From the NCBI GenBank assembly GCA_963556145.1, contig OY744461.1:1674001-1738000 (forward strand): a stretch of DNA of 64,000 bases. Reading direction: 5' to 3'. The notes beneath the pieces are model-generated. The model was not told the DNA's origin, ran no database searches, and worked only from the letters and a program-made list of their open reading frames with translations. Shown here piece after piece: positions 1 through 64,000 of this stretch (position 1 is its first letter; each line of letters opens with the position of its first letter). The position numbers were made by a program, and so were the translations under genes. This stretch comes from Hygrocybe punicea. Lineage: Eukaryota; Basidiomycota; Agaricomycetes; Agaricales; Hygrophoraceae.

Positions 1-640
1 ATGCCCACGTTCCACCTGCTGGAACCCCCTGCTGCACTTCATCGCCCGAAACGAAGCCGCCCCGCCATGTTTGGACGTCCCAGCACATTGCGCCACGTCA
101 CCACGTTGTGACCCCGCATTCTCGTTATCCCTGGTACCGTACAGCTACACCGGACCCCCGCAGCCTTGCTCCATGTGCTAGAGCCCCACGCTGCCTCTCG
201 TTACCTCAAACGAGCCCCCGCCACTGTTTTTTAGGCTCCCCAGCTACATACCGCGTCGTTGCCACGCGCACCTGCTTCCCAGCGTAAACGGCCCCACTTT
301 CCAGCGTAAATGGCCACGCACCCGCTCGTGTAGCTCGCTGCACCCGCGCCTGATGCAATGGAGCACCCAGCTCACCTGGGCCACCGCTTTCCAGGCCCCA
401 CCGCCCTTTGCCGCACCGCTACTTCGTGGACCCCGCATTCTGCACCCCCGGCCCTCGCAACTGCTTCCCAGAGCTCACGCGAAGAGATCTCTCGACGCCG
501 GCGCCTGCTCTAGCACCCAGTACATATTCTCTTTTGTTCCCTCAGTCCCCGTTTTCTTGGCTTCTCATCGCTCTCCCTTGACATGGTTTTGTTTCACCCC
601 ACACGAACGCTGTCTCTATGCTGCCCCACGACATCATCCT
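1..640. other. GC-rich stretch without a recognisable gene
   Basis: The sequence is richer in G and C than the rest of the window and is full of short CCCCGC and CACGC runs. Open frames here have no recognisable domain and look like chance frames of GC-rich DNA. Given the gypsy 3' end just downstream, this is probably decayed internal sequence of that element, but I cannot show it. Confidence 0.4.
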
Positions 641-778
641 GTATCTATTACCTATGTGCAACCACCCAGCTTATTCATGGACTATGAGAACCCACACCCT
701 GCACCACGATTGGTTTCAGAGGACAATATTGTCCCGCTTCACGATATAAGGCCTCGACTGCGACTTGGGGCATTCTGA
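641..778 (+). pseudogene. Possible C-terminal tail of a Ty3/gypsy polyprotein
   Basis: The last part of an open frame ends with residues EDNIVPLHDIRPRLRLGAF followed by TGA. About 70 bases downstream lie a stable hairpin and a polypurine tract, the usual end of a gypsy internal region, so this short acidic/basic tail could be the end of its pol frame. I see no integrase or chromodomain core. The assignment rests on position and is weak. Confidence 0.25.
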
Positions 779-851
779 GGGACTGGGAGTTGTGATTTGG
801 AGATTGTTTTGGTCAGTCCTGTTTGGTTTTTGTTTTCTCTCAGTAGCTGTT

Positions 852-887
852 GGCGACGAGGGCGTCGCCATGAGGAGGAGGGGCACT
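852..887 (+). promoter_or_regulatory. Hairpin plus polypurine tract before a 3' LTR
   Basis: GGCGACG (852-858) and CGTCGCC (863-869) form a perfect 7-bp stem with an AGGG loop. It is followed by the purine run ATGAGGAGGAGGGG (870-883) and then a TG-starting sequence at 888. This is the arrangement of a polypurine tract, the plus-strand primer of LTR retrotransposons, just before the 3' LTR. Confidence 0.6.
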
Positions 888-1000
888 TGTAGTGGTAGAT
901 CACGTGACCAGTGCCTTAGTCAGTAGCAGTTCCCGATGTAGTAGTCAGTCTCAGCCTTCCTATCCAGTCGACTTCCACCTTGAGTCCTGCGTGGGCCCCC
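888..1000 (+). repeat. Truncated start of a gypsy 3' LTR
   Basis: The sequence starts TGTAGTGGTAGATCACGTG directly after the polypurine tract, as a 3' LTR should. The LTR is lost within roughly 110-170 bases, where palindromic sequence and the minus-strand copia element begin. No matching 5' LTR lies in the window, so the exact end cannot be defined. Confidence 0.5.
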
Positions 1001-1054
1001 GGAGAGGTACCTCGGTACCTCTCCAACGGGTATGGGTAACCCGCAGGTTACCCA
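1001..1054. repeat. Two adjacent small palindromes (GGTACC and GGTAACC cores)
   Basis: GGAGAGGTACC (1001-1011) pairs with GGTACCTCTCC (1014-1024) across a 2-base loop. TGGGTAACC (1033-1041) pairs with GGTTACCCA (1046-1054) across 4 bases. They sit exactly at the junction between the gypsy LTR fragment and the truncated copia RT. They may be ends of a small fold-back element or a scar of the rearrangement that joined the two. Confidence 0.6.
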
Positions 1055-1062
1055 CGGGTCTG

Positions 1063-2154
1063 TGCCAGATGGTGCAATCATCCACATGGATGGCTATTAT
1101 CATGAGTTTGTTGTCAACTCTGAGTATGAACACGGCTTGATTGACTTCGCAGCGTTTGAATCTAAGGTTATCAACTAGGATACAAACAAGTTTTTGGTAC
1201 CAACAACGGCCGCTCTGCTTCAGTCTGTATAATGTTTTGTTTAGGCGACAGACTTTTCCAACGGAGTTGAGTGTGTGGTAGCCCAGCGGTTGTTTCATAT
1301 ATATGATTTCATCACTGCTGAGCTCTCCATTGAGATATGCTCCTTTGATGTTGATTTGATGCATTTCCAGGTCTAATTAGGGATGAACAAGGGTTGATAT
1401 ATGTGATAGGGTGAGATTTTCCAAGGGTTTTGAAGGGTTTGTTCTTGAATCATTATCTATTGCAGATAGTGATAGAAACTTGGTGGGAATTTCAAAGAGT
1501 TATATATTTTCTAGTTTCTCTCCAAAATTTAGGTCAGATTTCTTCAGTAGTTATTGTGCAGTTCCATTTTAAAAAAGGAGTGTTTTTCAAAAACCATAGG
1601 GGTTGAAAAATGCGGACCCCTATGGTTTTTGAAAAACACTCCTTTTTGAAAATGGAACTGCACAATAACTACTGAAGAAATCTGACCTAAATTTTGGAGA
1701 GAAACTAGAAAATATATAACTCTTTGAAATTCCCACCAAGTTTCTATCACTATCTGTAATAGATAATGATTCAAGAACAAACCCTTCAAAACCCTTGGAA
1801 AATCTCACCCTATCACATATGTCAACCCTTGGTCATCCCTAGGTCTAATTGGGCACCTATGGCTAGTATCATATGAATGGAGGTGAGCTTGGCAATGGGT
1901 GTGTAAGTATCGAAATAATCTACCCCAGGAACTTGCGAAAAACCTTGAGCGACCAAGCAGGCTTTGTGTCTAACCATAATGCCGGCAGCGTCCTTTTTTG
2001 CGTGAAAGACCCACTGTGACCCAACAATGTTTGCTCCTTCAGGTTTATCCACTAAATCCCAGGTTCCCACTTTCCAAAGCGTCTTAAGCTCCTTGTGGAT
2101 CCCCTTCTCCCAGAGCAACCAATCTGGTCGACGTTTAGCCTTGCTCAAGTACAT
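1063..2154 (-). pseudogene. Copia reverse transcriptase, split by a MITE
   Basis: The minus-strand frame from 2154 has the copia RT start (WKVGTWDLVDKP, SQWVFHAKKDAAG, LVAQGFSQVPGVDYFDTYTP). It runs to about 1850, where a hAT-type MITE interrupts it. On the far side it resumes with MHQINIKGAYLNGE, LNKTLYRLKQSGRCWYQKL and the catalytic-site motif IHVDDCTI at about 1070-1095, then stops abruptly. The thumb end and RNase H are missing. The frame does not join cleanly to the integrase frame at about 2150, so a small frameshift lies there. Confidence 0.88.
1378..1841. mobile_element. hAT-type fold-back MITE 1
   Basis: A 464-bp near-perfect palindrome with arms of about 215 bp. It begins TAGGGATGAAC and ends with the matching inverse. 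The 8-bp direct repeat GGTCTAAT flanks it (1370-1377 and 1842-1849). An 8-bp duplication and a TAGGGATG terminus are typical of hAT transposons; the maize Ac ends are nearly the same. There is no internal coding space, so it must rely on a transposase elsewhere. It disrupts the copia RT. A sister copy lies at 6049-6514. Confidence 0.85.
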
Positions 2155-3663
2155 GGTTCAATTGCCTCAGCGTAGCTGGTTTCCAATACCAGTGAATACT
2201 CCTCGGGGCATTCGTCCATGGCCAACAGTGTCCATTCATCGTCTGTGTTACCTTCATCGATTTCTAGCTCTGGACCTACGTTCAGTAGTTGCACGCCAGT
2301 GGTTATCAGAGGGTCGGCTGGTTTGTTAGATGTCTGTCCCTTGCCAGTAGCGAGGTCGGTGACTTGCTGACTAGGTTTCTTGACATGCCTGGAGCCTTCA
2401 GGTAGGATGTTGTCAGGATCGACTTCACTCCTTCGTTGTCTTTGAGGGATGGCAGGCTGGGCTGCAGGTGTTCTGGGGGAAATAATAGGCTGGGCATCAG
2501 TGGAGGTAGCATCTTGCCCATCCTTGACTGGTGGGACCTGAGGTTGACAGTTGTTTTCAGATGCCAGTACATTTTCCTCGGGTACTCCTTCCCACTCAAA
2601 AATCCAGTCCTCACCCTCAAGACGCTCCATCAGTTCTTGGTCGTTTCTCATGTAGATGTTACGTTCAACAGACACCGTTCTGGAGTCTGGCCAATAGATC
2701 CTCATGCCTTTGCTGTTGTCATCAAAACCCACCCATCGGCCAGGGCAGACTTGGCCTCTAAGTTTGTCACCCTTTTCGACTCGAATCCACACCTTTTCTC
2801 CCCATTCGCGTATGCCAGCAACGTTGGGCTTACTACCAGTGGTGGCTTCGAAAGGTGTCATGTCGTTCAGGGCCCTCGTCAGGGTCCGGTTCATTAACCA
2901 AATGGCATGATGGGCTGCTTCTCCCCACAATGACCTTGGTAGTCCACTTGCATGGAGCATGGCATGGACGTGTTCGATTAGGGTGCGGTTGAAATGCTCG
3001 GAGACCCCAGCATGCTGTGGGGTATCATGGACATTCAGTTTCTGGTGAGTACCATTTTTTTGCAGGTGGACAGTGAATGCTTTGCTAGTGTACTCCCCTC
3101 CTCGATCGGAGTTGAAAACTATGACTCCTTTCCCAAATTGCATGAGGAGATGGGCCTCAAATTCCTTGTAGGCCTGGAGGGTTTCACCTTTGTTCCTCAT
3201 CAGCGTTATGCCAGTGAGTCGTGTTTTATCGTCTGTGAAACTGACATAGTAACACCGGCCATGGAGTGTAGCGATGGGGGCTGGTCCCCACACATCACTG
3301 TGCACTTCCCCGCCTAGCTCGCTTGCTTTATTGCCTTCCCTCAGCTTAGGAACCAGTTTCTGCGTGGCCTTCGCATAAATGCAAGACTCGCAGAAGGTGG
3401 GGGAATCAATGGATTCGTCAAGCCACATGCCGGTGACGAAGCCCTTGCTGACCATGCATTTAGCAGTATCGGGGGCAATGTGTCCCATGCGGCGGTGGAG
3501 TTGATCGAGGGTGATGGTTTCCAGTGCGTTTGCCACTTCATTCTCACTGATAATGCGCTAAAGGCCACTAGCATCCTTCAGAATGCGGCCTACAACATTT
3601 CCATCTGGCACTCTGATCATACAGGCACCATTTGCAAAACGCATGTCGAAACCGAAGTCGTCA
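2145..3663 (-). pseudogene. Copia GAG-pre-integrase and integrase
   Basis: The frame shows LDQLHRRMGHIAPDT and a CESCIYAKA box (the H and C ligands of the zinc-binding N-terminal domain). The integrase core follows, with acidic residues in HSDVWGP, FNSDRGGEYT and GVSEHFNRTL at the expected spacing. After the core come WGEKVWIRVEKGDKL and a long acidic linker of copia type. The three catalytic acids are present, but a TAA interrupts the protease-integrase linker (about 3688) and the frame ends before RT, so the polyprotein cannot be made. Confidence 0.88.
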
Positions 3664-5222
3664 AGTTTGCCGATTGATACAAGAGTTTACCCAACCTCGG
3701 GCGAGTATAGGACCTCGTGGAGTTCAAGTTTCGATGGGTTGGTTCCATTTGGCAGGGGAATCGTAAGTTCACCCGCTTCGGCCCTGCTGAACTTTTGCTT
3801 GTTGGCAGCTTGGAAAGTCTTGAGAGGGATTATCATTAGGTTTGCAAGAGCGTCTCAATATGGTGAGATGTGTTTCGTGCAGCCAAAGTCTAACAGGCTG
3901 ACTCTTGGCTCATGTGTGCCTCTGTCATCAACAGTGGCGGTAGTCTCGCTTAATGGTCTCACATCCAAAAATGCTCTTACTTGGCTCCAATCCACATCCT
4001 CAGCCGCATCAGTGTCACGCACATCGTTATTGGTATCAACGAAAAGGTCGTCAACCCAAATATTTTCTAGAGGGTCAGTCGGGTCATTGCCTGCATCTGA
4101 ATCGCTAATGGAGCACAGGTCCATTTGGTTGCCACCGTTGCCACTATCGCTGGAGTTGCTGACACTTATGAGGTCTGGCAGGCTGTCATCATCAGGACTC
4201 GTGTTACAGGGGGATGTGAGGGACTGTTCCGGTTTGTCCCATGATGAATCAGAGTGGGCGCACGCAGAGCTAGCATCTGAGTCATCCCCCGAATCTGAGG
4301 CAACACTCACGCCAAAAGCTCCATCACATTCCTCGATGTGTGCGGATAAAGGCACGTCGTTCAATTTGACCATCTCATCAGTCCTCCCACCTGTCCTGGC
4401 CTTCCTTGGCTTTGGGCAGAATCTGCTGATGTGACCTTGTTCACTGCAGTTGTAACAGTTTTTGTCAGCATAGTGGTTCACTATGCCCTTTTTGTTGGGT
4501 GTTGCAGCCATGGCGTTGTCATTGCCATCGGCCAACACTTTTGCTGGTACTCGTTTAGTCCTTAACTGCTGGGACCTATAATGGTCCCACTCGTCTGCAA
4601 TGATCTGGATGAAGAGATCGGGCTCGATTGTCTTTAATGAGCTGTACAGTTTGGCCGTGGTGAGCTGTGTCGAGGCGAAGTTCGCGAGGTGAGCAGGTAG
4701 CAATGAAATGATAGTCGAATGGTAATCTTTGTCGTCAATGTCTACCTCTAGCAAGGCTAAATCCTCACATCTAGCACGCAGCTCATCTAAGAACTTTCAC
4801 ACATCTCCTTTGTTGGGGCACCTGGACTGAAGGAATGTGGCTCGCAGCTCTGTTTGAGCAAAAACACTCCAGCAGGTGTACTCTTTGACTATCGAGGCCC
4901 GAGCAAGGGCAACAGTGGCGTGTCGGCGAATATTCATGGCCACAGAGTCGGGGATCTTCTGTAAGAGCATGTTCTTTGCTGTGGCTTCGTGTTTTTCCCA
5001 CTTTTCTCCAGTAGGGTCTGGAGCTGGTGTCCCGTCGTCCAGAGCGGCAGGAGGAGAAGGCCTGGAGTCCTTCCCTTCAAAGTGGCCCCAGTGTCCCTTG
5101 GCTTGGATAGCAGCTGAGAAGTGTAGCTTGAAGATCGCCCAATTGAGACCATTGGAAGCAAGCTTGGGAATGTTGGAAGGGAAGGAGTCGGAAATGGCCT
5201 GAAGGGTACGAGCGGTGGACAT
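3664..5222 (-). pseudogene. Copia gag and protease, broken by stops
   Basis: I choose the ATG at 5222 (MSTARTLQAISDSF), the start of a gag_pre-like region with NGLNWAIFKLHF. A TGA near 4797 interrupts it, with in-frame sequence resuming as KFLDELRARCEDLAL. The CCHC zinc knuckle CYNCSEQGHISRFC lies at about 4425-4466. An acidic linker and an aspartic-protease site of copia form (LLDFGCTKHIS) follow, then TGA at 3855. Both TGAs fall where CGA (Arg) is plausible. Confidence 0.85.
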
Positions 5223-5329
5223 GACAATGAAGTGGACACGAAGGAGTACGCAGTGGATACGCAGGGCACAATAACCTGTGGAACTAAGTAGAGACAATGC
5301 TATCTCAGTGCGAGAACGATACGCAGCTA

Positions 5330-5350
5330 GTTATGAGTCCCTATAAGGGA
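5330..5350 (+). other. 5' terminus of Helitron-like copy 1
   Basis: Copies 1 and 2 share sequence from GTTAYGAGTCCCT onward (5330 and 26691) and differ completely before it, so this is the left boundary. CCCTATAAGGG just inside is a small palindrome. GTTACGAGTCCCT (copy 2 version) has a near-inverse, AGGGACGAGTAAC, at 47110-47122. The first base is uncertain (G or T). Confidence 0.75.
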
Positions 5351-5583
5351 ATCGTTCTATACGGTGGATTTTTCAACTCAGGGTCAGACTCTAATTTGCC
5401 AAGCCGTGGGAACAATTGTTGCAAACTGTGGGAACAATTTTGAAGCCCTGTGAATAAATTTGAAACCGTGTGACTGCTGACTTTGTAACTGTGAGAATTT
5501 GTTGTCTCAAATGAGCAAGAACAATAAGGCCACCAGATCAAAGGTGCCAAGTTGGGAAAGTGTAGTCCACTGCTGAGTCGACT

Positions 5584-6027
5584 TCATGACAATAATCGTA
5601 TTATTTGTTGGTGTAATGTGCACATTATGACATATGGATGAGTTGAAAACCTGTCTGAACAGTACTGAGAGTTCTGTATTGTCCAACTAGTATCTCTGCT
5701 GTATTCTGAGGAATTGCCAGTGCAATATAGACTGAATGAACCAGATATGATAACTTTGTCTACAGATACATATAAAGCTATGTACATTGGAATCACAAGG
5801 ATCAGGTTGAATACCGGTTTAACCGGCCGGTTCATCATTTTCGGCACGAAGTGTTTTGCAGATGTCCCTACCTGAATTCGGGGCATTGCAATTGCACAAA
5901 CAATAGCAGAAATAAAAGTCTGGACAGTTGTTGGATGTGCATTATGTGCCACATTTGACATCCCATATTGAAGCAGAGAAGGTGCAAGCAGAACTATCAA
6001 CATTGAGAAACTATGGAGTTCATACAT
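5584..6027 (-). pseudogene. Fragment of a possible membrane-protein ORF (copy 1)
   Basis: A hydrophobic frame beginning at the ATG at 6027 contains SMLIVLLAPSLLQYGMSNV and FISAIVCAIAMPRIQ, which look like membrane segments. The matching region in copy 2 (27179-27616) has a longer open frame. In copy 1 the upstream part carries two TGA codons where copy 2 reads GGA and CGA, and it is split by the MITE at 6049-6514. I recognise no family, and the frame may be fortuitous. Confidence 0.3.
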
Positions 6028-6048
6028 TGGTACCCCAGATGCTGTTTC

Positions 6049-6514
6049 TAAGGTTGACCAAGGGTTGACATATGTGATAGGGTAAGATTTTCCAAGGGTT
6101 GTGAAGGGTTTGTTCTTGAATCATTATCTATTGCACATATTGATAGAAACTTGGTGGGAATTTCAAAGAGTTATATATGCTCTAGTTTCTCTCCAAAATT
6201 TAGGTCTGATTTCTTCAGTAGTTATTGTGCGATTCCATTTTCAAAAAGGAGTGTTTTTAAAACACCCTGAGGGGTTGAAAAACCCAGACCCCTGAGGGGT
6301 TTTGAAAAACACTCCTTTTTGAAAATGGAATCGCACAATAACTACTGAAGAAATCAGACCTAAATTTTGGAGAGAAACTAGGGCATATGTAACTCTTTGA
6401 AATTCCCACCAAGTTTCTATCACTATGTGCAATAGATAATGATTCAAGAACAAACCCTTCAAAACCCTTGGAAAATCTTACCCTATCACATATGCCAACC
6501 CTTGGTCAACCTTA
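6049..6514. mobile_element. hAT-type fold-back MITE 2
   Basis: A 466-bp palindrome closely related to the element at 1378-1841, with ends TAAGGTTGACC and its inverse. The 8-bp direct repeat GCTGTTTC lies at 6041-6048 and 6515-6522. Copy 2 of the surrounding element has the uninterrupted site with a single GCTGTTTC (about 27402-27409), so insertion, boundaries and 8-bp duplication are directly visible. Confidence 0.92.
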
Positions 6515-7008
6515 GCTGTTTCAATGTATTCATTGAATGGGCTCATAAGGGTGAGGTTTATAATTTGTTGATATTTTATCAAAGGACACGAAAATAGTAC
6601 AATAAATGCAGTCAACTGCATAATGATTCAAGATCAAGACAAAAGGACAAGGAACATAATTAGTTCAAGAGAAGCTCCAATCAGGCCAGAACAAACTAAT
6701 ATGATGAGAAAGCAATTATTAAATAGCAAAGCATCATATTTATGGCAGGATGGGAAGAAGTGAAGGTTGGGCCAAGATACAATCCAATGGTATCAATGCA
6801 GGAACATAGCAACATAGGCTTCTCAGTACAGCAGTGAATTTCGTTATCAATTTAGATATAAAGGAGTAAATATGCTTGTTGCACTTGCAGATTTCGTCCA
6901 GTTAATATGACACGTCCATGAACAAAAGGTTATGCATCACATATGAGAAGTAAAGGTAGTTTGATTGAATCTGTACAATGAATTGTAATTCAGTTTCATG
7001 GACCACAA

Positions 7009-7067
7009 ACCGAACATATTGGACATGTTCGGTGTGTTCGGTCAATGTGTTCGGTCAATATGTTCAG
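7009..7067. repeat. Small cluster of CGAACAT/ATGTTCGG motifs
   Basis: ACCGAACATATTGG, ACATGTTCGGTGTGTTCGG and two TGTTCGGTCAAT units lie within 60 bases. The same motif builds the large array at 14521-15190. The cluster is conserved in copy 2 at 27896-27955, upstream of the element 5' side and well away from the C/D promoter. Confidence 0.6.
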
Positions 7068-7445
7068 GTTACTATTGTCATATGTGATCAGTACACATTG
7101 AACATTGGATATAGTTAGCTATCCAGTGATGATACAAAGAGAATATGCAAACATTAAATCTGGATTATAGGTAGATAATGGATTTTCAATAGCTCATTCT
7201 CATCTTTTCAGCAAAAAGGCACACCTCTTGCATATTGTGGATCCTCAAATTGCAGAGTCACAGTCTAACAATGATTGAAGAATACAATATCTGGACATGT
7301 CACATATGTGTCATCAATGCTTGATGCTTGAATCAATAGCCAAATTTCAATTACAGTATATAGAAGACATATTTCATAGTAAATCGATGTATTCAGAATG
7401 GTTCCATGTATCATCGTGATTTACAACTTTCAATAGTTTACCGTT

Positions 7446-7980
7446 GTTTTACTATCTGATGGCAGTAACTGCACCTTTTTGAATCAATTGAGAAATTTGA
7501 ATTTTGGGTGCTGTGTTTTGTATCTCATGAAATACTGCTTGGATCAAGATGGTTGATTCTGGTTGTATTTCGAGCCTAATGACAGACAAACATAGTACAG
7601 ATGCAATAACGGCTCAAAGGACAAAAACAGAGAAGAATATGGTATATGTACTTCTAGGCCTTGAAAAGATGAACAACCTTCTCCCTCCAGTCTTCTTCAT
7701 ATGAGCTCTTTCGATGTCATAACTTGACAGTATCATTTTGGGTGTCAAAAAGTACTGGTCTACCTTTTTATTTCATCAACAACTCACCATATCCTAAATA
7801 TTGTCCAAATGTAATTACAGGAGTAGATAGTCCTCAAGATATAGTACAACTTTCCCTGTATAACCATCTTAATCCAAATAGTATTTCATGAGATACAATA
7901 CACAGCACCCAAAATTCTACCGAGTCCAAAATTCTCAATTGATTCAAAACAGTGCAGTTGCTGCCATCAGATAGCAAAAC
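7446..7980. repeat. Inverted repeat with ~100-bp arms
   Basis: The left arm from TATCTGATGGCAG (7453 onward) through TTTTGGGTGCTGTG and ATCTCATGAAATA matches the inverse of 7880-7975. It resembles a decayed MITE or a structured non-coding region. In copy 2 the outer part of the left arm is deleted (left arm remnant about 28108-28170, right arm about 28525-28620). I see no clear target-site duplication. Confidence 0.6.
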
Positions 7981-8023
7981 AGCTGTAACATATCAACAGT
8001 TTGAGTACATACAATATTATACA

Positions 8024-9507
8024 TTAGCATCGGTTGATATTCATATTATTGAGGTGTCGCCTTGTTTCCACAACACCCTCTGCATCATTACCATCTTCGA
8101 CATACCCAACATGCCGTTTGATGGCTATTTTGCGCTGTGTAGTTGGTGTAGGCAAAGCTGTCTTGTTGCGAATCATAGTTGCTTCCTGAGAATATACATC
8201 AGTATTCGTTTAATTCTTGATGTATTGAAGCGTTACCTCTGTGAAGTCACTGTCTACCAGTGCCAATGACCGTAGATTCAGAATCATCTTGAATTTATCC
8301 ATCTTTACTGGAACTGCCGATATTGTAAACTGAACCTCCACTATATCACCAATTCTAAAGCAAGTTGGGTTTGTTGGAATGAAGCTAATAAATATTTCCA
8401 TCAGTAGAGATGTGATCCCAATTCATCGTCACTCACCAATGTCGATTTCTATCAGACTTCAACTTGTAATAAAGTACGCAATTGTCCTGGCCATGAAAGT
8501 AGCGGGAATTCGCAAGTGAGGTTAATATGCCTTTTGGATCGATGGCATGCTCGAATGGAATGTGAGGGGAAGAGTTGTCGTGTCGGCGATCAGTGAAATA
8601 TCGGGTTCCTATTGTGAGTGCCATGTAATCCATGTATGTAGAAGGCGTAAAAGCTTGCATTGCTTTGTCAGGAAATTGACGAGCCAGTTTCTGGTGCAGA
8701 ATCCGAAGGTTATCGATATAGGATTGAAAGCCCGTTGTATCAAGGCCAGTTATGACTATGCTTTGACGTATGAAGGGCGTTCGGCATTCCGGTTGACTAT
8801 TACAGTGGTTCATCAGAATGGTATTCAAGGAATGGATACGAATTTAGCACATACCTGGTTGTTATGGGTGGAAGATCTTTCGCCACCAAAATCGCTTGCA
8901 AACTTAATACCAATTCTTGATGTTCGGATTCATCATTGGTTGGAAGTGTAAACTTCCAGCAATTTGGAGAGTCAACATGCACAATATTGACATTTGAAAT
9001 CTGGCAATGCAGTCAATATGATATACCTTTTCAAATCCAATGACGTACATTTGTGGCCTTTGCAAGCTGACTTTCATCATCTTCTAAGCGTGCAGATATG
9101 ATTTCCTCCAAATGTTCAGCTGTCAATTTGGTGTCAAATACTAGCCAGTATATATATGGTGGATATTGCTAACATGCACCCTTGAAGTTGTAATAGTTGT
9201 CCATCACGTACAAAGCAGTGGTGAGATGTATATTGTGTGGCACAATTTCGTCCACTTCATGGATTATATCTTCCGCCATCATCCTCACACCGATCATATC
9301 CATATTAGCTTTTGATGTCCATGTGATGATAGCTTTCAGGATCCGTTTTGTTTTTGTTTTTGTATTGCATTCTTGAATATTGAAGTTTGCGTCATTTTGC
9401 ATAATACGGATCCTTTCCATTTCTTTCAAATGCCACATATAATGTTGGTTGTCAGCTGTCTGGTTTGGATATGGTATAGTCAAGCATGTACTCCAGCTTT
9501 TCCGCAT
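8024..9507 (-). CDS. Cargo gene A, uncharacterised intron-rich protein (copy 1)
   Basis: Read on the minus strand from the ATG at 9507 to TAA at 8024-8026, about six exons with short GT-AG introns give roughly 420 residues. Segments in order are MQNDANFNIQEC; FDTKLTAEHLEEIISARLED; VHVDSPNCWKFTLP; TPFIRQSIVITGLDTTGFQ; FPDKAMQAFTPSTYMDYMAL; RIGDIVEVQFTISAVP with LRSLALVDSDFTE; then a basic tail. The donors GTACGT, GTATGT and GTGAGT support the splicing. My impression is that the GDIVEVQ/LRSLALVD segment resembles hypothetical proteins that are common in mushroom genomes, but I know no function. The copy 2 equivalent is frameshifted, so this is the intact version. Exon edges are approximate. Confidence 0.6.
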
Positions 9508-9949
9508 TAATTCTGCATCACAGGATATGTATGCACAGCATTGGAATTAACCCCTATCCATCATTCATCAATATCTGTTAGTATACCCCATGTTGCTTAA
9601 TTTGGCATTATGCAATTTTGTTTCATGAATACCCCTTTTTATTTAGTCTCCATTCCTAACTTTAATTGAGCTTGTCAACAATTCATGAAACCTACCAGTA
9701 TAAACTTGTGGCGAATATCATGTGGACAGTCATCCATTTTTCATGCATACCTTTGCGCTTTGCATGGAGTACATGGCCCAAGAAGCCTCGTTTGGTATAT
9801 GAGCATGTGCCAATGGTGGATCCTCAGATGTTATTGTTGAAGTTTTGAATTCACTGATTCATCTTAAATTCATAGCTTATTGTTTTTGAGTGATTTAAAT
9901 CGTGAGTGAAGATGATATCCACCATTCCATCAACTTTGACCGCTCTCCA

Positions 9950-11980
9950 ATGCCTCCCAAGAAGTCCACTGCCACGAAATCAAACTCGAAAGCAAAACCC
10001 AAGGCCACCATGTATGTTTACCTATTTTACTCGGTATTACTGAAGTTTCTATTGCATGCACTAAAGATGGCCTTCTGCAACAATCGAGAAGCGAAAGAAG
10101 GTTATCAAGACTTGGGCTGATGATGATGTGTATGTGTCATCGTTTTAATCGTTAGCTATTTTTGACCAATGGACAGTGTGGCTTTGTCCGATGCTAATGA
10201 TGATGCCGTCAGTATTCAAAGCACTGGCAGTGTAATGGCACCGTCAACGCTCACAAGGTATCTATAATCACATATCATTGTTATCCAATATGAGTTAACA
10301 AATATTAGGCATTCCGTCAAGTTTCACAATGTTAAAGACGTGTTAGTGTTTCAATATCAAATATATCTAACATGATTTCAATCTGTTACAGTGGAAAGAA
10401 ACGTCAAATGTCATCTCCCAATGTCACCGACAATGACGACAATGTGTAAATATTTTTCATAGGTGTTGTCTCATCATTGACAGGTTATCCATAGTAAAAC
10501 GCCTTCCCCCTTCAAGAAATTGAAAGCTGCATCTAATCAATCACAAGACGGTGAGCAAGAGGAGGAAGAGGAAGAGGATTACGGTTCTAAGTGAGTTGTT
10601 CGGTTATCATAGACATATCCATTTGTTCAAACAAATCGTTTGACTGTTTAGGCATCGTCGCAAAGTAGCCTTGATGAAGAACCCCAATAAGCCAATTTCG
10701 TGTGTATTTTACGTGCCAATATGAATATTCTCATTCATTAATCGTAACAGCGTTTCTAATACTCCATCCAAGAAGTTGAAGTCCACGAAGGCCATCATGC
10801 TCAATGATACCGACGATGATAAAGGCTCCAGTGGCGATGAAGGAGATCTGACCTATGCACTGACCCAGATCACCAGGTGTGTTGGATCTTATTACACCGT
10901 GGTGTTTGATGTAGATGTCGTGAATCTAGCTTACCATCTCCGAACGTTGATGAGTCCGATATTGGCATGAGGGATCCTCAACTTGTTGACACCTACCAAG
11001 ACTGCGTCAACATCAAGTATGCCATTGCAGTCATACCCTTGTCATTTACTCATAACTATATAGGGTAGCAGCGATGGTATCCTGGTCCAGTGCAATTGGA
11101 AATGGCAACCCACAGTTCAGTGATATTATCACTGACATCTACAAGATCAACAGAAAGTACGTTGTTTCAAAGACAGTTTCAGGTGGATCCAGTCAATTCA
11201 TTTGATATAATATAGGTTATTGCTTTCCGCCATTACCTTTGATAGATCTGGGAGGTACTCTAATCTCTCTCGTGATAACCCTGCCCATATCTCCACTGGT
11301 GCTTTTGGTCGCAACTTCTTTCATGCAGTCAGAGGTGGAATGCCAACGATCTTTACATCGGTCATCATAGTGGAGTCCTGCTTTCTCAATGAGCCCAAGA
11401 TTGGTGGCAATACAAAGCCGGTCAAGGTTATACAGGGTGCACTACTTCAAGGAGAATGGGAGCGATATGTTGGTGCTATTGGAATGGTGATTCGCAAGTC
11501 GGAATTTCGGGCCCAACTGTATAAGGACTATGTGTCCTTCTCAACGACCACAGCAAGTGGAATGGATACATTTCCCAGTTTGTGCATTGATTATTTCTAG
11601 TTGTAATTCCTAATCGATTTTCATAGAGGCATCGACATCCAAAAATGTACAACTTAGTCCATTCACTCGTCGACCCACTCCATCTTATCATAAGGCTGCT
11701 CTATCATTTTACGATATTGGTAAGCATCCGGTCGTCTAATATAAATTGATATCTTAAGTATGTGTTGTCAGTGCCCATCTATGATGCATGCAAAGTCAAA
11801 GCGGACTTCATGTCCACTCTCATATCGCTCCAGCAACTACCCATCTTCCCGCACAATATCCCTGCAGGATCCTGTGTCGTTGTTGGACATACCATCAATA
11901 CATTCAAGCGTGTAGGTGACATGATGAAGAGCATTTCACTCAATGTGCAATGGGTTATGGTCTTGGGAGTGCCGGAATGA
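9950..11980 (+). CDS. Cargo gene B, basic/acidic nuclear-like protein (copy 1)
   Basis: I chose the ATG at 9950 (MPPKKSTATKSNSKAKPKA). Many short introns follow, the first from GTATGT at about 10011 to CTAAAG at about 10067. The N-terminal half is rich in Lys, Ser and Asp/Glu (RKKVIKTWADDD, a run of Glu in EQEEEEEEDYGSK, then SSGDEGDL) and looks disordered and nuclear. The C-terminal half is globular: FDRSGRYSNLSRDNPAHIST, GRNFFHAVRGGMPTIFTSV, VIQGALLQGEWERYVGAIG, FPHNIPAGSCVVVGHTINTF and the end VMVLGVPE. I recognise no catalytic motif or family. It is convergent with gene C, 86 bp away. Function unknown; a chromatin or DNA-associated role is only a guess from composition. Confidence 0.6.
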
Positions 11981-12066
11981 TTTCCTCACATATCATCATT
12001 TATATTTGTATTTTACGTCTGTCTTGTGAATAAACGCGAACCGATCCATTGATTGTACAAATGATA

Positions 12067-14268
12067 TTACAAATATGAGTATGGACCTTTTATGTCAACC
12101 AACCATTTATAAAAAAACCCTGCAAAAGTGTCTGCCAATGAGCCAATGGGTGCTCGAACGGATTTCGGACCTGACTTCATGTTCGACCAGAGGCTGCATG
12201 TGTGATAACGTTCCACCTCGTTCACGAAATAGGACACAGTATCCGTTTTGGAATCCACAATGAGCGATATGTCCATACGGCAAAAAACACTCATCGATAA
12301 TTTTCCACCAACCATATTGGACTCTATCGCATAAAGCCCTTCGTAGGTCTTTTGGACAAAGTCAAAGAACTCGTTTCTGCCTTGCTCTCGAATAGAAATG
12401 GCGCCCCTGTCCGGATTGCACGCCACCGTCTTCAATAGAGTCCCCTGCGTTTGAAATATTCTGAGAAAGTTAAGATGATCATGAAAATGATATGACAAAT
12501 GAAGGTGTAGGCCACTCACCTTAATTCGTCCAAGGTATAGAAACTCGAGACAATATCCCACTTCCAAGACTTGCTTTCCTTGTTGTACAGGGTGTGCACC
12601 GTATACACGACCTTTCCACCAACTAGAAACACACGCCATTCGCCCATCTTACTCAGTGGTTCAATGTACGTTTGCCCAAACCAACGTGAACCTGGAACCT
12701 CACAGTTATTACGCATGTATTCCCAATTTCGCTTGGGGTTGCCAGGTAATAGTACGTGATGACCGGTGTCACTGTGTGTCCGTTTCAAGACAATATTCGG
12801 TGGGAATTGGTCGCCATCGTTTAATAATTTTGCTTGGGGGCGTATCGTATGCGTTATGTTCAAAGCGACATGAAGCAAGTTTTGATTTTGTATCCATTTT
12901 GAATGGACCGTGTTCATCTGCTTCGGAGGTGGCCAGATGTGTACCGTTCGACAGAGTTCGTCCATTCCAGTCATGAAAATCGACACATTTTCCAGTGTCA
13001 ATCCGTATTGGTTACCGCTGTCAAGACATCAGTATAATGCAGCGAAAATGGAGCAGAATTAATTAAAGCGATGTCAATCTTACATATATGACATTCCCAT
13101 ATCCACACCACTAAATACACAATCTGCCGATGCGAACTTTTGCCACGTATCGCCTTTGTCTTGATAGCAAAGTATTGTGTGAAGGAACTCGGGCCAAAAT
13201 ATGTATTTGACATTGAAGCGCCGGTCTCCATCCTCATGATGTAGTCGCATACCGATATAAACCTGTTTGTTGTGAAATGCGTTTCAGTATCAACAATCCA
13301 CAAATTAAACAATAGACATTACCCATTCTTGAATACATACTGAATAGCGACTCTAGTGTTGCCACGGCTATAGCCGATGTTTTTTGAAAATTTGCCTTTT
13401 TAGGCTAGTAAAATTAGGCAAAATTATGAAAATATTTGAGGAGATGGGCAAAGCCAAAAGCTGTGGGGTCACTTAAGGGTGCTAAGAATTTGGTGCCCAA
13501 TCTTCAGAGTTATTCAACCATAGCTGTTGAGCCTAGCCAGCTACCATCCAACAGCTATCCCTGAAGAACCCTGAGAATTGAGCCCCAAATCCTTAGCACC
13601 CTTAAGTGACCCCCCAGCTTTTGGCTTTGCCCATCTCCTCAAATATTTTCATAATTTTGCCTAATTTTATTAGCCTAAAAAGGCAATTTTTCAAAAAACA
13701 TCGGCTATAGCTGTGGCAACACTAAGCGACTCTTGTATGATTTGATGATATGGACGTAACCATCAAGATGGGCAATGGTATCGAGTTCGATGTCGGATAT
13801 GGTCGTGGTGACGAATGCAAGATCGTTAATGGCTGCGGCTTTGCTCGCGATACGAGTCGTTGGGTCAAGGATAAAGAGGATTTTGAAAACACGGCCGTCA
13901 TTGTTGCTTAATGTGGTTATATGGCGTTCATTGTTGCTTACAGTGGTTGGCGGTTCCATTTCACAGTCAGATGATGTTTCCATCTCAGAGTCGGATGATA
14001 GCCTTTTGTGTGGAAGGAGATCGAGTTCCGCGGCCGTCGCATTGCAGACACCCTGCCAATTTTCACGTATGTTGCGACCAAGACATACCGACTGCAGACA
14101 AATTCCAGACGAAACGCATTTGGGATGTTGATGTGCAGATCCGACATGTCTTTGGCAGGAGTTGCCTTCCTTCTTCCACAAAAGACATTTCGTTTTTGGA
14201 GAGTCGCATTTTTGACCAGGGCAGATGTGCATGCAAAGTTCATAACCAAGTTCCTTCTTATATGGCAT
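12067..14268 (-). pseudogene. Cargo gene C, ATP-grasp-like protein disrupted by a MITE (copy 1)
   Basis: The copy 2 gene shows the intact structure; here the same exons are present but a 371-bp hAT-type MITE sits in exon 1 between KSYKSR and the following YSACIQEW region. The N-terminus is Cys/His-rich (CMHICPGQKC, CLLWKKEGNSCQRHVG), suggesting zinc binding. The C-terminal exons carry PPNIVLKRTHSDTGHHV, MGEWRVFLVGGKVVYTVHT, FCRMDISLIVD and YFVNEVERYHTCSLWS, in the order seen in ATP-grasp ligase folds. The MITE supplies a new C-terminus and stop to the first exon, so normal product is unlikely. Confidence 0.7.
13354..13724. mobile_element. hAT-type MITE 3 inside gene C
   Basis: A 371-bp palindromic element with ends TAGTGTTGCCAC and GTGGCAACACTA. 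It is flanked by the 8-bp repeat AGCGACTC (13346-13353 and 13725-13732). Copy 2 has the empty site with one AGCGACTC (about 33998-34005), so the insertion is proven by comparison. The TIR and the 8-bp duplication fit hAT. The sequence is unrelated to MITEs 1 and 2. Confidence 0.93.
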
Positions 14269-14520
14269 GTTTGTGGACCTAGGCAGGATTTCGGATGGGT
14301 GGTATGAGGAACAGACACAGATATCATTAATACATAAATACCTTAATGATTGATTACTTTCAGGGTGGTTGATAGCGGGTGGTGACAATTCCACATACCT
14401 TCTAATTATAAGACGTCGGAATTATGTCACCTGACAAGAGTGGCAATGATAAAACAACGAACACGTGCCAAACACGTTGATCAGCAATGGAATCATGTAA
14501 ATGTCTTGAAAGAGCAATAT

Positions 14521-15190
14521 CCACCGAACAGATCGGACGTGTTCAGTGTGTTCGGTGGAGATGTTCGGTGGATGTCAACCAACGGTTGTGACTAGATATA
14601 CCACACCGAACACATCGAACATGTTCGGTGTGTTTGGTGGACATGTTCGGTCAACGTTGGAAAATGAATATGACTAGATATACCACACCGAACATGTTCG
14701 GTCAACATTGGAAAATCAATATGACTAGATATACCACACCGAACATGTTCGGTCAACATTGGAAAATCAATATGACTAGATATACCACACCGAACACATC
14801 GAACATGTTCGATGTGTTCAGTGGACATGTTCGGTCAACGTTGGTGAACCAATATTACCAGATATATGACACTGAACACACCGAACATGTTCGGTGTGTT
14901 CGGTGGACATGTTCGGTCAACGTTGGTAACCCAATATAACTAGATATATGCCACCGAACACATCAAACATGTTCGATGTGTTTGGTGTGGTATATCTAGT
15001 CATATTGATTTTCCAACGTTGACCGAACATGTTCGGTGTGGTATATCTAGTCATATTCATTTTCCAACGTTGACCGAACATGTCCACCGAACACACCAAA
15101 CATGTTCAATGTGTTCGGTGTGGTATATCTAGTCATACCGATTGATGGACATCCACCAAATATGTCCGGTGACCGAACGCACCAAACAAC
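14521..15190. repeat. Palindromic CGAACATGTTCG array between genes C and D (copy 1)
   Basis: Repeated units contain CCGAACATGTTCGG, itself a 14-bp palindrome, and TTCGGTGTGTTCGGTGGACA, separated by spacers such as TATGACTAGATATACCACA. Units run forward to about 14970 and then in inverted orientation, making a large cruciform-capable region. It lies in the divergent promoter of C (minus) and D (plus). The motif resembles a dimeric-protein binding site repeated many times, like iterons or a clustered operator. Confidence 0.85.
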
Positions 15191-15597
15191 ATGTTTTGTG
15201 TAGTATACCTCGTCCTTTCTACATCCATCCAACAAGTCAGACTTGTTGTGCTTTTCCGTCAAAGGACCAGTCCGTGAATATTCATCGAACAAATTAACTC
15301 CATTTATCGCCTTACCAACTGAAAGAAATTCAATACGCTGCACCTGTTGGTTTTCTGCGTGCAAGTACTAGCCTTGGACAACTTATAAGCTCAAGCCACA
15401 TCAAAAACATAAATAAATAGATTTGTTGTTTATGCATGCAAAGAAGCCGAACATGAGGTCGAACATGTGGCGATTGATCAGGTCACGTGGTCGTGACATC
15501 TGTATTCATAGTCTGGAACATTGAGTAAAAAATCCACCCTTTTCTTTTGCTATCAAATCGCCTCACACATCGACCAAAAAGCTTTATTTCATCTTCC

Positions 15598-17519
15598 ATG
15601 TCCTTACCCGTCATCAAAACCTCGACTCCTGCCATCAATCCTGCGGCCTTCAAATACTGGCCCGATGCGCCGCCCAAAATGCTGCAGGAGCTCCATCGCA
15701 TCTTCCAAATCCAGTACATGGTCCCGCCCAAGATTCCGGAACCCAACAAGGACTCCGGCACCGTCCCCATCTTTTCTCGTAACTTATATGTACTGAAGAC
15801 TCATCCCCACGATGCCACCGCCCGAGGCGAGTTATGGCGCGAAATGCCCGAACGATACGAGGAACCGCTCCGTCGCTTAATTTATCAAATGGATATGTAC
15901 ATCTACGCGACAGCTGCCATCACATACAACAAGGCACCCCACTACTCGCCGGACTACGTCAAAAATGATAAGGAAGGGACCGATTCACTTCGGGATTACC
16001 TCAAGTATACCGACACCGTCATGGACGAAATTTGGGCAGAAGTCTTGGTGGCGAAACGGGCAAACGAGGTTACCCGTGACTGGCGAAGCAAGATCTTCGA
16101 CGATTGGCTCCTGAAAGAATTTTATGTCGGGAAACATTCTCCATCGGCTTTGATTCAACATGGCGCCGTGAACACCAAGATCAAGCCCGAGGATCTAGGT
16201 GAGTATATATATGCATTGGCAGACAAATGGATTATGACATCTGGCATCATAGATTGGGTGAAATACGACAAATCTGTGCCAGCATGGCACAGCGGAACCT
16301 TTGCAAATTGGTCGTTTGGTGGCCTTCTGGACGCCACAAAGCTCGAAATCATTGGTCATGTTATTGCTTGGTGTAAAGGACATAGTGTCCTCGTCGATGC
16401 CGATGTGGCCGACGATGATGAAGGTATGATCTAGAATTACATGTGTGATTGTGCTAATGATATAATACATTTGCAGAGCAGCCGGTTCCCCAAGGCAAGG
16501 GCAAGGGCAAAGCCAAGTCAAAATCGGTCAAAAAACAGACGGCATCTTCCACTGGTTTGTACAAATTTTCAACCATAGCGGTGTATAGATGCATTGAATA
16601 TTCAGGTGGCACTGACAATTCGTCCGAGAAGGACAAAAAGAAGCCCAAGCCCAAGCCCAAGTCCAGTAAGTACTTTCATTGTCTGTGATTGTCATACATG
16701 CAAACCCTTCATCATGACAGAATGCACAATCAAGTCCAAAGCCGAGGACGACGATGACGGTGAGTTATTGAATTCCGAATATCAAAACGATAATCCAACA
16801 CATTTATTCATGTATAGACGACGTGAAGATGGAGGAGGACTTAGCCCCGGTAAAGAAGAAGCGGTCCAAGGCTCAAATGCGTACGTTGCTCACGTTGCTA
16901 TGATTAATGCACTGACATATCGCAGTCGCTGTCGAAATTGGGCCGTCGCGCGGATCCAAGAAATCGGAATCCAAAAAATCGACAGTGGAAGTTAAACCAC
17001 CCATCTCCTCCGAGCCGGTTGATGTTCCACTGGAATCCCCGAAGTTCGACGCTGTAGGAACGGAGTGGGTCGGGTTGTTGGATGTCAATCACGATGCAGT
17101 CATGCACAACGACGATGGACCTCCCAAACCGACACAAGAGTCTCTCAGCGGTGATCACGAGGACGGCGAGATAACAAAGAGGAGGAAGCTAGATGTTGCT
17201 TCGGAGCAAGCGGGCATTATTGCAGAAAAGCTCAAACTGTTGAAGCCACCGAAAAAGTCACCGACTCCGGGTATGTGTTTCAACATCACATGGCTGTATC
17301 TATTCCAATTCTGATCTTCTTAACGTCCTAGGATTCCGTCCCAATACGCGTGCATCGTCACGCCACCAGTCATCGACGCCTGCGGAGCCTAGCACTTCAT
17401 CAATGGACGTGGATTGGAGCAATATCGTTCCCACCGAAATCCTACTCTCAATTCCTCCGAGCCGAATGAGGCCTTCATCTCCCAAGCCATCAACATCCAA
17501 ACTGGATCCCGGGCCTTAA
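15598..17519 (+). CDS. Cargo gene D, uncharacterised protein (copy 1)
   Basis: ATG at 15598 (MSLPVIKTSTPAINPAAF). Exon 1 of about 200 codons holds KYWPDAPPKMLQELHRIFQ, WREMPERYEEPLRRLIYQMD and RDWRSKIFDDWLLKEFYVG. Introns at 16199-16252 and 16424-16476 have clear GT-AG borders, and several more short ones follow. Exon 2 encodes WHSGTFANWSFGGLLDATKL and a CKGHSVLVD segment. The C-terminal half is low-complexity, Lys/Pro/Ser-rich (GKGKGKAKSKSVKKQ, KKKPKPKPKSK, ITKRRKLD), nuclear-like, and ends SKLDPGP with TAA at 17517-17519. I recognise no family. It is transcribed away from gene C across the CGAACATGTTCG array and towards gene E. The N-terminal domain is conserved between copies. Confidence 0.65.
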
Positions 17520-18597
17520 TTTTGGAGGAGTAAGTCCTTCTTTTGTGGAGTATTCATTATATTTGACTAAAAAGACTTTATCCCAGTCGTTGATTTCTGG
17601 AAACGTGTGCCCTCAAATGTCCTCCTCATACATCGCTACTATTAACATTTGTACAGTGTCTATATATGTATTTCTTTTTGCTCTGTTAAAAATGGCTTGT
17701 GTTACTGTATGACCATAAGAATTGAGCATGATAGTAAGCATAGATACAACGTAAGGCATCAATCTTGTTGACTGAAAATCTGTTTGTCTAAAATATATCC
17801 TGGTGAATGCATTACGTTCAGTTCAGTCATAGTACAACTACCGACTCACTCAACCTGAGAAGGACAACCTGAGATGACTCTCATTCGGGCTAACGAAAAT
17901 TAAAATTGAATATATGTAAGAAACCAGAATCGCGAACTTCATGGACCTATTAAATGAGGATACAATGATACAAGAATAACAAAACCCCCTCTTGTTAGTG
18001 GAAGATATAACTGTCACTCCAAGGGAAGCTATGACTATTTGGTACCGGAATAATACAGTATACTTGTGTGGGAATGATACGTACAGCTCCATAAAAATGA
18101 CAATGTATTTCTGACAAGGATGAAGAGCAATGATAATTTCCACGAATTACCAAGTAATTGTCAAATATGCACAGTTGTCAAACAGCCTGGTTGTTCAACT
18201 TCAATACCTGTTTTGTCTGTTGCACAAGCTAGAAATAAATATCACTGAGACTCTGAAGATTAAATCCACAAAATATCTTAAAAGGGGGTACCATTGTTCT
18301 TCTCAGTCGGTTTGATCAATGTCTTGTCAGCCAGACCCCTAATAAGATCGTAAGGCAGCTATTCATGATACAGATGCATTTTTGGCCTGTATCAAGGCAT
18401 GTCACAGGAACATAGAATGGAATAAAAAAAGTAAACACAGATTTCTAAAGATTCAGGCACGCCTTATGGTGTTTTGGGAAAAGCTTACAAATAATATAAT
18501 GTCATATGATCAATCCCATTGTGTTAATTGTTATTCATGATCCGAACCACTTGACTAGTTAAATGGGCAGTGTTTCCTCTTACTGTCACAAATCCTC
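17520..18597. other. Intergenic DNA between D and E, copy 1
   Basis: AT-rich sequence, nearly the same in copy 2 (38254-39341). No frame longer than about 100 codons and no recognisable motif. It must hold the D terminator and the E promoter. I see no unambiguous signals. Confidence 0.5.
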
Positions 18598-21500
18598 ATG
18601 AATCCCCACAACATCATCCGTGTCTGCATTGCATGTTTGACTTATCTATATTTCCTTGCAAATGCAACATTATTTCCACAACTATGCCAAAATCAAATTA
18701 TGTATATCTCTCCTGAACCAATTTCCTTGCCTTTGATATCGACCTTGACCCAAGAATTGGGTGTTTCTCAAAGAAAACTCATAGAACATGAGTTTGCCCC
18801 AGATCAGGGCGATACAACAATATTGATGCAAATAAATGCAACAAAAAGTGTAGAGTTCATTCAAATAACAAAAGTTAACATGACGATCGATCCATTATTC
18901 ATTTGGACTACATTTAAAAATAGCGCGGTCACAATGCAATTACGTTTTATTCAATATGCCAGGACATATTTCTTGCCTCCTAAATATCTCTTTGCTTTGT
19001 ATTGTCTTCTCAAACCTATCACTGTCCAATGTCATTGTAAAATGATCAAGGCATTGCTCATGCGATTACTATTGAGACGACATGATTTCAGATCATATTT
19101 ATTTCATTGTATTACTAGTTCTCTAACACATGAAACGTTGCTGTGGACCACACTATGTTTCATAATACGACATAGTCATTCCAATATAATTGTGTTCAAT
19201 TTGAATTTATTCAGAAACCCGTTTAAATCTTTATATATAAATTCCCTTCATGGATATCATTTCATTGGTGGTTGTAAACGAATACCAACATTCAAATTTA
19301 ACCTTCTTCAATCTTTCATGCTCCCATCCAATAATATCAACCATGATTCCGACATACTATTTGAATACGTGGATCATGTTGATCAACAGGCCGCCAACAT
19401 TGTATATGGAGATAGAAAAAAATATTTGTGGGTCAAAATGCCTTTGCATGAACTTCTGCCAAAGTTGACGATGAAGGATATTGGTGAAATAACAACAATA
19501 CATGGTATATATTTGTCAAAGACATTACGAAGATTACATGGACAAGATCTATCTGTGCCATTAATGAGGCATAATTGTTCAGCCTGTGATACTCATGTTT
19601 CTATTTTTCATGTGCATGATATTAAATCACATAAAGACCTGTGTAAACAGTGGTACAGAAGACAACAAATGACAGAAACATATGAGTGCGGCAAAGAAGA
19701 AACTCAGACTCAAATGAAAGAAGAATTGGACAACTCAGATGAGCAATCATTTCCTCCTCCTCCACCATCTATTGAATTGAAGGAAACCATAATCAGCAAC
19801 TGGTGCAGAGATACATCACCTGAATGTTTTCAAGAAAGTGGGTGTGCCATGTGCGGTCAATTGGTTGCATTGAAGAACATGTCTTTATTGTCAAAGACAA
19901 AGGTTAATCTGAAAATATTAACTAGAGACAATATGGGAATCACAAGATGTGAACGATATCATTGTTCTGATCCAATAGAGGATATCAAAGGTCCAGTGCT
20001 AGATAACACATGTAAATGGATATGCAAACCATGTGTGCTCAGTCTGAATAAAGGCCAAACTCCCAAATATGCTTTGGCAAATGGACTTTGGATGGGAAGA
20101 ATTCCTGCACAACTTCAAAATCTAACATTTGCTGAACAACTTTTGATTGCCCGTGTTCGTCACAACAAATGTATTGTTCGTGTCTCATCTGGGATGCATA
20201 AAATGAAAGCAAATGCCATCATGTTTCAAAATCCAACACCAAAGATATATCAACGGTTGCCTCCAACAATTAAAGAACTTGATGAAGTGCTAGCATTCAT
20301 TTTTACCGGTCCTGCCAGACCAACTCCAGAAGACATGGAGCGAACACCTTTATTGGTTCGCCGAAGGTGAGTTTCTGCAGCTTTAGAATGGCTGAAATTG
20401 AACCACATGGATTACTATGATTTAGATATCTCCTATGAAAATCTAGCACAATATCCAGATCATGGAATTCCTGTTGTGGTTGCATATCGACCAGCAGACA
20501 CAAATAAGGAACCAGAAGCCACTAGTGCATTTGACAATGAAGAGGAAGATGGTGTGGAAGATGGGCCTTGTCCCTTTGTTGTTAGTGGAGTAACCGGTGA
20601 AAATCTAGATATTACAAGTCCAAAGGCATTAATAGCTAGAGCGACAAAGCACATGATAGATGACCATGGTGGTGTTCTTGCCATCAGCCATGCTAGAAAT
20701 CCAGAATCGTTCTTTAATAATCCTCAGTTATATCCTATGATGTTTCCCTGCCTATTTCCATATGGCTTGGGTGGTATTAGCAGCATAGACAATGATGTTT
20801 TAAGCATCAGTGATATGATGCACAAAAGACATCTCCTGATGTACCATGACAAAAGATTTCAAACCGATCCCTATTTTCCATTGATTGCATTCAATCAAGA
20901 ACAAATCAAGGACAGTACAACCAGAGGATATTTGTTGACTAATAAACATAATTTCAACGATATTGCAGATTGCCTGATGAATATCAATACAGCTGTTTTG
21001 GATGACCTCTCTAAGAGATTATCTAGAGGTGATAGAGTCAAACCAGATACATCAGAAGAGAAAGCATGCTATAAACTCATTTCTGATCTGGATCACGTAG
21101 CTGGTCAGGTCAAAGGTTCAATTACTAACAAGAAATACATGCGAAATGAGATTTGGTCTCTGATATCCTATATTGGTGCTCCGACTTGGTTTATCACTTT
21201 TGCACCTGCAGACATCAATCACCCACTATGCTTATATTATGCTGACAACAAAGAAAAGTTTTATCCTAAACTACGTCTACCCCAGGATTGTTACAAACTA
21301 ATTGCAAACAATCCAGTTGCTGGAGCCCGCTTTTTTCACTTTACTACTGAAATGTTCATCAAACATATATTAGGAATAAATGAATCTCATCCTGGCCTGT
21401 ATGGAAACACATCAGGTTATTATGCGACGGTAGAGGAACAAGGACGTCTTACCTTGCATCTTCATATGCTGTTGTGGATAAAGGGATGCCTTACACCTCA

Positions 21501-24500
21501 GGAAATACGTGACAAAATTATGGGTGAAAATTCTGACTTTCAGAAAAGATTAGTGGAATATTTGGAAAGTTTGTGTGTAGGACAATTCATGACAGGTTCT
21601 AAAGATGAGGTATCACAGAAAATGGAACAGACAATGTCGAAACCTGAATATCAACCACCAACATGTGTCATGCCAGATCCACCATCATATAATTGTTCCA
21701 TGAATTGTCAATATCACAACAAAAGATCAACATGGTGGCAAAGGTTTCAGGATGTTGTAGATGATCTTTTATTGCGATTAAATGTACATAACAGGCATGA
21801 TGGCAAAAAAAAGCCATATTGTCTTAATTCGAAAGGTGAATGTAAACGACGATTTCCCCGTGATATCTTTCAACAAACTTTTGTAGAACCTAACACTGGT
21901 GCTCTCAACCTCAAGCATGGTGAACCTTGGATGAACACGGTGACACCTGAAGTTACATATATGCTACGATGCAATTCTGATGTGACCAGCTTATTATCAG
22001 GTACTGCTATAAAGGCCATAGTTGCATACATAACAGATTATATTACAAAATTCTCCTTGAAGACCTATAGCATTTTTGAAGTGATAAAAAGTATTTTTGA
22101 TAAGAATTCCGAAATGATTGGTGGCGACCTGAAAAGAAAAGACAAAGTCAGAAAGCTGTTTACACAAATAGTCAATTCACTCACCTCCAAAATGGAAATT
22201 GGTGCTCCAATGGCTTCATTATATGTCCTTGGAAATCCTGATCACTACACCAGTCATAAATTCGTGCCATTCTTTTGGAGATCTTATGTTAAAGAGGTTA
22301 TCAGTGCATGGTCTGATGAAGAAATTGCTAATATATGTGAAGACCAAAATAATACACAAAAGGTTGTTATTGGTAAGAATAATGGTGCATACATTGGACT
22401 TTCCAAAGTAAATAATTATATGTTCAGACCAGCTTTGTATGATAATGTATTACTGTATGACTGGATACGTCTTACCACTATGGAACCAAATAAAAGATGC
22501 ACCAAAACAAAAAGCAAAAGGGCCAGAAAAGAACCCATGCAAAACCAAATTTTTGATAATCTAGGCTGTGATGATTTGTCTGACTCCTTCACTGAACCTA
22601 CTAATGTTGACGACTCCAGTGATGACGACTTGTCTGATGTCGTTGATAATGATATACTCATGGAGATATATGAAATTCCAAAACCTGATAGTTTGAATAG
22701 ACATGCAGGCACAGAAATAGCTGATAAAACAAATGAAGTTGATCTTAATAAATTGACAAAATTTGAAAATGATTATACTTTACATCCCAATCATCCACAA
22801 TATCTTACCCACCATGCCAAAATGAAAGGGAATGATCCTTTCATAGTTCCTAATTTTATTCCAAACACTTTGCCAAGGGCTGACTGTGGTGATCGAGAAT
22901 ATTATTGTTGTACAATGTTAACGTTTTTTCAAGCCATGGAGAAGTGGCAAAGAACTCAAAAGTAAATTACAAACATGGGATAATGCTTTTATAGACCACG
23001 AGTTTTCTAAAAGAGAACTAGAGATCATGAAATACTTTGGTCTGCAGTATGAATGTTTGGATGCAAGAGATGATTTCTCTGCTAAACGTCAGAAGAATAA
23101 TACTGCAAATATAAGGTATTCATGGGCGACCTCAAACGGTCTTGATGAACTGGATGACATGCACAATGCTGAATTTGCATTTAATGGCGACGACTTCAAC
23201 AACAATATTGATGAAGACAATAATGACACGGAAATACTCCTGAAACTTGGTCAAAAAGGACAAAAGAGGAAAGATCAAATGCTGATAGCTGAAAGAACTT
23301 TGAAAAGGTCAGGGTGGCTTGATGATTGTATTGATGGTACCCCAGATGTAGGACCATTGATACCTATAGAACCACCTGTAGTACAATCAGCAAAATTGTG
23401 GAGAACTGCAGTCCTTGCAAAGAAAAAGGGAATCATCGATGACAGAAATAAAAATTTACCAACAAACACAGCAACCATAAATAAATTGGGAAATTTTCAA
23501 TATAATGATGTCAAGATAGTGGACGCAGCATACATCAACCATATGTTTATTCCTGCAAACAGATCTGATCGTCATCTTATTGATGTAACTATCAAGGATT
23601 ACAAGTTGAACACTGACCAAAAGAGAGCATTTCATATCATTGCCAATCACTCTACCTTGATTAACAGTTCTGATAAGCTACGCATGTATCTTGGTGGGAT
23701 GGCAGGCACAGGGAAATCACAAGTCATCAAAGCATTGACTAGTTTCTTTGGTAAACACAACGAAAATCATCGGTTTGTGGTTCTTGCACCAACTGGTGGT
23801 GCTGCTGCCCTTGTCAATGGATCTACATATCACTCACTTCTGGGAATTAATCATGGAGGTTCATCTCGTTCCCTTGCACAAGTCCGTGCCAATCTTGATG
23901 GTGTGGATTACATTTTCATTGATGAGGTGTCAATGTTATCTTGCAGAGATATGTATAAAATCAGTGCTCAGTGTGCAAAAGCACGTGGTGTTTATGATGA
24001 ACCCTTTGGTGGCATTAATATGATATTTGCAGGAGATTTTGGACAACTTCCACCAGCTATGAGTGGTGCTCCTTTGTAACCTGGAACCGTTGGTGTCCAA
24101 ATCAATTCCAGTCAAACTATACCAAATCAGGAAGCTGCTATAGGCAAAGCTCTTTGGCATCAGATTACAACAGTTGTTATATTACGTGAAAATATGAGAC
24201 AAACCAATCAGTCAAAAGAAGATGTCCAACTGAGACAGGCGTTGGAAAACATGAGATACAAAGCATGTACTCAAGAAGATATTGCATTTCTTCGTACTCG
24301 CATCGCAGGAAAAGGCCAAATGATCCAAAATTAGCCCAAAAGAAATTCAGGAATGTATCAGTTGTAACTGCATTGAATGCACAAAAAGACAAAATCAATG
24401 AACTTGGTATTCAACGTTTTGCTGCTGAAAATAGGAGACCATTAACATCATTCTATTCCATAGACAGATGGAATGATCCTACTAGTTCCAATAGCAAAAG

Positions 24501-26690
24501 AAAATCTCATCACATGTCAACAATTTTGGATCCTATTCGACACACAAAGATATTGGAACCCTCACTCCGAAAGCTACTTTGGAGCCAACCACATGCATCA
24601 TCCTCTGATCATATACCAGGAAGATTGGACTTGTGTGTAGGTATGCCAGTGATGCTGAGAAACAATGATGTAACGGAGTGCTGCATTACCAAAGGAGCAG
24701 AGGGCATGGTTGTGGGTTGGCAGAGTGCAATAGGTCCAGAACAACAAACTGTACTGGACACTTTATTTGTCAGATTATTGAATCCTCCAAAAAGAATTAA
24801 CATAGAAGGACTTCCTGAAAATGTTGTGCCGATTACAAAACATGTCACTTCCACCATGTGCTCATTACCCAATGATGATGTGATATCTTTGTCAAGAGAA
24901 CAAGTGTTGGTACTACCTAATTTTGCAATGACTGATTATGCATGTCAAGGACGTACTCGTCCTAACAATGTGGTCGACCTCAGTAGTTGTAGAAACCACC
25001 AATCCTATTATACTTGCTTATCAAGAAGTGCTTCTGCAGCAGGAACTATCATCATGCAAGGCTTTGATCCTAAAGTAATTACTGGGGGTGCTTCTGGATA
25101 TCTCAGGCAGGAATTCAGAGAATTAGAACTGCTTGATGAGATTACCAAACTAAAATATCAAGGACTCTTACCAGACCATGTCAAGGGAAATTCTATCATT
25201 GATCAATTTAGAAAATGGAAAGGAAAGTCATATATTCCAAAAGAAATTCATCATGCTATCGCATGGAAAGCCACGGAGCAACTAAACCAATACACAGCAC
25301 AGCCCTCTCCATGGCAATTAATTAAACCTATGAACAAAACTCAAAAGGCAGATTTCAGAAACCTCAACTTTGTTCCTGCAAAAGGAACTGTTCCAGTCAC
25401 TGTTGCTCATAAAAATTCCACAGCCAAGGTATTGCAAAATAAAAAACGAAAATTAGAACATCTTGTAAGTTCATCTTCCATAGTGAAAAAAAGACAAAAA
25501 ACAAGTACTATTGAATTAAATGAACCAAAAGGGTTTATATGGGATGCGCAAGATTGGAGCTGTGCTTATGATTCACTCTTTACAATACTACTAGCAATAT
25601 GGAATGAAGATCCATCAAGTTGGAATAAAATATTCAATAGCATCAATGAAATATTAAAGATTTTGGGGTTTAGGATTCAAACGATCAAAGAATAACAGAA
25701 CAGATTTAGAAACAGTTAGAAATACAATCAGACACTTATTGCATCAAGATAAACCCAAAATATTTCCTTATGGTCAAGTTGGCATTGCCATAAGTGATTT
25801 GGCCCATTATATAATGAAAGCAAATGAACCAATGACTTCAACTTGTCTTATTGCTGTTTTCAGAACAGTTGTCACATGATGTGAAAACACTCTTCCTTGA
25901 GCCAAACTTGTGAGAAGTGCTACACACTCAATTCTCAACCAATCTTCATAATCTCAGGTGATTCTGAACCCCCCCAATTAGCTCTAGATGCTGGTAACAA
26001 TGCAAATTCAATTGAATCATTATTTAAAATTTTATATTTTAGACCTACATTTGGGATTGGGGAGATTTCCTGATGGCAGTTTATTTTCCAATGATCTAAA
26101 ACTAGTTTGGATGAAATATAGTTAATATTGTGCTGGTGCTCGCATAGTTTTGAGACTATTCCACCATGTATTCATAATGCAGGAGATGTATCTTATTTTT
26201 TACATAAAACAACACTCACCTGTGTGGATGGTGGAAGACATTTTGCTGTTATTAAACTACTTGAGCATCTATTAAATATTCATTACACTTTATTCAAACT
26301 CTGTTTGAATTATTGGAATATAAACTGCCATCAGAAAATCTCCCCAATCCCAAATGTAGGTCTAAAATATAAAATTTTAAATAATAATTCAATTGAATTT
26401 GCATTGTTACCAGCATCTAGAGCTAATTGGGGGGGTTCAGAATCACCTGAGATCATGAAGATTGGTTGAGAATTGAGTGTGTAGCACTTCTCACAAATTT
26501 GACTCAAGGAAGAGTGCTTTCACATCATGTGACAACTGTTCTGAAAACAGCAATAAATGTATGAGTTGTGAAAACATAACCATTCTGGAAAATGATAGAT
26601 GTGATGCCATCTTTCACTGTTCATCTTCATTTTCTGGAACAATCTCAGCATGTCTTGCTCAGATTATAGTTAATAGACAATGGCACAGAT
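18598..26690 (+). pseudogene. Rep-helicase gene E, broken and truncated (copy 1)
   Basis: Aligned with the intact copy 2 gene, this version has: TGA at 20368-20370 where copy 2 has CGA; one extra T in a T-run near 22930; a TAA at 24077-24079; a one-base loss near 24315; an in-frame 9-base loss near 25187; a frameshift near 25668; a MITE at 25851; and loss of the last ~390 bases and 3' terminus at 26690. HUH (LTLHLHMLLW), YITDYITK, Walker A (GGMAGTGKS) and Walker B (FIDEVSM) are still readable. The first ~280 codons differ clearly from copy 2 while the Rep core is almost identical. Confidence 0.93.
25851..26553. mobile_element. TA-flanked long-TIR MITE inside gene E copy 1
   Basis: A 703-bp element with inverted arms of about 220-250 bp, starting TTGCTGTTTTCAGAACAG and ending with the inverse. 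It is bordered by TA (25849-25850 and 26554-26555). The intact site in copy 2 reads TGTCTTAAATG with a single TA at about 46609-46610. A TA duplication is the Tc1/mariner-type signature. The middle (about 26100-26330) has no transposase domain that I recognise. Confidence 0.9.
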
Positions 26691-26711
26691 GTTACGAGTC
26701 CCTATAAGGGA
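26691..26711 (+). other. 5' terminus of Helitron-like copy 2 and junction with copy 1
   Basis: GTTACGAGTCCCTATAAGGG starts here, directly after GGCACAGAT of the copy 1 gene E. Intact E continues GGCACAAATGTCAATTG, so copy 2 sits at codon-level position inside copy 1. The expected remainder of copy 1 E is not found after the 3' end of copy 2. Confidence 0.8.
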
Positions 26712-27178
26712 ATCGTTCTATACGGTGGATTTTTCAACTCAGGGTCAGACTCTAATTTGCCAAGCCGTGGGAACAATTGTTGCAAACTGTGGGAACAATT
26801 TTGAAGCCCTGTGAATAAATTTGAAACCGTGTGACTGCTGACTTTGTAACTGTGAGAATTTGTTGTCTCAAATGAGCAAGAACAATAAGGTCACCAGATC
26901 AAAGGTGCCAAGTTGGGAAAGTGTAGTCCACTGCTAAGTCGACTTCATGACAATAATCGTATTCTTTGTTGGTGTAATGTGCATTATGACATATGGATGA
27001 GTTGAAAACCTGTCTGAACAGTACTGAGAGTTCTGTATTGTCCAACTAGTATCCCTGCTGTATTCTGAGGAATTGCCAGTGCAATATAGACTGAATGAAC
27101 CAGATATGATATCTTTGTTTACAGATACATATAACAGCTATGTACATTGGAATCACAAGGAACAGGTTTAACACTGGT

Positions 27179-27616
27179 TTAACCAGCGGGTTCATCATTT
27201 TTCGGCACAAAGTGTTTTGCAGATGTCCCTACCTGAATCCGGGGCATTGCAATTGCACAAATAATAGCAGAAATAAAAGTCTGGACAGTTGTTGGATGTG
27301 CATTATGTGCCATATTTGACATCCCATATTGAAGCAGAGAAAGTGCAAGCAGAGCTATCAACATTGAGAAACTATGGAGTTCACACATTGGTACCCCAGA
27401 TGCTGTTTCAATGTATTCATTGAATGGGCTCATAAGGGTGAGGTGTATAATTTGTTGATGTTTCATCAAAGGACACGAAAATAGTACAATAAATGCAGTC
27501 AACTGCATAATGATTCGAGATCCAGACACAAGGACAAGGAACATAATTAGTTCAAGAGAAGCTCCAATCATGCCAGAACAAAATAATATGATTGGAAAGC
27601 AATTATTAAATAGCAA
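27179..27616 (-). CDS. Possible membrane-protein ORF near the element 5' end (copy 2)
   Basis: An open frame of about 145 codons without a clear ATG at its 5' end, so it would be an exon or a partial gene. Hydrophobic stretches such as ASLELIMFLVLVSG, MQLTAFIVLFSCPL, SMLIALLALSLLQYG and FISAIICAIAMPRIQ suggest three or four membrane spans. Copy 1 carries stops and a MITE in the same region. No family recognised, and it may be a decayed gene fragment. Confidence 0.33.
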   Translation of the reverse strand: MLFNNCFPIILFCSGMIGASLELIMFLVLVSGSRIIMQLTAFIVLFSCPLMKHQQIIHLTLMSPFNEYIETASGVPMCELHSFSMLIALLALSLLQYGMSNMAHNAHPTTVQTFISAIICAIAMPRIQVGTSAKHFVPKNDEPAG

Positions 27617-28667
27617 AGCATCATATTTATGGCAGGATGGGAAGAAGTGAAGGTTGGGCCAAGATACAATCCAATGGTATCAATGCAGGAACATAGCAAC
27701 ATAGGCTTCTCAGTACAGCAGTGAATTTCGTCATCAATTTAGATATAAAGGAGTAAATATGCTTGTTGTACCTGCAGATTTCGTCCAGTTAATATGACAC
27801 GTCTTTGAACAAAAGGTTATGCATCACATATGCGAAGTAAAGGTAGTTTGATTGAATTTGTACAATGAATTGTAATTCAGTTTCATGGACCACAAACCGA
27901 ACATATTGGACATGTTCGGTGTGTTCGGTCAATGTGTTCGGTCAATATGTTCAGGTTACTATTGTCATATGTGATCAGTACACATTGAACATTGGATATA
28001 GTTAGCTATCCAGTGGTGATACAAAGAGAATATGCAAACATTAAATCTGGATTATAGGTAGATAATGGATTTTCAATAGCTCATTCTCATCTTTTCAGCA
28101 AAAAGGCACATTGAGAAATTTGGACTTGGTAGAATTTTGGGTGCTGTGTTTTGTATCTCATGAAATACTGCTTGGATCAAGATGGTTATACAGTTTATGA
28201 TTCTGGTTGTATTTCGAGCCTAGTGACAGACAAACATAGTACAGATGCAATGACGGCTCAAAGGACAAAAATAGAGAAGAATATGGTATATGTACTTCTA
28301 GGCCTTGAAAAGATGAACAACCTTCTCCCTCCAGTCTTCTTCATATGAGCTCTTTCGATGTCATAATTTGACAGTATCATTTTGGGCGTCAAAAAGTACT
28401 GGTCTACCTTTTATTTCATCAACAACTCACTATATCCTAAATATTGTTCAAATGTAATTACAGGCGTAGATAGTCCTCAAGACATAGTACAACTTCCCTG
28501 TATAACCATCTTAATCCAAATAGTATTTCATGAGATACAAAACACAGCACCCAAAATTCTACCAAGTCCAAATTTCTCAATCGATTCAAAAAGGTGCAGT
28601 TGCTGCCATCAGATAGCAAAACAGCTGTAACATATCAACGGGTTGAGTACACATACAATATTATACA
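27617..28667. other. Non-coding AT-rich stretch of copy 2
   Basis: It contains the conserved CGAACAT/ATGTTCGG cluster at 27896-27955 and the two arms of the decayed inverted repeat (about 28108-28170 and 28525-28620). I see no gene. Confidence 0.5.
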
Positions 28668-30143
28668 TTAGCATCGGTCTATATTCATATTATAGAAGCG
28701 TTGCCTTGTTTCCACAACACCCTCTGCATCATTACCCTCTTCCACATACCCAACATGCCGTTTGATGGCTATTCTGGGCTGTGTAGTTGGTGTAGGCAAA
28801 GCTGTCTTGTTGCGAATCATAGTTGCTTCCTGAGAATATACATCAGTATTCGTTTAATTCTTGATGTATTAAAGTGTTACCTCTGTGAAGTCACTGTCTA
28901 CTAGTGCCAATGACCGTAGATTCAGAATCATCTTGAATTTATCCTTCTTTACCGGAACTGCCGATATTGTAAACTGAACCTCCACTATATCACCGATTCT
29001 AAAGCAAGTTGGGTTTGTTGGAATGAAGCTAATAAATATTTCCATCAGTAGGGATGTGATCCCAATTCATCGTCACTCACCAATGTCGATTTCTATCAGA
29101 CTTCAACTTGTAATAAAGTACGCAATTGTCCTGGCCATGAAAGTAGCGGGAATTCGCAAGTGAGGTTAATATGCCTTTTGGATCGATGACATACTCGAAT
29201 GGAATGTGAGAGGAAGTGTTGTCATGTCGGCGATCAGTGAAATATCGGGTTCCTATTGCGAGTGCCATGTAATCCATGTATGTAGAAGGCGTAAAAGCTT
29301 GCATTGCTTTGTCAGGAAATTGACGAGCCAGTTTCTGGTGCAGAATCCGAAGGTTATCGATATAGGATTGAAAGCCCGTTGTATCAAGGCCAGTTACGAC
29401 TATGCTTTGACGTATGAAGGGCGTTCGGCGTTCTGGTTGACTATTGCAGTGATTCATCAGAATGGTATTCAAGGAATTGATACGAATTTAGCACATACCT
29501 GGTTGTTATGGGTGGAAGATCTTTCGCCACCAAAATCGCTTGCAAACTTAATACCAATTCTTGATGTTCGGATTCATCATTGGTTGGAAGTGTAAACTTC
29601 CAGCAATTTGGAGAGTCAACATGCACAATATTGACATTTGCAATCTGGCAATGCGGTCAATATGATATACCTTTTCAAATCCAATGACTTACGTTTGTGG
29701 CCTTCGCAAGCTGACTTTCATCATCGTCTAAGCGTGCAGATATGATTTCCTGCAGATGTTCAGCTGTCAATTTGGTGTCAAATACTAGCCAGTATATATA
29801 TGGTGGATATTGCTAACATGCACCCTTGAAGTTGTAATAGTTGTCCATCACGTACAAAGCAGTGGTGAGATGTATATTGCGTGGCACAATTTCGTCCACT
29901 TCATGGATTATATCTTCCGCCATCACCGATCATATCCATATTGGCTTTTGATGTCCATGTGATGATAGCTTTCAGGATCCGTTTTGCTTTTGTTTTTGTA
30001 TTGCATTCTTCAATATTGAAGTTTGCGTCATTTTGCATAATACGGATCCTTTCCATGTCTTTCAAATGCACCACATAATGTTGGTTGTCAGCTGTCTGGT
30101 TTGGATATGGTATAGTCAAGCATGTACTCCAGCTTTTCCGCAT
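28668..30143 (-). pseudogene. Cargo gene A, frameshifted (copy 2)
   Basis: Same exon layout as 8024-9507, with the ATG at 30143 and TAA at 28668-28670. Relative to copy 1, eight bases are missing near 29926 in exon 1: copy 1 reads MIGVRMMAED, here the frame shifts after MIGDGG. All later exons, including FPDKAMQAFTPSTYMDYMAL, are readable. Unless an alternative splice rescues it, this copy is dead while copy 1 A is intact. Confidence 0.65.
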
Positions 30144-30585
30144 TAATTCTGCATCACAGTATATGTGTGCACAGCATTAAAATTAGCCCCTATCCATTAT
30201 GCATCAATATCCGTTAGTATACCCCATGTTTCTTAATTTGGCATTATGCATTTTTGTTTTATGAATACCCCTTTTTGTTTAGTCTCCATTCCTAACTTTA
30301 ATTGAATTTGTCAACAATTCATGAAATCTACCAGTATAAACTTGTGGCGAATATCATGTGGACAGTCATCCATTTTTCATGCATACCTTTGCGCTTTGCA
30401 TGGAGTACATGGCCCAAGAAGCCTCGTTTGGTATATGAGCATGTGCCAATGGTGGATCCTCTGATGTTATTGTTGAAGTTTTGGATTCACCGATTCATCT
30501 TAAATTCATAGCTTATTGTTTTTGAGTGATTTAAAGCGTGAGTGGAGATGATATCCACTATTCCATCAACTTTTACCGCTCTCCA

Positions 30586-32633
30586 ATGCCTCCCAAGAAG
30601 TCCACCGCCACGAAATCAAACTCGAAAGCAAAATCCAAGGCCACCATGTATGCATCCCTATTTTACTCGGTATAACTGAAGTTTCTATTGCATGCACTAA
30701 AGACGGCCTTCTGCAACAATCGAGAAGCGGAAGAAGGTCATCAAGACTTGGGCTGATGATGATATGTATGTGTCATCGTTTTAATCGTTATCTATTTTTG
30801 ACCAATGGACAGTGTGGCTTTGTCCAATGCTAATGATGATGCCGTCAGTATTCAAAGCACTGGCAGTGTAATGGCACCGTCAACGCTCACAAGGTATCTA
30901 TAATCACATATCATTGTTATCCAATATGAGTTAACAAATATCAATATCCTCCTAGGCATTCCGTCAAGTTTCGCAACGTTAAAGACGTGTTAGTGTTTCA
31001 ATATCAAATATATCCACCATGATATCAATCTGTTACAGTGGAAAGAAACGTCAAATGTCATCTCCCAATGTCACCGACAATGACGACAATGTGTAAATAT
31101 TTTTCATAGGTATTGTCTCATCATTGACAGGTTATCTATAGTAAAACGCCTTCCCCCACCAAGAAATTGAAAGCTGCATCTAATCAATCACGAGACGGTG
31201 AGGAAGAGGAGGAAGAGGAAGAGGAAGAGGATTACGGTTCTAAGTGAGTTGTTCGGTTATCATAGACATATCCATTTGTTCAAACAAATCGTTTGACTGT
31301 TTAGGCATCGTCGCAAAGTAGCCTTGATGAAGAACCCCGATAAGCCAATTTCGTGTGTATTTTACGTGCCGATATGAATATTCTCATTCATTAATTGTAA
31401 CAGCGTTTCTAATACTCCATCCAAGAAGTCGAAGTCCACGAAGGCCATCATGCTCGATGATACCGACGATGATAAAGGCTCCAGTGGCGATGAAGGAGAT
31501 CTGACCTATGCACTGACGCAGATCACCAGGTGTGTTGGATCTTATTACACCGTGGTGTTTGATGTAGATGTCGTGAATCTAGCTTACCATCTCCGAACGT
31601 TGATGAGTCCGATATTGGCACGAGGGATCCTCAACTTGTTGACACCTACCAAGACTGTGTCAATATCAAGTATGCAATTGCATTTATACCCTTGTCATTT
31701 ACTCATAACCATTCAGGGCAGCAGCAATGGTATCCTGGTCCAGTGCAATTGGGAATGGCAACCCACAGTTCAGTGATATCATCACTGACATCTACAAGAT
31801 CAACAGAAAGTACGTTATTTGAACAGCAATTTGAGGTCAATTTGGTCGATTCATTGGATATAATATAGGTTATTGGTTTCCGCCATTACATTTGATAGAT
31901 CTGGGAGGTACTCTAATCTCTCTCGTGATAACCCTGCCCATATCTCCACTGGTGCATTTGGTCGCAACTTCTTTCATGCAGTCGGAGGTGGAATGCCGAC
32001 GATCTTTACATCGGTCATCATAGTGGAGTCCTGCTTTCTCGATGAGCCCAAGATTGGTGGCAATACAAAGCCGGTCAAGGTTATACAGGGTGCACTACTT
32101 CAAGGGGAATGGGAGCGATATGTTGGTGCTATTGGAATGGTGATTCGCGAGTCCGAATTTCGGGCCCAACTGTATAAGGACTATGTGTCCTTCTCAACGA
32201 CCACAGCAAGTGGAATGGATACATCTCCCAGTTTGTGCATTAATCATTTTTAGTTGTAATTCCTAATCGATTTTCATAGAGGCATCGACATCCAAAAATG
32301 TACAACTTAGTCCATTCACTCGTCGACCCACTCCATCTTATCATAAGGCCGCTCTATCATTTTACGATATTGGTAAGCATCCGGTCGTCTAATATAAATT
32401 GATATCTTAAGTATGTGTTGTCAGTGCCCATCTATGATGCACGCAAAGTCAAAGCGGACTTCACGTCCACTCTCATATCGCTCCAGCAACTACCCATCTT
32501 CCCGCACAATATCCCTGCAGGATCCTGTGTCGTTGTTGGACACACCATCAATACATTCAAGCGTGTAGATGACATGATGAAGAGCATTTCACTCAATGTG
32601 CAATGGGTCATGGTCTTGGGAGTGCCGAAATGA
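30586..32633 (+). CDS. Cargo gene B (copy 2)
   Basis: ATG at 30586, stop at 32631-32633 after VMVLGVPK. It has the same multi-exon structure as copy 1 B, with a Lys-rich N-terminus, an acidic Glu run slightly longer than in copy 1 (EEEEEEEEDYGSK region), and the globular half with FDRSGRYSNLSRDNPAHIST and FPHNIPAGSCVVVGHTINTF. A few amino-acid replacements separate the copies (N/D in CFLDEPK, K/E in IRESEF), and I see no frame damage. One intron has an 11-base length difference but keeps an AG acceptor. Function unknown. Confidence 0.6.
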
Positions 32634-32720
32634 TTGCTCCACTTAGCATCATTTATATTTGTATCTCATGTCTGTTTTGTGAAATAAACGCGAACCGATC
32701 CATTGACTGTACAGATAATA

Positions 32721-34543
32721 TTACAAATATGAGTATGGACCTTTGATGTCAATCAACCATTTATAGAAAACCCCTGCAAAAGTGTCTGCTAATGAGCCAA
32801 TGGGTGCTCGAACGGATTTCGGACCTGACTTCATGTTCGACCAGAGGCTGCATGTGTGATAACGTTCCACCTCGTTCACGAAATAGGACACAGTATCCGT
32901 TTTGGAATCCACAATGAGCGATATGTCCATACGGCAAAAAACACTCATCGATGGTTTTCCACCAACCATATTGGACTCTATCGCATAAAGCCCTTCATAG
33001 GTCTTTTGGACAAAGTCGAAGAACTCGTTTCTGCCTTGCTCTCGAATAGAAATGGCGCCCCTGTCCGGATTGCACGCCACCGTCTTCAATAGAGTCCCCT
33101 GCGTTTGAAATATTCTGACAAAGTTAAGACAATCATACATATGAAATGACAAGTGAAAATGAAGGGCACTCACCTTAACTCATCCAAGGTATAGAAACTT
33201 GAGACGATATCCCACTTCCAGGACTTGCTTTCCTTGTTGTACAGGGTGTGCACTGTATACACAACCTTTCCACCAACTAGAAACACACGCCATTCGCCCA
33301 TCTTACTCAGTGGTTCGATGTACGTTTGCCCAAACCAACGTGAACCTGGAACCTCACAGTTATTGCGCATGTATTCCCAATTTCGCTTGGCGTCGCCAGG
33401 TAATAGGACGTGATGACCGGTGTCGCTGTGTGTCCGTTTCAAGACAATATTTGGTGGGAATTGGTCGCCATCATTTAATAATTTTGCTTGAGGGCGTATC
33501 GTATGCGTTACATTCAAAGCGACATGAAGCAAGTTTTGATTTTGTATCCATTTTGAATGGACTGTGTTCATCTGCTTCGGAGGCGGCCAGATGTGTGCCG
33601 TTCGACAGAGTTCGTCCATGCCAGTCATGAAAATCGACACATTTTCCAGTGTCAATCCGTATTGGTTACCGCTGTCAAGACATCAGTATAATGCAGCGAA
33701 AACGGAGCAGAATTAATTAAAGCGATGTCAATCTTACATGTATGACATTCCCATATCCACACCACCAAATACACAATCTGCCGATGCGAACTTTTGCCAC
33801 GTATCGCCTTTGTCTTGATGGCGAAGTATTGCATGAAGGAACTCAGGCCAAAATATGTATTTGACATTGAAGTGCCGGGCTCCATCCTCATGATGTAGTC
33901 GCATTCCGATATAAACCTGTTTGTTGTGAAATACGTTTCAGTATCAACAATCCACAAATTAAACAATAGACATTACCCATTCTTGAATACATGCTGAATA
34001 GCGACTCTTGTATGACTTGATGATATGGACGTAACCATCAAGATGGGCAATGGTATCGAGTTCGATGTCGGATATGGTCGTGGTGACGAATGCAAGATCG
34101 TTAATGGCTGCGGCTTTGCTCGCGATACGAGTTGTTGGGTCAAGGATAAAAAGGATTTTGAAAACACGGCCGTCATTGTTGCTTAATGTGGTTATACGGC
34201 GTTCATTGTTGCTTACGGTGGTTGGCGGTTCCGTTTCACAGTCAGATGATGTTTCCATCTCAGAGTCGGATGATAGCCTTTTGCGTGGAAGGAGATCGAG
34301 TTCCGCGGCCGTCGCATTGCGGACACCCTGCGAATTTTCACGTATGTTGCGACCAAGACATACCGACTGCGGACAAATTCCAGACGAAACGCATTTGGGA
34401 TGTTGGTGTGCGGATCCGACATGTCTTTGGCAGGAGTTGCCTTCCTTCTTCCACAAAAGACATTTCGTTTTTGGAGAGTCGCATTTTCGACCAGGGCAGA
34501 TGTGCATGCAAAGTTCATAACCAAGTTCCTTCTTATATGGCAT
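32721..34543 (-). CDS. Cargo gene C, ATP-grasp-like protein with Cys/His-rich N-terminus (copy 2, intact)
   Basis: ATG at 34543 (MPYKKELGYELCMHICPGRK). Exon 1 encodes the Cys/His-rich start, an acidic linker (LSSDSEMETSSDCE) and FILDPTTRIASKAAAIND. Introns with GTAATG, GTAAGA and GTGAGT donors join it to VYIGMRLHHEDG with FASADCVFGGVDMGMSYM, to the ENVSIFMTGMDELCR exon, and to the last exon. PPNIVLKRTHSDTGHHV (nucleotide-binding Lys/Arg strand), MGEWRVFLVGGKVV, FCRMDISLIVD (metal-site Asp) and YFVNEVER (Asn/Glu pair) match ATP-grasp order, so I infer an ATP-dependent carboxylate-amine ligase fold. Substrate unknown. About 550-600 residues. Stop after KGPYSYL at 32721. Convergent with B, divergent from D. 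Confidence 0.68.
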
Positions 34544-34795
34544 GTTTGTGGACCTAGGCAGGATTTCGGATGGATGGTATGAGGAACAGACACAGATATC
34601 ATTAATACATCAATACCTTAATGATTGATTACTTTCAGGGTGGTTGATAGCGGGTGGTGACGATTCCACAAACCTTCTAATTATAAGACGTCGGAATTAT
34701 GTCACCTGACAAGAGTGGCAATGATAAAACAACGAACACGTGCCAAACACGTTGATCAGCAATGTAATCATTTAAATGTCTTGAAAGAGCAATAT

Positions 34796-35920
34796 CCACC
34801 GAACAGATCGGACGTGTTCGGTGTGTTCGGTGGAGATGTTCGGTGGATGTCAACCAACCATTATGAGGAGATATACTACACCGAACACATCGAACATGTT
34901 CGGTGTGTTCGGTGGAGATGTTCGGTGGATGTCAACCAACGGTTGTGACCGGATATACCACACCGAACACATCGAACATGTTCGGTGTGTTCGGTGGAGA
35001 TGTTCGGTGGATGTCAACCAACGGTTGTGACTGGATATATCACACCGAACACATCGAACATGTTCGGTGTGTTCGGTGGAGATGTTCGGTGGATGTCAAC
35101 CAATGGTTGTGACTGGATATACCACACCGAACACATCGAACATGTTCGGTGTGTTCGGTGGAGATGTTCGGTGGATGTCAACCAATGGTTGTGACTGGAT
35201 ATACCACACCGAACACATCGAACATGTTCGGTGTGTTCGGTGGAGATGTTCGGTGGATGTCAACCAACGGTTGTGACTGGATATACCACACCGAACACAT
35301 CGAACATGTTCGGTGTGTTCGGTGGAGATGTTCGGTGGATGTCAACCAACAGTTGTGACTAGATATATCACACTGAACACATCGAACATGTTCGGTGTGT
35401 TCAGTGGAGATGTTCGGTGGATGTCAACCAACAGTTGTGACTAGATATATCACACCGAACACATCGAACATGTTCGGTGTGTTCGGTGGAGATGTTCGGT
35501 GGATGTCAACCAACGGTTGTGATTAGATATATCACACCGAACACATCGCCGTTGGTTGACATCCACCGAACATCTCCACCGAACACACCGAACATGTTTG
35601 ATGTGTTCGGTGTGATATATCTAGTCACAACTGTTGGTTGACATCCACCGAACATCTCCACCGAACACACCGAACATGTTCGATGTGTTCGGTGTGGTAT
35701 ATCCAGTCACAACCATTGGTTGACATCCACCGAACATCTCCACCGAACACACCGAACATGTTCGATGTGTTCGGTGTGGTATATCCAGTCACAACCATTG
35801 GTTGACATCCACCGAACATCTCCACCGAACACACCGAACATGTTCGATGTGTTCGGTGTAGTATATCTAGTCGTACATTGACATCCACCAAACATGTCCG
35901 GTGACCGAACACACCCAACA
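34796..35920. repeat. 82-bp tandem repeat array with inverted half, C/D promoter (copy 2)
   Basis: About nine forward units of exactly 82 bp (34797-35548) are followed by about four units in inverse orientation (35549-35880). Each unit has ACACATCGAACATGTTCGG, TGTTCGGTGGAGATGTTCGG, a TGGATGTCAACCAACGGTTG segment and a TATAYCACA spacer. The unit differs from that of copy 1, so each array has been homogenised separately. The core palindrome CGAACATGTTCG is common to both. Confidence 0.92.
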
Positions 35921-36329
35921 ACATGTTTGTTGTAGTATATCTAGGCCTTCTACATCCATCCAACAAGTCAGACTTGTTGTGCTTTTCCGTCAACGGACCA
36001 GTCCGTGAATATTCATCGAACGAATTAACTCGATTTATTGCCTTACCAACTGAAAAATATTCCATACGCTGCACATGTCGGTTTTCTGCGTGCAATTACT
36101 AGCTTTGGACAACTTCTAAGCTCGAGCCACATCAAAAACATAAATAAATAGATCTGTTGTTTATGCATGCAAAGAAGCCGAACATGAGGTCGAACATGTG
36201 GCGATTGATCTGGTCACGTGGTCGTGACATCTGTATTCATAGTCTGGAGCGTTGAGTAATAAATCCGCCCTTTTCTTTTGCTCTCAAATCGCCTCACACG
36301 TCGACCAAAAAACTTTTATTTCATCTACC

Positions 36330-38253
36330 ATGTCCTTGCCAGTCGTCAAAACCTCGACTCCCGCTGTCAATCCCGCCGCCTTCAAGTACTGGCCTGATGC
36401 GCCGCCCAAAAAGCTGCAGGAGCTACATCGCATCTTCCAAATCCAGTACATGGTCCCGCCCAAGATTCCGGCACCCAACAAGGAATCCGGCACCATTCCC
36501 GTATTTTCTCGTAATCTCTATGTACTGAAGACACACCCCCACGATGCCACCGCCCGAGGTGAGTTATGGCGCGAAATCCCCGAACGATACGAGGAACCGC
36601 TCCGTCGCTTGATTTATCAAATGGATATGTACATCTACGCGACAGCAGCCATCGCATACAACAAGGCACCCAACTACTCGCCGGACTACGTCAAAAATGA
36701 TAAGGAAGGGACCGATTCACTTCGGGATTACCTCAAGTATACCGACACCGTCATGGACGAAATTTGGGCAGAAGTCTTGGTGGCGAAACGGGCAAACGAG
36801 GTTACCCGTGACTGGCGAAGCAAGATCTTCGATGATTGGCTCCTGAAAGAATTTTATGTTGGGAAACATTCTCCATCGGCTTTGATTCAACATGGCGCTG
36901 TGAACACCGAGATCAAGCCCGAGGATCTAGGTAAGTATATATGTATTTATGGCCAAATGAATTCTCACGTCTGGCATCATAGATTGGGCAAAATACGACG
37001 AATCCGTGCCAGCATGGCACAGCGGAACCTTGGCAAATTGGTCATTCGGTGGGCTTCCGGATGCCACAAAGCTCGAGATCATCGGTCATGTTATTGCTTG
37101 GTGTAAAGGACATAGTGTCCTCGTCGATTCTGATGTGGCAGATGATGATGAAGGTGTGATCTAGAATTACATGTGTGATTGTGCTAATGATATAGTACAT
37201 TTGCAGAGGAGCCAGTTGCCCAGGGCAAGGGCAAGGGCAAAGCCAAGTCAAAATCGGTCAAAAAACAGAAGGCATCTTCTGCTGGTTTGTACAAATTTTC
37301 AACCATAGTGGTGTATAGATCTATTGAATATTCAGGTGGCGCAGACAATTCGTCCGAGAAGGACAAAAAGAAGCCCAAGCCCAAGCCCAAGTCCAGTAAG
37401 TACTTTCATTGTCTGTGATTGTCATACATGCAAACCCTTCATCATGACAGAGCGCACAATCAAGTCCAAAGCCGAGGACGACGATGAGGGTGAGTTATTG
37501 AATTCCGAATATCAAAACGATGATCCAACACATTTATTCATGTATAGACGACATAAAGATGGAGGAGGACGTAGCCCCGGTAAAGAAGAAGCGGTCTAAG
37601 GCCCAAATGCGTACGTTGCTCACCTTGTTATGATTAATGCACTGACATCTCGCAGTCGCTGTTGAAATTGGGTCGTCGCGCACAACCCGGCAATCGGCAT
37701 CGGAGAAATTGACAATGGAGATTAAGCCACCCATCGCCCCCGAGCCGGATGTTGTGGCACCGGAATCCGTGAAGTTGGACATTTTAGGACCAGAGTGGGC
37801 GGGGTTGTTGGATGTTGATAATGATATAACCATGGACAACGATGACGGATCTCCCGAACCTGAAAAGATGTCTCCCAGCGATGGTCACGAGGATGGCGAG
37901 ATGGCAAAGAGGAGGAAATTGGATGTTGCTTCGGAGCAAGCGGGCATTATCGTAGAGAAACTCAACCTGGTGAAGCCACCGAAGAAGTCTCCGACTCCGG
38001 GTATGTATTTCAACATTACATCATAGGCTGTATATATTCCAATTCTGATCTTCTCCATGTCCTAGGATTCCGTCCCAATACGCGTGCATCGTCACGCCAC
38101 CAGTCATCGACCCCTGCAGAGCCCAGCGCTTCATCAATGGATGTGGATTGGAGCAACATCGTTCCACCCGAAATCCTACTCTCCATTACTCCAAGCCAAA
38201 CGAGGCCTTCATCTCCCAAGCCATCGACATCCAAACTTGATCCCGGGCCTTAA
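36330..38253 (+). CDS. Cargo gene D (copy 2)
   Basis: ATG at 36330 (MSLPVVKTSTPAVNPAAF), stop TAA at 38251-38253 after SKLDPGP. Exons and introns match copy 1. The N-terminal domain (KYWPDAPPKKLQELHRIFQ, RRLIYQMDMYIYATAAI, RDWRSKIFDDWLLKEFYVG) is nearly unchanged. The C-terminal disordered region (GKGKGKAKSKS, KKPKPKPKSK, MAKRRKLDV) shows more substitutions. No disabling change seen. Function unknown; the composition suggests a nuclear protein. Confidence 0.65.
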
Positions 38254-39341
38254 TTTCGGAGGAGTAAGTCCTTCTTTTGTGGAGTATTCATTATATTTGA
38301 CTAAAAAAACTGTATCCCAGTCGTTGATTTCTGGAAACTTGGTGACAATCTGTGCCCTCAAATGTCCTCCTCATACATCGCTACTATTAACATTTGTACA
38401 GTTTCTATATATGTATTTCTTTTTGCTCCGTTAAAAATGGTTTGTGTTACTGTCCTATGACCATAAGAATTGAGCATGATAGTGAGCATAGATACAGCAT
38501 AAGGCATCAATCTTGTTGACTGAAAATCTGTTTGTCTAAAATATATCCTGGTGAATGCATTACTTTCAGTTCAGTTGTACAACCACCTACACACTCAACT
38601 TGAGAAGGACAACCTGAGATGACTCTCATTCGGGCTAATGAAAATTCAAATCGAATATATGTAAGAAACCAGAATCACGAACTTTATGGACCTATTAAAT
38701 GAGGATACAATGATACAAGAGTAACAAAACCCCCTCTTGTAGTGGAAGATATAACTGTCACTCCAAGGGGAGCTATGACTCTTTGGTACCAGAATAATAC
38801 AGTATACTTGTGTGGGAATGATACGTACAGCTCCATAAAAATGACAATGTATTTCTGACAAGGATGAAGAACAATGATAATTTCCATGAATTACCAAGTA
38901 ATTGTCAAATATGCACAGTTGTCAAACAGCCTGGTTGTTCAACTTCAATACCTGTTTTGTCTGTTGAGCAAGCCAGAAATAAATATCACTGAGACTCTGA
39001 AGATTAAATCCACAAAATATCTTAAAAGGGGGTACCATTGTTCTTCTCAGTCGGTTTGATCAATGTCTTGTCAGCCAGACCCCTAATAAGATCGTAAGGC
39101 AGCTATTCATGATACAGATGCATTTTTGGCCTGTATCAAGGCATGTCACAGGAACATAGAATGGAATAAAAAAAGTAAACACAGATTTCTAAAGATTCAG
39201 GCACGCCTTATGGTGTTTTGGGAAAAGCTTACAAATAATATAATGTCATATGATCAATCCCATTGTGTTAATTGTTATTCATGATCCGAACCACTTGACT
39301 AGTTAAATGGGCGGTGTTTCCTCTTACTGTCACAAATCCTC
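38254..39341. other. Intergenic DNA between D and E, copy 2
   Basis: AT-rich and close to copy 1 (17520-18597), apart from small indels such as an extra TTGGTGACAATC near 38340. I see no gene. Confidence 0.5.
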
Positions 39342-42300
39342 ATGAATCCCCACAACATCATCCGTGTCTGCATTGCATGTTTGACTTATCTATATTTCCT
39401 TGCAAATGCAACATTGTTTCCACAACTATGCCAAGACAAACTTATGTATATCTCTCCTGAACCAATTTCATGTCCTGTGATATCGACCTTGACCCAAGAA
39501 TTGGGTGTTTTTCAAAGAAAACTCATAGAACATGAGTTGGCCCCAGATCAGGGCGATGCAACAATATTGATGCAAATAAATGCAACACTATATGTAAAGA
39601 TCATTGGAATAACAAAAGAAACAAAAGATAACTTGACAGTCGATCCATTATTCGTTTGGACTACATTTAAAAATAGCGCCTTCAAAATGCGAATACGTTC
39701 TATTCAATATGCCAGAACATATTTCTTACCTCCTAAATATCTCTTTGCTTTGTATTGTCTTCTCAAACCTATCACTGTCCAATGTCGTTGTAAAATGATC
39801 AAAGCATTGCTCATGCGATCGCTATTGAGACAACATGATTTCAAAACATATTTATTTCATTGTATTACTAGTTCTCTATCACATGCAACGTTGCTGTGGA
39901 CCACACTATGTTTCATAATACGGCATAGCCGTTCAAACATAATTGTGTTCAATTTGAATTTATTCGGACACTTGTTTAAATCTTTATATATAAATTTCGT
40001 TCATAGATATGACTACATTGGTGGTGGTAAACGAATACCAACATTCAAGTTTAGCTTTCTTCAATCTTTTATGCTACCGTCTAATAATATCAACCATGAT
40101 TCTGACATATTATTCGAATATGTGGGGCATATTGATGAACAAACAGCCAACACTTTATATGAAGATAGAAAAACATATGCATGTGTTAAAATGCCTTTAC
40201 ATGAACTTCTGCCAAATTTGACAGTGAAGGATATTGGTGAAATAACAACAATACATGGTATATATTTGTCAAAGACATTACGAAGATTACATGGACAAGA
40301 TCTATCTGTGGCATTAATGAGGCATAATTGTTCAGCTTGTGATACTCATGTTTCTATTTTTCATGTGCATGATATTAAATCACATAAAGACCTGTGTAAA
40401 CAGTGGTACAGAAGACAAAAAATGACAGAAACAAATGAGTGCGGCAAAGAAGAAACTCAGGCTCAAATGAAAGAAGAATTGGACAAGTCAGATGAGCAAT
40501 TATTTCCTCCTCCTCCTCCATCTATTGAATTGAAGGAAACCATAATCAGCAACTGGTGCAGAGATACATCACCTGAATGTTTCCAAGAAAGTGGGTGTGC
40601 TGTATGTGGTCAATTGGTTGCATTGAAAAACATGTCTTTATTGTCAAAGACGAAGGTTAATCTGAAAATATTAACTAGAGACAATATGGGAATCACAAGA
40701 TGTGAACGATATCATTGTTCTGATCCAATAGAGGATATCAAAGGTCCAGTGCTAGATGACACATGTAAATGGATATGCAAACCATGTGTGCTCAGTCTGA
40801 ATAAAGGCCAAACTCCCAAATATGCTTTGGCGAATGGACTTTGGATGGGAAGAATTCCTGCACAACTTCAAAATCTAACATTTGCTGAACAACTTTTGAT
40901 TGCCCGTGTTCGTCACAACAAATGTATTGTTCGTGTCTCCTCTGGGATGCATAAAATGAAAGCAAATGCCATCATGTTTCAAAACCCAACACCAAAGATA
41001 TATCAACGGTTGCCTCCAACAATTAAAGAACTTGATGAAGTGCTAGCGTTTATTTTCACTGGTCCTGCCAGACCAACTCCAGAAGACATGGAGCGAACGC
41101 CTTTATTGGTTCGCCGAAGGCGAGTTTCTGCAGCTTTAGAATGGCTGAAATTGAATCACATGGATTACTATGATTTAGATATCTCCTATGAAAATCTAGC
41201 ACAATATCCAGATCATGGAATTCCTGTTGTGGTTGCATATCGACCAGCAGACACAAATAAGGAACCAGAAGCCACTAGTGCATTTGACAATGAAGTGGAA
41301 GATGGTGTGGAAGATGGGCCTTGTCCCTTTGTTGTTAGTGGAATAACTGGCGAAAATCTAGATATTACAAGTCCAAAGGCATTAATAGCTAGAGCGACCA
41401 AGCACTTGATAGATGACCATGGTGGTGTTCTTGCCATAAGCCATGCTAGAAATCCAGAATCGTTCTTTAATAATCCTCAGTTATATCCTATGATGTTTCC
41501 CTGCCTATTTCCATATGGCTTGGGTGGTATTAGCAGCATAGACAATGATGTTTTAAGCATCAGTGATATGATGCACAAAAGACATCTCCTGATGTACCAT
41601 GACAAAAGATTTCAAACCGATCCCTATTTTCCATTGATTGCATTCAATCAAGAACAAATCAAAGACAGTACAACCGGAGGATATTTGTTGACTAATAAAC
41701 ATAATTTCAACGATATTGCAAATCGCCTGATGAATATCAATACAGCTGTTTTGGATGACCTCTCTAAAAGATTATCTAGAGGTGATAGAGTCAAACCGGA
41801 TACATCAGAAGAGAAAGCATGCTATAAACTCATTTCTGATCTGGATCACGTAGCTGGTCAGGTCAAAGGTTCAATTACTAACAAGAAATACATGCGAAAT
41901 GAGATTTGGTCTCTGATATCCTATATTGGTGCTCCGACTTGGTTTATCACTTTTGCACCTGCAGACATCAATCACCCACTATGCTTATATTATGCTGACA
42001 ACAAAGAAAAGTTTTATCCTAAACTACGTCTACCCCAGGATTGTTACAAACTAATTGCAAACAATCCAGTTGCTGGAGCCCGCTTTTTTCACTTTACTAC
42101 TGAAATGTTCATCAAACATATATTAGGAATAAATGAATCTCATCCTGGCCTGTATGGAAACACATCAGGTTATTATGCAACGGTAGAGGAACAAGGACGT
42201 CTTACCTTGCATCTTCATATGCTGTTGTGGATAAAGGGATGCCTTACACCTCAGGAAATACGTGACAAAATTATGGGTGAAAATTCTGACTTTCAGAAAA

Positions 42301-45300
42301 GATTAGTGGAATATTTGGAAAGTTTGTGTGTAGGACAATTCATGACAGGTTCTAAAGATGAGGTATCACAGAAAATGGAACAGACAATGTCGAAACCTGA
42401 ATATCAACCACCAACATGTGTCATGCCAGATCCACCATCATATAATTGTTCCATGAATTGTCAATATCACAACAAAAGATCAACATGGTGGCAAAGGTTT
42501 CAAGATGTTGTAGATGATCTTTTATTGCGATTAAATGTACATAACAGGCATGATGGCAAAAAAAAGCCATACTGTCTTAATTCGAAAGGTGAATGTAAAC
42601 GACGATTTCCCCGTGATATCTTTCAACAAACTTTTGTAGAACCTAACACTGGTGCTCTCAACCTCAAGCATGGTGAACCTTGGATGAACACGGTGACACC
42701 TGAAGTTACATATATGCTACGATGCAATTCTGATGTGACCAGCTTATTATCAGGTACTGCTATAAAGGCCATAGTTGCATACATAACAGATTATATTACA
42801 AAATTCTCCTTGAAGACCTATAGCATTTTTGAAGTGATAAAAAGTATTTTTGATAAGAATTCCGAAATGATTGGTGGCGACCTAAAAAGAAAAGACAAAG
42901 TCAGAAAGCTGTTTACACAAATAGTCAATTCACTCACCTCCAAAATGGAAATTGGTGCTCCAATGGCTTCATTATATGTCCTTGGAAATCCTGATCACTA
43001 CACCAGTCATAAATTCGTGCCATTCTTTTGGAGATCTTATGTTAAAGAGGTTATCAGTGCATGGTCTGATGAAGAAATTCCTAATATATGTGAAGACCAA
43101 AATAATGCACAAAAGGTTGTTATTGGTAAGAATAATGGCGCATACATTGGACTTTCCAAAGTAAATAATTATATGTTCAGACCCGCCTTGTATGATAATG
43201 TATCACTGTATGACTGGATACGTCTTGCCACTATGGAACCAAAGAAAAGACGCACCAAAACAAAGACCAAAAGGGCCAGAAAAGAACCAGTGCAAAACCA
43301 AATTTTTGACAATCTAGGCTGTGATGATTTGTCTGACTCTTGCACTGAACCTACTAATGTTGACTATTCCAGTGATGACAACTTGTCTGATGTCGTTGAT
43401 AATGATATACTCATGGAGATAGATGAAATTCCAAAACCTGATAGTTTGAGTAGACATGCAGGCACAGAAATAGCTGATAAAACAAATGAAGTTGATCTTA
43501 ATAAATTGACAAAATTTGAAAATGATTATACTTTACATTCCAATCATCCACAATATCTTACCCACCATGCCAAAATGAAAGGGAATGATCCTTTCATAGT
43601 TCCTAATTTTATTCCGAACACTTTGCCAAGGGCTGACCGTGGTGATCGAGAATATTATTGTTGTACAATGTTAACGTTTTTCAAGCCATGGAGAAGTGGC
43701 AAAGAACTCAAAAGTAAATTACAAACATGGGATAATGCTTTTATAGACCACGAGTTTTCTAAAAAAGAACTAGAGATCATGAAATACTTTGGTCTGCGGT
43801 ATGAATGTTTGGATGCAAGAGATGATTTCTCTGCTAAACGTCAGAAGAATAATACTGCAAATATAAGGTATTCATGGGCGACCTCAAACGGTCTTGATGA
43901 ACTGGATGACATGCACAATGCTGAATTTGCATTTAATGGCGACGACTTCAACAACAATATTGATGAAGACAATAATGACACGGAAATACTCCTGAAACTT
44001 GGTCAAAAAGGACAAAAAAGGAAAGATCAAATGCTGATAACTGAAAGAACTTTGAAAAGGTCAGGGTGGCTCGATGATTGTATTGATGGTACCCCAGATA
44101 TAGGACCGTTGATACCTATAGAACCACCTGTAGTACAATCAGCAAAATTGTGGAGAACTGCAGTCCTTGCAAAGAAAAAGGAAATCATCAATGACAGAAA
44201 TAAAAATTTACCAACAAACACAGCAACCATAAATAAATTGGGAAATTTTCAATATAATGATGTCAAGATAGTGGATGCAGCATACATCAACCATATGTTT
44301 ATTCCTGCAAACAGAGCTGATCGTCATCTTATTGATGTAACTATCAATGATTACAAGTTGAACACTGACCAAAAGAGAGCATTTCATATCATTGCGAATC
44401 ACTCTACCTTGATTAACGGTTCTGATAAGCTACGCATGTATCTTGGTGGGATGGCAGGCACAGGGAAATCACAAGTCATCAAAGCATTGACTAGTTTTTT
44501 TGGTAAACACAACGAAAATCATCGATTTGTGGTTCTTGCACCAACCGGTGGTGCTGCTGCCCTTGTAAATGGATCCACATATCACTCCATTCTTGGAATT
44601 AATCAGGGAGGATCATCTCGTTCCCTTGCACAAGTACGTGCCAATCTTGATGGTGTGGATTACATTTTCATTGATGAGGTGTCAATGTTATCTTGCAGAG
44701 ATATGTATAAAATCAGTGCTCAGTGTGCAAAAGCACGTGGTGTTTATGATGAACCCTTTGGTGGCATTAATATGATATTTGCAGGAGATTTTGGCCAACT
44801 TCCACCAGCTATGAGTGGTGCTCCTTTATACTCTGGAACCGTTGGTGTCCAAATCAATTCCAGTCAAACTATAGCAAATCAGGAAGCGGCTATAGGCAAA
44901 GCTCTTTGGCATCAAATAACAACAGTTGTTATATTACGTGAAAATATGAGACAAACCAATCAGTCAGAAGAAGATGTCCAACTGAGGCTTGCTTTGGAAA
45001 ACATGAGATACAAAGCATGTACTCCCAAAGATATTGCATTTCTTCGTACTCGTGTTGCAGGAAAAGGTCCAAATGATCCAAAATTAGCCCAAAAGAAATT
45101 CAGGAATGTGTCAGTTATAACTGCATTGAATGCACAAAAAGACAAAATCAATGAACTTGGTATTCAACGTTTTGCTGCTGAAAATAGGAGACCATTAACA
45201 TCATTCTATTCCATAGACAGATGGAATGATCCTACTAGTTCCAATAGCAAAAGAAAATCTCATCACATGTCAACAATTTTGGATCCTATTCGACACACAA

Positions 45301-47087
45301 AGATATTGGAACCTTCACTCCAAAAGCTACTTTGGAGCCAACCACATGCATCATCCTCTGATCATATACCAGGAAGATTGGACTTATGTGTAGGCATGCC
45401 AGTGATGCTGAGGAACAATGATGCAACAGAGTGCTGCATTACCAAAGGAGCAGAGGGCATAGTTGTGGGTTGGCAGAGTGCAATAGGTCCTGAGCAACAA
45501 ACTGTACTGGACACTTTATTTGTCAGATTATTGAATCCTCCAAAAAAAATTAACATAGAAGGACTTCCTGAAAATGTTGTGCCGATTACAAAACATGTCA
45601 CTTCCACCATGTGCTCATTACCCAATGATGATGTGATATCTTTGTCAAGAGAACAAGTGTTGGTACTACCTAATTTTGCAATGACTGATTATGCATGTCA
45701 AGGACGTACTCGTCCTAACAATGTAGTTGACCTCAGTAGTTGTAGAAACCACCAATCCTATTATACTTGCTTATCAAGAAGTGCTTCTGCAGCAGGAACT
45801 ATCATCATGCAAGGCTTTGATCCTAAAGTAATTACTGGGGGTGCTTCTGGATATCTCAGGCAGGAATTCAGAGAATTAGAACTGCTTGATGAGATTACCA
45901 AACTGAAATATCAAGGACTCTTACCAGACCATGTCAAGGGAGATCAGCGAAATTCTATCATTGATCAATTTAGAAAATGGAAAGGAAAGTCATATATTCC
46001 AAAAAACATTCATCATGCTATCGCATGGAAAGCCACGGAGCAACTAAATCAATACACAACACAGCCCTCTCCATGGCAATTAATTAAACATATGAACAAA
46101 AATCAAAAGGCAGATTTCAGAAACCTCAACTTTGTTCCTGCAAAAGGAACTGTTCCAATCACTGTCACTCATAAAAATTCAATGGCCAATGTATTGCAAA
46201 ATAAAAAACGAAAATTACAACAAGTTGTAAGTTCATCTTCCATAGTGAAAAAAAGACGAAAAACAAGTACTATTGAATTAAATGAACCAAAAGGGTTTAT
46301 ATGGGATGCGGAAGATTGGAGCTGTGCTTATGATTCACTCTTTACAATATTACTAGCAATATGGAATGAAGATCCATCAAGTTGGAAAAAAAGATTCAAT
46401 AGCATCAATGAAATATTAAAGATTTTGAGCTTAGGATTCAAACGATCCAAGAATCACACAACAGATTTAGAAACAGTTAGAAATACAATCAGACATTTAT
46501 TGCATCAAGATAAACCCGAAATATTTCCTTATGGTCAAGTTGGCATTGCCATAAGTGATTTGGCCCATTATATAATGAAAGCAAATGAACCAATGACTTC
46601 AACTTGTCTTAAATGTATCAATTGTGAAAACATAACCATTCTGGAAAATGATAGATGTGACGCCATCTTTCATTGTTCATATTCATTTTCTGGAACAATC
46701 TCAACATGTCTTGCTCAAATCATAGTTAATAGACAACGGCACAAATGTCAATTGTGTTGGGGAGAGATTACTAAATTTATTGCATTTAACAAAATTCCAC
46801 CTCTAATCATGTTTACAGTTGACTCTATTGAGAATTTAATAATTAGTCAAGTTATAAACTTGTCAATTGATGACATATCCACTGCTTACACATTGAGAGG
46901 AATTGTGTACTTTGGTGATGCACATTTTACTGCCCGCATATTCATCAACAGTATGGTATGGTTTCATGATGGTATATCAACCAGATCAATTTGCATTAAT
47001 GAAGGTGATATAGATAACTTTTCAAATATTAATTTATTGTCATGTAATGGTAATAATGCTGTACTGTTTATATATGCTCAATCTTAA
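39342..47087 (+). CDS. Helitron Rep-helicase fused to a ubiquitin-specific-protease-like domain (copy 2, intact)
   Basis: One uninterrupted 2581-codon frame, no intron, from ATG 39342. Zinc-type pairs occur early (CSACDTHVSIFHVHDIKSH, SGCAVCGQL, ICKPCVLSL). The Rep nuclease has HLH at residues 957-959 and tyrosines at 1147 and 1151 (YITDYITK), which nick and ligate DNA in rolling-circle transposition. The Pif1-type helicase has Walker A around 1702-1710 (GGMAGTGKS), Walker B from 1774 (YIFIDEVSM), AGDFGQLPPA, ENMRQ and DYACQGRTRP. The C-terminus has WSCAYDSLF (Cys2328), Cys-pair zinc ribbons (CLKCINC, CQLCW), and DAHFTARIF (His2528) with WFHDG. This is the Cys/His box arrangement of C19 deubiquitinases; OTU domains are the better known protease fusions in such proteins. 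All key residues are present, so it could be active. Confidence 0.92.
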   Translation: MNPHNIIRVCIACLTYLYFLANATLFPQLCQDKLMYISPEPISCPVISTLTQELGVFQRKLIEHELAPDQGDATILMQINATLYVKIIGITKETKDNLTVDPLFVWTTFKNSAFKMRIRSIQYARTYFLPPKYLFALYCLLKPITVQCRCKMIKALLMRSLLRQHDFKTYLFHCITSSLSHATLLWTTLCFIIRHSRSNIIVFNLNLFGHLFKSLYINFVHRYDYIGGGKRIPTFKFSFLQSFMLPSNNINHDSDILFEYVGHIDEQTANTLYEDRKTYACVKMPLHELLPNLTVKDIGEITTIHGIYLSKTLRRLHGQDLSVALMRHNCSACDTHVSIFHVHDIKSHKDLCKQWYRRQKMTETNECGKEETQAQMKEELDKSDEQLFPPPPPSIELKETIISNWCRDTSPECFQESGCAVCGQLVALKNMSLLSKTKVNLKILTRDNMGITRCERYHCSDPIEDIKGPVLDDTCKWICKPCVLSLNKGQTPKYALANGLWMGRIPAQLQNLTFAEQLLIARVRHNKCIVRVSSGMHKMKANAIMFQNPTPKIYQRLPPTIKELDEVLAFIFTGPARPTPEDMERTPLLVRRRRVSAALEWLKLNHMDYYDLDISYENLAQYPDHGIPVVVAYRPADTNKEPEATSAFDNEVEDGVEDGPCPFVVSGITGENLDITSPKALIARATKHLIDDHGGVLAISHARNPESFFNNPQLYPMMFPCLFPYGLGGISSIDNDVLSISDMMHKRHLLMYHDKRFQTDPYFPLIAFNQEQIKDSTTGGYLLTNKHNFNDIANRLMNINTAVLDDLSKRLSRGDRVKPDTSEEKACYKLISDLDHVAGQVKGSITNKKYMRNEIWSLISYIGAPTWFITFAPADINHPLCLYYADNKEKFYPKLRLPQDCYKLIANNPVAGARFFHFTTEMFIKHILGINESHPGLYGNTSGYYATVEEQGRLTLHLHMLLWIKGCLTPQEIRDKIMGENSDFQKRLVEYLESLCVGQFMTGSKDEVSQKMEQTMSKPEYQPPTCVMPDPPSYNCSMNCQYHNKRSTWWQRFQDVVDDLLLRLNVHNRHDGKKKPYCLNSKGECKRRFPRDIFQQTFVEPNTGALNLKHGEPWMNTVTPEVTYMLRCNSDVTSLLSGTAIKAIVAYITDYITKFSLKTYSIFEVIKSIFDKNSEMIGGDLKRKDKVRKLFTQIVNSLTSKMEIGAPMASLYVLGNPDHYTSHKFVPFFWRSYVKEVISAWSDEEIPNICEDQNNAQKVVIGKNNGAYIGLSKVNNYMFRPALYDNVSLYDWIRLATMEPKKRRTKTKTKRARKEPVQNQIFDNLGCDDLSDSCTEPTNVDYSSDDNLSDVVDNDILMEIDEIPKPDSLSRHAGTEIADKTNEVDLNKLTKFENDYTLHSNHPQYLTHHAKMKGNDPFIVPNFIPNTLPRADRGDREYYCCTMLTFFKPWRSGKELKSKLQTWDNAFIDHEFSKKELEIMKYFGLRYECLDARDDFSAKRQKNNTANIRYSWATSNGLDELDDMHNAEFAFNGDDFNNNIDEDNNDTEILLKLGQKGQKRKDQMLITERTLKRSGWLDDCIDGTPDIGPLIPIEPPVVQSAKLWRTAVLAKKKEIINDRNKNLPTNTATINKLGNFQYNDVKIVDAAYINHMFIPANRADRHLIDVTINDYKLNTDQKRAFHIIANHSTLINGSDKLRMYLGGMAGTGKSQVIKALTSFFGKHNENHRFVVLAPTGGAAALVNGSTYHSILGINQGGSSRSLAQVRANLDGVDYIFIDEVSMLSCRDMYKISAQCAKARGVYDEPFGGINMIFAGDFGQLPPAMSGAPLYSGTVGVQINSSQTIANQEAAIGKALWHQITTVVILRENMRQTNQSEEDVQLRLALENMRYKACTPKDIAFLRTRVAGKGPNDPKLAQKKFRNVSVITALNAQKDKINELGIQRFAAENRRPLTSFYSIDRWNDPTSSNSKRKSHHMSTILDPIRHTKILEPSLQKLLWSQPHASSSDHIPGRLDLCVGMPVMLRNNDATECCITKGAEGIVVGWQSAIGPEQQTVLDTLFVRLLNPPKKINIEGLPENVVPITKHVTSTMCSLPNDDVISLSREQVLVLPNFAMTDYACQGRTRPNNVVDLSSCRNHQSYYTCLSRSASAAGTIIMQGFDPKVITGGASGYLRQEFRELELLDEITKLKYQGLLPDHVKGDQRNSIIDQFRKWKGKSYIPKNIHHAIAWKATEQLNQYTTQPSPWQLIKHMNKNQKADFRNLNFVPAKGTVPITVTHKNSMANVLQNKKRKLQQVVSSSSIVKKRRKTSTIELNEPKGFIWDAEDWSCAYDSLFTILLAIWNEDPSSWKKRFNSINEILKILSLGFKRSKNHTTDLETVRNTIRHLLHQDKPEIFPYGQVGIAISDLAHYIMKANEPMTSTCLKCINCENITILENDRCDAIFHCSYSFSGTISTCLAQIIVNRQRHKCQLCWGEITKFIAFNKIPPLIMFTVDSIENLIISQVINLSIDDISTAYTLRGIVYFGDAHFTARIFINSMVWFHDGISTRSICINEGDIDNFSNINLLSCNGNNAVLFIYAQS

Positions 47088-47109
47088 TATGTGTTCTCTT
47101 GCTAAAAGA

Positions 47110-47156
47110 AGGGACGAGTAACATGCCATGCAAAGCAATGGCCCACACCCCACTAG
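47110..47156 (+). other. Candidate 3' terminus of the Helitron-like element
   Basis: AGGGACGAGTAAC (47110-47122) is the near-inverse of the 5' end. Two bases later GCCATGC (47125-47131) and GC-A-ATGGC (47135-47142) form a 7-bp hairpin with an AAA loop and one bulged A. Ten bases further is CTAG (47153-47156), followed by T. A 3' hairpin about 10 nt before CTRR with a following T is the canonical Helitron end. An inner inverted copy of the 5' end plus a terminal hairpin is described for Helentron/Helitron2 types. Confidence 0.65.
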
Positions 47157-47499
47157 TCGGGAGTACAGCCATTGTGATTGGTTTGTTGTGGGATGAAGTC
47201 AACAATATGTCAGGGCGAGGGACAAGACAATAGCGATGATGTCCATCGGCAAGGAGACTATTCGGGTACAGCAAGGTCACGTGGATGTGTGTCCATGGTC
47301 GGTCTGGATTGTTCTAGAAGATGGGACAAAAAGAGAACAAGAACAAGAAAGTACAAGGATATCCGAATGAAGAAATAATGACATCGAAATGAAGACAAAG
47401 GACAAAATGAGATGAAAAAGGAAGGTGTGCAGTGTAGAATTGTCATGGTAGGTATCAAAATGGGCATCGGGGTTGGAAGCGGAGTTGGAAACATAACAG
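47157..47499. other. Flank right of copy 2, no gene
   Basis: Anonymous sequence between the element end and a copia fragment. It is pyrimidine-rich on the minus strand (TTTCTTGTTCTTGTTCTC) and may be copia-derived. I see no LTR border. Confidence 0.4.
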
Positions 47500-47919
47500 G
47501 GAGGCTGCATATCAAAGTCTTGAATTGCATCACAGGAGCAAATGTTCCAGTTTTGCTGAAATCCACTCTGGGCTCTGCAAAAACCCCTGGGCTACTAATT
47601 GGACCTTGTGCCTAGTGATTGCACCTGTCTCATTGTGTTTCTGGTGGAAAACCAATTTGCTTCTGATGGCTTCCTGCCCCTCCAGTATGTCTACAAGTTT
47701 CCAAGCACCCATTTCTTGTAGCTGATCAAATTGCTCTTTCATCGCTACCTTCCAGTTCTCCCAATCTACAGCTTCCCTGGCTTCCCTTAAATCCCATGGG
47801 TCCTTGTCAGTGAGACTGCTGTCCTGCTGCATTGTGCTCAAGAATGCATATGCAATGGTTGTTTCCACGCTAACTTTTTCCTTGTTATGGATCGCTTCTG
47901 CAGTGGGCTCCAGCAACAA
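47500..47919 (-). pseudogene. Fragment of a second Ty1/copia reverse transcriptase
   Basis: On the minus strand the frame reads AVDWENWKVAMKEQFDQLQ, GAWKLVDILEGQ, SKLVFHQKHNETGAITRH and LVAQGFLQSPE. After a one-base shift it continues DFSKTGTFAPVMQFKTL. This is the N-terminal RT block of copia. It differs in sequence from the copia element at 1063-5329, and it is cut off on both sides. Confidence 0.8.
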
Positions 47920-48539
47920 TCAACGTAACTGGGGATTGGTTTTTAGAGGAGAGACCAGCAGTTTCATTGTTGCTTATAACTAAGACAACACTGCTACAAG
48001 GGAGGGTTCATGGTCTAATGTCATTACAAGCCACAGGGGTCACCCAAGACAAGAGGGTCTGCCCCAAGAACCAGACTAAATGTAAGGAAAGGAAAAGAAG
48101 AAAAAGTCACAACCAACAACAAGAACAGTAGATATAGTGACTGGTCTTTAGGGGAGGTAAATAGCAGTCCAACCATGAGGCTACAGTAAGTCCAACTACA
48201 CCATCTGTTCACCATGAGGTGGACATGAGGCATCTTCATGTCGATGTTCTTGTGATCCAACTGGAGGCCCAGGTGTCATTGATGGATAGAATAGGTCTGG
48301 ATGACTTGGATGATTTGTCATCAGATCAAGTGGTATGCAGATTTTCCAATTCAGGGTCTACACTTGCTGTAATGGGCAAGTAAGTAGTCTGGCAGGTGCA
48401 TTGCATGGTTGGGTTGGAGAGAAGCATCATCCAGTGTGGGATTGGTGAAGGGAGTGTCTTAAGGTAGTGTGGATGTACACACCTTACAGCATATCTTGTC
48501 CATGAAACAAGGGTCAGCTGAGATGGACAATTCCCACTT
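47920..48539. other. Stretch without recognisable features
   Basis: No convincing gene, repeat or terminal structure. It may be upstream sequence of the copia fragment. Confidence 0.4.
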
Positions 48540-48659
48540 GAAGTAGGCCAGCCGACCTTGGCTGACCAATATCTTTTCTCAAGGCAGATGGTTTGGCCGA
48601 GGCATATAGCTGGCCACACTTGGGCTTGGAAAACCAGGGGATATTTCCCCCAACCCAGT

Positions 48660-49330
48660 GGGGGTTTCAGCTTGCCATCAGATATGGGTTGGCTGACACA
48701 CTGGGATATATTGGCTGCCCATCAGGCATGGGTTGGCCGACCGTCTGCCATATATTGGTTGCCCATGAGGCATGGGTTGGCTGATCTTCTGTCATATATT
48801 GGCTGCCCATCAGGCATGGGTTGGCCGACCTTCTACCATATATTGACTGCCCATCAGATGTGGGTTGGCCGACCGTCTACCATATATTGGCTGCCCATCA
48901 GGCATGGGTTGGCCAACCCACTTGCATATTTGGCTGGCCAGGAAGCCTGGGTTGGCCAACCCATTGGAATATATTGGCTGGCCATTTGGCCGACCCACTT
49001 GCATATTTGGCTGGCCATGAAGCTTGGGTTGGCCAACTCTCCAGCATATCTTGGCTGGCCATCAGGCCTGGGTTGGCTGACTAACTTACACATTTCGGCT
49101 GGCCATCTGACATGGGTTGGCCAACCCACTGACATATATGGGCTTGCCATCAAGCATGGGTTGGCCAACCATATCGGCTCCCTATCAGGCATTGGCTGGC
49201 AATCCAGCAGGGATATTTTACCTGGCCATCAGGCATTGGTTGGCTGACTAGCAGAGAAATGTGTTTGACCAGCAGAGATGGGTTGGCTGATGCATTGGCT
49301 GGCCAGTTAGCATGGGTTGATCAACTAATA
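48660..49330. repeat. 44-bp minisatellite
   Basis: CATGGGTTGGCYGACC-containing units recur at 44-bp spacing (48727, 48771, 48815, 48859 and on), each with TATATTGGCTGCCCATCAGG. Towards the right, units become degenerate and the core changes to TTGGCTGGCCA. Since 44 is not a multiple of three, the long open frame that crosses it is a by-product of repeats lacking stops. Confidence 0.88.
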
Positions 49331-50622
49331 GTGTTTGGCCTACAATGGAACAGCATCTTATAGGAATTTGTATTTACCAGGAAATATTTTGCTCAGCCAG
49401 CACAAGCTGGTTTTCACAGAGGTGGGTGGTCATTTCACCTAGCCAATAGATATGACTGAGCAATCTGAGAGATTTATCTTGTCTGGTCACATGCTCCAAT
49501 TTCAAGACAACCAATTACATAAAAAGTGGCCGGTTCAATCAAGTAATATTCTTCTATGTACTGACATATTTTCATCTTGAGAAGATATCTGAAGATCATA
49601 TTTGTGTACCCCAGTGTCTTAGGGTTAGGGTTAGCAGTGATAAAAATCAATAAATACTGACAGATGGCCACCAGCGATTTACATTACATCTGCTAAAGTA
49701 CAACCATGTGAAATAACACATTTAAGAGTACAAAGAGCACTTCAAAGAAAATACAGTGGCAAAGAAAAGTTGTTCAGTCTCAATCTTGAAGGAGGAACTC
49801 TTCTCCTTCTTGATCAAGACTGATTGATAAGAGAAGTAATGTCAAAAATTTTGCAAACACAGAATAAACAAACCATGAAAATACAAACAAAACACAATAC
49901 AAAAAATTGAGACAAGTAAAATACATCACCTGTTGATGCAATGTCAATAATACAAGGATTAATAATGAAAATGAGACTTATCCAATAAATTCTTGTCGAT
50001 GCCACCAGGCCTGCTACAAGTCGGTTGCCCAGCCAGGAACTCAGGTAGATTCACCCTCCCTGAATTCCTAATCAAAGACCCATGGTGGCCAGCGCTCATT
50101 GCTAAGGACCCACCACCAATGATTGGGCATGCAGAGATACCAAAATATTCACTAAAAAGTAATCCTTGAACAGAGTATTGTTAGTAATCAGCTAACAGAA
50201 ATCCCTTATCTGAATGTAAACATGACAAAGACAATACCTGACTGTGAAAAAAGTGACAGCAAATAGAGTAGCCTGTGAACTAAACAGCAAATCCAAATGA
50301 AATCACATACCAGTCATGCCAATAACACTCTGGTTGTTGCCCAGCACAACAACCAATGATCCTGTCATGTTATCAAAGGTGGCAGTGGTGGTAGTGAGAT
50401 AAGATGAAATTTTCAACTGTGTTTGATGGTCTTGTGGTTATTTGTTCATGTGACCCAACATGAGTTGACTGTGTCACACACATGTCACGTGTAGACACAC
50501 TTTGTTGATCATCATGTGATCCATGCGTTCTGACTTTCAGGCCAGGTAAGTGGCAAGTCATTTATGTATTCTATGTAGATACAAAATAACATAAGGACAG
50601 TGGGGGATTCCCCACCCTCGTC
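49331..50622. other. AT-rich DNA without a recognisable gene
   Basis: Nothing longer than about 65 codons is open. A short TTAGGGTTAGGGTTAG run lies at about 49619-49634. The palindrome GTGGGGGATTCCCCAC lies at about 50600, just before the fold-back element. Confidence 0.5.
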
Positions 50623-50639
50623 CAATAGTCCAGGGGGTT

Positions 50640-51410
50640 TTAGTTAAACTCAACCCCAGTTAAGGTACGAAAGTTAGGTGTACTATCTGCACTAGTAGCT
50701 GGGGCTTAAGTTAAACTCCCAGACAGTGCCTGCTGTGATACAGTTAAACTCGGCATAGCAATTACTGGTAGGTTCAGTTAAACTTGAGGCAGGAGTGCTA
50801 AGGCCTTCAGTTCACTGTAAAGCTCAGTTAAACCCAACCCAGTTGTTACTGTGAGCTTAGTTTAACTGTGCACACTACTTACTGCATTGGCAGTTAAACT
50901 GAAAGCAGTACTTGCTGGATGTCTAGATTAACTCAGAGCAGTTGCTACTGATTGCGCAGTTTAACCAGATACAGCACTTGCTGGACATCCAGTTTAACTC
51001 ATAGCAGTAGCTGCTGGATGGTCAGTTTAACCAGGTGCAGCACTTGCTGCACCTGCAGTTTAACTTGGAGCAGCAGCTACTGTACCTCCAGGTTAACCAG
51101 GTGCAGCAGTTGCTGGACCTCCAGTTTAACCAGGTGCAGCATTTGCTGTATGATTGGTTTAACTCAAAGCAGTGGCTACTGTACCTCCAGTTTAACCAGG
51201 TGCAGCAGTTGCTGTACCATAGGTTTAACTCAGAGCACTAGCTACTGGATGTTCAGTTTAACCAGGTGCAGCACCTGCAGCACCTCCAGTTTAACTCAGA
51301 GCAGTGGCTACTGTACCTCCAGTTTAACCAGGTGCAGCAGTTGTTGGACCCCCAGTTTAACTCAGAGCAGTAGCCACTGGATGGTCAGTTTCTTTTGGCA
51401 GTTGCCAGGG
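50640..51410 (+). repeat. Left arm array of GTTTAAC units
   Basis: About 25 units, each with an AGTTTAAC or AGTTAAAC box followed by a short GC-rich palindrome such as GAGCAGCAGCTACTG or GCAGCAGTTGCTG. Spacing is about 29-30 bases, but towards the terminus units are more diverged and spaced 35-45 bases apart. Orientation of the box (AAACT versus AGTTT) switches near 50860. Confidence 0.85.
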
Positions 51411-51975
51411 GCATAGTTAACCATTCCCTTGCAATTGCTAGGGGATGCAGTTCACTTTCTTCTGGCAGTTGCCAGTGGGCAGTTAACCATTTCCTTGTAA
51501 TATAATTTGAAATGCAATTATTAAAAGTACACAGAATAGCAAAATTACAAATTTATTCTTTTGAAAATGCACAATATCTCAGTTTTACCATCAGCCATTA
51601 CAGGAGCTACTTATATGCCAAAATCAGAAATAACCCCACTTGGAATATTGTGCTTTTTTTGTTTAATATTACTCAATTGTAAATAAATACATATCTCATA
51701 TGAATACCAATACCTCAATATAGAGTGAAAATATAAATTAAATAATTATTTTATCTAAATACATAATTGAATAATTAAACATGGCTGGTGGTGGGAGGAG
51801 GAAGGGTGGGGGTGGGACAAGGGGGTGAGAGGATGAAGGCAGGGTGAGAGAAGGGAGTAGGAGGTAGGAGGTGGTAGAAGGAGGAGGGGTGAGAGTGGAA
51901 GAAGGGAGTGGGAGAGGGACGGGCAGCAGGGAGAGGGAGAGGAGGAGAGAGGGGAGGAGAGTGGCATGTACATAC

Positions 51976-52400
51976 CTCTGTCATCCTTGTCATCTATGTC
52001 TCCGTCGTCCTCGTCCCCATCCCTGAATCCGTCCTTGTCTTTGTCCTTGTCTTTGTCTTCATCTTTGTCCTCGTCTATGTCTTTGTCTTTGTCCCTGTCG
52101 TTGTCGTCCCTGTTCTTGTCCCCCGTTCTCGTCGTCGTCCTGTTGTCGTCATCCCTCATCGTTCCCTTCTCCGTCGTCCCGTCATCCTGTGGCTGGCTGT
52201 CTCCATCGTCCTGTCGTCCCATGGGCTGGCTGTCGCCATCCTCGTCATCCCCTGGCGGGCCATCTGGCACCTTCCCCGGCATCGCAGGCCCATTTCCGCT
52301 ATCCTCACTGGGACCATTGTCGTCTGCGCCCGTTGGGTTTGCTGAGGTGGCCGTGGCGTTCTTGTCTGGGATGGGTAGATTGGTGGGTGTTCGCGTTTGC
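51976..52400 (-). CDS. Candidate exon inside the fold-back element, Asp/Lys-rich
   Basis: On the minus strand an AG acceptor (CAAATGCAG) precedes an open stretch of about 140 codons. It reads RQTRTPTNLPIPDKNATATS, then GDDEDGDSQPMGRQDDGDSQ, then a repetitive DKDKDIDEDKDEDKDKDK run, up to a GTATGT donor at 51970-51975. The composition suggests a disordered linker of a larger gene, possibly captured or the remains of an element protein. Splice signals make coding plausible, but the low complexity makes it uncertain. Confidence 0.35.
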
Positions 52401-52480
52401 CTGCATTTGGCGTGGGGTAACTACACAAAATTTAAAATCACTTAGCAAAACAAAAAAAGATTGAAAAATAAAATACAACC

Positions 52481-52708
52481 TTGGGTGCTCTTCTGCACCC
52501 ATTTCACGTCATTGAAAACGACGAGTCAATGCTTCAACTTGCGCAGGAAAGCCAACCAGCAGTTGCCGATTTCCTAAATGGGGTTGAGTTGCTAAATATG
52601 GAACTATGCCTGGAACATTTTGAATATTCTGGCATGCACAATAATGCATATATCAACCAAGTAAGACTTTCCAGAGATACAAGTGTAGAATACCTACTCC
52701 TAGATTAA
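52481..52708 (+). CDS. Candidate exon inside the fold-back element, plus strand
   Basis: An open frame reads FHVIENDESMLQLAQESQPA, then VADFLNGVELLNMELCLEHF, followed by a GTAAGA donor-like site at about 52660. No ATG begins it, so it would be an internal exon. No family recognised. Together with the minus-strand exon it suggests the element centre is captured genic DNA. Confidence 0.3.
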   Translation: MGALLHPFHVIENDESMLQLAQESQPAVADFLNGVELLNMELCLEHFEYSGMHNNAYINQVRLSRDTSVEYLLLD

Positions 52709-52848
52709 TTTGTGTATTTTATTTGAGTCTACATACAGAGATATTCACAATGTCTTGTATTCCTCTGCCAAAATTGGACCCTTAATCACCCAACTTTGCG
52801 AGTACAGATCTCAAAAATCCAAGTTTAATTCTAGGAGTATTAAGTAGA

Positions 52849-53070
52849 TGCTATGTTATATTGAAGATCAGTGCCTGGTTGTTGGTGGTGCAGGATATGT
52901 GTTGTAGCCAAAATATAACAAATCCACGACCTGGAATCACGAATCATTACTGTTGATCAGCCAGCCACCTTCCATACAAAGTATCAAGGTCACAGATTTG
53001 TTACATTTTGGCTACAACACATATCCTGCACCACCAACAACCAGGCACTGATCTTCAATATAATATAGCA
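52849..53070. mobile_element. Small 222-bp inverted-repeat element
   Basis: TGCTATGTTATATTGAAGATC at 52849 matches the inverse of the end at 53070, giving arms of about 75 bp that include TGTTGGTGGTGCAGGATATG. It abuts the inner edge of the right arm of the fold-back element. Target duplication not identified. Confidence 0.7.
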
Positions 53071-53149
53071 TTTTCAAAAGAATAAATTTGTAATTTTGCT
53101 ATTCTGTGTACTTTTAATAACTGCATTTCAAATTATATTACAATGCCCC

Positions 53150-54110
53150 TGGCAACTGCCAAAAGAAACTGACCATCCAGTGGCTACTGCTCTGAGTTAA
53201 ACTGGGGGTCCAGCAACCGCTGTACCTGGTTAAACTGGAGGTACAGTAGCTGCTGCTCCAAGTTAAACTGGAGGTGCAGCAAGTGCTGCACCTGGTTAAA
53301 CTGACCATCCAGTAGCTAGTGCTCCGAGTTAAACTGATGGTACAGCAACTGCTGCACCTGGTTAAACTGGAGGTACAGTAGCTACTGCTCCGAGTTAAAC
53401 TGGAGGTGCTGCAATTGCTGCACCTGGTTAAACTGAGGGTACAGCAAGTGCTGCACCTGGTTAAACTGGAGGTACAGCAACTGCTGCACCTGGTTAAACT
53501 GGAGGTGCAGTAGCTGCTGCTCCGAGTTAAACTGGAGGTGCAGCAAGTGCTGCACCTGGTTAAACTGACCATCCAGTAGCTAGTGCTCCAAGTTAAACTG
53601 ATGGTACAGCAAATGCTGCACATGGTTAAACTGGAGGTCCAGCAACTGCTGCACCTGGTCAAACTGGAGGTATAGTAGCTGCTGCTCCAAGTTAAACTGC
53701 AGGTGCAGCAAGTGCTGCACCTGGTTAAACTGACCATCCAGCAGCTACTGCTATGAGTTAAACTGGATGTCCAGCAAGTGCTGTATCTGGTTAAACTGAG
53801 CAATCAGTAGCAACTGCTCTGAGTTAAACTGGACATCCAGCAAGTACTGCTTTCAGTTTAACTGTCAGTGCAGTAAATAGTGTGCACAGTTAAACTAAGC
53901 TCACAGTAACAACTGGGTTGGGTTTAACTGAGCTATACAGTGAACTGAAGGCCTTAGCACTCCTGCCTCAAGTTTAACTGAACCTACCAGTAATTGCTAT
54001 GCCGAGTTTAACTGTATCACAGCAGGCACTGTCTGGGAGTTTAACTTAAGCCCCAGCTACTAGTGCAGATAGTACACCTAACTTTCGTACCTTAACTGGG
54101 GTTGAGTTTA
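53150..54110 (-). repeat. Right arm array of GTTAAAC units
   Basis: The inverse counterpart of the left array, with GGTTAAACTGGAGGT and GCAGCAACTGCTGCACCTG units. It holds more units than the left arm, so the arms have expanded unequally while the outer 250 bases remain nearly perfect inverses. Confidence 0.85.
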
Positions 54111-54462
54111 ACTAAAACCCCCTGGACTATTGAAGGGAAATGGACGGAGAGGGAAGGGAAACGAACTGTGGGACAATGTACATAAAAATAAAATGAGTAC
54201 ATAATAAAATCTAGAAACAGAAAGGGAGAAACAGGTAACTATGTAAGATGGAATCTGGAGGTTGAGGTGGAGGGCGGGACCGGAATACAACAAACACGGA
54301 AAGGGACCGAAACAAGCAGGAAATAATGAAAACTATAAACGGAAACGAAAATATATATAAGTGAGAACCAGGAACATGAACGGAAAGCGGAACAGAGGAT
54401 GAAAACGCAAAAATGGGAGATGGAAACGGGTCTATATCCCCACAGGAGTTTCTGAAAGAAGG

Positions 54463-55899
54463 TCAAAGGCGGAACGATGAGAGGAGGTGGAGAACTTCTT
54501 GCAAATATTCGAGCGAGATGTCGAGGGGGCGGAGGTCCAAAATGCGATGACAAAGCAGAATAAAGAGGGAAATGAGGAATAATATAAAATTGAGAACCGG
54601 AGTGCCAACACCAACACGATCACATATAATGGCTGTGCCGCGTGACGGGTCTAAAGACGATGGGATGCCCCAAGTGGGCGAGGACGGAACCGGCAATGAT
54701 ATGGGAGCGGAAACGACAAGGGGAACCGGGAATGAAGGGGTCAACATAATGGAATCGGAACCAGAATCGAAATGAAATAAGAGGGACAGAATGGGGTCTG
54801 GAATGGGAATGGGTACAGAATACTCAACCAAAGTCGACGGAATCTCGATAGACGTAGATGATGGAAGACAACAGGACAACAGTATCAAGGACGGAATGTC
54901 TATTTCTGGAGAATCCGAGGACAATGGGAGTGGGTCCGGTATGAGTTCATGGATGGAAAGCGGAGGGGTCAAATCCGGAGACGATGTGGACGAAATAGGA
55001 AATGAAATGGATAAATCGGTGACCAGCATCAATAAATCAGTGACCGGCATCAACAAATCGGGAATAGGATCGGATGGGGACAACACGAGACTGGATGACA
55101 ATACCTGTAAACAAATGACAGTCTCGACAGGCACCGGAATGGACGGGGATGGGATATACGAAGAAGTTGACGGAGGACCGGAATGAACGTGGGCGATGGA
55201 ATGAACGACGGTGGGCAGGATCGAGGTCGGAATCAGAACCGGAGATGACAAGGCTATGATGGGTGGGGGACTGGGACCGGAATCGGGACTAGAGATAGTA
55301 ACGGCAAGGGAAGGGGATTTCAGAATGGAGCGACAACCCGAAAGTAGGAATAAGGCGGCACTGTGGAAAATGTCGAGCGGGTACAGATCATCGTGGTAAT
55401 GGTCGGGAAGAAGGTAATGGAGGTGTTCTTCAATATGTAGATGAAAGTCTGAGTCGAATCCGTTGGTGAAGTATGTGTTCCATTGCTTATCCGATAGATG
55501 GCCGTTTTCAAACAAGACACCGGAGATGCATATGAAGTCCCGGAAATATTCTCCTAAGTCCGTCTTGTTCTCTATACCGTAAGCCGATTGTTGTCACGTC
55601 AGTTGATCGAGATCTGAGGTCATATACTGAATAGAGTCCATGGCACCAGGATAAAAGTCGAAGACAGCACGTCGGAAAGCGATGAAGTCTTTTGCGGAAG
55701 CGGCGGTAAGTGTCAACCAAAGTTCATAATCATCGTTGTTGAGGTACCAGAGTGTATAGCGAATCTTCATAGCATCTGTGAGTCCACAGTCAAATCCAAG
55801 TATGTCAATTTCATCAAAGAAGCGGGGAAGGTTTTGTTCGTCACCATGAAACATTGGGGCAGAATGATCACCTTGGAGAGGCATGAATCCATGTGTCAT
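54463..55899 (-). pseudogene. Gypsy gag-like protein with one in-frame stop
   Basis: ATG at 55899 (MTHGFMPLQGDHSAPMFHGD). The first 100 codons resemble basidiomycete retroelement gag: FHGDEQNLPRFFDEIDILGF, MKIRYTLWYLNNDDYELW and DFYPG. A TGA at 55594-55596 lies in the same frame, and homologous-looking sequence continues (QQSAYGIENKTDLGEYFRDF, GHLSDKQWNTYFTNGFD). The C-terminal part is Ser/Pro-rich and low complexity. The stop is where CGA is plausible. About 480 codons in all. Confidence 0.72.
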
Positions 55900-56072
55900 A
55901 TCGGGAACTTCTAAATCGGGAGACGGGTCGGAAAGCGGGTCGGGTCGAGGAGGTTCAAGGTCGAGGTCAAAGTCGTAAGTGGAACTAAATAACTAGAGTC
56001 GGGTAGAAGAGGGAAACATCATGAAAGTCAAAGCTGACTGTGGGGAGGGTATGAAAAGACAGAAAAACTTTA

Positions 56073-56091
56073 CTCCTCGCGGTGGGCTCCA
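56073..56091 (-). other. Primer-binding site of the gypsy element
   Basis: Two bases inside the LTR end the minus strand reads TGGAGCCCACCGCGAGGAG. The TGG start is complementary to a tRNA 3' CCA, as expected of a minus-strand primer site. I do not identify the tRNA. Confidence 0.6.
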
Positions 56092-56093
56092 GT

Positions 56094-56413
56094 TGTGGGG
56101 ATGAGTTCGGTTGTAGACCTGGAATGGGATCTACAGAAAGGGGTGATCTGCTAGAAAGAGATCAAAGGAGTAAAGTATTTATATGTAGTCTAGTCAATCC
56201 AACCCGAATCCGGGGTTCCGGATCAGAGGGGAAGTGGAGGGGAGTGAAATACGAAGACTAATATGACTGATACGAAGAGTGGACTAAGGAATAGAACTGA
56301 AGGGGAGTGATACAATGTAATATGATAAGAGGTAATATGATATGGTTGTAGTATATGAGTACATCTTTTATACTACTGGGAGGGATCCTGTGCTGTAGTA
56401 ACTATGTACTACA
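56094..56413 (-). repeat. LTR of the gypsy element (320 bp)
   Basis: On the minus strand it begins TGTAGTACATAG, contains AGTATAAAAGATG as a likely TATA box, and ends CCCCACA before the primer site. A related LTR start (TGTAGTATACAGC) lies on the plus strand at 63869. Both are preceded by the same CAGCCTTCACT sequence, so the true LTR might be longer than 320 bp. Confidence 0.62.
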
Positions 56414-56587
56414 AGTGAAGGCTGTTAAGTGATAGGGGGAAAAATGGTTCTTGATCCATAACCGTGTGGCACCTCTACTGGGACCCCGAAAAAAGGAGCT
56501 CTTCGTACACGGGCTATAGGCCCATTCCCATACTCCACCCTTTACTATAACACCCAGAACCTGCCCATAAAATAGTTAAACGCAAAA

Positions 56588-58468
56588 ATGAGGCTATGAC
56601 AATGGGCAACCTCCAGTGAAGGAGCCAAAAGCAAGCGCGGCAAGCAACCCTGAGCTACAACTTCAACACCACCCGAAACCAGAGCCTTGAGACATGCAAT
56701 CAACCAACAAACAGAAACCAACATTGAACCAGAAATAGAACCAGAATCAGTACAGCAAGCCATAAACTGCCTTCTAGCTAAGTTGTTACTTCCCCCCAAC
56801 CAAGAACTAGACATACCCGCTTTGTCCAGAATACTTATGCAGATATCAACACTGGACAATGAAGACAACAGCACCATTATTTCTATAGTCAACGCCGTCT
56901 GCGCCGTCGCCATACTACTCAATATGGTAGACTTCAACACCAAGACTGAACTACTCGCAGACACGGTCACAAGAGAAATCAAAAAACAATCCGACACGTT
57001 CCAAGAAACCATCGACCAAGCACTGGAACCCATTTTTATCAACATTTCCAGCCGAATTACAGAACACATAGATACTAACTTCACAGAAACTAAAAATCAA
57101 CTCCAGCAGACGGCAGCGCATCTCGCCAAAGCATCCACCTCTATCGAGACCACAACCACATCCTATAAAGATGCACTCCTAACCCAAAGTACATGTCCCG
57201 CCGCCGATCACAGAGATCCCTGTATTGCAGCCAAGGAATCACTCCAAGCCTGTCAAATACTTCTCGATGTCGCAGATACCCCAGAAACAAAAAAGGCTCT
57301 AGATATCAGCCTGGCAAAACTCACCGAAAAAGCCAACACAGTGCTCAAAGCCACCGACCCACCACCGACTCTCAAGTTTCTGGGAATCACACGGCTCCGC
57401 AATGGAGGCATATTACTAGAAGCTAACACAGATCACACCATCAAATGGCTACGCGACGACACACACCTAACCACATTCCTATCCGAATTTGGCCATGGAG
57501 CATCAATCAAATGACGCACGTACACCGCGGTAGCATACTTCATACCTCTAACCTTCGACCCAGACTCGAACGACCACCTCAGAGAAATCGAGGAAATATA
57601 CGAACTACCACCGGATTCTATCGTTTGGGCCAACTGGATTAAACCCAAAGACCGTCGATCGCCCAACCAAACGTGCGGCCATGCAATATTCTCGTTCAAC
57701 AACCCCGAAACCGCCAACCACGTTCTTTCAAGAGGATTCTTCATCTGCCACAAGAGAATAAACACAAGCAAATGTAAGAAGGAACCCATATGATGCCTAC
57801 GCTGTCACCAATGGAACCACACTGCGGCTGGCTGCCCGGCAGACAACGACACTTGCGGTACGTGCGGAGGCCAGCACAAGACCCCCATATGCGATAACCC
57901 CGGTCAGCCCTACTGCACACTGTGCAAACAACATGGACACACCAGCTGGGACCGCAACTGCCCTACCTTCCAGCAGAAATGCAAAGATGTGGACTCACGC
58001 AACCCTGAAAACCTCCTACCCTACTACCCTACAGCTGAGCCCTGGACGCAAACCCAATATTCAAATGACAACACTAGCCATACTTTTGCATCCCATACCC
58101 GAATCGACGCCCCCCGACAAACGGCTCACCAGCCAATGAACAGACAACACTCCCCATACCCCCTCCCCCCTCTGTCTCCAGCATCCCGACACTACTCGCC
58201 ACCCCCCTCCATCTTCAACCAACCCCTGCCCCCTCCACAAAACTGCCCGACATCCAGCCAGCAAACGAGACAAACCACCATCACTTTTGACAAAAGACCT
58301 TCACGCCAGACAACGACCCTCCTAACACCACGCGGATGGGGAGACAAGCCTCTTCCACCCCTCCCACCCCTCACTACCCCACCCTTCCCCACCCCGCCCC
58401 TTCCCTCCTCCTCGACCGTCACCCCATCAGATAGCAACCCGCTCCCAGTCCCCTCCAATAATGCCTGA
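56588..58468 (+). pseudogene. LINE ORF1 (gag-like RNA-binding protein)
   Basis: The likely start is ATG 56588. The same frame continues to TGA 58466-58468 with four internal TGA codons (56597, 56651, 57512, 57791). The N-terminal half is helical and Gln/Thr-rich. The C-terminal half has zinc knuckles: CLRCHQWNHTAAGC, CGTCGGQHKTPIC and CTLCKQHGHTSWDRNC at about 57794-57965, then a Pro-rich tail. This is the ORF1 layout of Tad1/I LINEs, which binds element RNA. Each stop sits where CGA (Arg) would be natural. Confidence 0.8.
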
Positions 58469-61400
58469 AAACCCAACTCCACAGCCGACCCAACTCCACA
58501 TATGGCAGATCAACCTCAACAAATCCGCCAAAGCACACTGGGACCTCATAAACTCGTTAATACACACAAAATGCGACATTCTTTTAATACAGGAACCATA
58601 CTTCGACTTTTATGGAAACACAAAAGCAACACACAATTGGAGGGTTGTATACCCATCCGACCGTTTCATCCTCAACACACCAATCTGCTCTGTCATCCTA
58701 GTCAATACCAAGCTCAACACCAACCATTGGGAACAGATCAAGGTACACGGCTCTAACGACCTCACGGCTATCCACGTAAAAGGCCCCACAATCAACGTCA
58801 CCATATTCAACATATATAATGACTGTCACCACTCCGACTCCCTCAACACTCTTCGACTCTTCGTCAATACTAACGAAGCAAATCTATACCAGCACGAATC
58901 CGACCACATGCTATGGTGCGGCGACTTTAACAGGCACCACCCCCTATGGGACGAAGAACGCAACCATCACCTATTCACAGCTAACGCTCTTACACAGGTG
59001 GCACTTCTCATCGAAGCCACAGCAGACCATGACATGATAATGGCCCTTCCCAAGGGCCTGCCCACCCTCGAATCCATGGCGACCAAAAACTGGACCAGGA
59101 CCAACAACGTGTTTTGCACCGCCAAAACAAGCGACTTCATTCTAACCTGCGACACCAAACCTGATCACTGTCCAACCGGAACCGACCATTTACCAATACT
59201 CACATCCATATCATTCCCAACTAGAACACAACCTGAAAAGCCTTCGCGCAATTTTCACAACGTCAACTGGGACACATTCCGAACCCATTTAGACAACATA
59301 CTAAAGCAACACCCCCCACCAACCCCAATAACATCACAACAACAACTCAACAACACCATAATGACATTAACAAACTCGTTACAGTCAACGATAGGAGCAG
59401 TAGTCCCTCTCAACGCCCCATGTCCGCACTCCAAGCGTTGGTGGACACCCCAACTAAACGAACCGAAGCAAACCAAGAACAGGCTAAGTCGTCTCTCACA
59501 TCAACACCGCAGTGATGCCGCTCACCCCAGTCATCAAGAACACAGAACAGTACACAGCCACTACAGCGACGAGATAATCAAAGCCAAAGAAAAACACTGG
59601 GCCGCCTTCCTCGACGACGCAAGCGACCACGACATATGGACAATCAATAAATGCGCCTCTAACCCAATAAGCGACAATCCCAGAGGAGATGGGGGCAAAA
59701 CGTCTATACCCTCCCTAGAACTCACCCAACCAGACGGCAGCAAGACCTACGCAACTTCAAATGAAGCCAAAAGCCAAGCCATAGCCAAGGCTTTCTTTCC
59801 ACCTCCACCCAAACACTCCATGGTCCCCCTAGACTACACATACCCAACCCGAGTCCCGTATGTGGCAAGTATCTCCAAAGAAACAATCGCAAGACACATT
59901 GCAAAAACCCACCCTTACAAAGCTCACGGCCCTGACGGCATCCCAAATGCAGTAATCAAGGAAACCTCAACCATCGTTACTGACCGGATTCACGCCATCT
60001 TCAACGCTACACTCTCACTCAATATCTACCACGACCCCTGGAAAGATTCCATCACTTGCACGCTTCGTAAACCAGATAAGCCCAGATACAATATCCCCAA
60101 AGCTTACCGTCCAATAGTTCTACTGAATACTCTCCCCAAATTACTAACATCCATCATCTCAGAAACTATCACCCACCTAGCCGACGAACACCAACTCCTA
60201 CCCCCCCACCACTTCGGAGGGCAACCAGGACGAACTATGACCGACTCCATGCATGTTCTCGTACATCGCATAAAACACGCCTGGTGAAACAAACGTGTAG
60301 CAGCAATACTATACTTAGACATCGAAGGCGCCTTCCCAAACGCAGTCACTGACCGCCTCCTCCACAACTTGCGCAAAAGACGGATACCAGAAGTCTTAGT
60401 CCTCTTTATCAGCAACCTGCTGAAGGATCGAACAACCCGTTTAATATTCGACAACTTCGTATCTGACCCGATCCACCTAAAAAACGGCATAGGACAGGGC
60501 AACCTGATTTCCATGATTATATATCTATTTTACAATGCTGACTTACTCAAAATACCCACAGGTCGACACGAGCTGGCTGTAGCTTTCATCGACAATGCGG
60601 CCCTATACGTAGAAGGCAGGAACTTTACAGAAACTAACAAGCTCATCAAGAAGATCATGACCAAACGAGGCGGAGCTTACACCTGGTCAAGAGACCACAA
60701 TTCCAAATTTGAAACCACCAAATTCACACTAATTGATTTCTCACAATGCAGTGACATAGACAGGCCCCCCCTAATCTTACACGACACCACTATCAAACCC
60801 GTCAAGACGCACCGCTTCTTAGGAATCATCATGGACCAAAACCTGTGCTGGCACGAACAAAGGGAGAACGCAATAGCTAAGACCACCAAATGGATCCACC
60901 TATTCCGAAGACTAGCATGACCAAAATCAGGAATACCTAGGAAGCTGATGCGACGGCTCTACACGGCGGTTGCCATCCCAAAAATGACTTATGCCGCAGA
61001 CATCTGGTACACCCCAATACACAAACCGGACGACACCTCCCACAGAAGGGGATCAGTAAGAGCTATGCGAGAACTAACTAGGATCCAACGAATCACCCTA
61101 ATCCCCATCACGGGAGCCCTAAGAACAACCCCAAATGACCTGCTGGACCTTCACGCTGACACTCTCCATATTGACTTACTGATGCACAAAATCTGTCACA
61201 GATCAATCATCAGAATGGTGGCTCTACCAACGTCACACCCCCTACACAAACCTATAAGAAAATGCGCCAAACACCTTGTCTCCAAACACAAATCCCCCCT
61301 TCACCTACTCACTCACCTCTACCGTATCGACCCAGACAGCATAGAACCAATCCTCCCACCATCTCCGCACCCGGACATATGCCACTCACTCCAAACCTCC

Positions 61401-62324
61401 ATCCCGGCCACGAGAGAAGACTCCATCAGACTACACGACGCCGACAACGCCAATATAAAAATATACACTGACAGCTCCACCATCAACGGCGGAGTAGGAG
61501 CGGCAGCTATACTATACAGAACAGGGTGAACACGACCCAAAATTCTACGCTTTCATCTTGGCTCCAGCAAAGACCACCACAACGTAGAAGCGGAGAACAT
61601 AGCGGGCACCCTAGCACTACACCTACTAAGCCATGAATCTACGCTATGTAACGTCTCTATCTATATGGACTGCCAGTCCACCATCTGTGCGCTAACCTCA
61701 AACAGTGTCCACTCAGGACAGCACACCGTAAACACATTCCACAAGGCAGCGCAATAACTCATCGACACCAATCACCTCCTTACCATCACTATCAAATGGA
61801 TCTCAAGTCATGCCGGGGTCATGGGCAACAAGAAAGTTGACACCGAAGCCAAGAAAGCAGCAAGGGGACACACAAGCCCACGACACCTCCTACCACCTAC
61901 CCTCCACACACGTCCTTTTCCGTCCAACACTTCAGCCCTCAAGTCAACTTTCAGCAAACAACTTATACAAAAATGGAAGGAGGGCTGGATCCAATCACCA
62001 CAATACGTCTGCTTTACACGCATAGACCCTAACTTTCCCATTAGCAAATTCCTAAAATCCTCAGCTAACCTAACTTGCCCCCAGACCAGTCTGATAACAC
62101 AGATCCGCACTGCCCACCTCCCACTCAACGCGTACTTACACAAAATCAAAAGATCCGACACCGATACATGCCCAAAATGCGAGCAGGCTGCAGAGACTGT
62201 CCATCACTTCCTCTTTGACTGCCCCTGCTATAGAACACCACGCCACGCGCTAGTCAACATGCTAAGAACTCACGCCACCTCCCTCACCTACCTTCTCAAC
62301 GAATCAAAGGGATCACAGAGCTGA
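58461..62324 (+). pseudogene. LINE ORF2: endonuclease, reverse transcriptase, RNase H
   Basis: ATG 58461 overlaps the end of ORF1 by 8 bases. Domains in order: APE-type endonuclease (HIWQINLNKS, LLIQEPY, WCGDFNRHH, GTDHLPI); RT (AHGPDGIPNAV, KAYRPIVLLN, HFGGQPGRTMTD, LDIEGAFPN, NGIGQGNL); RNase H (IYTDSSTING, VEAEN, MDCQSTI, ISSHAGVMGNKKVD); and a C-terminal zinc motif (CPKCEQAAETVHHFLFDC). In-frame stops at 60285, 60918 and 61527 (TGA) and 61755 (TAA). The RT active site reads FIDN at 60585-60596 instead of a double-Asp motif, so it would be dead even without stops. Confidence 0.9.
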
Positions 62325-62927
62325 TAAAATACGTGTGACGCACGGGCAGACTTAAAGATTCATTCAGTGACCTCCACTCTCCACACAACACATAACTAAC
62401 AAACCCCACAGCGCGCCCCCTCCATCTAACTGCATGCTTGGTCGCTCACGTTGAGATACCCACTACATTCTCTCCACGAAAAAGAAAACATAAACACACA
62501 CATCGACACCAATACCCTCACGAAATGATCCCGGCCCACAACCAAAGAACACTCCCCACACTCCACATCCCGTACCCCACCCAACTGCCATCACTCCACC
62601 ACCCCCCCTCACAGCGGCGTTACCTCTCCTGTGCATGACCGTCCCAACGGCCATGCACTTAACCGGTCCAGACCCCACCACACCATACCCACACCAGCGA
62701 CTCCTAGGCGCTCCCTCAGAACAGGTGACTAAAACAGCATCGGATATGCTGGGACCACGGGGAACTTACTTTGTCGTGGTTGCATTCACAAACTGAGTTC
62801 ATACAATAGCCAAATTCTCAAACCTAGACACCCACATTCACATTCTACTACCTTTCATGCCTCACATGTAATGTCTGACATAGGGTATAGCCCTGGAGGA
62901 CAAAAAAATTGACAAAAAAAAAAAAAA
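62325..62927 (+). other. LINE 3' UTR and poly(A) tail
   Basis: No reading frame. It ends ACAAAAAAATTGAC followed by about 16 A, the expected 3' end of a target-primed insertion. Confidence 0.8.
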
Positions 62928-63868
62928 AGTGGTAGGGGAAGAGTGGAGTGGAGAATAAAAGGAGTGCTATGTACTAAGAGATGGGAAACGAAGATATATC
63001 ATATACAACTATATACGTACTGATTCCGGGTCGTTAGAGACATTGCATCTTGAGTATGAACAATTCTGGAGGGGGATCCGGACCAGAATCGACGGAGAGG
63101 ACCAGAATTGGGTGGAATTGACGATATATGAATGGAATGGACGGTGACGATGTGGGATATGAAAAGGATTCAGGTCCAGATGGCCCGGAGCCTCTACACC
63201 GCATTGAGTTTTCTGAGGAAATTGTTGTATTCCATTGACATTTGGCATTTGTGTTGGTGATTGTTTGGATTGTAGAAGGTTGTTGATTTGCTGAGGTTGT
63301 TGTCAATGACGAGTTATGTTGAAACTTTTTATGTTTTCATTTGTTGCCTTCATCATGTGACCATCATTTCCTTGTCCAGTCGTTTTGCCCCATCCTATTT
63401 TGGTAGCTCTGGTTTGACACTGTCTCACACTTTGATATCCACCAGCTTCATTTGTGATCACATTATCCACGATTCCACTCATTTTCAACATCAATTTCAC
63501 TCATTTCTTCCCACAGTCCTGGAATCTTCATTATCTTGTTTGGATCAACCAGGGATGGTCTCAATCTGAGTCCTGACCAGATGTTGAGGCTCTGGACCCT
63601 CTGGATCTGTATCCTCTTCATGTCCCACTCTGTTCCCATCCATTTCCACTCACTTATCATCAATTCTTCTCAATTCTGCTTCCTTCCACCAATTCCACTC
63701 TGGATTCTGATTCCAGAATCATTCCTATCAACCATGCGATGTTCCTAATGACCTGGAATTAGTATGTATATATCTGTATATTATATATCTTTGTTTCCAA
63801 TCTCTTAGTACATAGTGCCCCTCTCCTATCCCCTCTCCATTCAACCCCTATTAGTTACAGCCTTCACT
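62928..63868. repeat. Inverted repeat flanking opposed LTR starts
   Basis: Plus-strand sequence 62939-63215 (GTGCTATGTACTAAGAGATG, AACGAAGATATAT, GGGATATGAAAAGGATTCAG) is a diverged inverse of 63570-63845. Beyond the centre (about 63215-63570) the two sides differ. Ignoring the LINE, the arms lead outward to LTR starts at 56413 (minus) and 63869 (plus). No gene is evident. Confidence 0.7.
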
Positions 63869-64000
63869 TGTAGTATACAGCACAGCACTCTTTTTAGTCA
63901 TATAAAACATGTATTTCTACACTACAAACTGCAGATTACTACCCCACCTCAGTTCTACAACTTCATTTCCTCTTTGTGTCCTTCATATTCCTCTTCATCC
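63869..64000 (+). repeat. Start of a gypsy-type LTR on the plus strand
   Basis: It begins TGTAGTATACAGCACAGCAC, with CATATAAAACATG as a likely TATA box. It is related to the minus-strand LTR at 56094-56413 and runs off the window. Confidence 0.6.

Follow-up and report, generated by a model that had tools for sequence, protein, structure and literature searches.

Results

A Helitron with four spliced genes, present twice in the window

Does a Helitron that carries four spliced genes upstream of its RepHel gene hold them as a stable module, or did it pick them up by random capture? The question is raised by a 64,000-nt stretch of the Hygrocybe punicea genome (GCA_963556145.1, contig OY744461.1, positions 1,674,001-1,738,000; hereafter the window), in which a giant Helitron-like element had been predicted to occur twice in tandem with the gene order A(-) B(+) C(-) array D(+) E(+). 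We found this order in both copies, with A-D all upstream of E, and the outermost ends of the pair lie exactly at 5331 and 47156. The two copies are ~95% identical, most self-blastn pieces falling at 95-97%; the A-B, B-C and D-E spacings are constant from copy to copy, and the C-D spacing varies. The features are as follows.

5331..26691, plus strand: Helitron copy 1, an older alpha copy with a broken RepHel gene (self-blastn; E in five pieces)
8024..9287, minus strand: gene A, copy 1 (bounds by offset to copy 2)
9950..11980, plus strand: gene B, copy 1 (bounds by offset to copy 2)
12067..14268, minus strand: gene C, copy 1, with a ~370-base interruption near 13354-13725 (exon 1)
14522..15216: 82/51-bp array, copy 1
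15598..17519, plus strand: gene D, copy 1 (bounds by offset to copy 2)
18559..26691, plus strand: gene E, copy 1, broken and truncated (five tblastn pieces)
26692..47156, plus strand: Helitron copy 2, complete, alpha subfamily, 20.5 kb, 5'-TTACGAG ... CACTAG-3' (ends recur genome-wide)
26692..26716, plus strand: 5' terminal hairpin (DNA fold z -3.14; the copy 1 counterpart has -1.96)
28668..29923, minus strand: gene A, copy 2, 335 aa, 6 exons/5 introns (exon model; relatives in other fungi)
30586..32633, plus strand: gene B, copy 2, 473 aa, 13 exons/12 introns, Lys/Glu-rich N-terminal part (exon model)
32721..34543, minus strand: gene C, copy 2, 545 aa, 4 exons/3 introns, Cys-rich N-terminus, putative ATP-grasp-like C-terminal part (exon model)
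34797..35872: 82-bp array, copy 2, between divergent C and D; 9.2 copies, then 3.9 inverted, with palindromic TGTTCGGTG-type units
36330..38253, plus strand: gene D, copy 2, 505 aa, 8 exons/7 introns, charged tail (exon model)
39303..47087, plus strand: gene E, copy 2, intronless RepHel of 2594 codons from stop to stop (frame, Pfam, motifs)
47125..47142, plus strand: weak 3' subterminal hairpin, 7 pairs, 14 bases before the end (DNA fold z -0.76)

Although two copies are indeed present, they do not form a plain tandem: copy 2 starts at the exact point where copy 1 breaks off. The final ~410 bases at the 3' end of copy 1 are missing, and we did not find them after copy 2. The junction between the copies occurs only once in the 92-Mb genome; we therefore rejected the two-copy composite as a mobile unit.

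The RepHel protein and the element ends

Gene E of copy 2 is, by its domains and motifs, an intact HUH/Y2-PIF1 RepHel, in which a Rep part with an HUH motif and two tyrosines is joined to a helicase of the PIF1 type. Pfam reported DUF6570, Helitron_like_N and PIF1, the motifs HLHMLLW (at 970), YITDYITK (at 1160), Walker A (at 1716) and Walker B are present, and the protein matches PIF1 chains in the PDB. The predicted single intronless frame thus stands for copy 2, but not for copy 1, where E is not intact, lying in five tblastn pieces and truncated at its 3' end. We also considered a C-terminal cysteine protease in E and dropped it, since Pfam gave no match and the PDB no relevant one.

Helitrons normally begin with TC (TG in some), end with CTRR, insert between A and T without target duplication, and have a hairpin that lies some 10-12 bases short of the 3' end. 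An end was present in 17 of the 20 5' stretches examined, and all 17 read TTACGAG, which is not the expected TC or TG, and the extra T of which is ambiguous with the target; all 17 ends found in 20 fetched 3' stretches read CACTAG followed by T, in keeping with CTRR and a target T. The base before the element is G in 10, A in 6 and T in 1 of these 17 cases, and the base after it is T in 17/17, so the target is mostly a purine followed by T, and not strictly A followed by T. When we compared seven joined flank pairs with the available loci, two matched an uninterrupted empty site, one over 800/800 bases at 99.4% without length change and the other over 705 bases at 92%, while the other five had no match there; insertion is thus without target site duplication. 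The 5' hairpin is stronger than the 3' one, for which the 120-base stretch in the fold test gave z +1.61.

Copy number and linkage in the genome

The module is no speciality of the window, since it recurs at many places in the genome. Word matching yielded 274 sites for the 5' end, 105 for A of the alpha subfamily, 61 for A of a second (beta) subfamily, 177 for D, 230 for E and 361 for the 3' end, with 0 matches to the reversed pattern of each of the six words. Among 97 exact E sites on six contigs, the 5' end was in range at 48, and A was present in 47 of these 48. The original prediction had named A-D scattered without E as evidence against a stable module. The A-E linkage speaks against such scattering, but some unlinked sites do exist: 29 of the 97 E sites lack A within range (D is present at 16 of these 29), and neither E nor D is in range of 9/60 alpha and 11/32 beta A sites. 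A sites without E and E sites without A are as expected of broken copies. Upstream of four E-D pairs listed without A-C, we found A/B in one and not in the other three. On C36 just 3.35 kb separate a 5' end from D, so there is also a shorter form in which A-C are missing from their usual place.

Selection on the four genes and the mosaic history of two subfamilies

The predicted readable frames and matching exon borders of A-D were borne out. Aligned to copy 1, the copy 2 exon models show 0 stops and 0 frameshifts, apart from the ~370-base interruption of C, and the introns match in position and phase throughout (A 5/5, B 12/12, C 3/3, D 7/7). Spliced alignments between the window copies gave dN/dS of 0.34 for B, 0.16 for C and 0.26 for D, all clearly constrained, but 0.56 for A, for which constraint is not significant (Fisher p 0.18). 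These values supersede earlier ones from tblastn pieces (A 0.53, B 0.63, C 0.16, D 0.29), because tblastn ran into introns. For E, tblastn pieces gave 0.31.

The beta subfamily, seen in locus L053 and in a full element (L054+L055), has the same gene order. Its spliced alignments with alpha contain no stops, and introns share position and phase in C (3/3), A (4/5), B (5/12) and D (2/2 tested). The alpha-beta pN/pS values are 0.237/0.797 for A, 0.227/0.729 for B and 0.188/0.751 for C. Since synonymous sites are saturated (pS 0.73-0.80) with pN at 0.19-0.24, A-C have been under long purifying selection. Gene D has an alpha-beta dN/dS of 0.09 over 283 codons. A dN/dS near 1 would speak against the module; the values are well below 1, the sole exception being A between the window copies.

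The two halves of the element differ in history. A-C are saturated, whereas the alpha-beta dS of E is only 0.067; D is intermediate in synonymous divergence, and DNA identity, at 67-69% across A-C, climbs to 97% by E. In a distantly related sister group, too, selection has maintained A-C and their order is unchanged, which suggests that these genes belong to the element and are not there by accident. Together with the 47/48 linkage and the shared introns, this supports the view that the module is stable rather than randomly captured. Helitrons are known for picking up pieces of genes; in this rolling-circle element, which numbers well over a hundred copies, whole spliced genes are inherited as a set and are under selection.

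Searches for relatives of A-D

In agreement with the prediction that A-D lack transposition motifs, Pfam reported no transposition or capsid domain in them, nor any metabolic or defence family. Relatives of A were found in two other Agaricomycetes, Piloderma croceum and Infundibulicybe gibba, and none of B among 1044 candidates; no known fold was recognised in A, B or D. We rejected A as an OB-fold, RPA-like protein, suggested by the look of FRIGDIVEVQ (Pfam matches at chance level only, nothing useful from PDB profiles), and a YL1-type identity for D (the match, with E 0.0011, falls short of the cut-off and covers low-complexity sequence). A model of the A relative P0003 failed (pLDDT 32.7).

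Gene C appears to resemble ATP-grasp ligases, on matches that all lie below curated cut-offs: GSH-S_ATP in 2/4 sequences (best E 0.0038) and RimK in 1/4 (E 0.018). According to the available part of one account, the catalytic residues of ATP-grasp enzymes are, in order, Lys, ExR, Asp and ExN (PMC4431377). Invariant in 4/4 C sequences are K74, E122-W-R124 and D243, the last motif being E259-V-E261 and not ExN. Profile searches of the PDB with C returned no ATP-grasp chain, and an AlphaFold2 model of its relative P0001 (2 sequences) had a mean pLDDT of 40.4, too low for use. Pattern matches to C numbered 56 in viral contigs and 49 in bacterial/archaeal genomes, and none was confirmed as a relative.

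Discussion

We favour, at a probability of about 60%, a large autonomous Helitron family in which the A-D block has long belonged to the element under selection and is no recent capture, with products that serve the element. Host genes captured at random and since multiplied passively with the element would accord with the known habit of Helitrons to capture genes and with the lack of significant constraint on A between the window copies, yet random capture leaves saturated pS with low pN, stop-free frames and shared introns across the alpha-beta split unaccounted for, and we regard it as very improbable. Purifying selection on A-C is silent on who gains, and the four genes might instead benefit the host, the Helitron spreading and keeping them as useful cargo, as has been proposed for some Starships; the relatives of A in two other Agaricomycetes would fit. 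However, one or few good copies would do for a host, whereas all four genes have stayed together in two amplified subfamilies, and the absence of metabolic or defence families among the Pfam matches of A-D also makes host benefit unlikely.

A little less likely still is that A-D descend from a different mobile element, or from a virus-like replicon, that fused with a Helitron and left them as its remains, the block being swapped between Helitron lineages by recombination. The gradients in synonymous divergence and DNA identity from A-C through D to E agree with this; but a swap of E alone would yield an identical mosaic, A-D lack transposition or capsid domains by Pfam, and no C relative was confirmed in viral contigs or bacterial/archaeal genomes.

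In the mechanism that we propose, E would nick and unwind the element, a single strand would be copied by rolling circle, and the copied strand would be joined to the target ahead of T without target duplication. A/B and C/D are divergent pairs, the latter with the 82-bp array between them, and their products would help the element. The putative ATP-grasp-type ligase C might, for example, modify a host protein, and B and D, with their highly charged parts, might have a nuclear role in replication, expression or silencing. More tentatively, with the odds slightly against it, this may be a large Helitron lineage with its own multi-gene accessory machinery, in which the four spliced genes, among them a putative ATP-grasp ligase that modifies proteins, form an old block that is selected for the element and exchanged as a unit between RepHel lineages. 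Such Helitrons would then be modular replicons more than simple transposons with captured genes. The element offers a way to ask if Helitrons require or employ accessory proteins in addition to RepHel, how gene blocks are exchanged among eukaryotic transposons, and what roles several mushroom "hypothetical protein" families have; fungal genes so annotated may belong to mobile elements.

Comparison with known systems

Helitrons with captured genes are already known, and the four-gene spliced block is a variant of these. Our literature search, mostly without subscription papers, returned no match for "giant Helitron" and no Helitron with DUF6570. Starships are likewise large fungal elements with cargo genes, but they are moved by a tyrosine recombinase, whereas an HUH/Y2-helicase protein is found here.

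From the accessible parts of the following sources, plant and animal Helitrons can also be large with extra coding sequence, but carry gene fragments or RPA genes, full-length gene acquisition being exceptionally rare and 14 kb being given for fungi, whereas four complete genes lie in 20.5 kb here (PMC6431247). Accessory enzyme activities within the element are likewise described for Helitrons/Helentrons with deubiquitinase domains, proposed to protect proteins needed for transposition; those domains are part of the RepHel protein itself, which in the VTD-bearing ones also has an AP-type endonuclease, whereas here the genes are separate (PMC9741609). Pfam and PDB searches found neither domain in E. 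Fungal transposons including Helitron1 and Helitron2 encode a TET/JBP dioxygenase, passed between transposon lineages and thought to aid the element against silencing; this is a single accessory gene, and Pfam reported no TET/JBP domain in A-D (PMC12730594).

Another close case, from the available text, is HELPO1.1-1.3 of Pleurotus ostreatus, basidiomycete Helitrons with extra cap genes of unknown function, a CTRR end and no target duplication; capB adjoins RepHel in several other basidiomycetes, and one helpo1.3 copy has four predicted genes (PMC4289320). In layout, as described there, HELPO stands apart: its longest listed element is 13.7 kb against 20.5 kb here, its autonomous copies have one cap gene each downstream of RepHel where ours have four spliced genes upstream, and its copy with four genes, a non-autonomous one, appears a single time in the list, among short elements, whereas the present block recurs in many copies of two subfamilies (PMC4289320).

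Two adjacent copies of a Helitron with four spliced cargo genes

Self-comparison of the window (C1:1674001-1738000 of a 92.2-Mb, 42-contig genome) recovered one unit twice, its pieces mostly 95-97% identical, and the original prediction of a Helitron-like element with a cargo module, present in two copies, was right in this observation:

5331-26691: copy 1, older element with a broken RepHel gene
26692-47156: copy 2, complete Helitron of 20.5 kb
Gene A, minus strand: 335 aa, 6 exons in copy 2
Gene B, plus strand: 473 aa, 13 exons in copy 2
Gene C, minus strand: 545 aa, 4 exons in copy 2
Array, between C and D
Gene D, plus strand: 505 aa, 8 exons in copy 2
Gene E, plus strand: RepHel gene

The introns of these genes are short and spliceosomal. 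Spliced alignment of A-D between copy 2 and copy 1 contained neither a stop nor a frameshift, and intron position and phase are common to both copies throughout (5 introns in A, 12 in B, 3 in C and 7 in D), except that exon 1 of C is broken up by ~370 bases in copy 1. The full genes, readable frames and matching exon borders predicted for both copies hold for A, B and D, and for C save this interruption. Between the copies, dN/dS is 0.56 for A (p 0.18), 0.34 for B (p 0.0007), 0.16 for C (p 3e-10), 0.26 for D (p 2e-14), and 0.31 for E, the last value being based on tblastn, unlike those of A-D.

The E protein contains DUF6570, Helitron_like_N and PIF1 domains with HUH, two-tyrosine and Walker motifs. 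We compared the surroundings of 20 A sites and of 20 E sites with copy 2 and took as element borders the points where similarity stops, which gave a common start in 17 of the 20 5' stretches and 17 ends among the 20 3' stretches. The element reads TTACGAG...CACTAG; it is directly followed by T in 17/17 cases, with the preceding base G (10 cases), A (6) or T (1). The hairpin at the 5' terminus has a z of -3.14; a weak one near the 3' end has -0.76. Two of seven joined flank pairs matched an uninterrupted site in the fetched loci: L013/L034 (800/800 bases aligned, 99.4%) within L054, an element of a second subfamily (beta; both window copies are alpha), and L014/L048 (705 bases aligned, 92%) in the array of L054. 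Target duplication is thus absent on insertion, and two alpha copies sit within beta elements, so some alpha activity postdates the insertion of those beta copies. Its RepHel protein, its CTAG end and the missing target duplication make the element a Helitron; unlike the textbook form, it starts with TT and has a purine^T target.

As for the surroundings, copia-type pieces (gag, zinc knuckle, integrase) at 2148-5330, minus strand, stop exactly at the start of copy 1, which appears to have cut into that element. Copy 2 begins (26691/26692) within the RepHel gene that copy 1 carries, and the remainder of copy 1 is absent after copy 2; near its end, this broken gene has a 303-base inverted duplication (91%, 25848-26556). 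Beyond 47157 lies a different repeat; it is also found in L035 and L039, and its other side is absent from the window. Elsewhere, in L031, a full element directly adjoins a further ~780-base piece of the 3' end from the same family, which follows it. The window also holds a 769-base inverted pair (50623-54132, 92%) built of 33/66-base minisatellite units, with a relative in L052, and LINE-like pieces with endonuclease and reverse transcriptase (58326-60917, plus strand) in a region of strong GC and AT skew.

Copy number and linkage of the cargo genes

Genome-wide copies were counted as sites of 30-40-base words, allowing at most 2 mismatches for the 5' end and at most 3 for each other word. 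This yielded 274 sites for the 5' end, 361 for the 3' end, 105 for A-alpha, 61 for A-beta, 177 for D and 230 for E; reversed words used as controls gave 0. Probes for A, B, D and E (~1 kb) and for C (0.8 kb) each had at least 40 matches at 99-100% identity. Wherever probe sites cluster, strand order is constant, save where two elements adjoin or nest, with spacings of 1899-1900 for A-B, 2600 or 2400 by strand for B-C and 3053-3103 for D-E; that of C-D changes with the array.

For the linkage counts we used contigs C1, C2, C3, C6, C7 and C8, on which the list of exact matches is complete. On these six contigs A (alpha or beta) lies in range of 68 of the 97 exact E sites, and D is present at 16 of the 29 E sites without A; an exact 5' end is in range of 48/97, with A at 47 of these 48. 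By our own arithmetic, 92 A sites spread evenly over ~48 Mb would put one on the right strand within a 17-kb window in ~2% of cases. Counting exact E matches only, 49 of 60 A-alpha sites have E in range, 2 have D alone and 9 neither; the figures for 32 A-beta sites are 17, 4 and 11.

We also inspected the sequence upstream of four E-D pairs without listed A-C (L049, L050, L051 and L052). A/B sequence is present there in L051 and absent at the inspected place in L049, L050 and L052; L052 has a 5' end (94.5% identity) 3.35 kb ahead of D, too close for A-C of the usual form. Shorter or truncated forms thus exist, which counts against a strictly fixed module.

Divergence of the cargo between subfamilies

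The A(-) B(+) C(-) order recurs in L053 and L054, whose DNA matches copy 2 at 67-69%; these two are 94-99% alike across most of their shared length. L054 and L055 together make a complete beta element of ~19.6 kb, with ends as in alpha; its E frame spans 2591 codons. The alpha-beta spliced alignments contain no stops, and a clear start was not found for the first exon of beta A. Introns common in position and phase number 3/3 in C and 4/5 in A; B shares 5/12, those of its conserved half, and D 2/2 in the part available.

Alpha-beta pN and pS are 0.237 and 0.797 for A, 0.227 and 0.729 for B, and 0.188 and 0.751 for C, and 57-61% of third positions and 16-19% of second positions differ. For D (283 codons) dN is 0.029 and dS 0.315, and for E 0.018 and 0.067. 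A-C thus split long before E, and purifying selection has acted on them ever since. Judged from these divergences, the RepHel genes of alpha and beta share a recent common ancestor that their cargo does not, making the element a mosaic.

Possible functions of A-D

Two protein relatives of C, P0001 and P0002, match about half of it at 45-48%. ATP-grasp matches to C are weak; its invariant residues, in the order K, ExR, D, ExE, recall the ATP-grasp layout in the available text of PMC4431377, with ExE rather than ExN as the last motif. No ATP-grasp chain for C was found in PDB, and a structure model of P0001 was of low confidence (pLDDT 40). For A, three relatives were found, among them ones in Piloderma croceum and Infundibulicybe gibba, and structure modelling yielded no fold; a search for relatives of B returned none, and Pfam gave nothing above cut-off for D. 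The two species with A relatives, taken with the short spliceosomal introns, suggest that the genome is that of an Agaricomycete. TTCGGT/ACCGAA words abound in the array that separates the divergent genes C and D, and are also seen near 7.0 and 27.9 kb of the window; we would guess that the array is a promoter or protein-binding site.

Comparison with known Helitrons

Copy number, linkage and selection support a stable module over random gene capture, and the likeliest reading is that the A-D block serves the element. No description of such a block occurs in the literature searched, subscription papers being mostly outside its reach, nor a comparable accessory-gene case in the available parts of PMC3411680 and PMC8290104. 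In a review (PMC6431247, available portion), acquisition of full-length genes by Helitrons is called exceptionally rare, and 14 kb is given for fungi; Helitrons of Pleurotus bear cap genes and are up to 13.7 kb long, as far as the accessible text of PMC4289320 goes. Accessory enzymes do occur in Helitrons, going by the accessible sections on fungal Helitrons with TET/JBP (PMC12730594) and animal Helitrons with deubiquitinase domains (PMC9741609).
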